NCBI RefSeq assembly: GCF_005671395.1
Contig: NZ_CP040428.1
Coordinates: forward strand, 2,542,001-2,606,000
Direction of reading: 5' to 3'
Length of the DNA stretch: 64,000 nucleotides
From: Jejubacter calystegiae
GTDB taxonomy: Bacteria > Pseudomonadota > Gammaproteobacteria > Enterobacterales > Enterobacteriaceae
Part shown: positions 1 through 64,000 of the stretch, piece after piece
Position numbering within the stretch: the stretch's first letter is position 1
Layout of the letters: each line of letters starts with the position of its first letter
Made by a program: the position numbers and the translations under genes
Notes under the pieces: model-generated
The model's input: only the letters and a program-made list of their open reading frames with translations
The model's database searches: none
What the model was told of the DNA's origin: nothing

Positions 1-67
1 TCATTGTTGAAAATATTAGGGGCAAAGCGTTCTTAATATTTCTATAAAAATAGCAAGGATGACAATA

Positions 68-892
68 ATGAAAATTCACTTTCTTGGTAGCGGGGCATCT
101 GAAGGTATCCCCAATCCATTCTGTCGCTGTGATATATGCCAGCAAGCCCGAAAAGTAAAAGGTAAGGAGGTGCGCACCCATTCGTCGGCCATTATCGATG
201 ATGTTCTGTTAATCGATCTGGCGCCGACCTTCAGTCATCAGATATTACGTGACGGTCTTGATGGTTCGGCGATAACCGATCTGCTGTTTACTCATACCCA
301 CCCCGATCACTTTAATGCAGGGGAACTGTTCAGCCGGATGGAAGGTTTCGGTCACGGTCTGGATTATCCACTTAATATTTATGGCAACGACATGGCTATC
401 ACGGGTTGCCTGAATATCCTGAATGGCTATAGCGAACAGCGATTCCGGTTTCATCGTCTGGTGCCGTTTGTCACGGTGCGTTGCGGAAAATATCAGGTAA
501 CGCCATTACTGGCGAATCATGCCAGGTGGGAACAGTGCTACCTCTACTATATCGAAAAGGACGGCTGCGCGCTGTTTTACGGCCACGACTCCGGTTGGTT
601 TCCTGAATCCACCTGGTGTTGGCTGTCGGGAAAAAGTATTGATATCGCGGTACTGGAGTGCACCTATGGCGATCGGCAGGGAAATCGGACCGATAATCAT
701 ATGAGTTTGTCGACCGTTTGTGCCGCCGTTGAAAAGCTTCGAAATCAGAATAGCCTGGGTGAGCAGAGCCAGGTGGTGTTATCGCATATCTCACATAGCA
801 GCGCGCAATGTCATGAGACGCTGGTGGCCTGGTGCCAGGCCAGAAATATGATTGCGGCGTGGGATGGTCTCATTGTTAACAGTCAGGGATGA
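68..892 (+). CDS. PhnP-like metallo-beta-lactamase-fold hydrolase
   Basis: Zinc-dependent hydrolase of the metallo-beta-lactamase fold, 274 aa, closest in style to PhnP-type cyclic-phosphate phosphodiesterases. Seen: the metal-binding HTHPDH motif (H76, H78, D80, H81), an N-terminal PFCRCDIC cysteine cluster (C19, C21, C24) like the structural zinc site of PhnP, and a downstream GHDSG motif. An in-frame ATG at 59 sits inside the AAGGA ribosome site, so the ATG at 68, about 9 bases after it, is the better start. The next gene, a nucleoside-type MFS carrier, begins 3 bases after the stop, so the two are probably one operon. A role in opening a cyclic nucleotide or ribosyl phosphate is inference; no phn genes are nearby and the real substrate is unknown. 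Confidence 0.75.
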   Translation: MKIHFLGSGASEGIPNPFCRCDICQQARKVKGKEVRTHSSAIIDDVLLIDLAPTFSHQILRDGLDGSAITDLLFTHTHPDHFNAGELFSRMEGFGHGLDYPLNIYGNDMAITGCLNILNGYSEQRFRFHRLVPFVTVRCGKYQVTPLLANHARWEQCYLYYIEKDGCALFYGHDSGWFPESTWCWLSGKSIDIAVLECTYGDRQGNRTDNHMSLSTVCAAVEKLRNQNSLGEQSQVVLSHISHSSAQCHETLVAWCQARNMIAAWDGLIVNSQG

Positions 893-895
893 ATA

Positions 896-2149
896 ATGAA
901 ATACAGTACAACCCCCCGATTATTAATCATGATGTTTGTTCAGTATTTCATGCAGGGGGCATGGAATATGACAATGGGACTGGTATTAAGCTCATACGGC
1001 ATGGCCAGTATTATTGGTACCGCCTATGGGCTGCTCGGCGTGGCGACGATTATTTCTCCGCTATTTACCGGCATGATCGCCGACCGCTTTTTCGCCTCCC
1101 AGAAGGTGATGGGGATTCTTCATCTGATTAATGCCTGCGTGATCTTTTATACTCCTCAGTTTATTGAGGCTCAGAACGCCACCATGACGCTACTGATGAT
1201 TTTTATCGTTGGTATTCTGTTCTATCCCACAACGGCACTGTCGAATAGCATTAGCTTTCACCATATTGACGGGGTGAAATATTTTCCGGTTATTCGCGTC
1301 TTCGGCACCTTCGGCTTTATGGTGATTGGTTTTATTATCGGCCAGATGGGCTATTCGGGGGATACCATGGCCTGGTATATCGCCGCCGCGTCCGGCGTGG
1401 CGCTGGGACTGTACTGCTTTACATTGCCGGATACGCCGCCGAAGGCCCGGGGGCGACCCTTCATGCTTCGCGATCTGCTGTGTCTGGATGCGCTGGCGCT
1501 GTTTAAGGAGCGCAACTTTACCATTCTGATGCTCAGTATCCTGGTGCTCATGATCCCCAAAACGGCCTATTCCGCCTATATACCGGTGTTTCTGAAGGCG
1601 CTGGGATTCGACAATGCCGCTACCATGATGCAGATTGGCATCGCCAGCGAAGTTATTTTTATGTTCCTGCTGTCGTTTATTCTGCTGAGAATCGGTTTTA
1701 AGGTGACGTTACTGATCGGTGCGGTATGTTGGGTGGTGCGCAGCTTGTTTTTTGCACATGCCGCAGTGGATGATGCGATGGTTTGGGTGGTGGTGGGACT
1801 ACTGCTGCAGGGTTTTTGCTGGGATTTTTTCTTTACGGTGGCGGATATTTATGTCGATCGTAAAGCCGGAGAGGCCATTAAAGCCCAGGCGCAGAGCCTG
1901 CGCTTTATCGTTTCTAACGGAGCAGGGCTACTATTCGCCTCGACGGTTTGTGGCCAGATTTTCAACCATACGGTGAACGCTCCTGGTTCGGAAGGGCTGG
2001 CGCAGTGGCAGTATTTCTGGGTCTGGCCCGCGATCGTGGCAGCCATCGTCTCAGCTATCTTTTTCCTCCTGTTTCACGACGATCTGTCTGAGCGACGCAG
2101 CAGCAGGAGAGGCGAGGCGGAAACACAATCTGCGGGCCAGAGCCTGTAA
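896..2149 (+). CDS. Nucleoside:H+ symporter-type MFS transporter
   Basis: Inner-membrane carrier of 417 aa with about 12 hydrophobic segments. The N-terminal sequence and short loops resemble the nucleoside:H+ symporter group (NupG/XapB/YegT) of the major facilitator superfamily. Visible landmarks are the first helix (FVQYFMQGAWN), the loop GMIADRFF after helix 2 and a charged C-terminal tail of about 20 residues. It starts 3 bases downstream of the PhnP-like hydrolase, which suggests uptake and processing of the same compound, perhaps a nucleoside or ribosyl derivative (inference). It is convergent with ybcJ across a hairpin terminator. The transported substrate cannot be read from the sequence. 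Confidence 0.8.
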   Translation: MKYSTTPRLLIMMFVQYFMQGAWNMTMGLVLSSYGMASIIGTAYGLLGVATIISPLFTGMIADRFFASQKVMGILHLINACVIFYTPQFIEAQNATMTLLMIFIVGILFYPTTALSNSISFHHIDGVKYFPVIRVFGTFGFMVIGFIIGQMGYSGDTMAWYIAAASGVALGLYCFTLPDTPPKARGRPFMLRDLLCLDALALFKERNFTILMLSILVLMIPKTAYSAYIPVFLKALGFDNAATMMQIGIASEVIFMFLLSFILLRIGFKVTLLIGAVCWVVRSLFFAHAAVDDAMVWVVVGLLLQGFCWDFFFTVADIYVDRKAGEAIKAQAQSLRFIVSNGAGLLFASTVCGQIFNHTVNAPGSEGLAQWQYFWVWPAIVAAIVSAIFFLLFHDDLSERRSSRRGEAETQSAGQSL

Positions 2150-2160
2150 TACCCTGGAAC

Positions 2161-2187
2161 AACGACCTGCCGTTGGCGCAGGTCGTT
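2161..2187. terminator. Bidirectional hairpin between MFS gene and ybcJ
   Basis: A perfect 10-bp inverted repeat (2161-2170 with 2178-2187, loop of 7) lies between the convergent stops of the MFS carrier and ybcJ. The T-run is short, so termination strength is uncertain. Confidence 0.6.
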
Positions 2188-2193
2188 TATGGG

Positions 2194-2406
2194 TCAGGCC
2201 GTGACGGTAATACTCTGTCCATCGAAGGTGACTGTCTGCCCGGCGACGATTTTGCAGCGTTTGCGGGTTTCGGTGACGCCGTCGACCTGAACCAGCCCTT
2301 CGGCGATAAAGATCTTCGCTTGGGCGCCGCTTTCGCTCCAGCCTTCGAGCTTCAGTAAATCGCACAGTTCAACGTGTGGGTGTTTGCCCAGTGAAAAGGT
2401 GGCCAT
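2194..2406 (-). CDS. ybcJ: YbcJ, S4-like RNA-binding protein
   Basis: Small 70-aa protein with an S4-type RNA-binding fold. Seen: the core reads LCDLLKLEGW, then SGAQAKIFIAEGLVQVDG, then a basic ETRKRCKIVAG turn, which is the alpha-L layout of S4 domains. Length and sequence match enterobacterial YbcJ. The stop-to-start spacing with folD upstream (folD ends at 2408) means the two are almost certainly co-transcribed, as in E. coli. A binding role on structured RNA is family knowledge; the specific target is not established here. Confidence 0.93.
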   Translation of the reverse strand: MATFSLGKHPHVELCDLLKLEGWSESGAQAKIFIAEGLVQVDGVTETRKRCKIVAGQTVTFDGQSITVTA

Positions 2407-2407
2407 C

Positions 2408-3274
2408 TTATGCTTCCTCTTTATCGTGGTACTCTTCGCAGGCCTGCAGGGTGTTCTGAATCAGCGTGGCGACCGTCATAGGGCCCACACCGCCCGGCAC
2501 TGGCGTAATCCAGGAAGCGCGTTTTGCTGCGTCGTCAAACACCACATCGCCCACCACTTTTCCGCTTTCCAGGCGGTTAATGCCGACATCGATGACGATG
2601 GCGCCTTCTTTAATCCAGTCGCCCGGAATAAAGCCCGGCTTACCGACGGCCACAATCAGCAGATCGGCGTTTTCCACGTGTTGACGCAGGTTTTTGGTGA
2701 AGCGATGGGTGACCGTTGTGGTGCAACCCGCCAGCAGCAGCTCCATGCTCATCGGGCGACCAACAATGTTCGAAGCGCCGATCACCACGGCATTCAGGCC
2801 GTAGGTGTCGATGTTATAACGCTCCAGCAGGGTCACGATACCGCGCGGGGTGCAGGGGCGCAGGCGCGGCGCGCGCTGGCACAGGCGGCCTACATTATAG
2901 GGGTGAAAGCCATCCACGTCTTTATCAGGCGAGATGCGTTCCAGCACCTTCACGTTATCGATGCCTGCCGGCAGGGGAAGCTGCACCAGAATACCGTCGA
3001 TGGTGTTATCGGCGTTCAGTTCATCGATCAGCGTCAGAAGCTGCGCTTCGGTAGTGGTTTCCGGCAAATCGTAAGAGCGGGAGACGAAGCCCACCTCTTC
3101 ACAGGCCCGGCGCTTGCTGGCGACGTAGATCTGTGATGCCGGGTTGGCGCCCACCAGGATCACCGCCAGCCCCGGAGCGCGTTTGCCTGCCGCAATCCGG
3201 ACCTGTACTTTGTGCGCAACTTCCTGCCGCACCTGCTGCGCAATCGTTTTACCGTCAATAATCTTTGCTGCCAT
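2408..3274 (-). CDS. folD: Bifunctional methylenetetrahydrofolate dehydrogenase/cyclohydrolase
   Basis: Cytoplasmic one-carbon enzyme of 288 aa that interconverts 5,10-methylene-, methenyl- and 10-formyl-tetrahydrofolate using NADP. Seen: the catalytic [13 protein letters not shown] segment with the conserved Tyr and Lys, the QLPLP motif, the Rossmann turn [13 protein letters not shown] and the C-terminal signature PGGVGPMT. Full family length. It is first in the folD-ybcJ unit, with its promoter in the gap shared with the divergent fimbrial operon. Confidence 0.98.
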
Positions 3275-3751
3275 CAGAGAGAGGATTCCATCTGTTTCAA
3301 GGGTGAAGGGGGATGCGCGTATTCTGTCAGAAGCACGCCGCGCTGTCAGTCTCAGATTGTCGCTTTTCTTAGTCTGACGGTAGCCGTCGTGCAGAAGCCA
3401 GGACGGTTGCCGGAAACAGATCTTTACTTTTCTTAGTGTCTAATAAGGTGTTTCCTGAGTCTCATAAAGTATTAAGCGCTATTTTGTCAGAGAGTGCTGA
3501 ACTAATTTAGCCGCGTGGCGAAATCCCTGTCAGGAAAATAATTGACGTATTGAGGTTTAACGTAAGTCAGAGAGTTTTATCATGGTTGTCGTTAATCGCC
3601 AACCGCTCAGGTTATGACGATTTATTTTCTGACGGCAACGCCTGACTCCAAAAGGATGCGGAGTGTTTTTCGGCCTATTTATGCCGGTAATGGCTAAAAC
3701 GGAATTATGCAGGAAGCATTTTCCGGGTGCGTGTTAATTCAAGGAATACTA
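3275..3751. other. Divergent regulatory gap between folD and fimA
   Basis: 477 bases without a gene. It must hold the folD promoter on the minus strand and the fimA promoter on the plus strand, where FimZ-type control would act by analogy with Salmonella. I saw no recombinase genes flanking it and no obvious inverted-repeat pair of the E. coli fim switch type. No promoter hexamers are convincing enough to list. Confidence 0.5.
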
Positions 3752-4324
3752 ATGAAACTGAATAAAATTGCTCTGAGCGTAATATCTGCCGCTATGCTGG
3801 TCGCCGGGAGCGTGAATGCTGCCGATCCGGCACCGACTCCGACCCCGGTTATGGTTAACGGTGGAACCATCCATTTTAGAGGCGATTTGGTTAACGCGGC
3901 CTGCGCCGTAAGCACGGAATCCGCCGATAAAATCGTACGCCTTGGCCAGTACCGTACCGCAACTTTCACCAAAGTCGGCGATACCAGCGCAAAAGTGCCG
4001 TTCACCATCGTACTGAATGATTGCGACACCAGCGTTTCTTCTACGGCTTCCGTCGCCTTCACCGGCCAGACTGACGCCACTGACCCGACCTTGCTGGCGA
4101 TTGCTTCCGGCGATAACACCACCACCGCGAGCGGCGTGGGTATCGAAATTATGGACCGCACCTCTAAAGTGCTGACGCCGAACGGTTCCAGCTTCTCTAC
4201 CGCTCAGGCGCTGGTGGACGGCGCCAACACCCTGAACTTCAGCGCCCGTTATAAGGCAACTGCGGCCAGCGCTACTGCCGGTCAGGCTAATGCCGACGCG
4301 ACCTTCGTAATGAAATACGAGTAA
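3752..4324 (+). CDS. fimA: Type 1 fimbrial major pilin
   Basis: Major structural subunit of a chaperone-usher fimbria, 190 aa. Seen: a signal peptide ending about residue 23 (AGSVNA), the pilin GTIHFRG/VNAAC start, a disulphide pair (C in NAACAV and C in LNDCD), and a C-terminal strand ending in ATFVMKYE, the aromatic donor-type end recognised by the chaperone. The reading frame opens upstream at 3707, but the ATG at 3752 follows AAGGAA and begins the signal peptide. It leads fimAICDHF. A hairpin after the gene probably makes fimA transcripts more abundant than those of the minor genes (inference). Confidence 0.93.
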
Positions 4325-4349
4325 CGGGTACGCGCAGGGATGAAGGTTC

Positions 4350-4372
4350 GCCCCAGGGAAGGGGCCGCTTTT
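4350..4372 (+). terminator. Attenuator-like hairpin between fimA and fimI
   Basis: GCCCC and GGGGC form a 5-bp G/C stem around AGGGAA, followed three bases later by TTTT. The position just after the major pilin gene is typical for a partial terminator that lowers expression of the downstream minor subunit and assembly genes. Confidence 0.5.
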
Positions 4373-4393
4373 CTGGCAGGGAGTTGAAGCAAG

Positions 4394-4933
4394 ATGAAGA
4401 TAAGGAAATGGCTGCTGCTGCTGCTGGTTATGGCTCCTGTCAGCCTGCCGCTGGCAAGGAGCATCACCATTATCGACGGCGGTCGGCTTCATTTGCAGGG
4501 GATGCTGGTCAATGGCGCCTGCGCTGTGGCGCCTCAAAGCCGCCATATGAGCGTGGAGATGGGGCATTATCGTAGTAACTTCTTTTCCGATGTCGGGAGC
4601 TATGCGCCGCTAAGCGTGCCCTTTAGCGTTCGGCTCACTGGCTGTCGCCCCGATGTCCTGCGCAGCGTGGGCATTATTTTTAATGGCGAAACGCCAGGTG
4701 AGGATCCTCAGGTCTTTCTGGCGGCCACCCGGGTTAACGGCCGCGATATCAGCAGCGGTATCGGTCTGGCGCTGTTTGACGCCGGGCGGCAACTCATTAT
4801 TCCAGGCGTTCAGTCCCTGGTGACATCCAGAGATAACGTTCTGCATTTTATTGCGCGCTATCGCGCTGTCTCCCGGGAAATAACGCCGGGACAGGTTCAT
4901 TCCACTCTGTGGTTCACGCTGGTTTATCCCTGA
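4394..4933 (+). CDS. fimI: FimI-like minor fimbrial subunit
   Basis: 179-aa pilin-family protein between the major pilin and the chaperone, the place of FimI in type 1 operons. Seen: a signal peptide with a leucine run (residues 5-11), the pilin start GGRLHLQGMLVNGACAV, a second cysteine in RLTGCRPD, and a C-terminal donor-like end TLWFTLVYP. Known FimI proteins are minor, possibly termination or anchor subunits; that role is inferred by position and length. It probably reads through from fimA via a leaky hairpin. Confidence 0.85.
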   Translation: MKIRKWLLLLLVMAPVSLPLARSITIIDGGRLHLQGMLVNGACAVAPQSRHMSVEMGHYRSNFFSDVGSYAPLSVPFSVRLTGCRPDVLRSVGIIFNGETPGEDPQVFLAATRVNGRDISSGIGLALFDAGRQLIIPGVQSLVTSRDNVLHFIARYRAVSREITPGQVHSTLWFTLVYP

Positions 4934-4958
4934 CTTTTTATTTTGATGGTGGCGTTTA

Positions 4959-5651
4959 ATGAACAATTATTTTAAAACAGGCGCATTTTTTATCTGGCTC
5001 CTGTTATTTCTTCCTTTTACCAGCCAGGCGGCTGGCGGCGTGGCATTGGGGGCGACCCGGGTTATTTATCCTGCCGGTGCCCAGCAGACCTCACTGGCGA
5101 TTACCAATAGCGATTCTCGAGATCGCTATCTGATTAATGCCTGGATTGATAACGATGCGGGAAAGAAAGATAAGCGTTTTGTGGTGACGCCGCCGTTGTT
5201 TGTGAGCGAGCCGAAAAGCGAAAACACCCTGCGGATTATCTACGTTGGTGAGCCGCTGCCTGACGATCGCGAATCGCTATTCTGGATGAATGTGAAGGCG
5301 ATTCCGGCGGTGGATAAGAATAGCGTCGAGGGTAAGAACGTTCTGCAACTGGCGATTCTGTCGCGTATCAAGCTGTTCGTCCGCCCGACGAAACTGAGTA
5401 TGCAGCCGGAAGAGGCACGCGCGAAGCTGCGTTTTAGCCGCAGCGGTGGTGCTCTGGTGATCGACAACCCAACCCCTTATTACGTCACGCTGGTCAACCT
5501 GAAGATGGGGGGAGTGAAACTGCCTAACACCATGATCTCTCCCCGCCAGAATGCCCGGGTCAGCCTGGGAACGGCGCAGGGCAGTATCACTTTCCAGACC
5601 GTAAATGACTATGGTGCGCTGACGCCGGTGCAAAGCGGTGCTGTGCGCTAA
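4959..5651 (+). CDS. fimC: Periplasmic fimbrial chaperone
   Basis: PapD/FimC-type chaperone of 230 aa with two immunoglobulin-like domains; it caps pilins by donor-strand complementation and delivers them to the usher. Seen: a signal peptide ending near residue 24 (TSQAA), the G1-adjacent motif [10 protein letters not shown] containing the conserved Arg, the region [29 protein letters not shown] (shown here only as a position: about residues 89-117), and a C-terminal domain with the NPTPYYV motif. It lies 25 bases after fimI and just before the usher gene, the usual order. Confidence 0.94.
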
Positions 5652-5677
5652 AGCGGCATCAGAATGACGGAGAGAGC

Positions 5678-8314
5678 ATGAAAAGGTCACAGAGATGCCG
5701 CGCCAGGACGGGCAGGGATGGACCGCGGCTGGCCGCTCTGGCAGCGTTAATGACGGTGTGGTATCCCGTCAGCGGCTATGGTGAAAGTTACTTTAACCCG
5801 GCGTTTTTATCCGAAGATACCGCAAGCGTGGCGGACCTGACTCGTTTTGCTAAAGGTCACGGCCAGGCGCCCGGTGTTTATCGGGTGGATGTCTGGCGCA
5901 ATGATGAATTTATTGCCAGCCGGGATATCCGTTTTGACGAAGCGCCGCAGGTACCCGGCGCATCAACGAAGTCCAGCGGTTTGACCCCTTGCCTGGACAG
6001 CGACTGGCTGAAGCGACTGGGTGTCAATATGCGTGCCTTTCCGACGCTGGAAAAATACCGGAAAGGAGAGTGTGTGGCGCTGGAACAGACGATTCCGGGG
6101 GCCCTGGCCGATCTGGACTTTGCGGCGCTGCGGCTGAACATCAGTTTGCCTCAGGCGTCGCTGAGTAACAGCGCCCGCGGCTATATTCCGCCGGAAGAGT
6201 GGGATGAAGGTATTTCGGCTGCGCTGCTGAACTATAGCTTTACCGGCAACCGTGGCTCCGGGGATGACAGCTACTATCTGAGCCTGCAAAGTGGTCTTAA
6301 CTATGGCCCGTGGCGGTTGCGTAATAACGGCAGCTGGAGCCACGCCAGCGGTAGCGGCGGGCGGGGCGGCAACTGGCGCAATATTGGGACCTGGGTACAG
6401 CGCACTGTGGTAGCGCTGAAATCCGATCTGGTGATGGGCGACAGCAATAGCGGTAATGAAGTCTACGACAGTCTGGGCTTTCGCGGCGTGCGGTTAAGCT
6501 CTTCAGATAGCATGTATCCTGACAGTCTACAGGGTTATGCGCCGACCGTGCGCGGTATCGCCCGCGGCAACGCCAAAGTGGTGGTGCGCCAGAATGGTTA
6601 TGTGATTTACCAGAGCTATGTCTCGCCCGGGGCATTCGCCATCAGCGATCTTAACCCCACCTCGTCCAGCGGCGATCTGGAAGTGACCGTGGAAGAGAAA
6701 GACGGCAGCCGCCAGCAGTATACGGTGCCTTATTCCACGGTACCGATGCTGCAACGTGAAGGGCGTTTGAAGTATGAGCTGGTGGCTGGCGACTTCCGCA
6801 GCGGTAGCGCCCAGCAGTCCACCCCTTTTTTCGTACAGGGAACGGCCATTGCCGGGCTGCCCAGGGGCTATACCCTGTATGGCGGTAGCCAGATGGCATC
6901 GCGCTATAAGGCGGTCACCCTGGGAGCCGGTAAGAATATGGGGGAGTGGGGGGCCGTTTCACTGGATATGACCCACGCCAACAGCGAACTTTCCGATGGC
7001 AGCAGGCACCAGGGTCAGTCCCTACGCTTTCTCTATGCCAAATCACTCAGCCCCTATGGCACAAACTTTCAACTGCTGGGCTATCGCTATTCCACGCGCG
7101 GCTTTTATACCCTGGATGATGTCGCCTGGCAGTCGATAGAAGGCTACGAGTATGAAATGGATACCGACGGTAACGGCCACCGGGTACCGGTGGCGCGCAG
7201 CTACCATAACCTACGCTACAGCAAGAAGGGGCGCTTCCAGATCAACCTTTCTCAGTCGCTGGGGGGCTATGGCTCACTTTATGTCTCGGGCAGTCAGCAG
7301 ACTTACTGGGGCACCAGCGAATCAAATACCTGGTATCAGCTGGGCTACTCCGGCGGCTGGCGCGGTATCAGTTATTCGCTCTCCTGGTCCTGGAATAAAT
7401 CGATGGGGCTTTCCGACAGCGATCGCATCGTCGCATTAAATCTGTCAGTGCCGCTCAGCACCCTGACCGGGCGTCACTATCTGCGAGAAACCGCGCTGGA
7501 CCGCGCTTATGCGACCTTTGGCGCCAGCCGTAACTCTGACGGTAACAGTAGCTGGCAAACCGGCGTTGGCGGCACGCTGCTGGAAGGGCATAACCTGAAC
7601 TACAGCGTCAACCAGGGCCACAGTAATACCAGCGGCAGTAGCGGTAGTCTGAACGCCAACTGGCAGGGGACCTATGGCACCCTGGGAGCCGGATATAACT
7701 ACGATCGCAACCAGCATCAATACAACTGGCAGCTTTCCGGCGGTGCGGTGGCGCACGCCAACGGCATCACGTTGGGTCAACCGCTGGGGGATACCAATGT
7801 GCTGATTAAAGCGCCTGGCGCTTCCGGCGTGCGGATAGAAAACCAAACCGGCGTACAGACGGACTGGCGCGGCTATGCGGTGGTGCCCTACGCCACGGTA
7901 TATCGCTACAACCGTATTGCGCTGGATACCAACAGCATGAATAACCATACCGATATTGAGCGCAACGTCAGTAGCGTGGTACCGGCCCAGGGGGCGCTGG
8001 TCCGGGCGGATTTCGATGCCCGTATCGGGGTTCGGGCGCTGATCGCCCTGAATCATAACGGACGATTGGTCCCGTTCGGGGCGACGGTTCGCGAAGTGCA
8101 TAGCGGCGCCGTCGGAATGGTGGGCGATGAAGGTCAGGCCTGGATTAGCGGGCTGCCGTTGAAGGGGCAGTTGCTGGCGCAGTGGGGAGAAGGCGCCGAT
8201 ATGCGCTGTCTGGCTCGTTATGCGCTGCCGCCATCGGTAATGAATAAACCGGTGGCAATAACCGCCGCCAACTGCCTGCCGGTATCGGGGATGACTCAGG
8301 AAGGATCGCAATGA
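5678..8314 (+). CDS. fimD: Outer-membrane fimbrial usher
   Basis: 878-aa usher that forms the outer-membrane pore and assembles the fimbria. Seen: an N-terminal leader that is long and unusually basic (about residues 1-36), then the mature start ESYFNPAFL typical of ushers, the N-terminal domain, a beta-barrel rich in alternating aromatic residues with the plug domain near residues 230-320 ([15 protein letters not shown]-type motifs), and a C-terminal domain with the paired cysteines (MRCLARY and AANCLP). Length is normal for FimD. It overlaps fimH by 4 bases (ATGA), so the two are translationally coupled. Confidence 0.96.
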
Positions 8315-9315
8315 AAACAGTGATGACTCTGGCGGCGCTCGTGCTGCTGGCGGCGGCGTTGCCCGCACAGGCTGGGGTTTGCTGGAACTCTGAAGGCGTA
8401 GCGACGGATATCTCCTACGATCTGTCGAAGGCCTTTAACAGCAGCAATAATAGCGTGGGGCAGGTTGTTGAGCTCACGGAAAAGTCTGGTTGGGTAGGTG
8501 TTCGGGCTATCTGCCCGGCGGGGACGACGGTGGATTACACCTGGCGTAGCTACGTCAGCGATTTGCCGGTACAGAGCACCCAGGACGGTTTCCGCTATCT
8601 GAAACTTAATGATTATCTGGATGGGGCGATGAGCATTACCGACGACTTCGCCGGTCGTTTTTTCCCGCCTCAGAACGATATCCGTATGGGGCGCCACTCT
8701 AATGTGCCAAAGCAGAAATCCTTTCCGGTGAAAGATTCTAAGCTGGTTTTCCGCCTGAAGGTTACCCGGCCCTTTATCAATATGGTGCTAATACCCCGCC
8801 AGACCATGTTCCGGGTCTATGTTACCACCGCTCAGGGCGACCCGCTGATAACGCCAGTTTATACCATCAGCTACAGCGGACGGGTAGAGGTGCCTCAGAG
8901 CTGTGAGATTAATGCCGGTCAGGTGGTTGAGTTCGACTTCAGCGATATCGGCGCCTCGCTGTTCAGCCAGGCCGGGGCCGGAAATCCCCCGAAAGGGGTG
9001 AACCCGCAGACCAAAACGGTGGCCATTAAATGCACCAACGTTGACGCCCAGGCCTGGCTCTCTTTGCGGCTGGAAGCGGAGCGATCGTCTGGAACCGCGA
9101 TGGTTTCCGACAATAGCGATCTGGGCTTTGTGGTTTCCGATGGTAGCGGAAACCCACTGACGCCGAACAACCTCAGCAGTAAGATTGGTTTCCGTCTTGA
9201 TAGCAGCGCTGCCGCCAGTGTGCCCATTCGTGCCTGGCCGGTCAGCATCACCGGTAATAAGCCTACCGAAGGCCCCTTCACGGCCAGGGGCTATTTACGT
9301 GTGGATTATGATTAA
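8311..9315 (+). CDS. fimH: Fimbrial tip adhesin
   Basis: 334-aa tip adhesin with two domains. Seen: a signal peptide ending at PAQAG, a lectin-type domain from about residue 23 to 185, then a pilin domain starting about residue 190 with the cysteine pair (PQSCEINAG and AIKCTNVD), and the C-terminal strand GYLRVDYD. Placement after the usher and the two-domain length match FimH of Salmonella-type fimbriae. Mannose binding is expected from the family; the binding pocket cannot be confirmed by eye. Confidence 0.9.
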
Positions 9316-9325
9316 GGGGAAAGCG

Positions 9326-9841
9326 ATGGGTAAAACAGAGAAGGCCGGGCTGCTGCTGGCATTGATGCTCCCCGGGCTGGCCAGCGCTGCTTCGCTTGGG
9401 GAAATCAATATCCAGCTACGAGGTAACGTGGTGGATTTGAGCTGCGTTGCCGCGCCGGGGGATGCCGATAAAACCGTCCAGTTGGGCCGTTGGGCGACAA
9501 AGCAGCTGGCCACGGCAGGCAGTACCAGTTCGCTGGTGCCTTTTAGTCTGCGGCTGATGGGATGCCCGCCGGGATCGGTTTCCATTACCTTTTCCGGACG
9601 TGCGGCTTCGGTGCCTTCGCTATTAGCGTTAGACGACGGCAGCAGCGCCGGTAATGTGGCGGTAGAGATACGTGGCGGCGACAGACAGCGACTGGCGCTT
9701 GCCAGCGAAAGTCAGGATGTGGTCGTGGATAACGATGGCAATGCCACATTGCGGTTTTTCGCTAATTATATTGCGATTAGCGATAATGTGACTGCCGGTA
9801 GCGCCGATGCCGATGCAACATTTATGATTAATTATTACTGA
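9326..9841 (+). CDS. fimF: FimF-like minor fimbrial subunit
   Basis: 171-aa pilin-family protein, last gene of the structural operon. The ATG at 9326 follows AAGGGGA; the open frame upstream only overlaps fimH. Seen: a signal peptide ending LASAAS, the pilin start NIQLRGNVVDLSCVA, the partner cysteine in RLMGCPPG, and a donor-type end ATFMINYY. Family knowledge: FimF is a tip-fibrillum adaptor linking FimH to the rod. A 12-bp hairpin follows. Confidence 0.88.
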   Translation: MGKTEKAGLLLALMLPGLASAASLGEINIQLRGNVVDLSCVAAPGDADKTVQLGRWATKQLATAGSTSSLVPFSLRLMGCPPGSVSITFSGRAASVPSLLALDDGSSAGNVAVEIRGGDRQRLALASESQDVVVDNDGNATLRFFANYIAISDNVTAGSADADATFMINYY

Positions 9842-9850
9842 GCGAAATAG

Positions 9851-9890
9851 CCAGACACATCATCGAAATCATATTCAGTGATGTGTCTGG
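9851..9890. terminator. Bidirectional terminator between fimF and fimZ
   Basis: A perfect 12-bp inverted repeat (9851-9862 with 9879-9890, loop 16) sits between the convergent fimF and fimZ. It could end transcription in either direction, although neither side shows a long T-run. Confidence 0.6.
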
Positions 9891-9915
9891 TCGTTACCGT
9901 CAGAGGCCGGTAATG

Positions 9916-10548
9916 CTATAACAGTTCATGTGACTTGGCATAATCGATCAACTCCACGATAGAATGAATCCCCAACTTAGCAAAGATATTTGCTTTATGG
10001 GCGCTAATGGTTTTATTGCTTAAAAGTAATTGCCCGGCGATCTCTTTATTGGATAAACCATGGGCGAGATAACGCAATACGGTGACTTCGCGATCGGATA
10101 GTGGCGTTTCATTTAATTCTCCACGGCGTGAGCGATGACTATTGATAAAATTAAGGGTATCGGAAGGGAAAAAAGAGTAGCCAGCCAGCAGCATCTCTAC
10201 TGCATTGTAGATATCATGCTGATCCTTGCGCTTGCTGACAAATCCGTTGGCTCCAGCGCGCATCGCCCTGATAGCATAAAAACCCTCTGATTTAGAAGAT
10301 AAAAATAAAACTTTTGTCTGCTTCTGCAGGCTACGAATTCTTTTCAGTAACGTAAACCCGTCGGTTCCCGGAAGCTCAATATCAAGGATAATAAGGTCGA
10401 CAGCCTGGCGGCGCAGGCAGCTGAGTACTTCCCTGCTGTCATCAGATTTTAATGTGACGGTAATATCTTTATTTTGTTGTAGTAAAACCTCAATCGACAT
10501 TCTTACAATAGGGTGTTCGTCCATGATTATTACGGATGCCGGTTTCAT
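9916..10548 (-). CDS. fimZ: FimZ, LuxR/NarL-type response regulator of fimbriae
   Basis: 210-aa response regulator. Seen: receiver domain with acidic pocket D10/E11, phospho-acceptor D56 in IILDIELPG and a conserved Lys in the KSEG/SKRKD region; then a LuxR-type helix-turn-helix near residues 148-200 (LSDREVTVLRYLAHG, SNKEIAGQLLLS, NKTISAHKANI). Known FimZ activates the fimA promoter in Salmonella and interacts functionally with FimY. It is convergent with the structural operon and has its own long upstream gap. No partner kinase is adjacent. Confidence 0.94.
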   Translation of the reverse strand: MKPASVIIMDEHPIVRMSIEVLLQQNKDITVTLKSDDSREVLSCLRRQAVDLIILDIELPGTDGFTLLKRIRSLQKQTKVLFLSSKSEGFYAIRAMRAGANGFVSKRKDQHDIYNAVEMLLAGYSFFPSDTLNFINSHRSRRGELNETPLSDREVTVLRYLAHGLSNKEIAGQLLLSNKTISAHKANIFAKLGIHSIVELIDYAKSHELL

Positions 10549-11193
10549 TATTCATGCCTCAAATTGTTTTAGTAATTGATATGCTTACGGATTGTGTTAA
10601 TCATCCGGAGGATGAAAGTTATGGATGATCCCTGGTGCGGCATTAGATATCCATTGGCGTTCAGTGGTTTTATATCTTGCTGTATTCATAAGCAGAAATG
10701 AAATGATGATAGATCTTCGTCCTTGATAGTTAATGTTTTTATTATTGATGTTGAAAGTTGATTATACCCGGTAAGTTTTTATGGAAAAGCACGTTACCTG
10801 GAAGTATTGAGGTTTGTATCATGATGTTCTGATCTAAGAAATATCATATCTTGCGTTTGGTTTTTTATTCTATTTTTTTTTGGTGTGATGAACTTTAACA
10901 TAATTATAAGTTTTAAAAACAGTGGTTAGTGTTGATTGTTTTTTTTATGTTATGTTTTTCAGAAGAGGAGGTATCACCATAAAGGCGTTTATTTTGTGTG
11001 ACTAATGGCGTGTTACTGAGGTAACACGCCGTTTTGTTCGTCGATTATGGGGGAACAGGGTGTTTATGGTATGACCAGGAATAGTTTTAAATGTTGAGTT
11101 AATGTTAATGATTAACGGATGGGGTACAAATAAATGAGTGATTTCCTATGATTGAGTAAGCCTGGAAATATCAGATAATTCAAGGTAGGGGGT
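10549..11193. other. A/T-rich regulatory gap between fimZ and fimY
   Basis: 645 bases without a convincing gene, strongly A/T-rich between 10680 and 10960. It should hold the fimZ promoter. A ribosome-site-like AGGAGG at about 10964-10969 is followed by ATAAAG rather than ATG, so no reading frame can be supported. A strong hairpin lies at 11007-11030 (listed separately). Confidence 0.5.
11007..11035 (+). terminator. Strong hairpin between fimZ and fimY
   Basis: A perfect 10-bp stem (GGCGTGTTAC with its complement, tetraloop TGAG) is followed on the plus strand by GTTTTG. It could terminate a plus-strand transcript that has no annotated gene, or act as a 3' structure for the minus-strand fimY message. 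Confidence 0.5.
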
Positions 11194-11925
11194 TTATAAC
11201 ATATTACCAGGTAATGAGAGATGATGTAGAAGAGTGAGAAAACGGCGACGTGGAGTAAGTTCAAGAAGGGATGACAGTCGATTGAGCTGATAGACCACGC
11301 GGTGGTAAGGAAGATTCTGTACAAGGGCGATAGATCTGAGCGACTGACCTTCACTCATGGCCTGCACTATTTGCCACAGGCGTGGCGACATCCGCCAGCG
11401 ATGCGGAAAAGAGGGCTGGGGGGCTGCGGCAGCGAGCGCGCGGTATATCTCGCGGGTTCGAAGCTGACGCGCTACCACGGTAAAAGGGCCACTGGCCGCG
11501 ATAAAGCGAAGTAAACCCTGGGGATGTTCTGGCGCGAGTATAAAGAGTCGTAAATGTGGGTGATTATGTGCTGTGGCGCGCAATATATTCAGCGACATAA
11601 TCAGCGGAAGACTCAGACTAATGGGGTCCACAATCAGCCGCCGGATGTCGTGATGAAGCAGAGATTGGGGAAGTGCTTCCAGCCTGTGATCCACCTGCAT
11701 AAAGTCCCCATGGGGGGAGTTGTGACTTAACGCATGCCCCAGAAAGCGATCGGCTGTAATCAGCAAGGTATCAGTCCGGATGTCGGGGATATGTGAAGAA
11801 ATGAGTTGTTGATGTATCGATTCCAGACTGTCGAAAAATGCCGGTATCACCGGGGGATTGCCCGATACCCGGAGCCCGGAGCGAATCCGGCGGCTTCGTC
11901 TGGCGGTACGCGCCAGATCGCTCAT
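11194..11925 (-). CDS. fimY: FimY-like fimbrial regulator
   Basis: 243-aa protein with a LuxR-like helix-turn-helix at its C-terminus (about residues 175-225: MSPRLWQIVQAMSEG, SLRSIALVQNL, HRVVYQLNRLSSLL) and an N-terminal region without a recognisable receiver Asp. The frame opens upstream at 12012, but the ATG at 11925 gives the FimY-like length and the basic start MSDLARTARRSRRIR. Known FimY works with FimZ to activate fimbrial genes in Salmonella. Its early codons include a rare AGA; in Salmonella fimY is noted for depending on the nearby tRNA-Arg(UCU). Assigned by position, size and fold rather than by a full alignment. Confidence 0.8.
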   Translation of the reverse strand: MSDLARTARRSRRIRSGLRVSGNPPVIPAFFDSLESIHQQLISSHIPDIRTDTLLITADRFLGHALSHNSPHGDFMQVDHRLEALPQSLLHHDIRRLIVDPISLSLPLIMSLNILRATAHNHPHLRLFILAPEHPQGLLRFIAASGPFTVVARQLRTREIYRALAAAAPQPSFPHRWRMSPRLWQIVQAMSEGQSLRSIALVQNLPYHRVVYQLNRLSSLLELTPRRRFLTLLHHLSLPGNML

Positions 11926-12165
11926 CTGCGGCGTTCTCCGACCAGGCCAGACCCGGCATGCGCAATATTTTTTCCGTAACAGATGGTCTCGATGATCGGT
12001 ATCTTCCGGCATTATTCTTAGATCGTCCCCAGGATAAGCCGAGATTCTGCGACCTTCAGACGAGATGATGAATCAGTTTTGACCTAATAAATGCCGGGAA
12101 AAAACTCAAAAAATGCGGAAGATGTGGGGAGCAGGACGGCTGCGGCGCTGCCTGATATGAATCTA

Positions 12166-12744
12166 TTACAGGGACCTGATGTAATGACGAAGCTGTTCCC
12201 GGCTCCGGCTATTCAGTTTCTGCATGATTGACTGATATAACGCCCGGGCCCGGGTGTTATCCATTCGCAAAATAGTGGCGATGCGGATAAGCGAATAATT
12301 ATTTATCAGCAGGCTGAGAAACTGTTTTTCAAACGGGCTAAGGTGACGCGTTGGGCAACGATAACAGCTCGTTGTGGGGATAAGGCGCTGGCCGAGATGG
12401 GTACAGAGTAACCAGTCGCCAATCTTACGGCTGACAGTTTCGACAGCCTCTTCCCGGTACAGGCGAGGCGGGGAGGATGTACAGGGGTGTGGATCCAGGC
12501 CGCTGGTTTCTCGTCGGCTGCTGATAATGACAAGCTGCTGATGTTGAGGTAGACAGGGAAGGAACCATTGTTTCTGATACTGTCGGAAATGGGTTATCGA
12601 GATAAATAATAGTCTGGCGATATCAGCATGTTCAGCAGGTAAAATAACGTAGGGAATGTTCATCTTCTGGCTGGCTCTGTCAATTAATATACGGATGCCG
12701 TGACAGAAATGGGTATTCCCATCCTGTATAGCAATAGCGATCAT
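12166..12744 (-). CDS. fimW: FimW-like regulator with LuxR-type HTH
   Basis: 192-aa cytoplasmic protein with a C-terminal LuxR-like helix-turn-helix (about residues 132-190: LSPFEKQFLSLLINN, SLIRIATILRM, ARALYQSIMQKL). Size, position beyond fimY and same strand match FimW, a negative regulator of type 1 fimbriae in Salmonella. Its GGAG ribosome site lies inside the end of a small upstream open frame that stops 3 bases before this ATG, so translational coupling is possible. Confidence 0.78.
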   Translation of the reverse strand: MIAIAIQDGNTHFCHGIRILIDRASQKMNIPYVILPAEHADIARLLFISITHFRQYQKQWFLPCLPQHQQLVIISSRRETSGLDPHPCTSSPPRLYREEAVETVSRKIGDWLLCTHLGQRLIPTTSCYRCPTRHLSPFEKQFLSLLINNYSLIRIATILRMDNTRARALYQSIMQKLNSRSREQLRHYIRSL

Positions 12745-12747
12745 CGT

Positions 12748-12996
12748 TTATTTCTCCTTGTCAGGAACTATCTGGATATTTATCAGCAGAGGCAGCCGCA
12801 CTGCGGGATCATAGAGAAAGGCATACGCTGTAAAAATATTACCCGGCTTAAACTGTGCGTCTGGAGGGATGAGTTTTTGCCTGGTTTCTTCCTGGTAGGG
12901 GGAAGAAAGCGTCTGATGTTCCATGGGGCGGGAAGCGTTGCCGGGCAGGGACTCGCGTAGTTCTTGCCAGAAGAGAGCGACTTCTCTACAATCCAT
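12748..12996 (-). CDS. Possible small protein upstream of fimW
   Basis: 82-codon open frame ending 3 bases before fimW. It begins ATGGATTGT just inside the Zur-box region. The composition is ordinary, with no signal peptide, membrane segment or motif that I recognise. In favour: tight spacing to fimW. Against: no clear ribosome site and no known equivalent in other fim loci. It may be only the fimW leader. Confidence 0.3.
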   Translation of the reverse strand: MDCREVALFWQELRESLPGNASRPMEHQTLSSPYQEETRQKLIPPDAQFKPGNIFTAYAFLYDPAVRLPLLINIQIVPDKEK

Positions 12997-12999
12997 AAT

Positions 13000-13014
13000 T
13001 GTTATGTTATAACG
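13000..13014. promoter_or_regulatory. Zur-type operator upstream of rpmE2-rpmJ2
   Basis: TGTTATGTTATAACG matches the 15-base Zur core (TGTTATAWTATAACA) at 13 positions and is palindromic. It is 24 bases upstream of rpmE2, whose zinc-free L31 paralogue is repressed by zinc-loaded Zur in enterobacteria. The same site could also influence the divergent minus-strand transcript. Confidence 0.8.
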
Positions 13015-13037
13015 TAATTAATTAAAAAGGAGCATCC

Positions 13038-13307
13038 ATGAAGCCAGGCATTCACCCGAACTACCGAACGGTAGTGTTCCACGACACCAGCGCCGATCAT
13101 TACATCAAAGTGGGGTCCACCATTCGTACCGAGCGCCAGATAGAGCTGGAAGGCGTAACTTATCCCTATGTCACCATCGATGTGTCGTCGGTGTCTCATC
13201 CGTTCTATACCGGTAAACAGAAGATGTTGACCAGCGAAGGCAGCGCCGCGCGCTTTAACCAGCGCTTTGGCCGTTTCTTTAAAGGAGGAAAGGATGCAGG
13301 TCGTTAA
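13038..13307 (+). CDS. rpmE2: Zinc-independent ribosomal protein L31 type B
   Basis: 89-aa paralogue of L31 (YkgM) that replaces the zinc-binding form under zinc starvation. Seen: [16 protein letters not shown] start, the [18 protein letters not shown] core and [10 protein letters not shown] end; the CxxC zinc ligands of the housekeeping L31 are absent, as expected for the type B form. Preceded by AAAAAGGAG and a Zur box. Its last 14 bases overlap rpmJ2, so the two are co-translated. Confidence 0.97.
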
Positions 13308-13434
13308 CTCATTACGCAGCGCAAAACAGCGGCATCCTGACTGCCGCATTGTTCGACGCAAGGGAAGGCTGTATGTTGCCTGCAAAACCAATCCGCGGTT
13401 TAAAGCGGTACAGGGCAGAAAGAAAAAACGTTAA
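13294..13434 (+). CDS. rpmJ2: Alternative ribosomal protein L36 (type B)
   Basis: 46-aa L36 paralogue (YkgO). Seen: [20 protein letters not shown], then [18 protein letters not shown] and a basic tail GRKKKR. It keeps only two of the four cysteine/histidine positions of zinc L36. The ATG at 13294 follows GGAGGAAAGG and lies within the end of rpmE2, the standard arrangement of this Zur-controlled pair. Confidence 0.95.
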
Positions 13435-13700
13435 TTGACATACAGACTTCCAGAGCGATGGAATGCTTCCGGGAGTCTCAATCACTTAAAAATGAATAAA
13501 GTCGCGCAAGGTAATTAATTTATCTTTGTCATTAATTGCTATTTAGTCCAAAAATTAACCTTTTTTTGTTTATTTACGCCCGGTAAATTTCTCCTTAGCA
13601 ATCAGATAACTCCATTTTGCTTATTGATTACAGCGATAGGCAACACCAATCGGGGATTCATCTATATTTTGACTGAGATCAAAAAAAGGAGGCTGAGTTA

Positions 13701-13922
13701 ATGACAGATGAAAAAAGAGCCGTAGCAGCATCTATTTTTGGTGAAGCTCTCCTCGAACTGGTAATTAAAAATCGCGAAGTCAGTCGTGAAACGCTGGCTA
13801 TGTTGATTAAAGAAAAAGCCGAGCATGAGCAGGACGAGGATAAGGTCCTGCTTTACTGGAAAGCCTGTAGTGCCCTGTTAGGCTATGGAGAGAACCGGGC
13901 GGCACTCTACTTTGTTGAATAA
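13701..13922 (+). CDS. Small protein, possibly YmgB/YcgZ family
   Basis: 73-aa protein, largely helical and charged. Seen: IFGEALLELVIKNREVSRETLAMLI, listed by its parts: a helix with EALLEL, then NREVSRETL, then acidic EHEQDEDK and a C-terminal helix. The pattern (helix, polar turn with S-R-x-x-L, acidic stretch, helix) recalls the YmgB/YcgZ small regulators that link stress to biofilm and Rcs signalling. That link is tentative. A strong AAAGGAGG ribosome site 10 bases before ATG supports translation. Confidence 0.6.
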   Translation: MTDEKRAVAASIFGEALLELVIKNREVSRETLAMLIKEKAEHEQDEDKVLLYWKACSALLGYGENRAALYFVE

Positions 13923-14105
13923 CCCCCACAGATCGCACCCGGCGCCCCTCCTGTGCCGGGAATCCTCTTAAAAGCGCTGGCCAGTGATGGGTCGGCACAT
14001 TCCGCGTAGCGATACGCCATTATTCCTGACTACACTGCCGCCCACGCCCTGTCACCCGGGGCGTGGCGATCATTTCTGATTCCCTTTATATGTCGGAGAG
14101 ACATT

Positions 14106-15209
14106 TTGGTTCGATTACTGATGGTGGTGATGACCTGCCTGTCGCTGTTTGGCTTCGTCGGTCACTCTTACGCCCGTGAGGCTCATGGGCTTCATCCTCC
14201 GGTTCAACCCATTCCGGCACCGGAATCGCTGCGCCCCTGCTGCGCTTTCGGACACAATCTGCACGTCAGCGCGCTGAATATTCCGGTGCCGCTCTATCAG
14301 CCAGGCAACGTATTGACGCTGGAAACGCTTGGGCACCATCAGTACAACGACAGTACCTTCGGAGCGCTGAAAAACCTGATGGGGATTAGCGAAGAGCGCA
14401 ACGGGCTTATCTACACCCGGCGCGGCGGTTTTATCGATATCGCCCACGTGCGGGATACCGCCGACAACACCCTGTATCTGTTTTCGCAGATTTACCCACA
14501 GCTGGGGCAGGAGGGGCGGATTTTTTTCAGCAATGAACTGGGCCTGCGGCGTATTCAGCTAAACCGCTTTACGCCGCCGGCGGAGCCCGCCCGGCGTTAC
14601 GAACTGGCGGCGTGGCTTGCCGCGCATCTGGCCTGGCAGATGGCGCAGTGGCATGAAATTGCCCAGTGGTACGGTTTTGAATCGGTTCCGGACTTCCCGG
14701 AAGAAATATCCGCCTTCTCGCCGGAAGATCTCTACTCGAATTTGCTGGGGGCCAGGCTGGCGGCCCGGGTGATATTGCAGGGTGAGGCGAATTCGCTGCA
14801 GGCGTATAACCAGGCAATGGACAAGGCGTTACATGCAGCCCTGCATAACCTTGAGGCGGTGGATAAGAAAGGCACGGAGCAGCGTTTCCGCGACGTTGAC
14901 GGCGAGTGGTGGGACAGCCAGCGGCGGGTGCCGGAGAAGTTTCTGGTACTCAATCGTAATTATGATGTGGGCGATCGACGCTCCCCCACGCCGCTCGCCA
15001 GCGAAACGCGGGAACCCCGACCGCTGGCCCTGCCGCAGCGTATCGGCGAGCTGACGCTGGCACAACTCGGCGAACTGCGAATCTACCCCACCAACGATAT
15101 GAAAGCGCTGCCAGCACCGGAAACCTTCTACGCACCGCATGACTTCCCGGCTCTGGCCCAACACGCCGCCGCCACCGACAGGGTACTGCTGCAAAAGCAG
15201 AAGCGTTAA
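14106..15209 (+). CDS. Exported DUF4056-family protein
   Basis: 367-aa protein with a signal peptide (residues 1 to about 23, ending SYA) and the conserved features of DUF4056: PCCAFGHNL near the N-terminus, NGLIYTRRGGFIDIAHVRD (about residues 98-116), a WHEIAQWYG motif, FSPEDLYSNLLG and a GEWWDSQRRVPEK segment. The HE in WHEIA and the HVRD motif look like metal- or catalysis-type residues, but no function is established. A TTG start at 14106 is placed 7 bases after GGAG; the ATG at 14121 is an alternative that shortens the signal peptide. It is single and followed by argU. Confidence 0.8.
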   Translation: MVRLLMVVMTCLSLFGFVGHSYAREAHGLHPPVQPIPAPESLRPCCAFGHNLHVSALNIPVPLYQPGNVLTLETLGHHQYNDSTFGALKNLMGISEERNGLIYTRRGGFIDIAHVRDTADNTLYLFSQIYPQLGQEGRIFFSNELGLRRIQLNRFTPPAEPARRYELAAWLAAHLAWQMAQWHEIAQWYGFESVPDFPEEISAFSPEDLYSNLLGARLAARVILQGEANSLQAYNQAMDKALHAALHNLEAVDKKGTEQRFRDVDGEWWDSQRRVPEKFLVLNRNYDVGDRRSPTPLASETREPRPLALPQRIGELTLAQLGELRIYPTNDMKALPAPETFYAPHDFPALAQHAAATDRVLLQKQKR

Positions 15210-15251
15210 AGCGGTCGTTGGTTATAACACCAGCACATGGCGCCAAAGCCA

Positions 15252-15279
15252 TTGACTCACCTGTGGCTGAACGTATAAT
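15252..15279 (+). promoter_or_regulatory. Sigma-70 promoter of argU
   Basis: TTGACT at 15252-15257 and TATAAT at 15274-15279 with a 16-base spacer. The tRNA begins 37 bases beyond the -10 box. Confidence 0.75.
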
Positions 15280-15315
15280 TCAGCCACTTTATTCTGTAAG
15301 ATGAAGCCTCTCCGG

Positions 15316-15392
<77 letters not shown>

Positions 15393-15405
15393 ACTTAGAG
15401 TCAGG

Positions 15406-15428
15406 AGACGTCAAATGACGTCTTTTTT
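15406..15428 (+). terminator. Rho-independent terminator of argU
   Basis: An AGACGTCA/TGACGTCT inverted repeat is followed directly by a run of six T residues, 14 bases after the CCA end of argU. Confidence 0.85.
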
Positions 15429-15464
15429 GCTTAAAAATTAGCCTGTTAGCGATTTTTTCGCGAT

Positions 15465-15605
15465 TCATTCTCTTCCCGATTCTAGCTGTATCAAGTCATC
15501 TTTGCTGGTATCTGTCCGTTCAATACGCTCATGAAAGCCTTCAATAAGAGCGAGGTATATAGCCTCACCGTTTATAGGAAGTAAGCTTTTATTTATAGAT
15601 CTCTG
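15465..15605 (-). pseudogene. Start-less open frame next to argU, possible gene remnant
   Basis: 46 codons are open on the minus strand between a TAG (15606-15608) and a TGA (15465-15467), with no ATG, GTG or TTG near its upstream end. The tail reads GEAIYLALIEGFHERIERTD and then a charged end ESGRE, a protein-like composition. It overlaps the last codons of the neighbouring small exported protein. I do not recognise the family. It could be the tail of a gene lost from this tRNA-adjacent site, or chance. Confidence 0.3.
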
Positions 15606-15840
15606 CTACGCCGTGCAACAGGTTATTTCCCGTTGCGGACAGAATTTTGAATGATGACGCGCCTTTTTCATCAGCTTTGTGAGAAAGTTTATTAGATAAA
15701 TCATCAAGTGTATAGGCATTACCAGCGGACACGACCCCGATCTTCTCTTTCCCATCGGCATGATTAATTTCCTGCGCTGCATATGCGACATTCACTGAAA
15801 TTAATCCTATAAAAAATGTAGTAATGATTAGTAACTTCAT
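15589..15840 (-). CDS. YhcN/BhsA-type periplasmic stress protein (DUF1471)
   Basis: 83-aa secreted protein. Seen: a signal peptide (residues 1-21, ending AYAAQ), then the compact domain EKIGVVSAGNAYTLDDL with DEKGASSFKIL and a hydrophobic end near LHGVAEIYK, the layout of the BhsA/McbA/YhcN family. E. coli members respond to stress, acid or biofilm cues. It is single, with a divergent gap to the rhamnonate regulator upstream. Confidence 0.85.
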   Translation of the reverse strand: MKLLIITTFFIGLISVNVAYAAQEINHADGKEKIGVVSAGNAYTLDDLSNKLSHKADEKGASSFKILSATGNNLLHGVAEIYK

Positions 15841-16264
15841 AATGCGTACCTCTTTCAGGTGAATGTTTTAACCAGATGTTTCGCCAGAAAATATGTTCTC
15901 TGGCTTTAGCGATAAATATACCGGTCTAAGCTGTCGCAGGCGTGACCGTTATATGACAAAATTGTCAGGATTGAACGTATTTTGAAAACCGAGTGGGCTT
16001 ATTAATAATGTCTTCCAGGGATAGATAAACAAAAAGAACGCCCATCTCCCAACTTTCCGGCCCCACTCTCCCTCCCGCCTGACAGGCTATGCCCCTTGCA
16101 GTCCAACCAGTTGTACAGCCGATAAAAAAATCCGTGCGCTATATCCCATTTACCCATAAATAAAAGGCTCAAAGCTCGGGCGTGGTGGGGACTTTGATGT
16201 TGTTCACACTTTGGGTGCGGCTCAGCGACAACACTGATTCCATTACACCGGATTGGAGTCCAGT
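15841..16264. other. Divergent gap upstream of the rhamnonate operon
   Basis: 424 bases without a supportable gene. It should contain the promoters of the small stress protein (minus) and of the IclR-type regulator (plus). No clear operator palindrome or terminator was identified. Confidence 0.45.
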
Positions 16265-17047
16265 ATGTTGGAATCAACCAAAGTCCCGGCGCTGACCCGG
16301 GCCATTGAGATACTCGATCTGATTGGTCGTATTGGCCCCTGTAGCGCGGCGACGATCATCGACGAGCTGGCAATCCCGAAAAGCACCGCCTATCTGCTGC
16401 TGGGCGAGCTGAAGCGCCAGCGCTTTCTCAGTACCGATCACCGGGATAACTACTGCCTGTGGACCCGGCTGGTGGAACTTTCGGGCCTTGCCCTGGCCCG
16501 CATGGATCTGCGCGAACTGGCTCGTCCGCGGTTGACGCAATTAATGGACGACTGCGGCCTGCTTTGTCACCTTGGCATCATCGACCACGCAAACGCCTAC
16601 TACATCCTCAAGATAGAGTCTTCCGCCACCATCAGCGTGCGCTCCCATGAAGGGAAAACCCTGTCGCTCTATCGTTCCGGCATTGGCAAATGTCTGCTGG
16701 CCTGGCAGACGGAAGATGTGCAAAACGCCATTATCGGCGGCCTTGACTGGCAACAGGCGACCCCTACCACCATCGCTCATCCCGGGCGCTTGCGTGAAGA
16801 GCTGGCTCGTATTCGCGCCAGGGGCTGGAGTTTCGATAACGGCGAAGATTACCCCGACGTGCGCTGCGTGGCGGCGCCGGTATTTAACGCCAGTAATCAA
16901 CTGGTGGCGGCGATATCGGTGGTCGGCACTCGTCTGCAAATCAATGACGATAATCGCGACTACCTGGCCGGGAAGGCCATTGCCTGCGCCAAAGATATTT
17001 CACGTCTGCTGGGGTGGAAAAGCCCCTTTGAGCAACACGCATCCTGA
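16265..17047 (+). CDS. yfaX: IclR-family regulator of the rhamnonate operon
   Basis: 260-aa IclR-type repressor/activator. Seen: N-terminal winged helix ([16 protein letters not shown], then [25 protein letters not shown], given as separate parts) and a C-terminal effector domain with the family [22 protein letters not shown] stretch at about residues 123-144. The ATG at 16265 lies 6 bases after GGAG; an upstream TTG at 16253 is less likely. It stops 13 bases before the rhamnonate dehydratase gene. Order regulator-dehydratase-carrier-aldolase equals E. coli yfaX-W-V-U, so it most likely senses rhamnonate or its keto-deoxy product (inference). Confidence 0.88.
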
Positions 17048-17060
17048 CATGGAGAACATC

Positions 17061-18266
17061 ATGACCTTACCGAAAATTAAACACGTCCGGGCCTGGTTTC
17101 TTGGCGGCGCCACGGCGGAAAAAGGGGCCGGTGGCGGCGACTATCACGACCAGGGAGAAAAGCACTGGATCGACGACCATATCGCCACGCCGATGAGCAA
17201 ATACTCAGAGTATGAACAGTCGCGTCAGTCGTTCGGAATCAACGTGCTGGGGACCCTGATTGTCGAAGTGGAGGCGGAAAACGGCCAGACCGGATTTGCG
17301 GTATCGACAGCCGGAGAAATGGGCTGCTTTATCGTCGAAAAACACCTTAACCGTTTTATTGAAGGTAAATGCGTCAGCGATATTAAATTGATTCACGATC
17401 AGATGCTCAACGCCACGCTGTTCTATTCCGGATCCGGCGGTCTGGTGATGAATACCATTTCCTGCGTCGATCTGGCGCTGTGGGATCTGTTCGGGAAGGT
17501 GGTTGATCTGCCGGTGTACCAACTGCTTGGCGGCGCGGTACGCGATGAAATCCAGTTTTACGCCACCGGCGCACGGCCGGATCTGGCCAAAGAGATGGGT
17601 TTTATCGGCGGGAAAATGCCGACCCACTTTGGTCCCCATGACGGCGATGCCGGGATCCGCCAGGATACGGCGATGGTCGCGGAATACCGGGAAAAATGCG
17701 GCCCGGACTTCTGGCTGATGCTCGACTGCTGGATGAGCCAGGATGTGAACTACGCCACCAAACTGGCCCATGCCTGCGCGCCCTATAACTTGAAGTGGAT
17801 TGAAGAATGCCTGCCGCCCCAGCAGTACGAAGGTTATCGGGAACTGAAGCGCAGCGTGCCGCCCGGCATGCTGGTCACCAGCGGTGAACATCACGGCACG
17901 CTGGCGTCTTTCCGCACGCTATCGGAAACCGGCATCGACATTATGCAGCCGGATGTCGGCTGGTGCGGCGGACTCACCACCCTGGTGGAGATCGCCGCCA
18001 TTGCCAAATCCCGCGGCCAACTGGTGGTGCCCCATGGCTCTTCAGTCTACTCGCACCATGCGGTGATCACCTTCACCAATACGCCGTTCAGTGAGTTCCT
18101 GATGACCAGCCCGGACTGCTCAACGCTGCGCCCGCAGTTTGACCCTGTATTGCTGGATGAACCGGTTCCGGTGAATGGTCGTATGCATAAAAGCGTACTG
18201 GATAAGCCCGGTTTTGGCGTAGAGCTTAACCGCGACTGCAATCTGAAGCGCCCTTACAGCCACTAA
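17061..18266 (+). CDS. rhmD: L-rhamnonate dehydratase
   Basis: 401-aa enolase-superfamily enzyme that dehydrates L-rhamnonate to 2-keto-3-deoxy-L-rhamnonate. Seen: [18 protein letters not shown] start as in E. coli YfaW, metal ligands in LMLDCWMS and WIEECLPP, a further ligand region GEHHGT, and the HGSSVYSHH motif containing the catalytic histidine region. The open frame extends far upstream to 16647 over the regulator, but ATG 17061 follows GGAG and gives exactly the family length. Mid-operon position next to a carrier and the matching aldolase supports the call. Confidence 0.95.
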
Positions 18267-18317
18267 AATTCGTAGCGCCGCGCACGCCGTGGCGCAGCCC
18301 TTCAGAGGATAATACTC

Positions 18318-19607
18318 ATGAATACCGCCCTGATTGATAGCGTGGTAAAGAAAAACCGGGCACGGCTGATCCCCTTCATGCTGGTGCTCTACATTCTGGC
18401 ATTTCTGGATCGTTCCAATATTGGCTTTGCCAAAGAGAGCTATCAGATTGATACCGGACTCAGTAACGAGGCCTATGCGCTCGGCGCCGGGATCTTCTTT
18501 GTGGTCTACGCCTTTCTGGGGGTGCCCGCGAATCTGTTGATGCGTAAGTTTGGCGCCCGTTACTGGATTGGCGGCACCACGCTGCTGTGGGGATTTCTCT
18601 CTACCGCCATGGGCTGGGCCGATACCGAAGCCAAATTTCTGGTGATTCGAACGCTGCTTGGCGCGGCGGAAGCCGGCTTCTTCCCGGGCATGATCTACCT
18701 GACCTCTCAGTGGTTTCCCCAGCGCAACCGGGCCAGCATTATGGGACTATTTTATATGGGCGCCCCGCTGGCGCTGACTCTGGGCTCGCCGCTTTCCGGC
18801 GCGCTGTTGGAAATGCACGGCTTTATGGGCCACGCGGGCTGGTTCTGGATGTTTTTTATTGAGGGGCTGCTGGCCGTAGCGGCAGGGCTGTTTACCTTCT
18901 TCTGGCTGGATGATTCGCCGCAGCAGGCGCGTTTTCTGAACGCGGCGGAAAAACAGGCGCTGATTCAGCAACTGGCCAGCGAAGAGCAGACCAAAACCAC
19001 CTCCCGGCTGAGTGATGCGCTACGTAACGGGCGTGTCTGGCTGCTGGCGACGATTTATCTCTGCATTCAGGTAGCCGTTTACGGCCTGATCTTCTTCCTT
19101 CCGGGTCAGGTCGCCGCCCTGCTGGGCACCAAAGTAGGATTTTACGCCTCGATAGTGACGGCGATCCCGTGGATCTTTGCGCTACTCGGCACCTGGCTGA
19201 TTCCGCGCTATTCGGATCGTACCGGGGAGCGGCGCAATGTGGCTGCAGTAACGCTACTGGCGGCGGGGATCGGGATTGGCATCTCCGGTCTGGTTTCGCC
19301 ACTGCTGGCGATTGTGGCGCTTTGCGTCGCCGCAGCGGGATTTATTGCCGTACAGCCGGTGTTCTGGACCATGCCGACGCAGCTACTTTCCGGTACCGCG
19401 CTGGCGGCGGGCATTGGCTTCGTCAATCTGTTTGGTGCGGTAGGGGGATTCATCGCTCCAATCCTGCGCGTTCAGGCGGAAACGCTGTTTGCCAGCGGCG
19501 CCGGTGGGCTGCTGACGTTAGCAGGCGTCGCCGTCCTTGGGGCGCTGCTGATTCTGACGCTGCATGGCTCGGGCCGCGCGAAACAACCCAACCCGGTTTC
19601 CCACTAA
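18318..19607 (+). CDS. yfaV: Rhamnonate MFS transporter
   Basis: 429-aa major-facilitator carrier of the anion:cation symporter group. Seen: about 12 membrane segments, the FLDRSNIGFAKE motif after helix 1, GVPANLLMRKFGAR and LLGAAEAGFFPGM, all typical of sugar-acid carriers. Encoded between the dehydratase and the aldolase, so uptake of L-rhamnonate or a related aldonate is likely. The substrate is inferred from context. Confidence 0.9.
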   Translation: MNTALIDSVVKKNRARLIPFMLVLYILAFLDRSNIGFAKESYQIDTGLSNEAYALGAGIFFVVYAFLGVPANLLMRKFGARYWIGGTTLLWGFLSTAMGWADTEAKFLVIRTLLGAAEAGFFPGMIYLTSQWFPQRNRASIMGLFYMGAPLALTLGSPLSGALLEMHGFMGHAGWFWMFFIEGLLAVAAGLFTFFWLDDSPQQARFLNAAEKQALIQQLASEEQTKTTSRLSDALRNGRVWLLATIYLCIQVAVYGLIFFLPGQVAALLGTKVGFYASIVTAIPWIFALLGTWLIPRYSDRTGERRNVAAVTLLAAGIGIGISGLVSPLLAIVALCVAAAGFIAVQPVFWTMPTQLLSGTALAAGIGFVNLFGAVGGFIAPILRVQAETLFASGAGGLLTLAGVAVLGALLILTLHGSGRAKQPNPVSH

Positions 19608-19628
19608 TTGATGACTGAAAGGATGACT

Positions 19629-20432
19629 ATGAACCCGATTTTATCGAATCCCTTTAAGGCGGCGTTACAGCGGGGAGAGACGCAGATTGGCCTGTGGCTA
19701 AGCTCCACCACGGCCTATATGGCTGAAATTGCCGCAACCTCAGGCTATGACTGGTTGCTGATCGATGGCGAACATGCGCCGAATACCATTCAGGATCTGC
19801 ATCACCAGTTGCAGGCCGTTGCGGCTTACCCCGGCCAGCCGGTGATCCGCCCGGTGGACGACAGACGCAGTCTGATCAAGCAGGTGATGGATATTGGCGC
19901 GCGGACGCTGCTGATCCCGATGGTGGAAAGCGCTGATCAGGCCCGGGAGATTGTTTCCGCCACCCGTTATCCACCGCTGGGGAGCCGCGGCGTCGGCGCC
20001 GGGGTAGCACGCGCCGCGCGCTGGGGCCGGGTTGAAAACTATATGGCTCAGGCGAACGACGAATTCTGCCTGCTGATCCAGGTGGAAACCAAAACCGCGC
20101 TGGATAACCTGGACGCTATTCTGGAAGTTGAAGGCATCGACGGGGTGTTTATCGGCCCGGCGGATCTCAGTGCGTCGCTGGGCTACCCGGATAACGCCGG
20201 CCACCCGGAGGTGCAGCGAATTATCGGGCAGAGTATTGGCCGTATTCGCGCCGCCGGGAAGGCGGCGGGCTTCCTGGCGGTTGACCCTGCCATGGCGAAA
20301 AAAGCGCTGGGTTGGGGGGCGAACTTTGTGGCGGTGGGGGTCGATACCATGCTCTATACCGAAGCCCTGGACAGGCGGCTGGCTCTGTTTAAATCGCTGC
20401 CGGACGGGCGGGAGCCGGGGGGAAGCTACTGA
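19629..20432 (+). CDS. rhmA: 2-keto-3-deoxy-L-rhamnonate aldolase
   Basis: 267-aa class II HpcH/HpaI-family aldolase that splits 2-keto-3-deoxy-L-rhamnonate to pyruvate and lactaldehyde. Seen: [13 protein letters not shown] start as in E. coli YfaU, the histidine in LIDGEHAPN, the metal ligand Glu in IQVETKTAL and metal/phosphate-type loop [12 protein letters not shown]. The frame begins upstream at 19608, but the ATG at 19629 gives the family length and has GAAAGGA before it. Last gene of the operon; a G/C hairpin follows. Confidence 0.95.
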
Positions 20433-20442
20433 TTTATCACAG

Positions 20443-20462
20443 AGGGAGGGAAGCCTCTCCCT
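20443..20462 (+). terminator. Probable terminator after rhmA
   Basis: GGGAGGG and CTCTCCC pair in a 7-bp stem with one G-T wobble, followed by TTGTTGTT. The T-tract is interrupted, so it is a moderate terminator. Confidence 0.45.
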
Positions 20463-20667
20463 TGTTGTTCGTTTCAGTCAAACCCTGTCGTCAATGTCCT
20501 GAATCAATTCCCTTTCAGTCAAAAAGCGCAGTAGCGTTACCCGTATCACAGAAAGTAAAAAACGTAAAAGCCCTGGCAGATTCGACAATTGTTGGCGGAC
20601 CTGCCACTGCCTATAACTCATTCCTGTCAGTATTTCCTTAGCGATAGCAAAGACAGGCGGAAATAAC

Positions 20668-22047
20668 ATGCAGCAGAGGTTATCGGTAAAAGAAAAAATC
20701 AGCTACGGCCTGGGGGATATGGCCAGCCATATCGGGCTGGAGAATGTCATTATCTTTCTGACCTTTTACTACACCGACGTGGTTGGGTTACCGGCGGTTT
20801 TTGTCGGCACCCTGTTTTTACTGGCGCGGGTGACTGATGCCATTATCGATCCGGTGATGGGGATGGTGGCCGATCGCACCAGAACGCGCTGGGGAAAATT
20901 TCGGCCGTGGCTGCTGTGGCTGTCAGTACCGTTTGGCGTGAGCTGCTTGCTGATTTATGCCGTACCGGAAACGCTCTCCCTGACCGGTAAGATGATTTAT
21001 GCCAGCGTCACTTACTGCCTGATGATGCTGATGTATACGGCCATTAATATCCCCTACTGCTCGATGGGGGCGATTATTACCTCGGATGACACCCAACGTA
21101 TTTCATTACAGTCCTGGCGTTTCTTTCTTGCCACCCTGGGCGGCGCAACTTCCACCTTCCTGATGATGCCGCTGGCGCAATGGCTGGGGGGCGGTAATAA
21201 GCTGGACGGTTATTTTGGCGCGATGTCGGTGATGGCCAGTCTGGCGGCGATTATGTTTTTAATCTGCTTCTTTAATACCCGCGAACGGGTTAGCGCTCCG
21301 GCCAGCCATGGCAATTTTATTGCCGATTTACGCGATTTACTGCGTAACGATCAGTGGCGGATTGTGGCGCTACTGGTGTTTTTCAATATCTCCTTCGGCG
21401 TCGTGCGCCTTGGCGCCATGATGTATTACGTCACCTATTTCCTGGGCGATGCCAGTCTGTTTATGTGGCTGCTGGCGGCCCATATCATCGGCAAATGTAT
21501 TGGTAGCGCGATGTCGAAATGGATGACCCGGCGCCTGAGTAAGCTCACCATTTTTACCTTGAGCGCCGTTATTACCGGCCTGTTAAGCATCAGCATTGTA
21601 TTCCTGCCCGCCACGCTTTCTCTGCTGGTGGCCATGACCGTCGTGGTTTCCTGCTTTTATCAGGTCACCACCACCCTAATGTGGGTGATGATGTCTGATG
21701 TGGTGGACTACGGCGAGTTTAAACAGGGCAAACGCATGGATGGCACCGTGTTCTCTACTCTGCTGGCGGTCCTGAAAATGGGCATGGCGGTGAGTGGCGC
21801 CATCGTCGGCTGGACTCTGGGGTTAAGCGGCTATGTGGCCCAGGCTTCGCAGCAGCAATCCTCGGCGATGATGGCCATCATCGCATTATTCTCGGTGGTG
21901 CCCGGCGTGCTTTCGCTTCTTAGCGCGCTGGCCATGCGCGGCTACAAACTGAATGACGCCACCATGCGCGGCATTAACCAGCATAAATTATCGGACTCGC
22001 ATCCCGCGACGGAATCTAACGTATTGAAACCACAGGAGTTGTCATGA
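20668..22047 (+). CDS. GPH-family sugar:cation symporter (YicJ-like)
   Basis: 459-aa glycoside-pentoside-hexuronide symporter related to MelB and YicJ. Seen: KISYGLGDMASHIG start, the family motif IIDPVMGMVADRTRTRWGK (about residues 53-71) and about 12 membrane segments, with FRPWLLW. It overlaps the GH31 glycosidase by 4 bases (ATGA), as in the E. coli yicJI pair, so it should import the glycoside that the enzyme hydrolyses. The exact sugar is unknown. Confidence 0.88.
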   Translation: MQQRLSVKEKISYGLGDMASHIGLENVIIFLTFYYTDVVGLPAVFVGTLFLLARVTDAIIDPVMGMVADRTRTRWGKFRPWLLWLSVPFGVSCLLIYAVPETLSLTGKMIYASVTYCLMMLMYTAINIPYCSMGAIITSDDTQRISLQSWRFFLATLGGATSTFLMMPLAQWLGGGNKLDGYFGAMSVMASLAAIMFLICFFNTRERVSAPASHGNFIADLRDLLRNDQWRIVALLVFFNISFGVVRLGAMMYYVTYFLGDASLFMWLLAAHIIGKCIGSAMSKWMTRRLSKLTIFTLSAVITGLLSISIVFLPATLSLLVAMTVVVSCFYQVTTTLMWVMMSDVVDYGEFKQGKRMDGTVFSTLLAVLKMGMAVSGAIVGWTLGLSGYVAQASQQQSSAMMAIIALFSVVPGVLSLLSALAMRGYKLNDATMRGINQHKLSDSHPATESNVLKPQELS

Positions 22048-24080
22048 GTGAATTACGCGCTGAAGCACAGCGTATTCTCTGGCTGTTCGACCGCCAGACC
22101 CTGATTGTCGAACCGTGGGGTGAAAACAGTCTGCGGGTGCGGGCGACCTGCCAGCCGGAAATTCAGCAAACCGACTGGGCGCTGCTACCGGCACAGGCTT
22201 GCGACGTCGTCATCGAACAACAGCACGAACAACTCAGCCTGAGTAACGGCAACATTACCGTCACCCTGAACAGCCGCGGACAACTGGCGTTTTATAACCA
22301 GCGTGGCGAGCTGCTGCTGGAGGAGTTCTGGCGTCAGCGCAGTACGGTAGGCATTGGCGCCAGTGAAAAGAGTCAGGACAAGTACATCAGCGCACTAAAG
22401 CTGGATGGCCGCGAATTTCGCCCGATACCGGGGGGGAAACACCAGCTCAGCGTCCGCTTTGAAGCGCGAGCGGAAGAGAAAATTTACGGTATGGGGCAGT
22501 ACCAGCAGGACTGCCTCGATCTCAAAGGTTGTACCCTGGAGCTGGCCCAGCGCAACTCTCAGGCCAGCGTGCCTTTTATGGTTTCCAGTCTTGGCTATGG
22601 TCTGCTGTGGCATAACCCGGCGGTGGGGGAGGTGACCTTTGGAAAAAACGGCACCCGCTGGCGGGCTGAGGTGACCGATCAGATGGACTACTGGATAACC
22701 GCCGCCAATACCCCGGCGCAGATTGTGCGTCAGTATGGTCAGGCGACCGGTACGGCGCCGATGATGCCCGGTTTCGCAACAGGATTCTGGCAGTGCAAAC
22801 TGCGCTATCGCACCCAGCAGGAGGTGCTGGAGGTGGCGCGGGAGTACCGCCGTTTACAACTGCCGCTTTCGGTGATCGTTATCGATTTCTTCCACTGGCC
22901 AAATCAGGGGACCTGGTGTTTCGATGCCCGTGACTGGCCCGATCCTAAAGCCATGGTGGCGGAGCTGAAATCCATGGGGATAGAAACCATGGTGTCGGTC
23001 TGGCCAACGGTGGACAGCCGTAGCGAAAACTATCGACTGATGAAATCAAAAGGCTGGCTGGTGAACAGCGATCGCGGGGTTTCGGTGAATCTCGATTTCC
23101 TGGGGAATACCACCTTTTTCGATGCCACGCATCCCGGAGCGCGGGACTTTGTCTGGCAGGAGGTTAAGCGCCACTACTATGACCTGGGTATCCGCACCTT
23201 CTGGATGGATGAGGCCGAACCGGAATACCGCGCTTACGACTTCGACAATTATCGCTATCACCTGGGGCCGGTTCAGGAGGTGGGCAATATCTATCCTCAG
23301 CTATTTGCCCGCGGATTTTATGAAGGTCTTCAGGAACAGGGGGAGACGGAGATTGTGAACCTGGTGCGCTGCGCCTGGGCGGGCAGTCAGCGCTATGGCG
23401 TGCTGGCCTGGTCGGGGGATGTTCACTCCTCTTTTCATGCGCTGCGCAACCAGTTTACCGCCGGGCTAAATATGGCGATGGCCGGTATCCCGTGGTGGAC
23501 CACCGATATTGGCGGTTTCCAGGGGGGCAATATTCACGATCCCGAATTTCATGAATTGCTGATTCGCTGGTTCCAGTGGGCGGTCTTTTGCCCGGTAATG
23601 CGTCTGCACGGTTATCGGGAACCGCAAATCGCGCCGGAAGAGGCGTGGCGCGACGGTATCGCTCAGTGTAATAGCGGCTCGCCGAACGAAGTCTGGAGCT
23701 ATGGCGAACAGAACTATCAGTTGATGAAGGCCTGCCTGTTACTGCGTGAGCGGCTGCGTCCTTATATCGATGAACTGATGCGCGAAGCCCATGAACAGGG
23801 CGATCCGGTCATGCGTCCGCTGTTTTATCACTATCCGCAGCAGCCGGAAAGCTGGCAGGTGGAGGATCAGTATCTGCTGGGGCAGGATCTGCTGGTGGCG
23901 CCGGTCCTGCACGCCGGGCAACGCGAGCGGGAGGTCTGGCTACCCGCGGGGGATAACTGGATTGCCCGTAACTGCGAGCGTTTTAAGGGCGGTCAACGTA
24001 TTCAGGTGGCGGCACCGCTCAGCGCTATTCCGGTCTTTCTGCGCGAAGGCGGTCATGCTGATGTGCTGGAGGAGGCGTGA
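22044..24080 (+). CDS. Family 31 glycoside hydrolase
   Basis: 678-aa retaining glycosidase, probably cytoplasmic as no signal peptide is seen. Seen: N-terminal beta-sandwich, the loop KIYGMGQYQQDCLDLKG, the catalytic nucleophile D389 in TFWMDEAEPE and the acid/base D459 in WSGDVHSSF, with PWWTTDIGGF and RLHGYREP at the active site. It is about 90 residues shorter than the alpha-xylosidase YicI (772 aa), and the WMDEAEPE context differs from YicI, so the substrate may differ. Coupled to a GPH carrier upstream and a 2-hydroxyacid dehydrogenase downstream, all in overlapping frames. Confidence 0.9.
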   Translation: MSELRAEAQRILWLFDRQTLIVEPWGENSLRVRATCQPEIQQTDWALLPAQACDVVIEQQHEQLSLSNGNITVTLNSRGQLAFYNQRGELLLEEFWRQRSTVGIGASEKSQDKYISALKLDGREFRPIPGGKHQLSVRFEARAEEKIYGMGQYQQDCLDLKGCTLELAQRNSQASVPFMVSSLGYGLLWHNPAVGEVTFGKNGTRWRAEVTDQMDYWITAANTPAQIVRQYGQATGTAPMMPGFATGFWQCKLRYRTQQEVLEVAREYRRLQLPLSVIVIDFFHWPNQGTWCFDARDWPDPKAMVAELKSMGIETMVSVWPTVDSRSENYRLMKSKGWLVNSDRGVSVNLDFLGNTTFFDATHPGARDFVWQEVKRHYYDLGIRTFWMDEAEPEYRAYDFDNYRYHLGPVQEVGNIYPQLFARGFYEGLQEQGETEIVNLVRCAWAGSQRYGVLAWSGDVHSSFHALRNQFTAGLNMAMAGIPWWTTDIGGFQGGNIHDPEFHELLIRWFQWAVFCPVMRLHGYREPQIAPEEAWRDGIAQCNSGSPNEVWSYGEQNYQLMKACLLLRERLRPYIDELMREAHEQGDPVMRPLFYHYPQQPESWQVEDQYLLGQDLLVAPVLHAGQREREVWLPAGDNWIARNCERFKGGQRIQVAAPLSAIPVFLREGGHADVLEEA

Positions 24081-25015
24081 TGCGGGAAAAAATTCTGCTG
24101 CTCGACGCTATTGCGCAGGATCTGGCGCAGCGCTTACGGGAAGATTACCAACTTTACGATGCACGGGATCCCGGGGCACAGGCCTGTGCCGCGCAATTTC
24201 GTATTGCGCTCGCGAACGGAGAGAGTCGCATTAGCGCTGCCGATATCGCGCCGTTTCCCGCGCTTGGCCTGCTGTCAATTTACGGAGTGGGTTATGACGG
24301 CGTGGACTGCGCGGCGTTAAAGGCGCGCAATATCTGCCTGACTCACACGCCTGGCGTACTGAGCGCCGACGTGGCCGATCTGGCCGTGGGGCTGTTGCTG
24401 GCGCTGGCGCGCGATATTCCCGACGCTGCCCGTTTCGTTCGCGAAGGAGGCTGGTCTGATGGACGCTACCCGCTACAGCGCCGGGTTTCCGGCTCCCGGG
24501 TGGGAATTGCGGGTATGGGGCGAATCGGCCTTGCGATTGCCCGCCGTCTGGCGGCCTTCGACTGCCAGATCCACTACTTCAGCCGTCAGGATAAAGGGCT
24601 GGCCGGCTACCACTATCAGCCCTCTCTTTGCCAACTGGCGGATCAGGTCGATTTTCTGATAGTCGCGATGAGCGCTGGCCCGGAAAATCGTCATCTTATT
24701 GACGGGCAGGTCATGCGCAGTCTGGGGCCCCGGGGTTATCTGGTGAATGTGGCGCGTGGCAGCCTGGTGGATGAAACGGCGCTGATAGCCGCGCTGGAAA
24801 AGGGCGAGCTGGCCGGTGCTGCGCTGGATGTTCTGGAGGAAGAGCCTCTGGTGCCCCCGGCGCTGATGGGCTTATCCAGTGTGATTATCACGCCTCATAT
24901 CGCCAGCGCCACGCGAGAAACCCGGGCCGCCATGACGCAACTGGTGCTGGATAATATCCACGGCTGGTTACAGCGGGGCGCGGTGCTGACGCCCGCGCCG
25001 GGGTTTGATACCTGA
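24080..25015 (+). CDS. D-isomer-specific 2-hydroxyacid dehydrogenase
   Basis: 311-aa NAD(P)-dependent dehydrogenase. Seen: Rossmann motif VGIAGMGRIGLAIARRL, catalytic Arg in LVNVARGSLVDE, Glu in the LEEEPLVPP segment and the His of IITPHIASAT. The ATG at 24080 overlaps the GH31 stop by one base and has GGAGGAGG upstream; a GTG at 24077 is less likely. Co-transcription with a glycosidase suggests reduction of a 2-keto acid or glyoxylate-like product of the imported sugar (inference). It resembles glyoxylate/hydroxypyruvate reductases. Confidence 0.88.
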   Translation: MREKILLLDAIAQDLAQRLREDYQLYDARDPGAQACAAQFRIALANGESRISAADIAPFPALGLLSIYGVGYDGVDCAALKARNICLTHTPGVLSADVADLAVGLLLALARDIPDAARFVREGGWSDGRYPLQRRVSGSRVGIAGMGRIGLAIARRLAAFDCQIHYFSRQDKGLAGYHYQPSLCQLADQVDFLIVAMSAGPENRHLIDGQVMRSLGPRGYLVNVARGSLVDETALIAALEKGELAGAALDVLEEEPLVPPALMGLSSVIITPHIASATRETRAAMTQLVLDNIHGWLQRGAVLTPAPGFDT

Positions 25016-25045
25016 GCCGCACTGGCTGCATGATTGCCCTGGCCG

Positions 25046-25873
25046 TCAGCCAATCAGGGCAGCGCCAGCGGCAATCATTACGCAGGCCAGCATCTTACGA
25101 ACGGTGAGCGTTTCACCCAGCAAGAAATAGCCAATAAGGACGGCAAACAGCACGCTGGTTTCACGCAGCGCTGAAACGGCGCCCATGGGGGCGTGGGTCA
25201 TGGCGTAGATGACGATCCCATAGGCCAGCAGCGAAACCACGCCGCCGCCAGCGGAAGCGAGTAACCCTGGCCTTGCGCTAAATAGACTGCGCGGGCCGCG
25301 CAGGGCAATATAGACCGTAGGCATCATCAGGCCCCACAGTGCACTCATCCAGACTGTATAAGCCAGGGGATCGCCAGACAGACGTACGCCGATACCGTCC
25401 GTAACGCTATACGCGGCAATAAAACACCCGGTACCCAGCGCCCAGGGCAACCCCGGCACTGCCAGCCTGCGCCCCTGAAAGGCCAGGGAAATAATCCCGA
25501 ATGACACCAGCCCAATACCTGCTATCGCGCTTGCTCCCGGCATTTCTCCGGCGAAAAGGGCTGCCCCAAGGGTAACCAGTAGCGGAGATGAGCCCCGGGC
25601 AATGGGGTAGGTTTTTCCCAGTTCACCCGACTGATAGCTTTTAACCAGAAACAGGTTATAGCCTACGTGCAGCACAGCCGAAAGCAGGGCATACATCCAG
25701 CTTGCTTTGTCGGGCGCGGTCAGAAATGGGGCTATACCGATACAGACGATCGACACAGCGATACACATGACTGTCATTGACCAGAGTCGATCGCTGCCGC
25801 CGCGCAGTAGGGCATTCCACCCTGCGTGAAGCAGCGCGGCGAAGAGCGTGAGTGAAACGATCGTGACAGACAT
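25046..25873 (-). CDS. EamA/DMT-family exporter
   Basis: 275-aa inner-membrane protein with about 10 membrane segments in two EamA repeats. Seen: FAALLHAGWNALLRGG in helix 1, PIARGSSPLLVTLGAALFAGE at about residues 92-112 and the second-repeat LRETSVLFAVLIGYFLLGE, both typical of drug/metabolite exporters. Single gene, convergent with the dehydrogenase. Substrate unknown. Confidence 0.85.
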   Translation of the reverse strand: MSVTIVSLTLFAALLHAGWNALLRGGSDRLWSMTVMCIAVSIVCIGIAPFLTAPDKASWMYALLSAVLHVGYNLFLVKSYQSGELGKTYPIARGSSPLLVTLGAALFAGEMPGASAIAGIGLVSFGIISLAFQGRRLAVPGLPWALGTGCFIAAYSVTDGIGVRLSGDPLAYTVWMSALWGLMMPTVYIALRGPRSLFSARPGLLASAGGGVVSLLAYGIVIYAMTHAPMGAVSALRETSVLFAVLIGYFLLGETLTVRKMLACVMIAAGAALIG

Positions 25874-26018
25874 CGCTTAACCCTAATTTAAATGAACGGA
25901 TATTTATCATAGACCGCTCTAAACCTTTGCTGGAACAATAAATAATCCATTACCCGTCTATCCTATGGACTGGCAGTAAAAAGAGGGGACGTAACCGGTA
26001 CTGAAGATATAGCCGCCT

Positions 26019-26168
26019 TTGGCGGATCTGTTTATTAATGATGTCGCAGAGCTTTCTGGGGCGCGGGTCAATGTTTATGGCGGCGTGGTTGCTCAGGTGC
26101 CGGTTTATTCAGTGCTTAAGGTTAACGGCACGCTGACCGGCGGTGAAATTACTATGGAAGTCCAGTAA
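26019..26168 (+). pseudogene. C-terminal gene remnant
   Basis: 49 codons open from a TTG to a TAA, with an in-frame TAG at 26010 just upstream and no ribosome site. The peptide ends LKVNGTLTGGEITMEVQ and has alternating hydrophobic/polar strands (NVYGGVVAQVPVYSV), like the last beta-strands of an exported or fimbrial protein. Probably the tail of a deleted gene. Family not recognised. Confidence 0.4.
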
Positions 26169-26182
26169 CCCTGATTGCAGGC

Positions 26183-26212
26183 AAAAAAAAACCGGCGTTT
26201 TTCAGCCGGTCA
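26183..26212 (-). terminator. Rho-independent terminator (minus strand)
   Basis: On the minus strand, ACCGGC and GCCGGT form a 6-bp stem followed by a run of nine T residues. It is placed to end transcription of the minus-strand gene at 26468-26881. Confidence 0.7.
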
Positions 26213-26467
26213 AACGAGCGGTTATTGTTGCCCGGAATTCTCTGTCATGAGAATTCAGATACCTCTGTGGATATCGGAATGGGGCCTGTACCCATTCCTG
26301 ATAGCCGCAAAACCTTCGGCATAAAATATGGCCATCCATGGCGAGGGATTTTTAGCTATAACGGGGCGGGATAAAGCTGAAATAGCGTCTAAAAGCGCCT
26401 GACCGTCCGAAAATTATATTTCATCTGGATTATAAGGGAAGTGAATAAAACGACTGAACTTCATTCC

Positions 26468-26881
26468 TTAAGGGAATGATTCATCATGAAATTTTAGCTG
26501 TTCATCTAACAGTTGTTGCGCCAGTTGCCTTGCGTCGCGTTCATCCGCTACCACAAAGATCGGATAACCCCAGAACTTGCTGGCATAGTCAGCAAACTGG
26601 CGGGCGGTATTCTGGCGTACGCTATCCGGCTCGCGAATAATCATTCCCTTTACGTACTGCTTCAGCGGTTGCCGCCACTGGTTTTTCCAGCGGGCGATCT
26701 GAACCTTTTCATCGGGAGAATGGGGGGCTTCGTCGTCGCTATTGTTGTCGCTCAGTAATACAAAGGGTTCTCCCTTTTCCAGCAGGTCGCTGAGCGCCAG
26801 CAGGAAGCGATTCAGGTTGCGTTCCTCTTCCGGAACCGGGCGCATCCGGACAAGGGGAAAATGTGAGATATCCAGCGTCAT
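26468..26881 (-). CDS. Hypothetical cytoplasmic protein
   Basis: 137-aa soluble protein of unknown function. Seen: LDISHFPLVRMRPVPEEE start, an acidic patch DNNSDDEAPHSPDEK in the middle, then the helical KNQWRQPLKQYVKGMIIRE and a C-terminal helix ADERDARQLAQQLLDEQ. No signal peptide or membrane segment. The mixed strand/helix pattern with FVLLSD recalls small alpha/beta STAS-like domains, but this is only an impression. A single gene with a terminator downstream. Confidence 0.7.
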   Translation of the reverse strand: MTLDISHFPLVRMRPVPEEERNLNRFLLALSDLLEKGEPFVLLSDNNSDDEAPHSPDEKVQIARWKNQWRQPLKQYVKGMIIREPDSVRQNTARQFADYASKFWGYPIFVVADERDARQLAQQLLDEQLKFHDESFP

Positions 26882-26996
26882 GGTTCTTCTCCTGCCTGTT
26901 GAATGAGAGCTATTACTCTAGCCGCCGTCGGGCTGGATAGCATTGCGAAATCAGGTCATAATATTTTTCATTTACGCCATTTTGAGAAATGTTCTC

Positions 26997-27875
26997 ATGT
27001 CAGTATCGCCTTCCGATCCCTGCTTTGAAATGGATAACCTGCCGCGCGCGGTTCTGGCTGTACAGAGCACCAGTAACGACGAGAACTGGGAAGTGGAACC
27101 CCATCGCCACCGCTGGGGGCAGCTAATCTATACCGTGCGTGGGCTCCTGCGTTGCGAAGTAGCGAACGGCCTGTGGCTGGTGCCGCCGCAGTGCGCGCTT
27201 TGGGTGCCCGGCGGCGAGCTGCACAGCACTCTGGGTTCGGCGTTCTGCGAATGCCTGTGTCTGTTTATCGAGCCCGATGCGGCGCAAAATCTGCCGACTC
27301 GCTGCTGCACGCTTTTCGTCGCGCCACTGCTGCGGGAACTGCTGCTACAGGCCAGTCGCCTGACGCTGATGTACGATCCTCTGGGGCCGGATGGTCGGCT
27401 GGTAGCGGTATTGCTGGATCAACTGGCCAGCGCGCCGGTAGAAAAACTGCATCTGCCAGTGGCGGATGACCGGCGGATTCGGCAGTTGATGGAACGGCTA
27501 CTGGAAAACCCGGCGGATCGCTCTTCGCAGGCGGACTGGGCGCAGCGGGTGGGGATGAGCGAGCGAACCCTGAATCGGGTTGTGAAACAGCAGATGGGGA
27601 TGAGCTTTGGCGAATGGCGCCGTCAGTTGCATATCGTTCTGGCGCTGCAGCGTATGGCGCAGGGGGAAAGCGTGCAGAGTATCGCGCTGGATCTGGGTTA
27701 TGGGGGGGCCAGCGGCTTTATTACCATGTTCCGGAAGCTGATGGGCAGTCCGCCCGCTCGCTATCTGGCGAATAAAGCGAACGAAACGGATGACGCTGTC
27801 GGGCGGACGATAAAAATTCCGGCCCGCTACCGTCCGCTTATCAGGAACGCTGGCTCGATTTCCGATCGGAAATAA
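26997..27875 (+). CDS. AraC-family regulator (NimR-like)
   Basis: 292-aa regulator. Seen: a cupin-type N-terminal sensor with PHRHRWGQLIYTVRG and the LWVPGGELHS motif, then a two-helix-turn-helix AraC domain near residues 165-260 (DWAQRVGMSERTLNR and SVQSIALDLGYGGASGFITMFRKL, the latter at about residues 228-251). The cupin motif groups it with NimR/RipA-type regulators that control adjacent exporters. The ATG at 26997 starts the conserved sensor; upstream codons back to 26943 have no support. Its last 35 bases overlap the convergent EamA exporter gene, its probable target (inference). Confidence 0.87.
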   Translation: MSVSPSDPCFEMDNLPRAVLAVQSTSNDENWEVEPHRHRWGQLIYTVRGLLRCEVANGLWLVPPQCALWVPGGELHSTLGSAFCECLCLFIEPDAAQNLPTRCCTLFVAPLLRELLLQASRLTLMYDPLGPDGRLVAVLLDQLASAPVEKLHLPVADDRRIRQLMERLLENPADRSSQADWAQRVGMSERTLNRVVKQQMGMSFGEWRRQLHIVLALQRMAQGESVQSIALDLGYGGASGFITMFRKLMGSPPARYLANKANETDDAVGRTIKIPARYRPLIRNAGSISDRK

Positions 27876-28680
27876 TCACCAGCCCAATCCCCGATAGCGT
27901 GATGGCTATCGACAGCAGCATTCGCAGATTAAGGGCTTCGCCCATCAATATCAGACCGCCCAGCGCTGCCAGGCAGGGGACGCTAAGCTGAAGCGTGCTG
28001 GCGGTGGTGGGGCTAAGGTGGGGCAGCAGGGAATACCAGAGCAGATAGGCAGCGCCCGAGGCCAGCGCGCCGGAAACTACCGCCAGCGTGAATCCCATGG
28101 CATCGGCGTGCAGCGCCAGGGTACTGAACAGCAGTGCCGCAACGGCCAGCGGCACGGACAGGATAAAGTTTCCTGCGGTTGCAGCGGCAGCATCCTTCAC
28201 TCTTTTACCGGTAATGCAGTAGATGGCCCAGGCGCTGCCCGCCACTATCATCATTAGCGCAGCAAACGGCGAAGGACGCCCGGCGCCGGGCAGCAGTAAC
28301 AGGCCGATACCCGCGACTGCGGCAATCATGCCGATGGTTTTTAGCGCGCTCAGCCGTTCGCCACGCAGTAGCCCCCAGCCGGTCATCACACACTGAACGG
28401 TGCCGAACAGCAGCAGAGCGCCTGCGGCGGTATCCAGCGACAGATAAGCCACGGAAAACGCGAAAACATAAACGCACAGTAGCAGCGCATTAGCGACGTT
28501 AAATTCCGGCTTCTTTTTTATCCCGGGAAGCTGCAACAGCAGGAAAAGCGCCAGGGCGCCGCTGAGCAGACGCACGCTGCTGAATGACACGGCATCGATA
28601 TGCCCTGCCTTAAGGGCCAGTCGGCACAGCAGGGAATTAGCGGCAAAGGCCATCATCGCCAGCACAATTTTGAGTATCAT
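27841..28680 (-). CDS. EamA/DMT-family exporter
   Basis: 279-aa inner-membrane exporter with about 10 membrane segments. Seen: MILKIVLAMMAFAANSLLCR start, SFSSVRLLSGALALFLLL and a second EamA repeat with LWYSLLPHLSPTTASTLQLS. The frame extends upstream to 28722, but ATG 28680 lies 9 bases after GGAAGGA and begins the first helix. Tail-to-tail overlap of 35 bases with the AraC-type regulator. Substrate unknown. Confidence 0.87.
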   Translation of the reverse strand: MILKIVLAMMAFAANSLLCRLALKAGHIDAVSFSSVRLLSGALALFLLLQLPGIKKKPEFNVANALLLCVYVFAFSVAYLSLDTAAGALLLFGTVQCVMTGWGLLRGERLSALKTIGMIAAVAGIGLLLLPGAGRPSPFAALMMIVAGSAWAIYCITGKRVKDAAAATAGNFILSVPLAVAALLFSTLALHADAMGFTLAVVSGALASGAAYLLWYSLLPHLSPTTASTLQLSVPCLAALGGLILMGEALNLRMLLSIAITLSGIGLVIISDRKSSQRS

Positions 28681-28765
28681 CAGTCCGTCCTTCCCGAAGC
28701 GTTTGCGGGCCATTTCCAGCAAACGCTACGCGATAATCAGATTCAGCTCAATTCGGATGCTACCG

Positions 28766-29485
28766 TCATTCTAATGGCGTCAGGAACAGATGTTCGCACC
28801 AGGTTTTTCGGGCGCCCAGTTTTACGGAGAGGTTAAATGCCGTCTGGCACAGATGCTGCGCCAGCCCTTCCTGACTGCGGGATTCCGTCAGCCGCGAAGC
28901 GGGGCCGGTCAGGGCGAGTGCGGCCACCAGACGATCGCCTTCGCCAAACACCGGAAGCGAAAACGCGGCAATGTGGGGATCCCGGACGCCAGCGGTGTAG
29001 AGGGGCAGTCGGGGTGTTTCGCTAAAGAGCGGTTCGTTTAATCCCCAGTGGCGTAACACCTGACCGATGGCGGAATTATCAAGGGGAAGGGACGTGCCCG
29101 GCAGACGGGTTTCCCGCAGCCCTTCAGAGGATTCAGCCCGAAACAGACACAGCCGCTGGTTATTCTCAATGACATACCAGGATGCGCTTTCGTGGGTTGC
29201 CGCCGCCAGCGCATGGAGTTCGGGCTGAACGATACTGGCCAGATGGAAGGATTGCTCGTACAGCTTTCCCAGGTACAGCAGGCGGGGGCCAAGCGTATAG
29301 ATGCCGTTCTCATGTCGGATGACATAGTTCATACGCTCCAGCGAATTCATCAGGCGATATACCGTGGTTTTATGGTAGCCGGAAAGCTGTGACAGCTCGG
29401 TCAGTGACAGTGATTCCTCCCCCGGCTTAAAACAGTCCAGCAGCGCCAGCGCCTTTTCTACGGCATTTACACCTTCATTTCCCAT
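28766..29485 (-). CDS. IclR-family transcriptional regulator
   Basis: 239-aa IclR-type regulator divergent from the aldolase operon. Seen: winged helix with NAVEKALALLDCF, SLTELSQLSGYHKTTVYRLMNSLE (about residues 28-51) and a C-terminal effector domain with YVIENNQRLCLFRAES. Its probable targets are the two promoters that share a palindrome (29623-29639 and 35025-35041), based on position and symmetry. The inducer is probably an acidic catabolite, given two anion-type MFS carriers in the locus (inference). Confidence 0.87.
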   Translation of the reverse strand: MGNEGVNAVEKALALLDCFKPGEESLSLTELSQLSGYHKTTVYRLMNSLERMNYVIRHENGIYTLGPRLLYLGKLYEQSFHLASIVQPELHALAAATHESASWYVIENNQRLCLFRAESSEGLRETRLPGTSLPLDNSAIGQVLRHWGLNEPLFSETPRLPLYTAGVRDPHIAAFSLPVFGEGDRLVAALALTGPASRLTESRSQEGLAQHLCQTAFNLSVKLGARKTWCEHLFLTPLE

Positions 29486-29613
29486 TTCGCGTTCTCCAGA
29501 TTTCTGCGGGATATAGTCTACCGTGCAAACTGTGATTTACATCGTGTTTACATCACAAATAGCGGTTTAACGCTGGCAAAGGTCAAATTATGCCTTATAT
29601 AGTAGTTTCATAA

Positions 29614-29643
29614 TGTACAACATGGTTTTACACAGTAAAACAA
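29614..29643 (+). promoter_or_regulatory. Shared operator-like element upstream of rraA-like gene
   Basis: 30-base element containing the perfect palindrome GTTTTAC-ACA-GTAAAAC. It ends 13 bases before the start codon of the RraA-like gene. The same element, with one mismatch, lies upstream of the minus-strand MFS gene at 35021-35050. This is a candidate site for the IclR-type regulator encoded next to it. Confidence 0.65.
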
Positions 29644-29656
29644 TATGGAGGCTTTT

Positions 29657-30349
29657 ATGGCAGAAAAAACGCAATCGCTGATCAATCGTACAATCACTCG
29701 TGTCTCTGCGGACGATGTCAGGCAGGCCGCTCGCTTTCAGGCGGCAATTCTGGCGGATGTGGCTGGCAGGCGCGGTACGCTGCATGGCCGGGTGAAACCG
29801 GTCGCTAATACCATGAAAGTGGCGGGCCCGGCGATTACCGTTGAGGTTCGGCCCGGGGATAACCTGGCTATTCATGCCGCGCTGGCTATTGCGCAGCCCG
29901 GAGATGTGATCGTGGTGGACGGTAAAGGCGATATCAGTTGCGCGCTGATCGGTGAAATTATGTCAACCCAGGCCGAGGCATCAGGAATCGCTGGCATCAT
30001 TATTGATGGCGCAGTTCGGGACGCCGATGCCCTGGCTGCCCGGGGCTTCCCCGTTTTTGCCGCAGGGCTGAATCCTTGCGGACCGACCAAGGCCATCGCC
30101 GGGCGGGTCAATTACCCCGTTTCGGTGGCTGGTGCCGCGATTCAGCCGGGGGATTTAATCGTGGGGGATGTCGACGGCGTGGTGGTTCTGCCCCGGGAAG
30201 AGGTATCGCTCCTGCTGGAACTGGCGCAGCAAAAGCTCGATACCGAAAACCGTCGTATTGCTGCCATTCATGAAGGGGATATCCGCGCTCCCTGGCTTGA
30301 AAAGACGCTGCGTGCTGGCGGCATGCTTGCCGAAGGGGAGACTCTGTAA
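29657..30349 (+). CDS. RraA-family aldolase/decarboxylase
   Basis: 230-aa member of the RraA fold, which includes 4-hydroxy-4-methyl-2-oxoglutarate aldolase/oxaloacetate decarboxylases. Seen: GPAITVEVRPGDNLAIHAAL (about residues 57-76), the PGDVIVVDGKGD loop, GEIMSTQAEASGI and the IDGAVRDADAL segment carrying the conserved Arg-Asp that binds substrate and metal. The ATG at 29657 lies 6 bases after GGAGG. The stop overlaps the next start by one base (TAATG). An aldolase role in the catabolic operon fits better than RNase E inhibition because of the neighbouring dehydrogenase and carriers. Confidence 0.85.
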   Translation: MAEKTQSLINRTITRVSADDVRQAARFQAAILADVAGRRGTLHGRVKPVANTMKVAGPAITVEVRPGDNLAIHAALAIAQPGDVIVVDGKGDISCALIGEIMSTQAEASGIAGIIIDGAVRDADALAARGFPVFAAGLNPCGPTKAIAGRVNYPVSVAGAAIQPGDLIVGDVDGVVVLPREEVSLLLELAQQKLDTENRRIAAIHEGDIRAPWLEKTLRAGGMLAEGETL

Positions 30350-31290
30350 TGAATCAGCGTAAAGTTATTTTAGTCACCGGAAGCGACCTGGCACCGCAGG
30401 CGCTGGCGCTTTTGCACGATTATCAGATTGTTTATGCAGGCAGACAGCCCACGGAAAAAGAGCTGGTCGCGCTGTGCTGCACCCATAATCCCGTCGCGAT
30501 TATTGTACGCTACGGCAAAATTAACGCCCGTATCATGGATGCCGCACCGGCTCTGCGGGTGATCTCCAAACACGGTAGCGGTATCGATGTTATCGATCGG
30601 GCAGCGGCGGCGGAGCGCAATATCGAAGTGCGCGCCGCGATTGGCGCCAATGCCGCTGCCGTTGCGGAACATACCTGGGCGCTGATTCTGGCCTGCGCAA
30701 AGTCGGTTCCGACCCTGGACCGGCGTCTCAGACAGGGGCATTGGGATAAATCGACGCACAAATCAACGGAACTGGCGGGCCGCACCCTGGGGCTGGTAGG
30801 GCTGGGGGCGATTGGGCGTCGCGTGGCCGTGGTCGGACAGGCTTTTGGCATGAAAGTAATAGCCTATGATCCCTGGGCGGAAACCTTCCCGGAAGGCTGC
30901 ACGTCGGTGACCTTTCCCCAACTGCTGGGCAGCGCCGATGTGATTTCGCTGCATTGCCCGCTGACCGAACAAAACAGCAAGATGATCAATGATGAAGCGC
31001 TGGCCCGGTGTCAGCCGGGAACCATTCTGGTCAACACGGCGCGCGGCGGGTTGATTGACGATGAGGCCCTGCTAAGGGCGCTGGATAACGGCACGCTCAG
31101 TTGGGCGGCGCTGGATAGTTTTACCAGCGAACCATTAACGGCCCCCCATATCTGGCAGCAGGTCGAGAATGTGATTATCTCGCCGCATATCGGCGGCGTG
31201 AGTCATGACTCCTATATCAATATGGGGTGTGCGGCAGCCAGCAACGTGCTTGAGGTGCTGGGCGAGGCGGAATGGGATGGTGTCGCATGA
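30349..31290 (+). CDS. SerA-like 2-hydroxyacid dehydrogenase
   Basis: 313-aa NAD-dependent D-2-hydroxyacid dehydrogenase resembling phosphoglycerate dehydrogenase without an ACT domain. Seen: ISKHGSGIDVIDR at the substrate loop, Rossmann motif LGLVGLGAIGRRVAVV, catalytic Arg in LVNTARGGLIDD, and the His in IISPHIGGVSHDS. It overlaps both neighbours (TAATG upstream, ATGA downstream), so it belongs to one translationally coupled operon. It probably oxidises the hydroxy acid that the RraA-like aldolase then cleaves (inference). Confidence 0.88.
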   Translation: MNQRKVILVTGSDLAPQALALLHDYQIVYAGRQPTEKELVALCCTHNPVAIIVRYGKINARIMDAAPALRVISKHGSGIDVIDRAAAAERNIEVRAAIGANAAAVAEHTWALILACAKSVPTLDRRLRQGHWDKSTHKSTELAGRTLGLVGLGAIGRRVAVVGQAFGMKVIAYDPWAETFPEGCTSVTFPQLLGSADVISLHCPLTEQNSKMINDEALARCQPGTILVNTARGGLIDDEALLRALDNGTLSWAALDSFTSEPLTAPHIWQQVENVIISPHIGGVSHDSYINMGCAAASNVLEVLGEAEWDGVA

Positions 31291-32185
31291 TCTTTCTGAC
31301 TCAGCCGGAAATTCGCCAGGCCACGATTTTTACCCGACTTCCTGACCGTTTTCGCCAGCCCGATGAGCGTAACCCCTGGTCCCAGGCCAATCGGGGCGGG
31401 CAGCCCGTTGACTCTTTTCTGGAGGGGCCGGTGTGGCACCCCTCTGGCTGCCTGTATGTCACGGATATTCCCTACGGTCGGATCTTTCGCGTTGATCCAT
31501 CCGGTGACTGGGAGCTGATTGTTCAGTATCCGGGAGAGCCTAACGGTATGAAACTGGTAGGGGAGGATACGCTGCTTATCACCGATTACCGTCACGGGCT
31601 GATGAAGCTCTGTTTATCAGAACGTACGGTAACGCCCTGGCTTTCACGGCGTAACAGCGAAAGTTTTCGCGGCGTGAATGACCTGACGATTTTACCGACC
31701 AGGGGCAGACCGGGCTGCACGATCCCACCGGGCGCGTCTACCGGCTGTCCCGGGAAGGAAAGCTCGACCTGCTGCTGGATAACTGTCCCAGCCCGAACGG
31801 GCTGGTGCTCTCGCCGGATGAAAACATTTTGTATGTAGCCATGACGCGCGGCAACTGTATCTGGCGGGTGCCGCTACAGAAGGATGGTTCGGTCAGCAAG
31901 GTCGGTCAGTTTTTTACCTCGCATGGCCCCAGTGGCCCGGATGGTCTGGCGATGAATAGCCGGGGGGAGCTGCTCATCGCTAATCCCGGTCTTGGGCGCA
32001 TCTGGCTGCTTAATGAGCTGGGTGAACCGCTGGAGATCATTACCAGCCCGGCGGGCCGTTCGACCACCAACCTCTGTTTCGGCGGTGAGGATATGCGTCA
32101 GCTATTGATTACCGAATCCGTTAGCGGCGCGATTTTGTCCTGCCCTGTGACCGTTCCCGGACAGCCCATCCCTGCCTCTCTCTGA
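31287..32185 (+). pseudogene. SMP-30/gluconolactonase gene broken by an internal deletion
   Basis: Lactonase-type beta-propeller (SMP-30/gluconolaconase family) in two frames. Frame 1 (from ATG 31287) runs normally through LEGPVWHPSGCLYVTDIPYG and GEPNGMKL to SFRGVNDLT at about 31688. The rest of the protein, from FTDQGQTGLHDPTGRVYRLS through SPNGLVLSPDENILYV to the end, continues in another frame to TGA at 32185. About eight family residues between GVNDLT and YFTDQG are missing at the junction, so this is an out-of-frame deletion rather than a single-base reading error. Product is probably inactive. Start overlaps the dehydrogenase stop. Confidence 0.8.
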
Positions 32186-32225
32186 ATAAAAAATACGGCG
32201 TCATCTGAACGCATCGGAGCTTACC

Positions 32226-33578
32226 ATGACCCTGCTATCATCAACCGAAAATATGTCGGAAAAACCGGCTATTACCCAAAATGCGCACAGCCAACTGGAT
32301 AAAAATGAATTCCAGTTGAGTGAAGCCGCAGCAAAGAAAGCGTTCACACGCATTCTGCCTTTTATCTTTATCTGCTATGTCGTCAGTTATCTGGATCGCA
32401 CCAATATCAGCTTTGCTGCGCTGGGCATGAACAGCGATCTGGGAATTACCGCCGCTCAGTTCGGTTTTGGCGCCGGTATGTTTTTTATTGGCTACTTTCT
32501 TTTTGAAATCCCCAGCAACCTTATTATGCAAAAGGTGGGCGCGCGGATTTGGATCGCCCGCATTATGATCTCATGGGGGCTAATCTCCATGGCGACCGCA
32601 TTTGTCACCGGGCCGACCAGCTTTGCGATTGCCCGCTTTTTGCTGGGCGTGGCGGAAGCCGGTTTTACGCCGGGGATCTATCTGTTTTTCACTTACTGGT
32701 TCCCGGGATCCTGGCGGGCCAAAATAACGGCGGCGTTTCTGGTCGGGATTCCTGTCGCTAATATTATTGGCGCCCCCATTTCCGGGGCGCTGATGCAAAT
32801 GACTCACCACGAATATATTCGTAACTGGCAGTGGCTGCTGTTGATTGAAGGCATACCGGCGGTTTTCCTGGGCGTGCTCTGTCTTTTTTTCCTGAGCGAT
32901 AGCCCGGAAAAGGCGCGCTGGCTGGATACCAATGAAAAACGCCTGCTGGTTCGCCGCCTTGAATCGGAGCAGAGCCGCATCGCCCAAACCCATGGCGCCA
33001 GTCTGAGCGATGCATTACGCAATCCGTTGCTGTATCTGCTGGCCTTTATTAACTTCTGCGGGATTGTGGGATCGATTGGCATAGGACTCTGGATGCCGCA
33101 AATTATTGAACAACTGGGCGTCAGCCATTCCACCACGGGATTGCTGACCGCGTTGCCCTACGTTTGCGGCGCCGTTGCAATGCTGCTTTGGGCGCGTCTG
33201 GCCCATCATTCCCGCCACCGGATTGCGTGGATTAGCAGCGCGCTGGTGATGGCGGCGCTGGCGCTGGGCTGTAGCGCGATGATTGCGGCACCTGTCGCGA
33301 AAATGCTGGCGCTGTGCATTGCCGTGAGCGGTATTTTGTCGTTCCAGGCCTCTTTCTGGGCCCTGCCGTCGGGATTCCTCACCGGCAATGCGGCTGCGGC
33401 TGGGTTAGCGATAATTGTCTCGGTGGGGAATCTGGGGGGATTCTTTGGTCCTTCGCTGATTGGCTATATCAAACAGGCGACGGATGGATTTATCTGGCCG
33501 CTGCTGGCGGTTTCCGCTGTGCTCTTTATCGGCGCACTGGCTGTTGCCACCGTCAGAGATCCCTGGAGAAACCTTTGA
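32226..33578 (+). CDS. MFS transporter, anion:cation symporter type
   Basis: 450-aa inner-membrane carrier with about 12 segments. Seen: SYLDRTNISFAALGMN after helix 1, IPSNLIMQKVGARIWIARIM and LLGVAEAGFTPGIYLF, typical of tartrate/phthalate/glucarate-type carriers. ATG 32226 has CGGAG 7 bases upstream; an internal ATG at 32256 is possible. It is the last gene of the operon and converges on a second MFS gene across a strong terminator. Probably imports the organic acid used by the operon. Confidence 0.88.
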   Translation: MTLLSSTENMSEKPAITQNAHSQLDKNEFQLSEAAAKKAFTRILPFIFICYVVSYLDRTNISFAALGMNSDLGITAAQFGFGAGMFFIGYFLFEIPSNLIMQKVGARIWIARIMISWGLISMATAFVTGPTSFAIARFLLGVAEAGFTPGIYLFFTYWFPGSWRAKITAAFLVGIPVANIIGAPISGALMQMTHHEYIRNWQWLLLIEGIPAVFLGVLCLFFLSDSPEKARWLDTNEKRLLVRRLESEQSRIAQTHGASLSDALRNPLLYLLAFINFCGIVGSIGIGLWMPQIIEQLGVSHSTTGLLTALPYVCGAVAMLLWARLAHHSRHRIAWISSALVMAALALGCSAMIAAPVAKMLALCIAVSGILSFQASFWALPSGFLTGNAAAAGLAIIVSVGNLGGFFGPSLIGYIKQATDGFIWPLLAVSAVLFIGALAVATVRDPWRNL

Positions 33579-33597
33579 ACCTGTCTGTAGGAAAGTA

Positions 33598-33623
33598 AAA
33601 AGGCGCTGAAAACAGCGCCTTTT
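33598..33623. terminator. Bidirectional terminator between two MFS genes
   Basis: A perfect 11-bp stem (AAAAGGCGCTG with CAGCGCCTTTT, loop AAAA). The A and T tracts at the ends let it serve both convergent transcripts. Confidence 0.85.
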
Positions 33624-33627
33624 ACAT

Positions 33628-34968
33628 TTACTTGCCAGCGACAGAGGCGTGGTTTTCCACCTCTACCCGCAGCGTACTTTTGCGTCCCATTATCAGCACC
33701 GCTATTCCGCCTGTCAGGCAGAGCAGGGCCAGCGGCAGCATCGCCAGGGTATGGCTGCCGGTCGCATCGTTAATCACACCGTAGACATTAACCATGATTC
33801 CCCCGCCAATCAGATTCGCCATAGCGCCAATCGCCGCCAGGCCCGCGGCAGCGGTGGAAGAGGAAAGCCAGCCGGAAGCCAGCGCCCAGAAGGGGCCTTT
33901 CATGGAGTAAGCGCCAATCAGAACCAGTGACAAAATCACCACGCTGCCCGGCAGCGAGTTTGTCATAAAGGCCGAAAGCAGCCCGCCCGCAATCAGGAAT
34001 AGCGTCAGCGCGGTATGCCAGCGGCGTTCACCGGTCCGGTCGGAGCTACGGCCCCAGACGATCATCAGAATCGATGCCAGACCATAGGGAATGCTGTTCA
34101 CCAGGCCGGTCATAAAATTGTTCAGCCCAAACGAGTGTAATAACTGAGGAGACCAGACGCTAAGGGTGGATCCCGCGGCTGAGGCACCCGCGTAAATCAG
34201 CGCCATCGCCCAGATGTGTTTATGGCGTAACAGTTGCCACAGCGAAATATGGCCGATGGCCTTACGCTGTGCGTTTTCTACCGTCATGGTATCGCTCAGC
34301 CATTTTTTCTGGGCATCCGTCAACCAGCGGGCATTTTCAGGGCGGTTGCTCAACAGGAAAAAGGCCGCGATACCCAGCAAAATGGCCGGGAATCCTTCCA
34401 GAATAAACAGCCAGTGCCAGCCGCGCATACCCAACCAGCCGTCCATGCTCAGGATCGCTCCGGAAATCGGTGAACCAATGAAATTCGCGGCGGGAATGGC
34501 GACCATAAAGGTGGCAATCACCCGGGCACGGTATTTGCCGGGTATCCAGTAGGTTAAATAGAGAATGACGCCGGGGAAGAAACCGGCTTCCGCCGCGCCC
34601 AGCAGGAAACGCAGCACGTAGAGCGTTTCAGCTCTCTGAACGAAGGCGGTGCAGATAGAAACGATCCCCCAGGAAATCATGATGCGCGAGATCCATATCT
34701 TTGCGCCAATCTTCTGCATTGCCAGATTACTGGGGACTTCAAAAATAAAATAGCCGATGAAGAACAGACTGCTGGCCAGGCCAAATACCGCTTTTGATAA
34801 TCCTAAATCTTCGTTCATCTGCAGCGAAGCCATGCCGATATTGCCGCGATCGATAATGGCTATCAGATAGCAGACGATCAGAAAAGGCAGGATACGCCAG
34901 ATAACTCGTTTGACGGTTTGCTGCTCAAGATGCTCCGCAGAAGATGCGCTATGTAACTCCTCAGACAT
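33628..34968 (-). CDS. MFS transporter, anion:cation symporter type
   Basis: 446-aa carrier, a paralogue in type of the convergent MFS gene. Seen: AIIDRGNIGMASLQMNED, VPSNLAMQKIGAKIWISRIM and LLGAAEAGFFPGVILYL. Its upstream region holds the same operator-like element as the RraA-like operon, so the two units are probably co-regulated by the local IclR protein. Two carriers in one regulon suggest two related substrates or import of precursor and product (inference). Confidence 0.88.
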   Translation of the reverse strand: MSEELHSASSAEHLEQQTVKRVIWRILPFLIVCYLIAIIDRGNIGMASLQMNEDLGLSKAVFGLASSLFFIGYFIFEVPSNLAMQKIGAKIWISRIMISWGIVSICTAFVQRAETLYVLRFLLGAAEAGFFPGVILYLTYWIPGKYRARVIATFMVAIPAANFIGSPISGAILSMDGWLGMRGWHWLFILEGFPAILLGIAAFFLLSNRPENARWLTDAQKKWLSDTMTVENAQRKAIGHISLWQLLRHKHIWAMALIYAGASAAGSTLSVWSPQLLHSFGLNNFMTGLVNSIPYGLASILMIVWGRSSDRTGERRWHTALTLFLIAGGLLSAFMTNSLPGSVVILSLVLIGAYSMKGPFWALASGWLSSSTAAAGLAAIGAMANLIGGGIMVNVYGVINDATGSHTLAMLPLALLCLTGGIAVLIMGRKSTLRVEVENHASVAGK

Positions 34969-35020
34969 GATATACCCCTAACTGGTTGATAATCCTCATC
35001 CCTAACCCGATGCGTTTCTC

Positions 35021-35061
35021 TTGTTTTACTGTGTAAAACCATGATGTACACAGTAAAATTA
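35021..35061 (-). promoter_or_regulatory. Shared operator-like element upstream of MFS gene
   Basis: On the minus strand, the 30-base element of 29614-29643 recurs with one mismatch (35021-35050), including GTTTTAC-ACA-GTAAAAC. A second imperfect copy of the half-site (TTTTACTGTGTAC) follows directly upstream at about 35047-35059, so the site looks tandem. Confidence 0.65.
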
Positions 35062-35239
35062 TTATCCTGGGAGCGGCATTTACGCACGGGGGGTTGTGAC
35101 GATGTTGGGCCCTTTGTCACAAAAATGTATCAACGATGTTTCTTATATGAGATCTGACGAGCGTTATTGCCGGGAGAAATACACAGAGGTAAGGAGGGAA
35201 TAGAGCCCTGCGCGATGAATGCGCAAGGCGGGTGAAACA

Positions 35240-35761
35240 TTACGGGGAGTCGGCTGACAGTCGCTTATAAAATATCGTGGTGCCCGCCAGACTCCCGTCG
35301 GAATTGATGGCGAAATCGGGAATACGGCCCGCTTCCTGATAGCCCAGGCTGCGGTAGAGCATCGAGGCCGGATCGCCGGTGCGGGTATCCAGCACCAGCA
35401 GGGAACGCTGTCGGGCGCGGGCCTGACGCTCCACTTCCTGCATCAGCGCTTTACCGATACCGCGCTGGCGGTAGCGGGTATCCACCATCAGCTTTTCCAC
35501 CTCGGCCCGGTGAATGCCATTCGCTTTACCGCATAGCGAAAGCTGCACGGCGCCTGTAACCTGATCTCCATCCAGCATCAGCAGCAGTTCACGATGACCG
35601 GTTTCCACATCTTCGGCCATCTGTTGCCAGTATATTTCGGCCTCTTGCGACGTCAGGGGAGCCAGAAACCCTACCGACGCGTCGCTGGCGACGCAGTCAT
35701 CAAGCAGCGCGCAAAGCGCCTGCCGCCAGGGGGTCAGGTGGGTGATTCGTTCAATGTTCAT
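35240..35761 (-). CDS. GNAT-family N-acetyltransferase
   Basis: 173-aa acetyltransferase. Seen: a central beta-strand AEVEKLMVDTRYRQRGIGKAL (about residues 92-112) with the R/Q-x-x-G-x-G/A acetyl-CoA loop QRGIGK, then VLDTRTGDPASMLYRSLGYQEAGRIPDFA at about residues 130-158, the usual C-terminal motif. Cytoplasmic, single gene. Resembles small-molecule or antibiotic-type GNATs; the acceptor is unknown. Confidence 0.87.
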   Translation of the reverse strand: MNIERITHLTPWRQALCALLDDCVASDASVGFLAPLTSQEAEIYWQQMAEDVETGHRELLLMLDGDQVTGAVQLSLCGKANGIHRAEVEKLMVDTRYRQRGIGKALMQEVERQARARQRSLLVLDTRTGDPASMLYRSLGYQEAGRIPDFAINSDGSLAGTTIFYKRLSADSP

Positions 35762-35847
35762 GCGTTAACGTTTCCACATTAATTGGCGAGGGTTAAGATT
35801 AAATTTACCTCAGCGCGGCGGCGGTGGTCATAGGGATTTCTTCTGGC

Positions 35848-36306
35848 TTAATGGCGGTGCACGCCGCCGGGATGTTCCTGATTCAGCGGGATCAGAGTGT
35901 CTTCGCTCTCTCTGGGGCGGGTCAGGGTGTGGACTATTCCACATTCGCTGACCGGCCTGCCAGATCCGCAGTGGTCGCTCAGGGTTTTAAGCTGATGTTC
36001 CAGCGCCAGCAGCTCCTGAATACGCTGCTGCACGTGGTGCAGATGCTCATTAACGATGTCGTCGATCTGGCTGCAATCCTCATCGTTACGGCTCAGCGCC
36101 TGCAACAGACCGCGAATCTCATCGTGGGTCATATCCAGAGCCCGACAGCGGCGAATAAACAGCAGTCTTTCCAGGTGGCTGCTGTCATAGTGCCGGTAAT
36201 TATTGGCGCTATCACGCAGCGGCAGGTGCAGCAGCCCCTCTTTTTCGTAGTAACGTACGGTTTCCACCGGGCAGTTTGCCTGGCGGGCCAGTTCACCAAT
36301 TTTCAT
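35848..36306 (-). CDS. MerR-family Cd/Pb-responsive regulator (PbrR/CadR type)
   Basis: 152-aa MerR regulator. Seen: winged helix MKIGELARQANCPVETVRYY, dimerisation helix and the three sensor cysteines C78, C113 and C122 in the Cd/Pb arrangement rather than the ZntR pattern, with a His-containing tail ending HPGGVHRH. It is divergent from zntA, whose promoter carries a MerR-type dyad. In E. coli zntA is controlled by an unlinked ZntR; here a different sensor sits beside it. The name pbrR or cadR is not certain, so no symbol is given. Confidence 0.88.
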   Translation of the reverse strand: MKIGELARQANCPVETVRYYEKEGLLHLPLRDSANNYRHYDSSHLERLLFIRRCRALDMTHDEIRGLLQALSRNDEDCSQIDDIVNEHLHHVQQRIQELLALEHQLKTLSDHCGSGRPVSECGIVHTLTRPRESEDTLIPLNQEHPGGVHRH

Positions 36307-36323
36307 TTGTCGCTCTCCCGGGG

Positions 36324-36354
36324 TTGACCCTGTAGTGACTTCAGGGTTTGTAAT
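36324..36354 (+). promoter_or_regulatory. MerR-type promoter of zntA
   Basis: -35 TTGACC (36324-36329) and -10 TGTAAT (36349-36354) are separated by 19 bases, the stretched spacer typical of MerR-controlled promoters. Between them is the dyad ACCCTGTAG...CTTCAGGGT, the usual operator shape. The start codon of zntA lies 33 bases beyond the -10 box. Confidence 0.85.
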
Positions 36355-36386
36355 GACCAGTATAGAGAACCGACGGGACGAAGAAA

Positions 36387-38648
36387 ATGAGCGACTGTGG
36401 AATAAAAAATAAACCGGATCAGGAAGCCGACAACCCTTGCGGCTGCCAGCATTCGTCCGGGCATCAGCACGATCATCAACATTCTCATGACCATAATGGC
36501 GACAGTTGCTGCGGGCCTGCGCCGGTCAGCTTTAATCCGCTGGGGGCTTCTCAGGCAGTGGCCGGAGGGCTGCGCACCGATATCCGCATAATGCAGATGG
36601 ACTGCCCGGTGGAAGAGAACCTGATCCGTAAAAAACTCGGCGGCATGGACGCGGTGAAGGCGCTGGAATTTAACCTGATGCAGCGGGTACTGACGGTGAC
36701 CCACACCCCGGAAGCGCTGGAGGCGATTCTGGATGCCATCCGAACGCTCGGCTTTGAGCCGGAACTGTCGGTTCAGGGAGAACCTAAGGTTGAAGAAAAG
36801 AAAAAGCCCTGGTGGCCGCTGGCACTGTCCGGCGTGGCGGCGATTGCCGCAGAAGTCACCCACTGGGCCGGGTTGCCCGAATGGCTCACCGCCGCTCTGG
36901 CGCTGCTGGCGGTGTTCTCCTGCGGGTTCACGACTTACAAGAAAGGCTGGATATCCATCCGTAATGCCAACCTCAACATTAACGCTCTGATGAGTATTGC
37001 CGTCACCGGCGCGCTGATTCTGGGTCAGTGGCCTGAGGCGGCGATGGTGATGGTGCTGTTTACCATCGCCGAACTTATCGAAGCAAAGTCGCTGGACCGC
37101 GCCCGTAACGCCATTGGTTCGCTTATGAGCCTGACGCCGGACACTGCCGTAGTGCAGCAGCCGGACGGTAGCTGGCAGGAGGTGGAAGCGAAAAGCGTAC
37201 AGCCGGGAAGCGTGGTGCGGGTTAAACCCGGCGAGCGTATTGGGCTGGATGGTGAAATTGTACGTGGGCGTACCACCGTCAATCAGGCGCCGATTACCGG
37301 TGAAAGCCTGCCGGTAGATAAAACCAGCGGCGATCCAGTGTTCGCAGGCACCATCAATGAATCTGGCGTCTTCGACTACCGGGCTACGGCGGCGGCCAGC
37401 GATACCACTCTGGCGCGCATTATCCATGCGGTGGAAGAGGCTCAGGGGATGAAAGCGCCGACCCAGCGCTTTGTCGATAGCTTCTCGCGCATCTATACGC
37501 CGGTAGTCATCGGCATCGCCGCGGCGGTGGCGGTTCTTCCGCCGCTGTTCGGGGCAGGAAGCTGGCAGGAGTGGATCTACAAAGCGCTGGTGATGCTGGT
37601 GATTGCCTGCCCGTGCGCGCTGGTGATCTCCACGCCGGTGACCATCGTTAGCGGCCTGACCGCCGCGGCGCGTAAAGGGATTCTGGTTAAGGGCGGCGTT
37701 TATCTGGAGCAGGGCCGTAAGCTTGGCGCGCTGGCGCTGGATAAAACCGGCACCATCACCCACGGTAAGCCGGTACAGACCGATGCCACTATTCTTGATG
37801 GCGTGGACGATGCTGAAGGTCGGCTGCTTGCGGCAAGCCTTGCCAGCAATTCGGACCATCCGGTATCGCTGGCGGTAGCCGCGGCCGCGGCGGGGCAGTT
37901 TACGCTGCGCGAGGTGGATAACTTCGAAGCGCTGGCCGGGATGGGCGTGTGCGGCGATATCGACGGGCAGCGCTATTACCTTGGCAACCTGCGGCTGGCC
38001 CGGGAAACCTCTGGCTGTCCCCCGGAGATCGCCGAACGGGTACAGGCGCTGGAAGGCCAGGGCAAAACCGTGATTCTGCTCAACGACGGTCAGCGGGTGC
38101 TGGGGCTGTTTGCCGTGGCGGATACCGTAAAAGAGAGCAGCCGCGAAGCCATCGCCCAGTTGCATGCCCTGGGGGTGAAAACCGTGATGCTGACCGGCGA
38201 TAATCCCCACACCGCCCGGGCCATTGCCGCCCAGGTGGGGATTGATGAGGCCCGGGGCAATCAGCTTCCCGCCGATAAATACGCTGCCGTGCAGGCTCTT
38301 TCCGGCCAGGGCGTCGCCGGCATGGTGGGCGACGGCATAAACGATGCCCCGGCGCTGGCTGCTGCCGATATCGGTTTCGCCATGGGGGCGATGGGCACCG
38401 ATACCGCCATTGAAACAGCGGACGTGGCGCTAATGGATGATGATCTGGGCAAAATCCCGGCCTTTGTCCGTCTCTCTAAACAGACTTACGCGCTACTGGT
38501 GCAGAACATCAGCATAGCGCTGGGAATCAAGGCTCTGTTTCTGGCCCTGACCCTTGCCGGTATGGGCACCATGTGGATGGCGGTATTCGCCGACGTCGGG
38601 GCCAGCCTGCTGGTGGTGGCTAACGGGCTGCGGTTGCTGCGTAAATAG
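36387..38648 (+). CDS. zntA: Zn/Cd/Pb-exporting P1B-type ATPase
   Basis: 753-aa heavy-metal efflux ATPase. Seen: a long His/Cys-rich leader (residues 1-45, CGCQHSSGHQHDHQHSHDH), an HMA-type domain with the metal-binding MDCPVEE, the membrane CPC motif in VIACPCALVIS, phosphorylation site DKTGTIT, TGE loop (ITGESLPVDK), MLTGDNPHTA and GDGINDAP. About 20 residues longer than E. coli ZntA (732), mainly in the His-rich leader. Exports Zn2+, Cd2+ and Pb2+ from the cytoplasm. Regulated by the divergent PbrR-like protein at a 19-base spacer promoter. Confidence 0.96.
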   Translation: MSDCGIKNKPDQEADNPCGCQHSSGHQHDHQHSHDHNGDSCCGPAPVSFNPLGASQAVAGGLRTDIRIMQMDCPVEENLIRKKLGGMDAVKALEFNLMQRVLTVTHTPEALEAILDAIRTLGFEPELSVQGEPKVEEKKKPWWPLALSGVAAIAAEVTHWAGLPEWLTAALALLAVFSCGFTTYKKGWISIRNANLNINALMSIAVTGALILGQWPEAAMVMVLFTIAELIEAKSLDRARNAIGSLMSLTPDTAVVQQPDGSWQEVEAKSVQPGSVVRVKPGERIGLDGEIVRGRTTVNQAPITGESLPVDKTSGDPVFAGTINESGVFDYRATAAASDTTLARIIHAVEEAQGMKAPTQRFVDSFSRIYTPVVIGIAAAVAVLPPLFGAGSWQEWIYKALVMLVIACPCALVISTPVTIVSGLTAAARKGILVKGGVYLEQGRKLGALALDKTGTITHGKPVQTDATILDGVDDAEGRLLAASLASNSDHPVSLAVAAAAAGQFTLREVDNFEALAGMGVCGDIDGQRYYLGNLRLARETSGCPPEIAERVQALEGQGKTVILLNDGQRVLGLFAVADTVKESSREAIAQLHALGVKTVMLTGDNPHTARAIAAQVGIDEARGNQLPADKYAAVQALSGQGVAGMVGDGINDAPALAAADIGFAMGAMGTDTAIETADVALMDDDLGKIPAFVRLSKQTYALLVQNISIALGIKALFLALTLAGMGTMWMAVFADVGASLLVVANGLRLLRK

Positions 38649-39143
38649 CCTTTATCTTTATGGCCCCGTTATGAAGGGAATCAGGCCTGTATGTTTGCAA
38701 GGCTTGTTGAGGTGAAAGATTCTCACGATCGCTACCTATAAATCACAGTGGGTTTTCATATTACTTATCATATCGACACCAGGTTTTCGATGGTGTCGAT
38801 ATTTTTCTGATAGATTCGTCGGACCTGTCGATACGCCACATATTACACATCACGCGGTACTACAAAGATATCCTCCCTTACACTATAACTACTGCCTGAT
38901 ATTAATGGGTTGAGGCTGTTTCTTTAGATGTTTTAAGTGGTTTTTTATGTGATTTTTTGTTATCGAGAAATTTATTTTTATTTAATGGCATTAAATATGA
39001 TTTTTTTAGTATTAAATTAATGGCGATTTTATTTTTGGTTTTGATATAAAAGTAATGTGTTCCAGTAATTGACCGGTTGTGGTTCAGTTGGGTTACTTAA
39101 CTGGAGCTTTTAATTGTTAATTAGTGATAATAAGGAGATGTAT
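38649..39143. other. A/T-rich gap at the left edge of the putative biosynthetic cluster
   Basis: 495 bases without a gene. After a terminator hairpin (38770-38806) the sequence becomes strongly A/T-rich from about 38930 to 39060, unlike the core genes to the left. It presumably holds the ectC-like gene promoter. No integrase, tRNA or direct repeat marking an island end was seen here. Confidence 0.5.
38770..38806 (+). terminator. Terminator downstream of zntA
   Basis: A perfect 12-bp stem (ATATCGACACCA with TGGTGTCGATAT, loop 9) is followed by TTTTC. It is 121 bases beyond zntA and closes the core-type region. Confidence 0.8.
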
Positions 39144-39530
39144 ATGATAATTCGTTCGTTGGATGATATAATAAATACTGAACGTGATGTGTCCTGGGGG
39201 GCAGGTAAAAGTCGGCGCTTGCTTCTGGAAAAGGATGGTCTTGGTTACTCGATTATGGAAACTATCGTTGAGTCTGGTAGTCAATCTGTACTGGAATATA
39301 CCAATCACCTTGAAACATGTTACTGCATTGAGGGCGAGGGTTGGGTAAAAGACCTGGCAACTGGAGAGCGGCATGAGATTTATCCCGGTGTCATGTACTC
39401 TTTGAATAACCATGATAAACATATCCTTGCCGCAACTACACGGTTAAAACTACTCAGCGTATTTATGCCTGCGTTGATTGGTCCGGAATCGCACAATCTA
39501 CGCGAAGATGGCGGTAGTTCCAGTTATTAA
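39144..39530 (+). CDS. ectC: Solitary ectoine-synthase-like cupin
   Basis: 128-aa single-domain cupin of ectoine-synthase (EctC) length. Seen: MIIRSLDDIINTERDV start as in EctC, the three iron ligands of characterised EctC at the same numbers (E57, Y85, H93), plus T40, Y52, F107, E115 and H117, residues also associated with the EctC substrate pocket. The Trp at 21 of EctC is Gly here and residue 105 is Ser. The ATG at 39144 follows AAGGAG; an ATG at 39138 is too close. No ectA or ectB is present, so it may cyclise another amino-acyl substrate in this cluster (inference). First gene of an operon with ETF-QO and EtfBA. Confidence 0.82.
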   Translation: MIIRSLDDIINTERDVSWGAGKSRRLLLEKDGLGYSIMETIVESGSQSVLEYTNHLETCYCIEGEGWVKDLATGERHEIYPGVMYSLNNHDKHILAATTRLKLLSVFMPALIGPESHNLREDGGSSSY

Positions 39531-39562
39531 CTCCCCTTCCATTACCGTACGGGATCTAAGAT

Positions 39563-41194
39563 ATGGAGCAGTCCATACAGGTAGATGTGCTTATTATTGG
39601 TGCCGGTGTGACTGGTTTAACTGCCGCACTTCGGTTGCTACAACAGGCTGAGAGTCATCGGCAGCAGTTGAGTGTTTGTTTGCTGGAAAAGTCCGATGAA
39701 ATAGGTGGGCATATTATATCCGGTGCGGTAATGGATACTCGTGCATTGGACGAACTGTATCCAGACTGGGAAAAGGAAGCAAGTACATGGTTAACGCCGT
39801 GTATAGAAGAAATGCTTCATTTTATGTTGACCCGGAGACAGGTTATCAGTTTACCTGACCATGTTATTCCGGAAGTATTTTTGCATCGCCAGTGTCGGCT
39901 GGTCAGTTTATCTGAATTATGCCGATGGCTGGCGGGTAAAGTTATCGCTGCTGGTGGCGATATTCTGACGGGCGTTAGTGGTAGCCAACTGACATTTGAT
40001 CATGCAGGACGCGTCAGTGGTGTAATCACTGGTGATTATGGCCGGGAGTCGTCGGGTGAACCTGGCCCCGGCTTTATTTCTGGCATGCGGATTCAGGCGC
40101 GTCAAACGCTACTGGCGGAAGGTACCCGTGGTTCGCTTAGTCGTGATGCTATCGGGCATTTTGGGCTGGCGGCGACAGCCAGTCAGCCACAGCACTATGC
40201 ATTGGGATTAAAGGAGCTGTGGCAGATAGATGAGAGTTTGCATTTCCCTGGTCGCGTTGAGCATTTCACGGGGTGGCCGTTGGCACCGCTGAGGGTTAAT
40301 GGCGGATTGTTTGCTTACCATATGCCGAATTGTCAGTTGGCGTTGGGGATGGTCGCCGATCTGGATTATAGCGATATTCGATTTAATCCTTTCGAAACTT
40401 TCCAGCGCGCCAAGCATCACCCCCGACTGGCACAGTTACTGGCTGGAGGGGCACGTATTGCTTTCGGCGCTCGTGCGTTAGCGAAAGGTGGATTAAAGGC
40501 CTTACCCCAAATGACGTTTCCGGGCGGTATGCTGCTGGGATGTGCCGCAGGTACGCTCAATCCCCAGCGCATGCAGGGGATTCATACCGCAATGAAAAGC
40601 GCTTTATTAGCCGCGGATGTGCTTTATCCCTGGTTACAGGGCCAACCGAACGATGGCCAACTGGCGCAGGCGTTTTCAAATGCCTTTCGGGAATCCTGGC
40701 TGTGGAATGAGCTGTATGATGCTCGTGATTTTCCCGTTACAGTGCGACGTTTCGGTACATTGTGCGGTACAGCGCTGTGGTGGGTAAGCGGCTTCTCTTT
40801 GGCACGCATCTGGTTGTCGCGACTGACGCCACCTTTGGCGGATCATCGCCATGTTTCTGTCTCCTCGCGCTCCGCGAAGCTGCCGAAATTTGAGCCTGAT
40901 GGCGTATTGAGTTTTGATCGCGCCTCTTCGCTGTACCTGAGCCGTATCGTCAGCCGTTCAACACAGCCTTGCCATTTGCGGTGTACGAACATGACACAAC
41001 AACAGAGTGAAATGGCGACACACTACTGTCCGGGCGGGGTATTTGTCTGGCAAGAAAATGAATCCGGGCGGTGCTTACATATCAATGGGCAAAACTGCCT
41101 GCATTGCAAAACATGCGACATCAAAGATCCGCAACAAACATTGCGTTGGCACCCTCCAGAAGGGGGAAGTGGGCCACGTTATCAGGATATGTAA
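39563..41194 (+). CDS. ETF:quinone oxidoreductase-like flavoprotein
   Basis: 543-aa protein with the full layout of electron-transfer-flavoprotein:ubiquinone oxidoreductase. Seen: N-terminal FAD motif VLIIGAGVTGLTAALRL, the EKSDEIGGHIISGAVMD segment, GGLKALPQMTFPGGMLLG, and a C-terminal 4Fe-4S domain with cysteines in HYCPGG and NCLHCKTCDIKDP. It passes electrons from reduced ETF to membrane quinone. Enterobacteria usually have only the FixC relative; here a complete dedicated copy sits beside matching ETF genes and, 20 kb away in the same cluster, an acyl-CoA dehydrogenase that could feed it. Confidence 0.9.
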   Translation: MEQSIQVDVLIIGAGVTGLTAALRLLQQAESHRQQLSVCLLEKSDEIGGHIISGAVMDTRALDELYPDWEKEASTWLTPCIEEMLHFMLTRRQVISLPDHVIPEVFLHRQCRLVSLSELCRWLAGKVIAAGGDILTGVSGSQLTFDHAGRVSGVITGDYGRESSGEPGPGFISGMRIQARQTLLAEGTRGSLSRDAIGHFGLAATASQPQHYALGLKELWQIDESLHFPGRVEHFTGWPLAPLRVNGGLFAYHMPNCQLALGMVADLDYSDIRFNPFETFQRAKHHPRLAQLLAGGARIAFGARALAKGGLKALPQMTFPGGMLLGCAAGTLNPQRMQGIHTAMKSALLAADVLYPWLQGQPNDGQLAQAFSNAFRESWLWNELYDARDFPVTVRRFGTLCGTALWWVSGFSLARIWLSRLTPPLADHRHVSVSSRSAKLPKFEPDGVLSFDRASSLYLSRIVSRSTQPCHLRCTNMTQQQSEMATHYCPGGVFVWQENESGRCLHINGQNCLHCKTCDIKDPQQTLRWHPPEGGSGPRYQDM

Positions 41195-41209
41195 TCAAGG
41201 GATGGGAAT

Positions 41210-41923
41210 ATGAAAATTCTGGTGGGGATCCATGAAGCCACAGAGTGGGATGATGCGCGTAAAAACGCGGTAGCGCGAACGGGAAAGCTAGACGAATTTT
41301 GCGCTGTTGCTCTGGAACAGGCGTTACGCCTAAAAGAACAGCATGAAGATGTTCAGGTTCTCGCGTTTTGTGCAGCTTCTACGCCGGAGGCCGTGTTGCG
41401 CCAGGCACTGGCTTTGGGGGCTGACCGAGCTATCGGGTATCGATTGACCGCACATGATGATCCCTGGCAGGTCGCCCGACTAATAGCCCAACTGGCCAGA
41501 CAGGAGAACCCAGCGCTGATTTTATTGGGGAAACAGAGTACAGACTGGCAAAGTGGCGTTATGACTGGTCTGGTTGCCGGCCTGTTGAATTGGGCGCAGG
41601 CCGAACCGGTGAGCGAACTGCAGTTTGCCGCAGGGAAATGGCGGGCCTTGATCTATAACGAATATCATCAGGTATGTTCGGTGTTGGCACCCCCTGTAGT
41701 ATTGGGCGTTGAACTGGGGGGAGCGGAGCCGCGTTACGCGACTTTACCGTCTATCCTTCGTTCTCGCCGTTTGCCGCTGGAGTGGTTGTCCGCAGAGCAA
41801 ATAAACGACTCTTTGCTGACGTATACCGCGTTGACTCCCTGCCAGAGTCGACGCCGGGCGCAACAGTTGCATTCTATCGATGAACTGGTGTCATTACTGA
41901 AATATGAGGCAGAGAACAAATGA
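41210..41923 (+). CDS. Electron transfer flavoprotein beta subunit-like
   Basis: 237-aa EtfB-like protein. Seen: MKILVGIHEATEWDDA start, LKEQHEDVQVLAFCAAS, ALALGADRAIGY and the nucleotide-site LILLGKQSTDWQSGV, which corresponds to the GKQ-x-D loop of EtfB. Starts 15 bases after ETF-QO; its stop overlaps the EtfA start by 4 bases (ATGA). Forms with EtfA the soluble one- or two-electron carrier between flavin dehydrogenases and ETF-QO. More diverged than FixA-type enterobacterial copies. Confidence 0.87.
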   Translation: MKILVGIHEATEWDDARKNAVARTGKLDEFCAVALEQALRLKEQHEDVQVLAFCAASTPEAVLRQALALGADRAIGYRLTAHDDPWQVARLIAQLARQENPALILLGKQSTDWQSGVMTGLVAGLLNWAQAEPVSELQFAAGKWRALIYNEYHQVCSVLAPPVVLGVELGGAEPRYATLPSILRSRRLPLEWLSAEQINDSLLTYTALTPCQSRRRAQQLHSIDELVSLLKYEAENK

Positions 41924-42849
41924 CCATGATTAAGGTTTCCCTCATCATGCGCGTTGAGGAGGTGTCAGGCAGTGCTCTGCCTGCGGTGATAAGTATATTG
42001 CAAGGCTGGTCTGCGTCGATCGAGCTGTTGTTACTGACAGAAGCGCCAGTGACGGAGCCTGTAACACTGCCGATTGGTCTGGTGCAGGCACGGTGGGTGG
42101 ATTATTCGGTTTTCGATGAGGGCGAAGCCAGTCTGGCGCTAACGCTGCATCAGGCTACCAGGGATTCAGATCATTTGCTGGTGTTCGAGGCGCGCGAATT
42201 GCGTCCGTTAGCGGCCATGCTGGCTGCGTTGCGGGGGGCTGCGCTGGTTACTGATGTGATCAGCATTGTGGCGGTAGACTGCTGTCAACGCCCCGTTTAT
42301 GCCGGACAGGCGATAGCGACCGTTAAGACCAGAGCGCATAATCAGATCTGGACGCTACGAAGCCAGGCGTTTGGCCTGAGGGAGAGTGTATCAATGCAAC
42401 AGACGGTGTTGCAGCGTTGCCCGGTGGTTAAAGCGAGCGGCACGGGCATTAAAGTATCCCGGCAACCGCACAGTTCTGTGCGACCGCCATTATCGCGGGC
42501 TGAAATTGTTGTTGGGGCGGGGCGGGGTGTGAGTCTACAGCAACTTTCAGTGCTGAGTGCCATCGCGGATAAATTGGGTGCTGCGTTGGGGGGGACCCGA
42601 GCGCTGGTAGAGGCGGGATACTTACCGGAACAGAGTCAAATAGGGCAAACGGGTGAACAAATTGCGCCAAAGGTTTATTTTGCCTGCGGCATTTCAGGTG
42701 CTATCCAGCATGTCGCAGGAATTGGCGGCAGTGGCATCATTATTGCCGTAAACAGCGATCCTCTGGCGCCGATAATACGGCATCATGCAGATTATTTTCT
42801 GATAGGCGATGTCTCTGAAGTACTTCCCGCCATACTGGATCGAATATGA
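41920..42849 (+). CDS. Electron transfer flavoprotein alpha subunit-like
   Basis: 309-aa EtfA-like protein. The N-terminal half is weakly conserved; the C-terminal FAD domain is clear: VVGAGRGVSLQQL, LGGTRALVEAGYLPEQSQIG, GQTGEQIAPKVYFACGISGAIQHVAGIGG (about residues 235-268, given here in parts) and NSDPLAPIIRHHADYFLIGD. Completes the ETF module of this cluster. Start at 41920 overlaps EtfB; an ATG at 41926 is an alternative. Confidence 0.88.
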   Translation: MTMIKVSLIMRVEEVSGSALPAVISILQGWSASIELLLLTEAPVTEPVTLPIGLVQARWVDYSVFDEGEASLALTLHQATRDSDHLLVFEARELRPLAAMLAALRGAALVTDVISIVAVDCCQRPVYAGQAIATVKTRAHNQIWTLRSQAFGLRESVSMQQTVLQRCPVVKASGTGIKVSRQPHSSVRPPLSRAEIVVGAGRGVSLQQLSVLSAIADKLGAALGGTRALVEAGYLPEQSQIGQTGEQIAPKVYFACGISGAIQHVAGIGGSGIIIAVNSDPLAPIIRHHADYFLIGDVSEVLPAILDRI

Positions 42850-43285
42850 TCATGCATTCCTGAACGCCGTTTTCTGCGGTGGCTATAAAAGGGCGGTTAT
42901 TTGTGCCAGGTCATATCGGAGCACGCCACGTCGAGCTTATGAAGTGTTGAACCGAGAGATGATGAGGCGCTGGCAACAGGTGTTTTCCAGCGGTTGTATT
43001 GATTTGTGCCGCTGACTGACGCAGGGAGCGAAACTTCTTTTAGGAAATGGCTATGGGGGAAAAAGGATATTGATAGATGACATCAGTGTTGAAATGTAAG
43101 AATATCATAAAGACTATATATAGAAACGATTCGCCCCTTGATTTTAGGGCGGGGGAGCATGGTAGTAGATGGTGAAAAAACTCTTTAGAATTATTCATCA
43201 CGAATGTATGACATAATACAGTCATGTTGTTTGACTCTTATATCCGATGGGTTGACATTATGGTATAAAACAGGGAGTACGAACG
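42850..43285. other. Gap between etfA-like gene and response regulator
   Basis: 436 bases without a supported gene. An open frame crosses 42850-43015 without its own start and reads partly protein-like (NREMMRRWQQVF), so it could be a remnant, but I cannot place it in a family. The rest is A/T-rich and presumably contains the promoter of the regulator at 43286. Confidence 0.4.
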
Positions 43286-44020
43286 ATGATAGTGCTGATG
43301 ATCGATGATGATGTGGACTTGGGCGAGACAATGAAACCCGTCTTGCAAATGTACGCTATCGATTTGGATGTGGTGCATTCCCCAGAGGAAGGCCTGGAAC
43401 GGCTACAATCGAAGACATACGATCTGGTGTTATTGGATGTGATGTTGCCGCGTATTAATGGTCTGGAACTTTGCCGCACTATTCGTAGTCAGGGTGCTCC
43501 GTTATGCGACATACCTGTAATTATGCTGTCGGCCAGAACAGAATTGGTAGATATGGTGGTGGGCCTGGAGACCGGGGCTGATGATTATGTTGGCAAACCT
43601 TTTGAGCCTCGTGAGTTAATCGCTCGTATTAATGCGGTGCGTCGGCGTTTCAATGACATCAAAATCGAACCGCCGACAGTGACAGAAAAAATCAGAAATG
43701 AAATTTTTTTTAGAATTAACAATGATACATTACGTATTGACGTCCCTCGCGCTCGGGCCTTTGTTAACGATCGTCTACTGGATGTGACGTCGATGGAGTT
43801 TGAAATTTTGTTAGCGTTAGGGAAAAATCCAAGCCAGGTCCTAAGCCGTGAAGAACTACTATTACGCTGTAATGGCAGTAACGTTATCTATTCGCGTGGG
43901 ATTGTCGCATTAGTCTATCGCCTGAGAAACAAAATACGTGCGGCAGGCGCGCAGGTCGATTTTATTCGTACCGTGCGTAGTAGAGGATACGCTGTTGTCG
44001 GTTACGTTAACTCACCGTAA
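43286..44020 (+). CDS. OmpR-family response regulator without adjacent kinase
   Basis: 244-aa response regulator. Seen: receiver with acidic pocket D7-D9, phospho-acceptor D51 in LVLLDVMLPR, Thr/Ser region MLSARTE, K in VGKPFEPRE, and a winged-helix output domain with RLLDVTSMEFEILLALG and VDFIRTVRSRGYAVVGY. Full length. It is a sister of the response regulator at 54364-55110 (same D51, same ADDYVxKPFExREL). No kinase follows it, so the kinase at 53079 may serve both, or it answers an unlinked kinase. Confidence 0.9.
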   Translation: MIVLMIDDDVDLGETMKPVLQMYAIDLDVVHSPEEGLERLQSKTYDLVLLDVMLPRINGLELCRTIRSQGAPLCDIPVIMLSARTELVDMVVGLETGADDYVGKPFEPRELIARINAVRRRFNDIKIEPPTVTEKIRNEIFFRINNDTLRIDVPRARAFVNDRLLDVTSMEFEILLALGKNPSQVLSREELLLRCNGSNVIYSRGIVALVYRLRNKIRAAGAQVDFIRTVRSRGYAVVGYVNSP

Positions 44021-44159
44021 GCCCGTTGAAATTGGGCTTGCAAGCCATAAGAAAAAGTCGCATTTATCCAGATTCGCTGTGGTGGATAGCCTATAGTGCT
44101 TCGCCAGTGGTTTGTAGCCTGAACGGGGTTCATTCGTAACGCGGGATATCCGCTCAGAG

Positions 44160-45123
44160 AATGGCAATCTAATTCCAGGCAGGGCATTTAGCATACCAGC
44201 CAGCCCCAACAACACAGACCGCTCTCTGCCAGGGCCAATTGTCCCCTCTGGTGTCCCCGCATTTTGCTGAGTGTAAACACGGCAAGTTTGCACCTTGCCT
44301 TGCCGACATACCCTGAACTGTAACGTGCTGCGGCATTTTCATTTATCCGCTCGACGCCTGGCGCGTCTTCCAGAATTATTCCGCTATCAGCCAGGCATAC
44401 GGTTGCCTGAGTCTGCGTATGGCATAACCTGACTGGAGAAGCCGCCAACGTGGCTGCCTGCTCCAGCTTGCTCTGGCCTGGTACTCTCTGCCCACCGCTT
44501 AGCGATGTCGTTATGGCCGCGGCCGGAGGTATGTCCATATTGATGCTGACCGGTAGTGGACGACCGGAAGCCAGGTACTGTTGATGGATCTGCTCTAATT
44601 GACGCCCCGGCAGGATTGAGATCGCCAGTCGTTGATGCGCTGACAGAGAGTCGGTTCCTGATTCCGACTGGCAATAGACGAAACCGGAAGTGATATAGGA
44701 TCCGGCGTCGTTTGGCGTATGCGTCAGTACCGGTAACTGCCATGGATGCTGAAAATATGGGTTACCCGGTGGTGATTGTTCATGAGGGATGAATACCGGT
44801 GCTTTGGCCCTGGCGATTAACCGGTGTACGTTGGCTGTGTTGAATGGGATCGTTAACTTCAACCTGTGACGCACCTTTGTTTCATCACCAAAACAACCCT
44901 GCAGAACCGGTAATTGTCCTCTGCTGTCAACAACGGGTAAAAGGTGATCCACTTACATCTCCACCAACGGTTCGCTATTGCGGTTACCGTGCGTCGGTGG
45001 TCCGGAATAACGTTGGGCATAATCCATGGCAATGGCGTCCAGGCGCATCAATGAGGTGTACTGGATGATTGGCATTTTCTTGAGCCAGGCTCGCAGTAAG
45101 TCAGGACACTCAAGATTCGACAT
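44160..45123 (-). pseudogene. Decayed UbiD-family decarboxylase gene
   Basis: Minus-strand gene starting inside the end of the RND pump gene (ATG at 45123, 14-base overlap). One frame runs from PDLLRAWLKK, is cut by an in-frame TAA at 44953-44955, and resumes directly with HLLPVVDSRGQLPVLQGCFG, PVLTHTPNDAGSYITSGFVY and RLAISILPGRQLEQIHQQYL, then ARYSSGYVGK. At about 44270-44290 the frame shifts and continues as TIGPGRERSVLLGLAGML before identity fades near PGIR. This order matches UbiD-type prenyl-FMN decarboxylases, which are normally 450-490 aa; the last third is missing. Non-functional as it stands. Confidence 0.65.
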
Positions 45124-47533
45124 GGACAGCTCCTTTTACCTGGTGAAGGCGTCCCGGCAGCAACATCATGATGGCTGGTATCAGGACTATGTCGATGAGC
45201 AAGGCAATTATCACACCAACCATCATCAGGCCGCCAAAACTTCGAATGTTACTCATAGAAGACAACAGGAACACCGAGAAGCTGAAAACAACCACAACAG
45301 CGGTCATTAATAGCGCGTTCCCAACTTCATTCAGAGTTGCGAACAGGGCATCCTGGGGGGTTGGGAGCAGCCGCAGGTAATGGCGGAAGGTATAGAACAT
45401 ATGCAAGGTTTCATCGACGATCAACCCAGTCAAAATACCGCCAATCAGGATAGTAAAGGTATCCATTGGGATATCCATAATCGCCATAATAGCCAGCACC
45501 ATTACATAGGGCAGAACGTTTGGGATCATGCTGATCAGCCCGATGCTGAGACTACGCAAGCAATAGCACATCAGTACGGTAATAATTGCCAGCGTTACCA
45601 TATAGCTGCTGACCATATTATCCAGCACGGCTTTTGACGTTCGGGCTAACAAATTAATCAATCCAGTAACTTTGACCTGGGCCAGTTCTCCCAGCTCTTG
45701 TTCAAAGATGTGCTGTACCTGTTCCGAAATACCGGTATACAGCGTTGCTTCCAGCCATGGCACCATGAAGGTAATACGGCCCTGGCGGTAGTCAAGACTG
45801 GCATAACGCATAATGGTGGAGTTGCCTTCTCCTTCCAGCAGGAAGAATTGCTCCCAGATCTGCTCCTGGCTCGGTATTTTCCGCTGGCTGGGATCGCCGT
45901 CGTGTATCGCCATATTGACTTCATCCATGTATGAGACCAGGCTGGTATGGCGGCCTATGGGGATCTTCAGTTCAAGATAAACGCGATCTACCGCGCGTTG
46001 TATGGCGTCGAGTACGGGCTTGCTGCGAAAGTCATTATTCTGTTGAGGTGTGACAATCAACTCCAGACTGACAGTACCGTGAAAGCGACTGTCGATAAAT
46101 TCGGTCGCCAGACGAACAGGGTTATTTTTTTCCAGCCATAGCAGAGAATTATGTGAGAAACGCAGATGAGATAATTGTGAAATCGCGCCGATTAACAACA
46201 AGGAAAAAATAATAATGACTTTACGTGGGTGATTGATTCCCAGGCTGCCAAGCGCCACGACCCAACGTCCGGTGCGTGCCACATGCGTGCGTTTGTGGTT
46301 GGTATAGCGATCGGGCAGGAAGGCGATAGCCTGCGTTCCCCAGAACAACGCAAAGAAATAGCTGGTCAGCGTCACCACCATTCCGAAGATCCCGAGTGCG
46401 GCAATGGGGGCCAGGTCGGATGCCAGAAAACCAAGCAGGCCATCAGCGCTGGTCAGGATACTGAACAGGATTGGGTGGTGGGTATGCTTCATCGCATGTT
46501 TGAGCAAGCCGATACGTTCAACTCCCGGCTTGCAGAAACTGGCGCTGGCGAGCATAAAGTGAACAAACACGCATAGCATGATGGTGAGTCCCATCGGGAT
46601 TAGGAACTGGGTCGGTGGTGTGATGGCTACACCACACAGCGCCATCAGTGACAGCATGGTCAGAATACTACAAACGAAAGCCAGTAATGCGGCGATACTG
46701 ATCACCAGGCTACGGAAGATCAAGGCGATTGCCAGTATTGCGATCAAAATACAGGCGAAGGTGAAACGCGGCATGTCCTGGGAAATGATGCGAACGATTT
46801 CGGAGCTGACGACTGGAGCGCCGGAGGTGTGGATAATAAAACCGGGACTGTTAAAACGCTGCGTGACCTGTTCAATTTTTTTTGTCATTTCACTGTACTG
46901 TTCCGAACTCAGAAACTGTCGTTTCACCGCTTGTGCGTTATAAAGCGGACATGATTTTCCCGTAGATGGATCGGCGATACAGTCGTGTTTGTTAGGGGAG
47001 TAGCGGAAAGGTTCGATAATAATCGCTGTGGTTTTACCTTCTTTATCGATAATAAAGTTCTGGTAAAGCGGTGTTGTCAAAATGCGATTTCTTAGCGTGT
47101 GTGGATCATTTTTTTCATGTAATACATTTTTCATCAGCTCTTCAAGATAAATTCCGTTATTTTTGTATTCGATGAATGGAATGTTATACAGACTGAATGT
47201 TTCGGAGATATATGGCACCTCATTCTGTAATGCAAGGTGTAGTTCAGAAAATTTTTTTATAAATGATGTTGAAAATATGTCATTGCCGCTAACGGTTATG
47301 ACAATGGGGTTGTCCTGGCCGAATTGCTTGCGAAAGTCATAGTATTTGATTAATGAAGAATCTTCCTGGTGCATAAATGCTTCAATACGACCATCATGAT
47401 GCAATTTTGGCATTCCATAACTGATAAAGCCGCCGACCAGAACCAGTAATAATAGTGCGCTTTTTATTCTGTTAACAAACACCCAGAATAGTAATGCCGT
47501 CATGGCACGGTCGATGAAATTAATTATCAACAT
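45110..47533 (-). CDS. RND/MMPL-superfamily exporter
   Basis: 807-aa inner-membrane pump. Seen: an N-terminal segment LLLLVLVGGFISYGMPKL, a large periplasmic loop (about residues 50-230), a first block of helices with IFRSLVISIAALLAFVCSI, a second periplasmic loop, and a last block with VDETLHMFYTFRHYL and VVFSFSVFLLSSM. The two-fold layout is that of MMPL and hopanoid-type RND exporters that move lipidic products across the periplasm. ATG 47533 follows AGGGA. Operon with a LolA-like protein upstream and a UbiD remnant downstream. Cargo is presumably the cluster product (inference). Confidence 0.87.
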   Translation of the reverse strand: MLIINFIDRAMTALLFWVFVNRIKSALLLLVLVGGFISYGMPKLHHDGRIEAFMHQEDSSLIKYYDFRKQFGQDNPIVITVSGNDIFSTSFIKKFSELHLALQNEVPYISETFSLYNIPFIEYKNNGIYLEELMKNVLHEKNDPHTLRNRILTTPLYQNFIIDKEGKTTAIIIEPFRYSPNKHDCIADPSTGKSCPLYNAQAVKRQFLSSEQYSEMTKKIEQVTQRFNSPGFIIHTSGAPVVSSEIVRIISQDMPRFTFACILIAILAIALIFRSLVISIAALLAFVCSILTMLSLMALCGVAITPPTQFLIPMGLTIMLCVFVHFMLASASFCKPGVERIGLLKHAMKHTHHPILFSILTSADGLLGFLASDLAPIAALGIFGMVVTLTSYFFALFWGTQAIAFLPDRYTNHKRTHVARTGRWVVALGSLGINHPRKVIIIFSLLLIGAISQLSHLRFSHNSLLWLEKNNPVRLATEFIDSRFHGTVSLELIVTPQQNNDFRSKPVLDAIQRAVDRVYLELKIPIGRHTSLVSYMDEVNMAIHDGDPSQRKIPSQEQIWEQFFLLEGEGNSTIMRYASLDYRQGRITFMVPWLEATLYTGISEQVQHIFEQELGELAQVKVTGLINLLARTSKAVLDNMVSSYMVTLAIITVLMCYCLRSLSIGLISMIPNVLPYVMVLAIMAIMDIPMDTFTILIGGILTGLIVDETLHMFYTFRHYLRLLPTPQDALFATLNEVGNALLMTAVVVVFSFSVFLLSSMSNIRSFGGLMMVGVIIALLIDIVLIPAIMMLLPGRLHQVKGAVHVES

Positions 47534-47601
47534 TGTCAATCCCTAATTGAAATACAGATGACCTACAACTTTCTAAGCTGTAGGTCGATTGTTTCAGATC
47601 A

Positions 47602-48474
47602 TTATGGTAGCGTTGTTAGTGGAAACTCCGGGGGTCTGTAGCTGCGCCAGGTGGATTGAAGATTGCCTAGATCTTTTACATCATACCATTCTGTTGGCAG
47701 GCCAAGGTTGAAACGTTCACCATAGACCTGGAATACAGAATGGGAGACTTTACGACCATCTTTTAATGTTGCTATATTAAATTGATTGGAGACATAAACA
47801 CCATCGACCCAATGATGATGGAAAGTTTCAAATATTCGCTGCTCATTGGGTGAATCGGCGTTAAACACACTGTAAACCGGCAGGAATGTTGTTTTTTCAA
47901 CCCAGATTTCGCCGTCTCTGAGCCCCAGACGGATAATTTCCTGCTGGTTATTCGGGTTGACATAAATTTTATATACAGAGAGTCCCTGGTATTCACCTTC
48001 GCCTAATGTTTTACAATCATAATCACTTGCCATACGAGTTAACATTTCACCAATATTCATATCAGAGCCGTTTAAGCGGCTACTGAGGTCCTTCGATTGA
48101 ACATCCAATAGCTTCTTGCTGGCTGGCAGGTATCGCCACACCTTATCATTCTTGCCCTTCTCGAAGTAATCCAGTGCGTAGGCTTCTGTATCAGCCAGCT
48201 CATTGGGAACTAACACCCTGCTGCGTAATATACGATTGATGCCGTTATTGCGGTGTGTTGCGGTAATGGTTCGAGTTTTAACATTACCATGCTCATCGCT
48301 AATAGTCATTTTAATCATGCGCCAACTATCGTAACCGTTGAAGCGATTTTGAATACCTAATAAAACATCCTTACAGGTTTTGGGTATCGATAGTGGTGTA
48401 GCCGCAAATAATGAAGGGCTGAGTAAAATCAGCGAGGTTGCCAGTAATAAATTCGGCAAAGTTTTTTCCTTCAT
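47602..48474 (-). CDS. LolA-like outer-membrane lipoprotein-sorting protein
   Basis: 290-aa periplasmic protein. Seen: a signal peptide (ending SLFAA), then the LolA-like-fold features DEHGNVKTRTITATHRN, DKVWRYLPASKKLLDVQSKD and LGLRDGEIWVEKTTFLPVYS, matching the outer-membrane lipoprotein-sorting family that pairs with RND exporters. The ATG at 48474 has GGAG before it; upstream codons to 48486 are less likely. It likely receives a hydrophobic cargo from the downstream pump and carries it through the periplasm. A second, different LolA-like gene lies at 56443-57228. Confidence 0.82.
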   Translation of the reverse strand: MKEKTLPNLLLATSLILLSPSLFAATPLSIPKTCKDVLLGIQNRFNGYDSWRMIKMTISDEHGNVKTRTITATHRNNGINRILRSRVLVPNELADTEAYALDYFEKGKNDKVWRYLPASKKLLDVQSKDLSSRLNGSDMNIGEMLTRMASDYDCKTLGEGEYQGLSVYKIYVNPNNQQEIIRLGLRDGEIWVEKTTFLPVYSVFNADSPNEQRIFETFHHHWVDGVYVSNQFNIATLKDGRKVSHSVFQVYGERFNLGLPTEWYDVKDLGNLQSTWRSYRPPEFPLTTLP

Positions 48475-48837
48475 AAAAATCTCCATCCTTGTTTTTGATA
48501 ATAGTAATGAGTGAAGTCATTAAGCAATGTGAAATTAACGACTTTCCAGTAATAATGGAAATATCCAAATGTGCCAATTTTATTAGCTAATTTTGATTTG
48601 GTTCTAATTGTTGTTTTTTTATTGGCATTTGTCGCAAATAGTCACGATAAAATTTCAAGCTCTTTGGCTGAATGCGAGGGGGGAGTGCTACAGACTGGTG
48701 TATAGGATTGGTATATGGCTGAATAAGTTTTATGTGATGCTTTGTTATTTTTTGCTTTATAAAAATAGATAATGATTCCCTCAATTTTTTTGGTTCGGCG
48801 TATGCTGAAGATCGTTAGGGATAATGAGGGGGTAGTT
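48475..48837. other. Divergent A/T-rich promoter region
   Basis: 363 bases between the minus-strand LolA/RND operon and the plus-strand TrpF-like operon. Strongly A/T-rich. It should contain two back-to-back promoters, plausible targets for the cluster's response regulators. No clear repeat was found by eye. Confidence 0.45.
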
Positions 48838-49494
48838 ATGAAAATAAAGATATGTGGCGCTACCATCCTGGATGAGATTGCGTTATTAAACCGCTATGCA
48901 GTGGATTATGTTGGGCTATGGACAGGCATTAATGGACACCCTCGTTCGTTAACCGAAATGACATTACGGATATTGGCTGCCGCTTGTGATGGACCTCAAC
49001 CTATAGCCGTTTGCGTACAGCCTGCTAATCCAGGACTGATGGAAATGCTACACGATTGCAATATTCAGTGGCTGCAGTTGCATGGTTTTACACCGCCGTC
49101 GGAAGTTCTTTGCCTGAAACAGCAAGGTATTAATGTCATTAAAACACTACACGTTGATGATAACGGTGTTTGCCCGGAATTGCGGTGGCTGAAGGATTAT
49201 GACGATGCTGGGGTCGACATCTACCTGATCGATAGATTTGTTAGTCGCCAGCGAATTGGCAGCACTGGTCAGGCATTGCCGCAACGCGTTATCAAGAAAA
49301 TGGTTGAGCGGCTTCAGGGAAGAAGAGTCTGGCTGGCGGGAGGCATAGGCATTACCACCATAGCCGATTTCGCGGCTATGCCAGGCGTTGAAGCGTTGGA
49401 TATTGACAGTGCTGCACGCCATGAAGGGCGTATTGGTGTGCCACTTTTACCGTTGCTGCAAGCATTACACGACGGGGTAAATCATCATGGATAG
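48838..49494 (+). CDS. TrpF-like TIM-barrel isomerase
   Basis: 218-aa homologue of phosphoribosylanthranilate isomerase. Seen: MKIKICGAT with the catalytic Cys (C6), VGLWTGINGHPRSL, QWLQLHGF, the acid Asp in YLIDRF followed by the phosphate-type GSTGQALP, and VWLAGGIGITTIADF. The general base and acid of TrpF are therefore kept. The genome would already need a trpC(F) gene elsewhere, and no trpC, trpD or trpE is nearby, so this copy probably performs an Amadori-type rearrangement on a different phosphoribosyl-amine in secondary metabolism (inference). ATG 48838 follows GAGGGGG. Overlaps the next gene by 8 bases. Confidence 0.82.
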   Translation: MKIKICGATILDEIALLNRYAVDYVGLWTGINGHPRSLTEMTLRILAAACDGPQPIAVCVQPANPGLMEMLHDCNIQWLQLHGFTPPSEVLCLKQQGINVIKTLHVDDNGVCPELRWLKDYDDAGVDIYLIDRFVSRQRIGSTGQALPQRVIKKMVERLQGRRVWLAGGIGITTIADFAAMPGVEALDIDSAARHEGRIGVPLLPLLQALHDGVNHHG

Positions 49495-50284
49495 CGTTTT
49501 TTGTGCTTTAGAAAACCTGCCGCCTCGCGCGTTATGTATCACGCTGATGGCAGGCGACGGTGGGTTGGAATTAACTCGCCAGCTACTGTCCTGCTGCGTG
49601 CGTCAGGGGATCGCAATAGTGGAACTGTGTGCGCCTTTTCCTAATGCGTTTACTGATGGTGAAGTAATGCGGGATGCACACCGTCGGGCACTGGCGGCTG
49701 GTGTAGGTTGGCGGGATTTGTTGCCGCTACTGCGGGAATTTTCTTCTCAAATTCATATCGTGGTGTTGTTGGATTACAGCCATGAATTCAGTCGACGTGA
49801 GATCTTGCCAATCTTGCAGGCGCTACGTCAGGCCGGCGCTGCGGCTATTTTGCCTCATGGGCTGCCACCCCGAATCCGGGCAACTTTTTATCAGCAAGCC
49901 AGGCAGGCAGGGTTAGCGGTGATTGGCACACTATATCCAGATAGTGGTGAAGCAATACGCAGCCAGGTTTTACAGCAATCAGGTGGCTTTATCTATCTGG
50001 TTTCGCACTTTGGGCGCTCAGGCCATCAATACGTCGATCCCGAACGCATCCGGCGCGAGATTCAGCGACTTAAAGCGGATTCTACGCTACCTGTGGCTCT
50101 GGGGTTCGGTTTGAAAAGCGCCGCAGATGTGGCGGTTGCTTATCGACAGGGTGCTGACATTGCGATTGTTGGTAGTCTGGCTTGCGCCGCGATCGGCGAT
50201 GCATTGAATAAAGGGCGCGATGCCGTCATCGCGCTGGAAAAAACGCTTATTCCATTGGTTAACCAGAGGGGGAATGATGACTGA
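49487..50284 (+). CDS. TrpA-like TIM-barrel lyase
   Basis: 265-aa homologue of tryptophan synthase alpha subunit. Seen: catalytic Glu in IVELCAPFPN (equivalent of E49) and Asp in AFTDGEVM (equivalent of D60), IYLVSHFGRSG for the YLLSxxGVTG loop, VALGFGLKSAADVAVA and the phosphate loop AIVGSLACAAIG. No TrpB partner is nearby. By family chemistry it could release glyceraldehyde-3-phosphate by retro-aldol cleavage, as stand-alone TrpA relatives such as BX1 do in plants. Sits between the TrpF-like and AfsA-like genes in overlapping frames, so the three act in one pathway. Confidence 0.82.
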   Translation: MDSVFCALENLPPRALCITLMAGDGGLELTRQLLSCCVRQGIAIVELCAPFPNAFTDGEVMRDAHRRALAAGVGWRDLLPLLREFSSQIHIVVLLDYSHEFSRREILPILQALRQAGAAAILPHGLPPRIRATFYQQARQAGLAVIGTLYPDSGEAIRSQVLQQSGGFIYLVSHFGRSGHQYVDPERIRREIQRLKADSTLPVALGFGLKSAADVAVAYRQGADIAIVGSLACAAIGDALNKGRDAVIALEKTLIPLVNQRGNDD

Positions 50285-51143
50285 GCCACGGCTACTACGC
50301 CAACGTGTGGAAAATCAGGTGATTATGCAGATTCAGCGATGCGAAAACGGTGTGCGGGCACAACTGGCTGTTGACCAACAGCACGCTTTTTTCTTCGATC
50401 ATCCGCATGACCATATTCCAGGTTTGCTGTTGTTGGAAGGTGCACATCAGATTGCTCTACAGCTGTTACCAGGGGAAAAGGCATGGTTCGCTACGGGCTT
50501 ACAAGCCCGCTTCACAAAGTATTGCCTGTTTGATGGCCCGATTCAATTGGACGCCAGTATGAAGCTTCAGGCAGGAAAGTGGTGTAGTGAAGTTACTGTC
50601 AGTCAGCACCAGGTGCCGAGAGCCACGATTTGTTGGCAGTTTGTTGAGTTACCGCCCGGGTTGTTGAGACAGCCGCCCGGCGTGAGTAGCTGTGAGGCGG
50701 TAGACAAAAGTCGCGTCAATAAACGTCGAGTAGAAAACGTGATGATCGCTCAGCCATACCCGTTACCGCAGGGGGGCCTTGAATGCCATGCCCTGGCACC
50801 GCATCGTGATAATTTGTTGGCCGACAGCGATGGGCAGACGCACCCTCTGGTGCTTCTGGAAACCTTCATGCAGTTACAGCGATTTCTGAATGATATGGAA
50901 TCGGCGCGTTTGCGCGATGTTTTATTGGGCGTGAGTATGAGCCAGAGTCTGCCGTTGCAGGCAGGCAGCACTTTTTCCATGCGAACCGACATGAAGGAGG
51001 AAAAAGAGACTGGCAAATATTTTAGTCGTGGAGCGGATTTGTGGGCAGCAGGTCGTTGTTTCGCCCGATGTGACATTCATACCCTTCGTTCCCTGCGCGT
51101 AAAGGAAAAGTCTCTGCAATTAAAGAAAGGAAGCGAGGTATGA
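50277..51143 (+). CDS. AfsA-like double hot-dog protein
   Basis: 288-aa protein with two AfsA-type hot-dog repeats. Seen: first repeat with FFDHPHDHIPGLLLLEGAHQ (about residues 39-58), second with SDGQTHPLVLLETFMQLQRF (about 183-203). In Streptomyces, AfsA joins a beta-ketoacyl chain to dihydroxyacetone phosphate to begin gamma-butyrolactone signals. Here it could join a KS/CLF-made acyl chain to a triose or sugar phosphate (inference). Two start codons (50274, 50277) are possible; 50277 is better spaced from AGAGGGGG. Overlaps neighbours on both sides. Very unusual in Enterobacteriaceae. Confidence 0.78.
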   Translation: MTEPRLLRQRVENQVIMQIQRCENGVRAQLAVDQQHAFFFDHPHDHIPGLLLLEGAHQIALQLLPGEKAWFATGLQARFTKYCLFDGPIQLDASMKLQAGKWCSEVTVSQHQVPRATICWQFVELPPGLLRQPPGVSSCEAVDKSRVNKRRVENVMIAQPYPLPQGGLECHALAPHRDNLLADSDGQTHPLVLLETFMQLQRFLNDMESARLRDVLLGVSMSQSLPLQAGSTFSMRTDMKEEKETGKYFSRGADLWAAGRCFARCDIHTLRSLRVKEKSLQLKKGSEV

Positions 51144-52423
51144 AGAAGACTGTACATATTGTTGGTGCAGGCGTTTCAGGATTAGGGGCTGCGCACTATC
51201 TGGCACAGCAGGGGATAGACAGCGTGATTTATGAAACTTCGGGGCAACTCGGAGGGCGTGCGGCAGGCGTCGAGGAGGAGGGAACGCTATTTGAAGTGGG
51301 CGGCAAGAATTTTTCTTCGCAATGGCTGCGTTTTAATGCGTTGTTGCGAGAATTTGATATTACCGGGTTTGATCCCCAGCATCCGGATTTTCATATCGTA
51401 CTGAATGACAGGCTGGTTAAACTGGATAAACGTCGCACGTTAAGCGGCGATCTGCGTCTTGCGATGCAGCTGGGTGTGCGCGGCTCGCTACAGCTTAAAC
51501 GTTTTCTCGATTATTCGCGTAAACACGCCCATGAATTAAATCATAGTCAGGGATTGATTCAGCAGGTTGAAGAACGCTGGGATTATAAACCGGCTGCCGG
51601 CCATTTCGCCCCTTCTCTGTTGGCGGGGCCGATACGTATGTTTTCCATTATTATGGGAGCCGCAGAGCCGGAAGAGATCTTCCCATCGCAGCTGATGTTG
51701 TTTACTTCCGGCTTTGGAAAGGGAGAGCATTTTGCCATTCAGGGTGGTATACAGCGTTTTCATCAGGCGCTGGCTAATGGGAAACATATCCGTTTTGGTG
51801 AACGGGTCGAGCGTATCCTGATTGAACAGGGTAAGGTGAAGGGATTGGTGGTTAAAGGCGCTAAAGGCGAAGAGACTATTATGGCGGATGCCGTGATTTC
51901 AGCCGTTCCAGCGCATGTTTTTAAACGCCTGTTGACATTGCCAATAGCGATTAGGGAAGCCTGCGAGCGAATTCGCTATTACCCGTTGGCAATGATTAAT
52001 GCTTTGTATGATAAGCCCGTATTCCGCGATGGCATTAACTCAATTATGTTTAATCCTGGTTCAATATTAGGGCATTGCTCCGCCAACCGCCAGTATCAAC
52101 CTGAACAGGTACGTTTCACTTTGTCTGGTATAGCGGCCCGTCAGATCCTGCAATTTCCGGATGATATACTTATTGAGCGGGCAGAGCGCGAGTTTTCGCG
52201 ATATTTACCGATCTCAGGAAGACGAGTGGCGGTAAAAGTGACGCGTCATATGGGCGGGATTTGCGCCTATGCGCCTTATTTCAGCCGGGTGAAACACATT
52301 CTGCTTGGTGGTATCGCAGAAATCGACGGTCTGGAGATTGCCGGAGATTATCTGGAGGGGCATACAATGGAAGGGTGTTTGCATTCTGCTGAGTTAGCGG
52401 TACAGCGGTTATTGGCGCGGTAA
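51140..52423 (+). CDS. FAD-dependent amine-oxidase/desaturase-type enzyme
   Basis: 427-aa flavoenzyme. Seen: N-terminal Rossmann motif VHIVGAGVSGLGAAHYLAQQG and GQLGGRAAG (FAD-binding GG motif), a central helical substrate domain and a C-terminal FAD segment ILLGGIAEIDGLEIAGDYLEG (about residues 390-410). Resembles protoporphyrinogen-oxidase and phytoene-desaturase-like enzymes. Start overlaps the AfsA-like gene by 4 bases. Likely oxidises or desaturates the ring or chain made by the pathway; the reaction cannot be read from the sequence. Last gene of the TrpF-TrpA-AfsA-FAD operon. Confidence 0.83.
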   Translation: MKKTVHIVGAGVSGLGAAHYLAQQGIDSVIYETSGQLGGRAAGVEEEGTLFEVGGKNFSSQWLRFNALLREFDITGFDPQHPDFHIVLNDRLVKLDKRRTLSGDLRLAMQLGVRGSLQLKRFLDYSRKHAHELNHSQGLIQQVEERWDYKPAAGHFAPSLLAGPIRMFSIIMGAAEPEEIFPSQLMLFTSGFGKGEHFAIQGGIQRFHQALANGKHIRFGERVERILIEQGKVKGLVVKGAKGEETIMADAVISAVPAHVFKRLLTLPIAIREACERIRYYPLAMINALYDKPVFRDGINSIMFNPGSILGHCSANRQYQPEQVRFTLSGIAARQILQFPDDILIERAEREFSRYLPISGRRVAVKVTRHMGGICAYAPYFSRVKHILLGGIAEIDGLEIAGDYLEGHTMEGCLHSAELAVQRLLAR

Positions 52424-52445
52424 AAAAACACCCTGCCATGGGAGT

Positions 52446-52481
52446 CCCCTGTGGTTGCGTTATTATACGCAACCACAGGGG
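52446..52481. terminator. Long perfect hairpin after the flavoenzyme gene
   Basis: A 15-bp perfect stem (CCCCTGTGGTTGCGT with its complement, loop TATTAT) begins 23 bases after the stop. It has no immediate T-run, but a T8 tract follows 33 bases later. Confidence 0.6.
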
Positions 52482-52611
52482 CGTTATTCGCTTAATACAC
52501 CCCTTATCAGTGTGTTTTTTTTGTGGAGCCTCCCGGGTGAATATTTTCGGATGTTGTTTTCGTAGTCCGTTAAATGAGCCAGGTGTATGGGGGATCGCCA
52601 AAGCTGCCATG

Positions 52612-53050
52612 CTACTTCATATATTTATTTCCTTGTTCATCGAATGGATGGTGCAGACTATCGTGATAACCATCAAAATCCAGCGGTGTCATTTTATAAA
52701 GGAGGCACAGCCGGCGGTTGAAAACTGGCGTGGCTTTTAGCCGGTTTTTGCCATCCAGACACAACTCCACCAGACCGTGAAAGTGAAAAACATCGCCGCT
52801 GGCATATTCCCGCGGGCGTGGTGAACTGAGGTGGTTGCATACATCGGCAAATCACGGACGATCAGGCACGTCGATTGCGCGTAGCCCGTTTCTGTCCATA
52901 GCTTCGTCGTAGACACCGTAGCGGATCCGATCGCGCACGGCACAATACAGTGGATTGCCTGAGCCCGTCGATCATCAACACCGGGCGGTAATATTTGGGC
53001 AAGAAAATCCTGAATTTCTGGTGAATAGGTGATCCAGAAAGTCAGTGGCG
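52612..53050 (-). pseudogene. Decayed unidentified gene
   Basis: Minus-strand sequence that reads as a protein in pieces. HQKFRIFLPKYYRPVLMIDG, then a frame change near 52970, NPLYCAVRDRIRYGVYDEAM and RNGLRAIDVPDRP, then an in-frame TGA near 52852, and finally SGDVFHFHGLVELCLDGKNR and PLDFDGYHDSLHHPFDEQGN to TAG at 52612. Composition is clearly protein-like on both sides of each lesion. Family not recognised. It ends just upstream of the kinase gene's end, and is probably a lost cluster gene. Confidence 0.5.
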
Positions 53051-53078
53051 GACAGTGTGCTTTCAGGGGCGCATGTAA

Positions 53079-54371
53079 TCATCTCTCTGAATCAGTAGCG
53101 TTGAAAGCGTTCGGTAAGGTGACCTGCACGCTGGTACCCTGTTTGGGTTTGCTTTCAATTCTTAACTGTCCATGTAAGCTTTCGACAATGGTTTTACAGA
53201 TATATAGCCCCAGGCCATAGCCACCAGATTCGCGCTGGCGTGATTGATCGGTACGCCAGAAAGGCTCGGTCAGGAAGGGTTGCAATTCCTCTGCGATACC
53301 GATCCCTTGATCGGTTACGGTGATAATCAGGCTGTCGTCCATGCGGGCAACAGTCACGGTCACCGGTTGTTCCAGTCCATAGAACACCGCATTGCTAATC
53401 AGATTGCGCATAAGGACGACCAACATGACGGGATGACTGTAGAACTGAGTCCTGTCGGTAAAAATCTTTAGTTCAATGGGGCTTTTACCGTTCTGCTGTT
53501 CTTCAATGATTTCCTGGAAGATGGAAGGGAGATCGAGCTTGCGTAATACGAGATCTCCCTCTCCGGATTGGGTCTTCTCGGTATAAAGGATGGCGTCAAG
53601 AATACGTTCAATATTGACAATATCGCCGAGGATCGCCAGACGCAGTGGCTCATCGGTGATCAGATCCTTACGTACTTTCAGTCTTGCCAACGGTGTACGC
53701 ACTTCATGGGGAATAGCCAATAGCATATGGCGCCGGGCTTCATGGATATGACGTAACCGGTGCAGCATGTGATTGAAACTTTTTGCTAATATTCGGTATT
53801 CGCCATACGTCTTTTCCAACGGAATTTGATAGTTAAGATCGCCCTGATTGGCATGTTTAACCCCGCGACGCAGCTCAATGAATGGACGCGTCAATAGGTG
53901 GATCGAGTAGAAGTTCGCCACCAGGATCAGGGCAATGGCGGCAACTAACCAGCCAATCAGATACCAGGCCTGAGAGGTAAGGCTACGGCCAAACCTGGGT
54001 AAAATGATGAAGTGGTCGTTGTTGTGTACTGCCGCCATATAGCGGTTGCCGCTGGCAGTCATGGCGATACCATCGGGATCTTGCAGCGCCATATTCATCA
54101 GTGACAAATAGGAGGCATAGATGGGGTCATTCATTTTGTTTACCGGAATGCTCAATAGATGGACACCATCGATATCTATTTTCATCAATTGCTCGGGGGT
54201 CTTATCGGCAACTAAATTGAAAAATAGGGTTTTGGAAAGGTAGCGCCGCGGATGCTCATCCGCAACGCGTTGCAGGGTAAAAACCAGTACTAGCGTCAGT
54301 ACACAGGTGGAGATCACGGTATTAATCCATAGCATGGAAAATACTGTTCGGGATAAAAACCACTTAATCAT
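53079..54371 (-). CDS. Sensor histidine kinase
   Basis: 430-aa membrane kinase. Seen: two membrane segments (about residues 10-33 and 140-162) enclosing a periplasmic sensor of roughly 105 residues, a HAMP linker, the phospho-acceptor His in AIPHEVRTPLARLK (Pro replaces the usual Ser before His), N box LMRNLISNAVFYG, G1 DQGIGIAEE and G2 GGYGLGLYICK. The ATG at 54371 overlaps the response-regulator stop by 8 bases, so they form a coupled pair. Stimulus unknown; a role in switching on the cluster or its envelope machinery is inference. Confidence 0.9.
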   Translation of the reverse strand: MIKWFLSRTVFSMLWINTVISTCVLTLVLVFTLQRVADEHPRRYLSKTLFFNLVADKTPEQLMKIDIDGVHLLSIPVNKMNDPIYASYLSLMNMALQDPDGIAMTASGNRYMAAVHNNDHFIILPRFGRSLTSQAWYLIGWLVAAIALILVANFYSIHLLTRPFIELRRGVKHANQGDLNYQIPLEKTYGEYRILAKSFNHMLHRLRHIHEARRHMLLAIPHEVRTPLARLKVRKDLITDEPLRLAILGDIVNIERILDAILYTEKTQSGEGDLVLRKLDLPSIFQEIIEEQQNGKSPIELKIFTDRTQFYSHPVMLVVLMRNLISNAVFYGLEQPVTVTVARMDDSLIITVTDQGIGIAEELQPFLTEPFWRTDQSRQRESGGYGLGLYICKTIVESLHGQLRIESKPKQGTSVQVTLPNAFNATDSER

Positions 54372-55110
54372 GCAAATCAGTCCCTTGTGTCGAACCCGAT
54401 AGGCTGGGGGCGCCGCGTAACATATAACCATGAGAGCGGATAGTGTAGATAAATATCTCGTCGCCGGTCACGGCCCGAATTTTGCTACGTAACCGATAAA
54501 TTAAAGTATCAATACTACGCTGTGTTTGCCGGGCATGTGTCAATATCTGTAGCTCAAGTTCGGCGCGCAGATATATTTTTCCTGGCCTTTGCATCAGTTG
54601 GGCAAGGATGGCCATTTCGGTTGAGGTGACTTTTAGAGGTTGATCGTTGACCGTTACCCAGGCCTGGGACATACTCAGCGTAATTTTATGCGGACCACTC
54701 GTCACGGTTTCTATATCCGGTATTAAGGCGGTGAGCTGTGGACGATTGCGGCGGCATACGGCGAACATGCGCGCCACCAGTTCGCGGGTTTCGAATGGCT
54801 TGCTGACGTAGTCGTCGGCGCCTGCTTCCAGTCCGGCAATCAGATTAACGGTTTCATTGCGCGCCGTTAGCATAATAAATGGCGTATGACGGTTTAAATG
54901 TTCTCTGCTCCGCAGCAGGTGGCAGAGCTCAAAACCGCTCATTTCCGGTAACATAATGTCCAGTAGGATTACGTCAAATCGTCGCTGATTGATCAACACC
55001 AATAAAGTAGAAGGAAGATGGCAAAGCGTCAGGTTGATGCTGTAGGTAGCCATTTGCTGCTGAAGAAGTTCAGACAGTTCAATATCATCATCAATCAATA
55101 ATGCCTCCAT
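54364..55110 (-). CDS. OmpR-family response regulator
   Basis: 248-aa response regulator paired with the downstream kinase. Seen: acidic pocket D7-D9, phospho-acceptor D51 in VILLDIMLPE, MLTARNE, K in YVSKPFETRE, and a winged helix with PLKVTSTEMAILAQLMQRPG and IFIYTIRSHGYMLRG. Close in layout to the orphan regulator at 43286. Located directly after the outer-membrane protein, LolA-like and ABC genes, with a 19-base gap, so it may be in the same transcript. Confidence 0.92.
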   Translation of the reverse strand: MEALLIDDDIELSELLQQQMATYSINLTLCHLPSTLLVLINQRRFDVILLDIMLPEMSGFELCHLLRSREHLNRHTPFIMLTARNETVNLIAGLEAGADDYVSKPFETRELVARMFAVCRRNRPQLTALIPDIETVTSGPHKITLSMSQAWVTVNDQPLKVTSTEMAILAQLMQRPGKIYLRAELELQILTHARQTQRSIDTLIYRLRSKIRAVTGDEIFIYTIRSHGYMLRGAPSLSGSTQGTDLHD

Positions 55111-55129
55111 ATGTCATTTCCCTCCGGAA

Positions 55130-56446
55130 TTACAAGGTATAGAAGAATGTCATCATCGCTCCGTTTTTACGTCCGGCGCTGCCATATATTGTGTTGCTGT
55201 TACCAAAATAGTGATAGCCTGTTATTTCAATGCGAGAGGTGGGGTGTATGGGGGCACTCAGTGTTATCTGACTGAAACCGCTGCCGTCCATTGGGGTAAC
55301 GGTAGTGATTAATGAGAGATCGTTATCGTCCCAAAAATCGTTCCACGCAAAGCGGCCAAAGAGTTGCTGCCTGGCTAAGGGCTCCTGTTTTTCTCCGGCT
55401 AATGCGGCGATGCGTAATGCTCTGGTGTCGTTTTGCGTAATGGCCTGACGCCAGCTTGCCATTTGTGATTGTTTCAGTCCCGCTTCGTTAAAGTGAAATT
55501 CGACACTCAGTGAAATATCCTCGCTACTGGCTATGCTTTCTGGAACAGACCAGGTAACGCCACTCGCTAATTGATGATATAATCGCATCGTACCGTTATT
55601 GACGTTCAACGCCTCGTTGGTCAAATTTTGCCTGCGTTGGACGAACCATTCGCTGTATAACACCAGATTATCCCGCATAGCCAGACTCACTTCGGCGCCC
55701 AGGCTGGGCTGGTTGCTCTGATACAGGGAACTGACGGTGAGTGAAAGGTTGTTCCATGAATCCGGGGATGGGGCATATTTTACGAACAACGCATCGCGGT
55801 TGTTGGTGCGATCCAGTCCTAGCCCTACAATGTCGCTATCGCTGGTTAGGGTATCCGGTTTGGCGCGCAGATCTGGCCGGTATCCGAAACTGAGCAGGTT
55901 ATCCGCGTGGAGCCAGATGCCCTCCAGCGCAACCACGCCAAGACGATCTTCGCGTCGATCGGCCGCATCAAGACTTTCGAAAATGACCTGGCTATTCGCT
56001 TTAAACCAATCGGTTGGGTTAAAACCATTGGCAACGCCATTACGGATGTTAGTGCGCCCGGCCAGCCAACGCCATGTGGAATTGGTGCTATAGCTAAAGG
56101 CCAGGGATTGCACATCCACACGGATATCATTTTGGGCCTGATAATTTTTGCGATTGTTTATTTGTGTTCGCAGACGGGTATTTAACTCAATGTTAAATGA
56201 CTCGTCTAACGAACCCTGGCCGTACAACCGGGCTGAAATGCGCCCGGTAGTAATCGCGCTGTCGTGTTTGCGCCAGTTCGCCATTCCCTGGTTCTTAAAC
56301 TCCAGATTGAACGGTGCCAGTAAATTCGCTGTCGCCTCCGTCGTTGGCACTGAGTCCGGTAGCGTGGGGAGCTCAAAATCATCCGCATAGACTGTCAGGC
56401 TGAGCAAACAGCCCATGAAGGTTAACAGTGAACGTGTCTGTTTCAC
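55130..56446 (-). CDS. Putative outer-membrane beta-barrel protein
   Basis: 438-aa exported protein. Seen: a signal peptide ending VYADD, then alternating strands rich in aromatic and polar residues (RISARLYGQGSL, SYSTNSTWRWLAGRTNIRNG, LSLTVSSLYQSNQ, EITGYHYFGNSN) and a C-terminal strand GAMMTFFYTL, consistent with a beta-barrel. It resembles DUF1302/alginate-export-like porins only in overall pattern. Overlaps the LolA-like gene by 4 bases, so it belongs to the ABC/LolA export module, probably as the outer-membrane receiver or channel (inference). Confidence 0.72.
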   Translation of the reverse strand: MKQTRSLLTFMGCLLSLTVYADDFELPTLPDSVPTTEATANLLAPFNLEFKNQGMANWRKHDSAITTGRISARLYGQGSLDESFNIELNTRLRTQINNRKNYQAQNDIRVDVQSLAFSYSTNSTWRWLAGRTNIRNGVANGFNPTDWFKANSQVIFESLDAADRREDRLGVVALEGIWLHADNLLSFGYRPDLRAKPDTLTSDSDIVGLGLDRTNNRDALFVKYAPSPDSWNNLSLTVSSLYQSNQPSLGAEVSLAMRDNLVLYSEWFVQRRQNLTNEALNVNNGTMRLYHQLASGVTWSVPESIASSEDISLSVEFHFNEAGLKQSQMASWRQAITQNDTRALRIAALAGEKQEPLARQQLFGRFAWNDFWDDNDLSLITTVTPMDGSGFSQITLSAPIHPTSRIEITGYHYFGNSNTIYGSAGRKNGAMMTFFYTL

Positions 56447-57228
56447 ACGCCCCCCTGCGGGCTAAAATGTGATAGCCACTCTTTATTAAACCATGGCAGG
56501 GGCAGATCTTGCTGACGATAGTTGCTCATTTGCATCAGCGTTACCTTATTGGGATTAAAGCCATCGCTGATGAGCACTTCTGTTGGCCGAATGCGGTCAA
56601 ACACCTGTTGCCATTTGCGATACCAGGCTACTTTCAATAACCTACCGCTGCCGCCGTAGAATTTACCTTTTAGAGGGCGGTCATTCTCTTTATCGACCCA
56701 CAACTCGATCGCTTTGTAAGGGGCAAAGTCATTGATGGAAGACAGGCGTAATTTCCACGCCGCGCGTGCCTGGCGGTCTCCATCCACGATGCTCTCTTCC
56801 CCTTGCAATACGGCCGAATAATCCTGGGTAAAATTTGACGTAATGACGTCACCGTTAGAGGCGTTGCCCAGCAGGCGCTGGCGCGGCGACATACGCACCG
56901 AGGCTTTGGATTTCGGATCGTAAAACCACAATATGTTGTCATTACGGAGTAACAACTTGCCGCGGTCGCGACTCGGATAATCAATATGAACGATAGTGAG
57001 AAACTGGCCTTTGGTATTCTGGCGTGAATGTGTAGTCACGCGATTCTCATCGGTGAGTTGATTACCTTCGTACTGTTTTAGCGCCACCTTGACCACAAAC
57101 GAGGACTGCGGGTTACGGATCGCATCAGAACGCTGCAAAATATCCTGCGCCTGCGCCTGCTCCGCAAGGGAGGGCAGGGGGCTAAATGCTGTTATCAGAT
57201 ATAGTAGATGTAAAGGTTTCAGCATCAT
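56443..57228 (-). CDS. LolA-like outer-membrane lipoprotein-sorting protein
   Basis: 261-aa periplasmic carrier. Seen: a signal peptide ending SLAEQ, then QAQDILQRSDAIRNPQSSF, HIDYPSRDRGKLLLRND, NILWFYDPKSKASVRMSPRQ and LSSINDFAPYKAIELWVDKE, typical of the outer-membrane lipoprotein-sorting family. Distinct from the LolA-like gene at 47602. Between the ABC permease and the outer-membrane protein, so a LolA-like shuttle between them is likely. Confidence 0.83.
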   Translation of the reverse strand: MMLKPLHLLYLITAFSPLPSLAEQAQAQDILQRSDAIRNPQSSFVVKVALKQYEGNQLTDENRVTTHSRQNTKGQFLTIVHIDYPSRDRGKLLLRNDNILWFYDPKSKASVRMSPRQRLLGNASNGDVITSNFTQDYSAVLQGEESIVDGDRQARAAWKLRLSSINDFAPYKAIELWVDKENDRPLKGKFYGGSGRLLKVAWYRKWQQVFDRIRPTEVLISDGFNPNKVTLMQMSNYRQQDLPLPWFNKEWLSHFSPQGGV

Positions 57229-57238
57229 AAGACTCCTG

Positions 57239-58627
57239 TCAGGCGTGGTGAATTGCGGAAATCATGTTCATACGCGATGCTTTGTAGGTTGGCCAAATCG
57301 CGGCTAATACAGAAAGGCTGAACAGGAAGGCCATGATGCTTAATGTCAGCATCGGGTTTTCCAGAACCATCAGATTAATGACAATTGGCGTAGCATTGCT
57401 GGGGGGGGTCCAGTTAAGCTTCATGTTGTTGATTATTGTGCTGGCAATCAGCGCCAAAATCAGAGCCGTCAGGGTGCCGAAGAGCCCCATCAGGGCGCTT
57501 TCGGACATAAACATTCGCATGATAAAGCTGCGGCGAAAACCCATGGCCCGGATGGTACCGATCTCACTCACCCGTTCCATGACCGTCAGGTTGATGGTGT
57601 TGGTGATAGTGAAAATAATCACGATGCCGAGGAAGAGCGAGACGACGCCAAAGATAAAGGAAAACATGGCGAAGATACGGTCGAATGAGGGATCAACCTC
57701 ATTGAAATGAAACACCTCCTGATTCATGCCCGCATCGTTTAATTTTCGTTGGATAAGTTGCTTAACCCGTTCAGCCTGGTTTGGATCTTTCAACTGCACT
57801 AGTAGCACCGTCGCCCGCGGCTGATCGCCATATAACAGTTCACGGGCCAGTTCGAAATGCATCATGATAAAGGCGTTGTCCAGGGCGCGTTGCGCCTGGG
57901 TCTGGGCTTTTTTGACATACACGCTGACGATATTTGGCGCGCCTTCTGCGCTGGCTGCCAGCAGGTTGAGCTGTGTACTTTTTTCATTGTCGATTTGCTG
58001 GTTGAGTTGCTCCTTGTCCTCGCCGTCTATCAAACCGCTAACATCGATGCCTTCATCGGCGATGATTTTTTTCAACGATGGTGGATCCTGGCAATTCGGA
58101 ATCTCCAAAGGCTTGCATAAGCCGAGCAGACGAGCCATGCCAACACCGATGACGGAACCTTCTCGATTGTTTTGTTGCAGGCCGGTAGGGGGAGTTGACA
58201 CCTGAACATGCCAGCCATCCCATTGACGCATTTTATCGACCGCCTCCGGTTCGATACCGCGCCCCTGGAACGTTTTGCTGTTATCGGTAGTGACAACACC
58301 GGCAATACCGGCCAGATAAATCTGTGGCGTGATCACCGAGATTTCTTTTTTTAGTACAGGGTCTCTCAGTAGCAGATCGGTAACCGCTTGATAGTTGTCG
58401 ATGGCGTAGTTATCAGGATCGGCAGCGCCAAATTTCAGATAGTCTTTTTGATAGATCTGCAACTGCCCTTGCTCCTGAATCATCGAGGTTTGGACGCCGA
58501 AATAGATCGACGTAACGAAACCGCCAAACAGCATCATCGCTAAACCGCCAATACCGATAGACGTAATGGTAATAACCGAACGGCGACCGTTCTTCAGTAA
58601 GTTACGCAGTGCGATTAGCCAAATCAT
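57239..58627 (-). CDS. FtsX/MacB-type ABC transporter permease
   Basis: 462-aa permease. Seen: N-terminal helix after MIWLIALRNLLKNGRRSVIT, a periplasmic domain of about 230 residues, and three C-terminal helices with FTITNTINLTVMERVSEIGT and RAMGFRRSFIMRMFMSESAL, the FtsX/LolC signature before the coupling helix. With the ATPase (4-base overlap), it should drive mechanotransmission-type extraction of a lipid-like cargo from the inner membrane, passing it to the LolA-like protein. This is inferred from the gene set. Confidence 0.9.
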   Translation of the reverse strand: MIWLIALRNLLKNGRRSVITITSIGIGGLAMMLFGGFVTSIYFGVQTSMIQEQGQLQIYQKDYLKFGAADPDNYAIDNYQAVTDLLLRDPVLKKEISVITPQIYLAGIAGVVTTDNSKTFQGRGIEPEAVDKMRQWDGWHVQVSTPPTGLQQNNREGSVIGVGMARLLGLCKPLEIPNCQDPPSLKKIIADEGIDVSGLIDGEDKEQLNQQIDNEKSTQLNLLAASAEGAPNIVSVYVKKAQTQAQRALDNAFIMMHFELARELLYGDQPRATVLLVQLKDPNQAERVKQLIQRKLNDAGMNQEVFHFNEVDPSFDRIFAMFSFIFGVVSLFLGIVIIFTITNTINLTVMERVSEIGTIRAMGFRRSFIMRMFMSESALMGLFGTLTALILALIASTIINNMKLNWTPPSNATPIVINLMVLENPMLTLSIMAFLFSLSVLAAIWPTYKASRMNMISAIHHA

Positions 58628-59346
58628 TGCTTGACCCCAATGTTCTGTAATTTGCCATCGACAATGTGAATCAGACGTCCTGACTCGTTGAGTAAGTTTT
58701 CGTTATGCGTACAAATCACAAAGCTGGTATTGAAATGGCTACGCATATCCAGCATTAACTGAATGATTTCATCTGAGGTACTGGAATCAAGATTGGCGGT
58801 TGGTTCATCGGCGATGACCAGTGCAGGGGTCGTGACTAAAGCCCGGGCGATAGCTACCCGCTGCCGCTGTCCTCCACTAATCGCGCCAGGGCGACGATCC
58901 ACATACTCCTTCAGTCCGACGGATTCCAGGTAGTATTCGGCTTTCTCTCGTCGTTCGTGATGTGATAATCCATGATGCAACAGCGGAAATTCAACATTCT
59001 CGCGAACAGAAAGTACCGGGAGCAGGTTGAAAGATTGAAAAATAAAGCCGATGTGTTTAGCGCGAAAATCGGCGGCCTGGTTGTCGTTTAAGGCCAGCAC
59101 ATCCTGCCCCAGGATATTGATTTCACCTTCTTCTGGTTTGTCCAGCATTCCCAATATATTCAGGAAAGTGGATTTTCCGCTACCAGAAGGACCGTAAACA
59201 AAAGTTATTTCCCCTTTGGGAATGGTGCAACTCACATTATTTATTGCTGTGAGCGGATAACCATCCATGTTGTACTTTTTAACAACGCCTTTAAGGATCG
59301 CTATTTTCTCCTTGTCATAAGGAAGGCTACTTTGCTCCATTTGCAC
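58624..59346 (-). CDS. LolD/MacB-type ABC ATPase
   Basis: 240-aa ATPase. Seen: Walker A GPSGSGKST, Q-loop FIFQSFNLLP, signature ISGGQRQRVAIARAL, Walker B LVIADEPTANLDS and the switch His in ICTHNE. First gene of a minus-strand operon ATPase-permease-LolA-like-barrel-regulator-kinase. Powers the FtsX-type permease downstream. Confidence 0.94.
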   Translation of the reverse strand: MQMEQSSLPYDKEKIAILKGVVKKYNMDGYPLTAINNVSCTIPKGEITFVYGPSGSGKSTFLNILGMLDKPEEGEINILGQDVLALNDNQAADFRAKHIGFIFQSFNLLPVLSVRENVEFPLLHHGLSHHERREKAEYYLESVGLKEYVDRRPGAISGGQRQRVAIARALVTTPALVIADEPTANLDSSTSDEIIQLMLDMRSHFNTSFVICTHNENLLNESGRLIHIVDGKLQNIGVKQ

Positions 59347-59798
59347 CTCTCATGGTCATAATGCTCTCCGTTTCTCTTATGTTAATGCCTTTTATTAAAG
59401 GCCTGTCCCACAGCTAATACAATGAATGTTCAGTGATGTTAAATAGCAAAATGACAATGGCCTTTTTTATCATATCGATGATATCTATTTGTTTCTTTTG
59501 GGTAAAGTTGTCGGTGCCATCATTAGCTTTGAATGTGTGTGATATTTTTTGTGATAAATCGGTGAGTTTTTGTTATTTATCGTTATTTTGACTTATGCGT
59601 TTTATGTCAAAAAATAACGCTGGTTTCCAAAGCCGAGCTCGATGGTTGAAAGCTTTATAATGGGAGCTGATGCCTGCGCCTGAAAAATATAATATATTTT
59701 GTGATGCTTGAATATATAAATGGATGCATAAAGATGTTTGTTTTATTTAAACTGAGGTTCTCCAGCTCGGTGAAATTAAGATTACGGCAGGTTGATTT
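59347..59798. other. Divergent promoter region between export and polyketide genes
   Basis: 452 bases, A/T-rich. It separates the minus-strand ABC operon and the plus-strand CLF/KS operon, so it should hold both promoters. No terminator, repeat or operator palindrome was identified. Confidence 0.45.
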
Positions 59799-60809
59799 AT
59801 GAAGGAAAGAATTGTCTTTACTGGCGCAGTGAAATTATTGCCACAACCGGTAGTTGCTGCGAACCATTGCCGCGAAAATACTTCGGTGATTCGTTTTACT
59901 GATGATGAAGAGTTATTGGCCCTGTCCCATCAGTCTAAACGTCAGACGCTGCTTTCGATGCTACTGAACCAGCAATGTGAACGCCTGTTTCAACAGGCAG
60001 GATTGGGTATCGACGACATACGCGGTACCGATACCGGGCTGGTCTCTGGTTCCTATTACGGTTGTATGAGTACAACCCAGAATATTTCTGATGCTTTATG
60101 GCAAAAAGGTCCGCGAGGCGTTGACGTTATTGAATTCGCTAAAGCGACACACAGCTTCCCTTTATCCGCCGCTAGTATTGAATTCACTTTATTAGGTCCT
60201 ACTGCGGCCGTCGTTTCTGGCGAATTTGCCGGACTGGATGCGCTGATGATGGCGAATGACTGGCTATTGAGTGGGCGCTGTCAGCGAGTGATCGTGGTGG
60301 GTTATGAGCATTTTTCTCCGTTGCTGGAAGAGCACTTACGAGAAATCACGGGCGAAGAGCAAGCGGGACTGTATAGCGATAACCTCAGCATACTGCTACT
60401 GGAAACCTATAGTAGTGCGGTGGCGCGTCAGGCGTCGGTGATGGCCGAACTGCTTCAGGTAATACGATTGGGCGGCTCCTTGGCAACGTTGCCTGCGCGT
60501 TGGCAAAAAATCGCGGCTTCATGGCCGCAAGGAGATGCCGCGATTAACGTGTTAACTAACCACTCTCCTCACCCTGGCGCTCGTCAACTGGAAGAGGAGG
60601 TGTTGGGCGGCTATAGCGCTGGTTTCCGCAGGCATAGCGTTCAGGATCTGCCCCAGGCGTTGGGAGCCTGTCCATTATTGCAATTAGCTCATTTCTTCCT
60701 CTCTTCGCCAGATATCAAAGGCGAATATTTATTACATCACTTTACCGCTAATGGTGCCGCAGGAGTTCGCTTTAATCTGGGCCAATCAGGAGAAACCTAT
60801 GCAATTTAA
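59799..60809 (+). CDS. Chain-length-factor-like ketosynthase homologue
   Basis: 336-aa thiolase-fold protein of the beta-ketoacyl-ACP synthase superfamily that lacks the catalytic Cys. Seen: GLVSGSYYGCMSTTQNISDA, the segment LLGPTAAVVSGEFAGLDALM in which E142 stands where the active-site Cys of ketosynthases is expected, and VIVVGYEHFSP. Also no HGTGT motif; instead TNHSPHPGARQL. Shorter than usual CLF (about 400 aa). Directly upstream of, and overlapping by 11 bases, an intact ketosynthase, so the two probably form a KS/CLF-type heterodimer. Gene order CLF first is reversed from type II polyketide clusters of actinomycetes. Confidence 0.75.
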   Translation: MKERIVFTGAVKLLPQPVVAANHCRENTSVIRFTDDEELLALSHQSKRQTLLSMLLNQQCERLFQQAGLGIDDIRGTDTGLVSGSYYGCMSTTQNISDALWQKGPRGVDVIEFAKATHSFPLSAASIEFTLLGPTAAVVSGEFAGLDALMMANDWLLSGRCQRVIVVGYEHFSPLLEEHLREITGEEQAGLYSDNLSILLLETYSSAVARQASVMAELLQVIRLGGSLATLPARWQKIAASWPQGDAAINVLTNHSPHPGARQLEEEVLGGYSAGFRRHSVQDLPQALGACPLLQLAHFFLSSPDIKGEYLLHHFTANGAAGVRFNLGQSGETYAI

Positions 60810-62004
60810 AACGGTTGCAGTGACGGGGATGGGGACGGTAACCCGTGATGCTGTTGGCCTTCAGGCGCTTTGGCGTCATTTGTTGGCTGGTGGCGCTTTA
60901 CCTGCACCACCGACCTATTTCGACAGCGCCGGTTTCCGTTCTCAGAATACCTATACCGTAGATCCGCAGGCGTTGTGGCAGCGCCAGTTGCAGTCCTGCT
61001 GGCCTGCTTCTCCCGCGTTGTATCAACGCTTGCCTTGCGCTGGTTATGGTTGGCTTGCGGCCCGGGAGGCGCTTTGTCAGGCCTCTCTGGACAATGTGGA
61101 TATCTCTTGCATGGGGCTGAGTCTTGCGACGACCAGCGGCGGTAGCATGGATAGTTTCGCTTCTGGCGGTACGACCGAGGACGCGCGCTATGGTGCTTTG
61201 AGCAGTGCCGCTTATTTACTGGCTGAACTCTTGCAACTGGGGGGAAGCGTCAGCGTTTTTTCGTGTGCCTGCGTGAGCGGTGCCGCGGCGCTGAGTCATG
61301 CTTTTGAGCGAGTTCGGCAAGGTGATACCCCTCTGATGCTGGCTGGCGGATGCGATCAGGTTCGCGAAGCTGATTTTGCCGGATTTAATGCTCTGCGGGC
61401 CGTCGCTCCAGACGCCTGTCGTCCATTTGATGAAAATCGTAAAGGTATGGTGATGGGAGATGGCGCCGCAATGCTGGTTCTGGAAGATTTGGAACACGCC
61501 ATTGCGCGCGGAGTTCGGCCTTTGGCCATCTTTCGTAGCTTTGGCCTGGCGGCAGATGGCCATCATCTGACTGCGCCGAATCCTGATGGGTTGGTACGCG
61601 CCATGCGACAGGCCCTGGCGGGTACAGAGGGGATACCGGGGTATATCAACTGTCATGGAACCGGCACGCAGGCCAATGATAGTAGTGAATTGCTGGCAAT
61701 GCAGCAGGTGTTTGGCAGCGAACCCAGCGAACAGGTGGTCAGTTCTACCAAAAGCAGCGTTGGGCATTTATTGGGCAGCGCCGGAGCGCTTGAAGCTGTG
61801 TTGACGATTAACGTCCTGCGGGAGCAATGCGTTCCGCCGATGACGACCTGCAATCAACCGATGGCGACAATGAACTTTCGCCTGCCCATGCGGGATCGGG
61901 CGCTGCCTGTCGTGACTGATTGGGCAATGAGTAATTCTCTGGGATTTGGCGGTCTGAATGGCAGCCTGATCTTTTCACGGCCATCGGGAAATAACCCCAT
62001 TTAA
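60799..62004 (+). CDS. Beta-ketoacyl-ACP synthase (KS, FabF type)
   Basis: 401-aa condensing enzyme. Seen: VAVTGMGTVTRDAVG start, catalytic Cys C158 in CACVSGAAALSHAFE, first His H286 in NCHGTGTQAND, K318 and second His H323 in STKSSVGHLLGSAGALE, and the C-terminal NSLGFGGLNGSLIF. The Cys-His-His triad is complete. The Cys context (ACVSG) differs from FabF (ACTSG). Start at 60799 follows CAGGAG. Probably the active half of a heterodimer with the upstream CLF-like protein; the acyl carrier protein is not in this window. Confidence 0.9.
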   Translation: MQFKTVAVTGMGTVTRDAVGLQALWRHLLAGGALPAPPTYFDSAGFRSQNTYTVDPQALWQRQLQSCWPASPALYQRLPCAGYGWLAAREALCQASLDNVDISCMGLSLATTSGGSMDSFASGGTTEDARYGALSSAAYLLAELLQLGGSVSVFSCACVSGAAALSHAFERVRQGDTPLMLAGGCDQVREADFAGFNALRAVAPDACRPFDENRKGMVMGDGAAMLVLEDLEHAIARGVRPLAIFRSFGLAADGHHLTAPNPDGLVRAMRQALAGTEGIPGYINCHGTGTQANDSSELLAMQQVFGSEPSEQVVSSTKSSVGHLLGSAGALEAVLTINVLREQCVPPMTTCNQPMATMNFRLPMRDRALPVVTDWAMSNSLGFGGLNGSLIFSRPSGNNPI

Positions 62005-62020
62005 CAGGACATGAGTACGA

Positions 62021-63178
62021 ATGGATAAGGATATGAAGGTAATGACTGATGACCTGCTTGAGGCGCTGCTGTCGGAGGTGGGGAACTGGAGCCAGGCGAT
62101 TAATCAGGGCTGGCTGGAAGATGAACTGCGGGGACAATTTAGTCAGTCGCGCTGGCAACGGCTGAAAGCGAGCGGTCTGACCGGATTACTTAACAGCCAG
62201 AAGGCGGGTGGTCTGGGACTGAATGCCCCTCAGGCGGCGCGTTTTCTGTCCTGTTTTGGCGAACTTTGTCTCGATGGTGGGCTGAGTTTTGCCCTCTGTA
62301 CGCATTTGTGCAGTAGTTGTCTGCCGATTGAACGCTTTGGTTCTGAAACATTGCGTCAACGTTTGTTGCCCCTTCTGATTGCCGGAGACGCTATTGGTGC
62401 TCATGCCATTACTGAGGCTGAAAGTGGTTCAGACGCTTTTGCTATGAACACCACGGCGGTTAAAGTGCCTGGCGGTTGGGTTCTGAATGGCACCAAAATA
62501 TTTGTCTCTAACGGGCCGATCTCCAGCCATGTGGTGGTTTATGCCTGCACCGATCGCTCTCGTGGTTCACTGGGGGGATATAGTGCTTTTGTGGTTGATA
62601 CTCACCTGGAAGGCGTCATTACCGGCCCTGCCGGGCACAAAATGGGCTTAAAAACGTCGCCGTTGGGAGATGTTTACCTCACTAACGTCTATGTCAGCGA
62701 TGAGTGTTTGTTAGGTAAGGCGGGTATGGGATTCGCCATTCTCGATTTCGTGATGAAGTGGGAAGTGCTATGCGTATTTGCCTGTCAGGTCGGGGAGATG
62801 AAACGTCGTCTGGCCCAGTGTTTGCTTCAGGCTAAAACGCGTCATCAGTTTGGTGAGCCGATAGGTAAGAATCAGGCCGTGTCGCATCGGCTGGTGAATA
62901 TGCACTTGCAGGTTGAGACAGCGCAATATTGGCTGCTGCGAGCGGCGGATTCGTTACATAGCGGTAAAAATACCTCCGGTGACATTGCTGCTGCCAAGTT
63001 GATAATCAGCGAAAGCAATGTGGCAACCGCTCTGGATGCGGTCAGACTGTTCGGCGGCTCGGGTTATATGGCGGAAATGGGGATAGAGAAACAGCTACGT
63101 GACGCGGTGGGAGGCGTCATTTATTCGGGGAGTTCGGACATTCAACGCAATCGCCTTGCCGCGATGCTGGGGTTGTGA
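62021..63178 (+). CDS. Acyl-CoA-dehydrogenase-type flavoenzyme (acyl/aminoacyl-carrier dehydrogenase)
   Basis: 385-aa flavoprotein with the full acyl-CoA dehydrogenase fold. Seen: LCTHLCSSCLPIERFG, the FAD/substrate segment AHAITEAESGSDAFAMNTTA and WVLNGTKIFVSNG, then RHQFGEPIGKNQAVSHRLVNM, FGGSGYMAEMGIEKQLRDA, and the C-terminal SGSSDIQRN. Next to a stand-alone adenylation enzyme this matches the PigA/PltE/RedW-type prolyl-carrier dehydrogenases that form a pyrrole (inference). The start is uncertain (62021, 62033 or 62042). Electrons could pass to the cluster's own ETF. Confidence 0.85.
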   Translation: MDKDMKVMTDDLLEALLSEVGNWSQAINQGWLEDELRGQFSQSRWQRLKASGLTGLLNSQKAGGLGLNAPQAARFLSCFGELCLDGGLSFALCTHLCSSCLPIERFGSETLRQRLLPLLIAGDAIGAHAITEAESGSDAFAMNTTAVKVPGGWVLNGTKIFVSNGPISSHVVVYACTDRSRGSLGGYSAFVVDTHLEGVITGPAGHKMGLKTSPLGDVYLTNVYVSDECLLGKAGMGFAILDFVMKWEVLCVFACQVGEMKRRLAQCLLQAKTRHQFGEPIGKNQAVSHRLVNMHLQVETAQYWLLRAADSLHSGKNTSGDIAAAKLIISESNVATALDAVRLFGGSGYMAEMGIEKQLRDAVGGVIYSGSSDIQRNRLAAMLGL

Positions 63179-63180
63179 AG

Positions 63181-64000
63181 ATGAATGATATCCTGCCCCA
63201 ACATTTAGCCTCCTGGGTTTTCGCCGCCAGGAATTCGCAGGCCGTTGCCGTACGGTGCGGCGAACGGTGGCTCAGCTATCAGCAGTTAGCGGATGGTGCA
63301 CACAATCTGGCGCAGGCGCTACCTCCGCTGCAGGTTGAGCGCCCGGTCTACGCGTTAGTGATGAAGAAAAGTATTGACGCGGTTCAGGCTATTGTTGCGG
63401 TGTTAAGTATTGGGGGGTGCTATGCGCCATTGGATGCCAGCTATCCGGTGGAACGTTTAAAAGCCATTCTCGGCACCTTGCAACCCCGTGCGGTACTGAC
63501 GGACAGTCACAGCGATGCGATCGTGCGCGTGATTGCCGGGCAGATGGCGTTGCCTGTTATCAATATTGATAATCCGATTCGCCTGGCAGAGCCTATGAAC
63601 AGCGCGGTTAGCCAGCCCATGGCGGCGATTCTGCATACTTCCGGCTCTACCGGGTTGCCAAAATCGGTGCATATTGGCGCAGCGCAAATCTATGCTTTTA
63701 CCGACTGGGTAATCAATGAATTCAATCTGAGTGCTGCCGATCGCGTATTGAATCATGCGCCGCTGGCGTTTGATCTGACCTTTCTCGATCTGTTCGCCAC
63801 TTTTCGCGCCGGTGCGACCTTAATTTTGACCACAGAAAGCGAAGCCGGTAGCGGCGCCCGGTTACGGCAAATTTGCCACCAGCAGCGCGCCACCGTGTGG
63901 CATTCCACCCCGACGTCTCTGCGTTTATTACTCATGAGCGATGAACTGGCGCGTTTTCCTGATATGCGCGCGGTGATGTTTGCTGGTGAACCTATGCAGG
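63181..64000 (+). CDS. Adenylation enzyme (prolyl-AMP-ligase-like), truncated by window edge
   Basis: First 273 residues of an AMP-forming adenylation enzyme; runs off the window. Seen: the core A2-type segment GGCYAPLDASYPVERLK, A3 LHTSGSTGLPKSVHIG (Ser replaces the usual Gly after Lys), NHAPLAFDLTFLDLFATFRA with D198 at the amino-binding position, and VMFAGEPMQ. By eye alignment, six specificity positions read D, L, L, H, M, A, close to the D-L-L-Y-L-A start known for proline-activating PltF/CloN4-type enzymes. Amino acid identity therefore probable but not certain. Begins 2 bases after the dehydrogenase. Confidence 0.85.
   Translation, partial: MNDILPQHLASWVFAARNSQAVAVRCGERWLSYQQLADGAHNLAQALPPLQVERPVYALVMKKSIDAVQAIVAVLSIGGCYAPLDASYPVERLKAILGTLQPRAVLTDSHSDAIVRVIAGQMALPVINIDNPIRLAEPMNSAVSQPMAAILHTSGSTGLPKSVHIGAAQIYAFTDWVINEFNLSAADRVLNHAPLAFDLTFLDLFATFRAGATLILTTESEAGSGARLRQICHQQRATVWHSTPTSLRLLLMSDELARFPDMRAVMFAGEPMQ

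Follow-up and report, generated by a model that had tools for sequence, protein, structure and literature searches.

We found that a gene cluster of Jejubacter calystegiae probably builds, judging from the families of its genes, an exported small molecule with a rare fused double ring, made by enzymes derived from tryptophan synthesis. The reading we prefer, with a probability of roughly 60%, is that a kosinostatin-type pyrrolopyrrole pathway has been refitted for Gram-negative bacteria, in a cluster for biosynthesis, export and sensing without an aromatic polyketide synthase (PKS). The gene content of the cluster, its conservation, its catalytic residues and a core that it has in common with Streptomyces were observed directly.

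Gene content and distribution of the cluster

The cluster spans positions 39,144 to 66,718 (27.6 kb), its right end lying beyond the window, the whole stretch of 64,000 nucleotides that was analysed. It comprises 24 intact and two decayed genes. Families were assigned with Pfam, and NCBIfam models were judged against their cut-offs.

39144..39530, +, EctC-like cupin, orphan ectoine-synthase type (PF06339, 5.5e-42)
39563..41194, +, ETF:ubiquinone oxidoreductase, ETF-QO (PF21162, PF05187)
41210..41923, +, ETF beta subunit (PF01012)
41920..42849, +, ETF alpha subunit (PF00766, PF01012)
43286..44020, +, OmpR-type response regulator RR1 (PF00072 and PF00486)
about 44,017-44,907, -, decayed UbiD-like decarboxylase gene (PF01977 in fragment)
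45110..47539, -, MMPL/RND-type exporter (PF03176)
47602..48486, -, LolA-like periplasmic carrier 1 (PF17131)
48838..49494, +, TrpF-like isomerase (PF00697, PRAI, 1e-14)
49487..50284, +, TrpA-like enzyme, IGP-lyase type (PF00290, Trp_syntA)
50277..51143, +, AfsA-like hotdog protein (PF03756, 1.1e-19)
51140..52423, +, flavin amine-oxidase/HpnE-like oxidoreductase (PF01593)
52573..53088, -, decayed transglutaminase-like gene (match to G033 gene)
53079..54431, -, sensor histidine kinase (HAMP and HATPase_c)
54364..55110, -, OmpR-type response regulator RR2 (PF00072 and PF00486)
55130..56446, -, presumed outer-membrane protein, no family
56443..57228, -, LolA-like periplasmic carrier 2 (PF17131, 1.1e-32)
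57239..58627, -, FtsX/LolC-type ABC permease (PF02687; lolCE match below cut-off)
58624..59346, -, ABC ATPase (PF00005)
59799..60809, +, truncated KS or chain-length-factor-like (CLF-like) partner (PF00109 in part, N-terminal)
60799..62004, +, ketosynthase, KS (PF00109 and PF02801)
62021..63178, +, acyl-carrier dehydrogenase of PigA/RedW type (acyl-CoA dehydrogenase family; PigA/RedW models)
63175..64665, +, adenylation (A) enzyme (PF00501, 4.9e-59), cut by the window end at 64,000
64,691-64,945, outside the window, ACP
64,947-66,023, outside the window, TrpD-like enzyme
66,020-66,718, outside the window, TrpC-like enzyme

The enzyme mix named in the original prediction is present, as Pfam finds EctC, ETF-QO, ETF, TrpF, TrpA, AfsA, amino oxidase, the KS pair, the dehydrogenase and AMP-binding, while the two remnants had been missed. 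Its view that each block is an operon agrees with the intergenic spacing, which lies between -11 and +32 bases for the three biosynthetic blocks and between -68 and +19 bases for the ABC-to-kinase block. Past the A gene, beyond position 64,000, come genes for an ACP and for TrpD- and TrpC-like enzymes, so that the TrpD/F/C/A-like set is complete. The proposed extension to the right thus yielded a carrier protein and the cluster end; of the dehydratases also expected, none was found among the cluster proteins scanned besides the AfsA-like hotdog protein. Downstream of 66,718 lies an unrelated molybdopterin-oxidoreductase operon. The G+C content of the cluster is 0.502, compared with 0.550 in the window to its left and 0.605 in the 13 kb to its right.

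By tblastn, each of the 24 proteins has a counterpart in another enterobacterial genus (G033), at 45-84% identity and with the gene order unchanged; RR2 is broken there by an internal deletion (match over 39 residues only, at the expected place). A third enterobacterial genus has a decayed half of the cluster. A plasmid of Aliiroseovarius crassostreae encodes 21 of the 24 proteins in the same blocks at 34-59% identity; its cluster differs in block order, lacks the ETF/ETF-QO genes, and carries in addition annotated UbiD, UbiX and transglutaminase genes together with MFS, LysE and anthrone-oxygenase genes. No description of this plasmid cluster was found in the literature, nor was a cluster with a gene combination of this kind found described in the open-licence literature. 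Since the genes are collinear in G033 (24/24) and recur on the Aliiroseovarius plasmid (21/24), the cluster is not a product of chance, and this synteny check favours the single biosynthetic cluster originally proposed.

The UbiD-like remnant contains stops and has lost about 110 internal residues here, and the G033 copy has frame changes. The transglutaminase-like remnant aligns with the G033 gene across 199 positions at 52%, and 4 stops interrupt this match; the gene is an open frame in G033, Aliiroseovarius and S. xanthii. The decay of both genes in the window counts against the kosinostatin-type reading.

An eight-gene core, consisting of the EctC-like protein, the A enzyme, the ACP, the prolyl-carrier-type dehydrogenase and the TrpD/F/C/A-like enzymes, lies together on five of the six Streptomyces plasmids read. 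On the S. xanthii plasmid it sits between KS, CLF and ACP genes on one side and aromatase and FabG genes on the other, an aromatic type II PKS. Counting against, the core of S. albogriseolus is split, its two parts lying about 87 kb from each other, and the two stretches read revealed no TrpC-like gene. A search of 72,556 plasmid records gave 19 TrpF-like matches (8 Aliiroseovarius, 11 Streptomyces), and the TrpD-like matches were the same 19 and 2 others.

An AfsA-like probe of the genome contig collection gave no match. Besides G033, weak AfsA matches came from eight genomes (G161, G151, G147, G080, G064, G183, G125, G172); when stretches of G161, G151 and G080 were searched for the cluster proteins, they held the AfsA match with KS- or ABC-type matches only, and were rejected. 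Samples of 394 order, 369 class and 398 phylum genomes, which overlap and are not exhaustive, returned, apart from the genome's own locus, only G279, G427 and G890, with weak AfsA matches. A search with the flavin-enzyme alignment yielded just two patterns and 57 loci, mostly in Bradyrhizobium and other alphaproteobacteria, which were set aside as FAD-domain matches by titles and match lengths (the best segments spanned some 30 to 114 residues of the query, with 35-60% identity). The flavin-enzyme DNA had no match in E. coli.

Core enzymes and the proposed pathway

The pyrrolopyrrole of kosinostatin, a bicyclic amidine, arises by a process similar to tryptophan biosynthesis that uses a discrete A enzyme and a carrier; the kosinostatin (quinocycline) pathway of Micromonospora was reportedly described by Ma et al. 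2013. We found a discrete A enzyme, a carrier and TrpD/F/C/A-like enzymes in one cluster, a combination that characterises such a pathway and to which EctC was added from the Streptomyces operons. The original statement that the genes fit no known pathway was too strong, as the core occurs on Streptomyces plasmids and fits this route. A Pfam-type scan of the cluster proteins found no aromatase/cyclase, ketoreductase or full CLF. The cluster has no aromatic type II PKS for an anthraquinone and thus is not a kosinostatin cluster but only shares a module with it, kosinostatin being, according to PMC5321127, a hybrid of the PKS-II/NRPS kind that bears a pyrrolopyrrole moiety.

The TrpF-like motifs KICG and LIDRF are present in all three orthologues. 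The TrpA-like enzyme keeps both the Glu and the Asp aligned with a pair that we take to be the lyase-site residues. The TrpD-like enzyme scored 204 bits against TIGR01245, narrowly above the cut-off of 199, and its signatures GTGGG and K[S/T]GS were found in 6/6 clusters compared, where the genome's housekeeping TrpD has GTGGD and KHGN. The cluster enzymes thus lack the KHGN motif, whose His and Asn presumably form the anthranilate site of TrpD. Canonical TrpC decarboxylates, and the aminopyrrole would have no carboxylate at that place, which counts against the kosinostatin-type reading.

The EctC-like protein keeps the iron/metal residues E57, Y84 and H92 (Glu57, Tyr84, His92) and has the signature WGxGxSRR in 6/6 clusters compared. 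It departs from canonical ectoine synthases in that Trp is at position 18 rather than 21, the N38 (Asn38) position is M or T, and the genome's best EctA score, 24.8 bits, falls short of the cut-off of 120.6. Since N38 of known EctC contacts the substrate carboxylate (PMC6344544, PMC5924519), its replacement makes a free carboxylate substrate doubtful. The same sources describe a side reaction of EctC from glutamine to 5-amino-dihydropyrrole-2-carboxylate (ADPC), which known EctC performs only poorly and reversibly, and this counts against an ADPC route. The function of solitary EctC proteins is called unresolved in PMC5924519. The nearest plasmid EctC (Gloeothece, 60%) and that of a Rhizobium gallicum plasmid were rejected as relatives of the cluster, since their annotated neighbourhoods differ.

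Of 149 family genomes only 7 have an ETF-QO, and by a 4Fe-4S domain search this genome (G000) and G033 have no copy besides that of the cluster. The ketosynthase keeps Cys-His-His in 3/3 orthologues, and in its partner the nucleophile Cys is replaced by Val in 3/3. Both scored below cut-off against cispentacin models (207 bits against 325 for AmcF, 31 against 80 for AmcG).

In favour of the kosinostatin-type reading we count the complete TrpD/F/C/A-like set, the core on the Streptomyces plasmids, the TrpD, EctC and A-enzyme signatures common to six clusters, a dehydrogenase nearest to prolyl-carrier dehydrogenases, the EctC side reaction and the distribution of ETF-QO. We infer the substrates, the order of the reactions, the product and its function, and read the core chemistry from families, residues and gene company. 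The product would be a bicyclic amidine of the pyrrolo[2,3-b]pyrrole type. The EctC-like cupin would make, or later close, a cyclic amidine, most simply from glutamine to ADPC. The A enzyme would load this proline-shaped acid onto the ACP, where the PigA-type dehydrogenase would oxidise it towards a (2-amino)pyrrole thioester, its electrons passing through the cluster ETF and ETF-QO to ubiquinone. The TrpD-like enzyme would then attach phosphoribose to the amidine nitrogen, the TrpF-like enzyme isomerise it, the TrpC-like enzyme close the second five-ring and the TrpA-like enzyme cleave off glyceraldehyde phosphate. The phosphate-derived unit originally suggested for the product is unsupported, as the Trp-like set would more likely add a ring from PRPP and release the phosphate part. 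We guess that the KS/CLF-like pair probably contributes a single malonyl unit and that the AfsA-like and flavin enzymes finish the product. The product would be exported by the MMPL/LolA and ABC/FtsX/LolA/OMP modules, with the kinase and regulators controlling the cluster.

Export, sensing and alternative readings

The predicted envelope export is supported by the MMPL, LolA-like and ABC/FtsX genes. The best NCBIfam match of the MMPL exporter is the HAE3 family TIGR00921, below cut-off. The presumed outer-membrane protein had no Pfam, NCBIfam or PHROG match and is 69% identical to its G033 and 38% to its Aliiroseovarius counterpart; the corresponding values are 52% and 36% for the AfsA-like protein, 74% and 59% for the flavin enzyme and 84% and 53% for RR1, and the sensor kinase is 66% identical to that of G033. 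Single-sequence structure models reached a pLDDT of 29 (AfsA-like) and 32 (presumed outer-membrane protein), too low to be informative.

By analogy, the cluster might serve quorum sensing like Vfm of Dickeya, with an NRP/ketide signal, an ABC permease as co-sensor and a two-component read-out, a use that we consider possible, if on the unlikely side. ABC, FtsX, LolA, OMP, response regulator and kinase genes form one block, and the gene mix resembles that of Vfm, in which, according to PMC9306890, an ABC permease and a two-component system likewise occur with adenylation enzymes and an oxoacyl-ACP synthase. However, there is one adenylation enzyme rather than VfmM, O and P (same source), both response regulators are OmpR-type where VfmH is Fis-type (PMC10714721), and the product could be an antibiotic with self-sensing. 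Identity with the Dickeya vfm locus, our first idea, was dropped on gene content as given in descriptions. This alternative concerns use rather than chemistry and is compatible with the kosinostatin-type reading.

A close variant of the kosinostatin-type reading has another starter: pyrrolyl-ACP would be made from proline by prodigiosin/pyoluteorin logic and extended by the KS/CLF pair, and on a later amine the Trp-like enzymes would form a second pyrrole or an indole. We consider this rather unlikely. The dehydrogenase matches best with the PigA and RedW models, and its nearest solved relatives include prolyl-carrier dehydrogenases, so that the earlier guess of a pyrrolyl- or aminoacyl-started chain was partly right; however, it falls below both cut-offs (PigA 3.1e-103, 346 bits against 500; RedW 4.9e-92, 309 bits against 650). 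The A enzyme has the motif ND[T/S]F in 6/6 clusters compared, and the stand-alone prolyl ligase 7thn ranks seventh among the solved A enzymes listed. The pocket code of the cluster A enzyme, DLLH[M/L]AIDTK in 3/3 proteobacterial orthologues, differs from the DLFYIAWVCK of a PigI-like enzyme in G183, where a true PigA lies 13 kb away; we read these codes by hand from alignments, with the customary position numbers. A proline starter also accounts neither for EctC nor for the origin of the amine.

About as improbable is a kosinostatin-type ring formed from nicotinic acid and ribose, a precursor pair reported in the review PMC5321127, instead of a glutamine-derived amidine: nothing in the sequences points to a pyridine substrate, and the relatives of the A enzyme and dehydrogenase include proline-handling enzymes.

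It is very unlikely that the Trp-like genes merely provide the indole or tryptophan for an indole natural product, in the manner of hapalindole-type clusters, which carry trpABCDE paralogues (PMC4236562), since no TrpE-, TrpG- or TrpB-type match was found among the cluster proteins scanned, the TrpD acceptor-site motif is altered in 6/6, and the cluster TrpD, TrpC and TrpA resemble the Aliiroseovarius proteins more closely (39, 57 and 46%) than the genome's own (31, 33 and 24%). The genome's own TrpD is encoded in the same stretch as TrpC- and TrpA-type proteins.

If the kosinostatin-type reading is true, a rare ring chemistry known from actinomycetes extends to Enterobacteriaceae and marine alphaproteobacteria, and the core gives one subset of solitary EctC proteins a concrete reaction. 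It would also point to a role for ETF/ETF-QO in oxidising natural products, in two hosts that have no other ETF-QO than the cluster's. Tentatively, the cluster might define a new Gram-negative class of signal or antibiotic, in which a pyrrolopyrrole carries one added ketide unit, its aminoacyl-carrier dehydrogenase is coupled to the respiratory chain through ETF/ETF-QO, LolA-like carriers hand the product across the envelope and the ABC/two-component module senses it; a group of orphan EctC proteins would then have a real job.

Comparison with known systems

The cluster resembles the gene list of the kosinostatin pathway in its Trp-like enzymes, discrete A enzyme, carrier and proposed bicyclic amidine, and the S. 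xanthii plasmid shows that the eight core genes can adjoin an aromatic type II PKS. It differs by adding ETF/ETF-QO, the KS/CLF-like pair, the AfsA-like protein, the flavin enzyme, Gram-negative export and two-component genes. With prodigiosin PigA/PigI it has in common the dehydrogenase family and a stand-alone A enzyme, but the dehydrogenase is below the PigA cut-off and the A pocket is unlike that of the PigI-like enzyme. Like orphan EctC proteins, the cluster EctC keeps the metal residues, has no ectAB neighbours and has a shifted Trp; unlike them, it sits in a defined pathway context, with Thr or Met at the Asn38 position. The KS with a shortened partner resembles the cispentacin pair AmcF-AmcG (KS-CYF; PMC10698177), and a single C2 extension is plausible; the partner here has 336 aa against 157 in the AmcG model and both proteins fall below the model cut-offs.

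Gene content and distribution within the family

The window's genome (G000) is 5.18 Mb in one contig and is the sole genome of its genus in the searched set. The genes of the cluster follow one another in the order below.

Gene order of the cluster in window positions
From 39,144: EctC-like, ETF-QO, etfB, etfA, response regulator, MMPL exporter, LolA-like carrier
After the first LolA-like carrier: TrpF-like, TrpA-like, AfsA-like, flavin amine-oxidase-like
After the flavin gene: kinase, second regulator, presumed outer membrane protein, second LolA-like carrier, FtsX-type permease, ABC ATPase
After the ABC ATPase: truncated KS (CLF-like), KS, acyl-carrier dehydrogenase, then the A gene
Up to 66,718 (19 kb read from 61,000): remainder of the A gene, ACP, TrpD-like, TrpC-like

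Within the biosynthetic blocks, neighbouring genes are -11 to +32 bases apart; in the kinase-to-ABC block the spacing is -68 to +19 bases. A UbiD-like and a transglutaminase-like gene are decayed. A metal-type P-ATPase flanks the cluster on the left and molybdopterin enzymes on the right, where the genes beyond 66,718 encode [2Fe-2S]/molybdopterin oxidoreductase and cytochrome c. The G+C content of the cluster is 0.502 versus 0.550 and 0.605 for the flanks, which points to probable horizontal acquisition. The sole tRNA of the window is at 15,316. A fimbrial region lies elsewhere in the window:

5678-9312, + strand: chaperone-usher fimbrial genes (usher PF00577, fimbrial subunit PF00419)

Beside these genes G+C falls to 0.45-0.47 (10001-14000), and no Pfam family was found for the ORF at 11194-12012.

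We found counterparts of 24/24 proteins in G033, which belongs to a different genus of this family; identities are 45-84%, and gene order and relative orientation are unchanged. The match to the second response regulator spans 39 residues only, at the expected place, and the G033 regulator has an internal deletion. The scanned neighbours on the trpC side of G033 are MipA and a protein kinase, unlike the G000 flanks. In G112, a third genus, the stretch read (G112:C1:552000-571999) contains only the kinase-to-trpC half, adjoining an A-domain-like frame and a frame read from its sequence as transposase-like. Its KS, A and TrpD frames are interrupted, and we read the G112 locus as a decaying remnant. 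A family search with the AfsA-like protein did not find the AfsA gene in G112. A TrpD-like alignment used as the query gave matches at E 1e-90 or better in these three genomes alone (3/283 family genomes; 3/154 genera). When the named-genome collection was scanned twice, no relative of the cluster was recognised; the order, class and phylum genome samples overlap.

Related clusters on plasmids

A search of 72,556 plasmid records with the flavin enzyme gave 8 matches, all from Aliiroseovarius crassostreae (59-60% identity), and the CLF-like, AfsA-like, dehydrogenase, EctC-like, TrpF-like and TrpD-like queries matched the same 8 records, plus others. In the one of these 8 that was read, 21/24 proteins were matched at 34-59% identity with the blocks rearranged, and the three ETF proteins had no match in its cluster. 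Its EctC gene is directly upstream of CLF-KS-dehydrogenase-A-ACP-TrpD-TrpC, and the cluster carries annotated transglutaminase, UbiD and UbiX genes. Because UbiX and UbiD share this cluster, the data suggest a prenyl-FMN decarboxylation step that was lost in the enterobacterial versions. UbiX, LysE, MFS and anthrone-oxygenase-like genes lie within the cluster at 23132-27278 of the stretch read (L081).

The TrpF-like and TrpD-like queries also matched the same 11 Streptomyces plasmid records, at 31-34% and 35-39% identity, respectively. Six of the 11 were read. Homologues of an eight-gene core (EctC-like, A, ACP, PigA/RedW-type dehydrogenase and TrpD/F/C/A-like) occur together in five: NBC_01351, S. 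xanthii, NBC_00209, NBC_00523 (by annotation, its "hypothetical protein" being the TrpD match by tblastn) and S. clavuligerus (by tblastn, the record being unannotated). On S. clavuligerus pCLA1 the core occupies a stretch without annotated features (L111, about 15100-21600). The sixth record, from S. albogriseolus, has a divided core, with ACP, TrpD and EctC in one place and A, TrpA, dehydrogenase and TrpF in another about 87 kb away; a TrpC-like gene was not found in the two stretches read:

L117 13574-15297 and L118 10043-15030: split core of S. albogriseolus

The S. xanthii operon also includes a transglutaminase-like gene; KS, CLF and ACP genes flank it at one end, and aromatase/cyclase and FabG genes at the opposite end. 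In the kosinostatin layout an aromatic type II PKS is accompanied by a stand-alone A enzyme, a carrier protein and enzymes resembling those of tryptophan synthesis, these latter making a pyrrolopyrrole (bicyclic amidine), and we take the S. xanthii layout to be the same. A review describes kosinostatin as a PKS-II/NRPS hybrid that draws on nicotinic acid and ribose, and cites a study on its "pyrrolopyrrole moiety" (PMC5321127).

EctC genes were also seen elsewhere. On a Gloeothece verrucosa plasmid (L112 13001-18110) an EctC at 60% identity to that of the window adjoins fatty acid desaturase, GNAT, tryptophan 7-halogenase and HpaB-like genes; this is another orphan-EctC setting. On a Rhizobium gallicum plasmid (L116 6001-12387) an EctC-like gene immediately precedes a large type I PKS gene.

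Residues of the core enzymes

Six clusters were compared (G000, G033, Aliiroseovarius, NBC_01351, S. xanthii and NBC_00209). TrpD has GTGGG and K[S/T]GS in 6/6, versus GTGGD and KHGN in the G000 housekeeping TrpD; we take the KHGN position to serve anthranilate. Because the downstream DE pair is kept in 6/6 while the motif is changed, the TrpD-like protein is read as a putative phosphoribosyltransferase with another amine acceptor. The TrpF-like KICG Cys and LIDRF Asp are conserved in 3/3, as are the TrpC-like E[I/V]K, RKDF and NRD motifs, with SAS at the position of SES in the G000 housekeeping enzyme. The TrpA-like enzyme retains the Glu and Asp that align with the lyase site, where we assume they act.

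The three iron residues of the EctC-like protein are conserved in the three proteobacterial orthologues, and its Trp within a WGxGxSRR motif in 6/6 clusters. N38 of P. lautus EctC is described as contacting the substrate carboxylate (PMC6344544); this position is Thr in 5/6 clusters and Met in 1/6. The KS Cys-His-His is conserved in 3/3, and Val replaces Cys in the partner in 3/3. The A pocket, extracted by hand, is DLLH[M/L]AIDTK in 3/3 proteobacterial orthologues versus DLFYIAWVCK in a PigI-like enzyme; its Asp is conserved in 6/6 clusters and other positions differ in Streptomyces.

Proposed pathway and known systems

We consider a kosinostatin-type pyrrolopyrrole pathway the best explanation, with a probability of about 0.6. 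The EctC-like cupin would close glutamine, or a related amide, to a cyclic amidine; the same closure of glutamine is reported as a weak side reaction of Halomonas EctC (PMC6344544, PMC5924519). The A enzyme would load a proline-shaped acid, which the PigA-type dehydrogenase would oxidise on the ACP. Few genomes of the family encode ETF-QO (7/149), and the cluster copy is the sole one in G000 and G033. We infer that the ETF genes accompany the cluster and provide an electron outlet in hosts otherwise without one. The TrpD/F/C/A-like enzymes may then lay a second five-membered ring on the amidine nitrogen. For the cispentacin pair AmcF-AmcG, a KS and a shortened partner, one C2 extension and a ring closure are described (PMC10698177). 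With AmcF-AmcG as its model, the KS/CLF-like pair of the cluster might carry out a single C2 extension.
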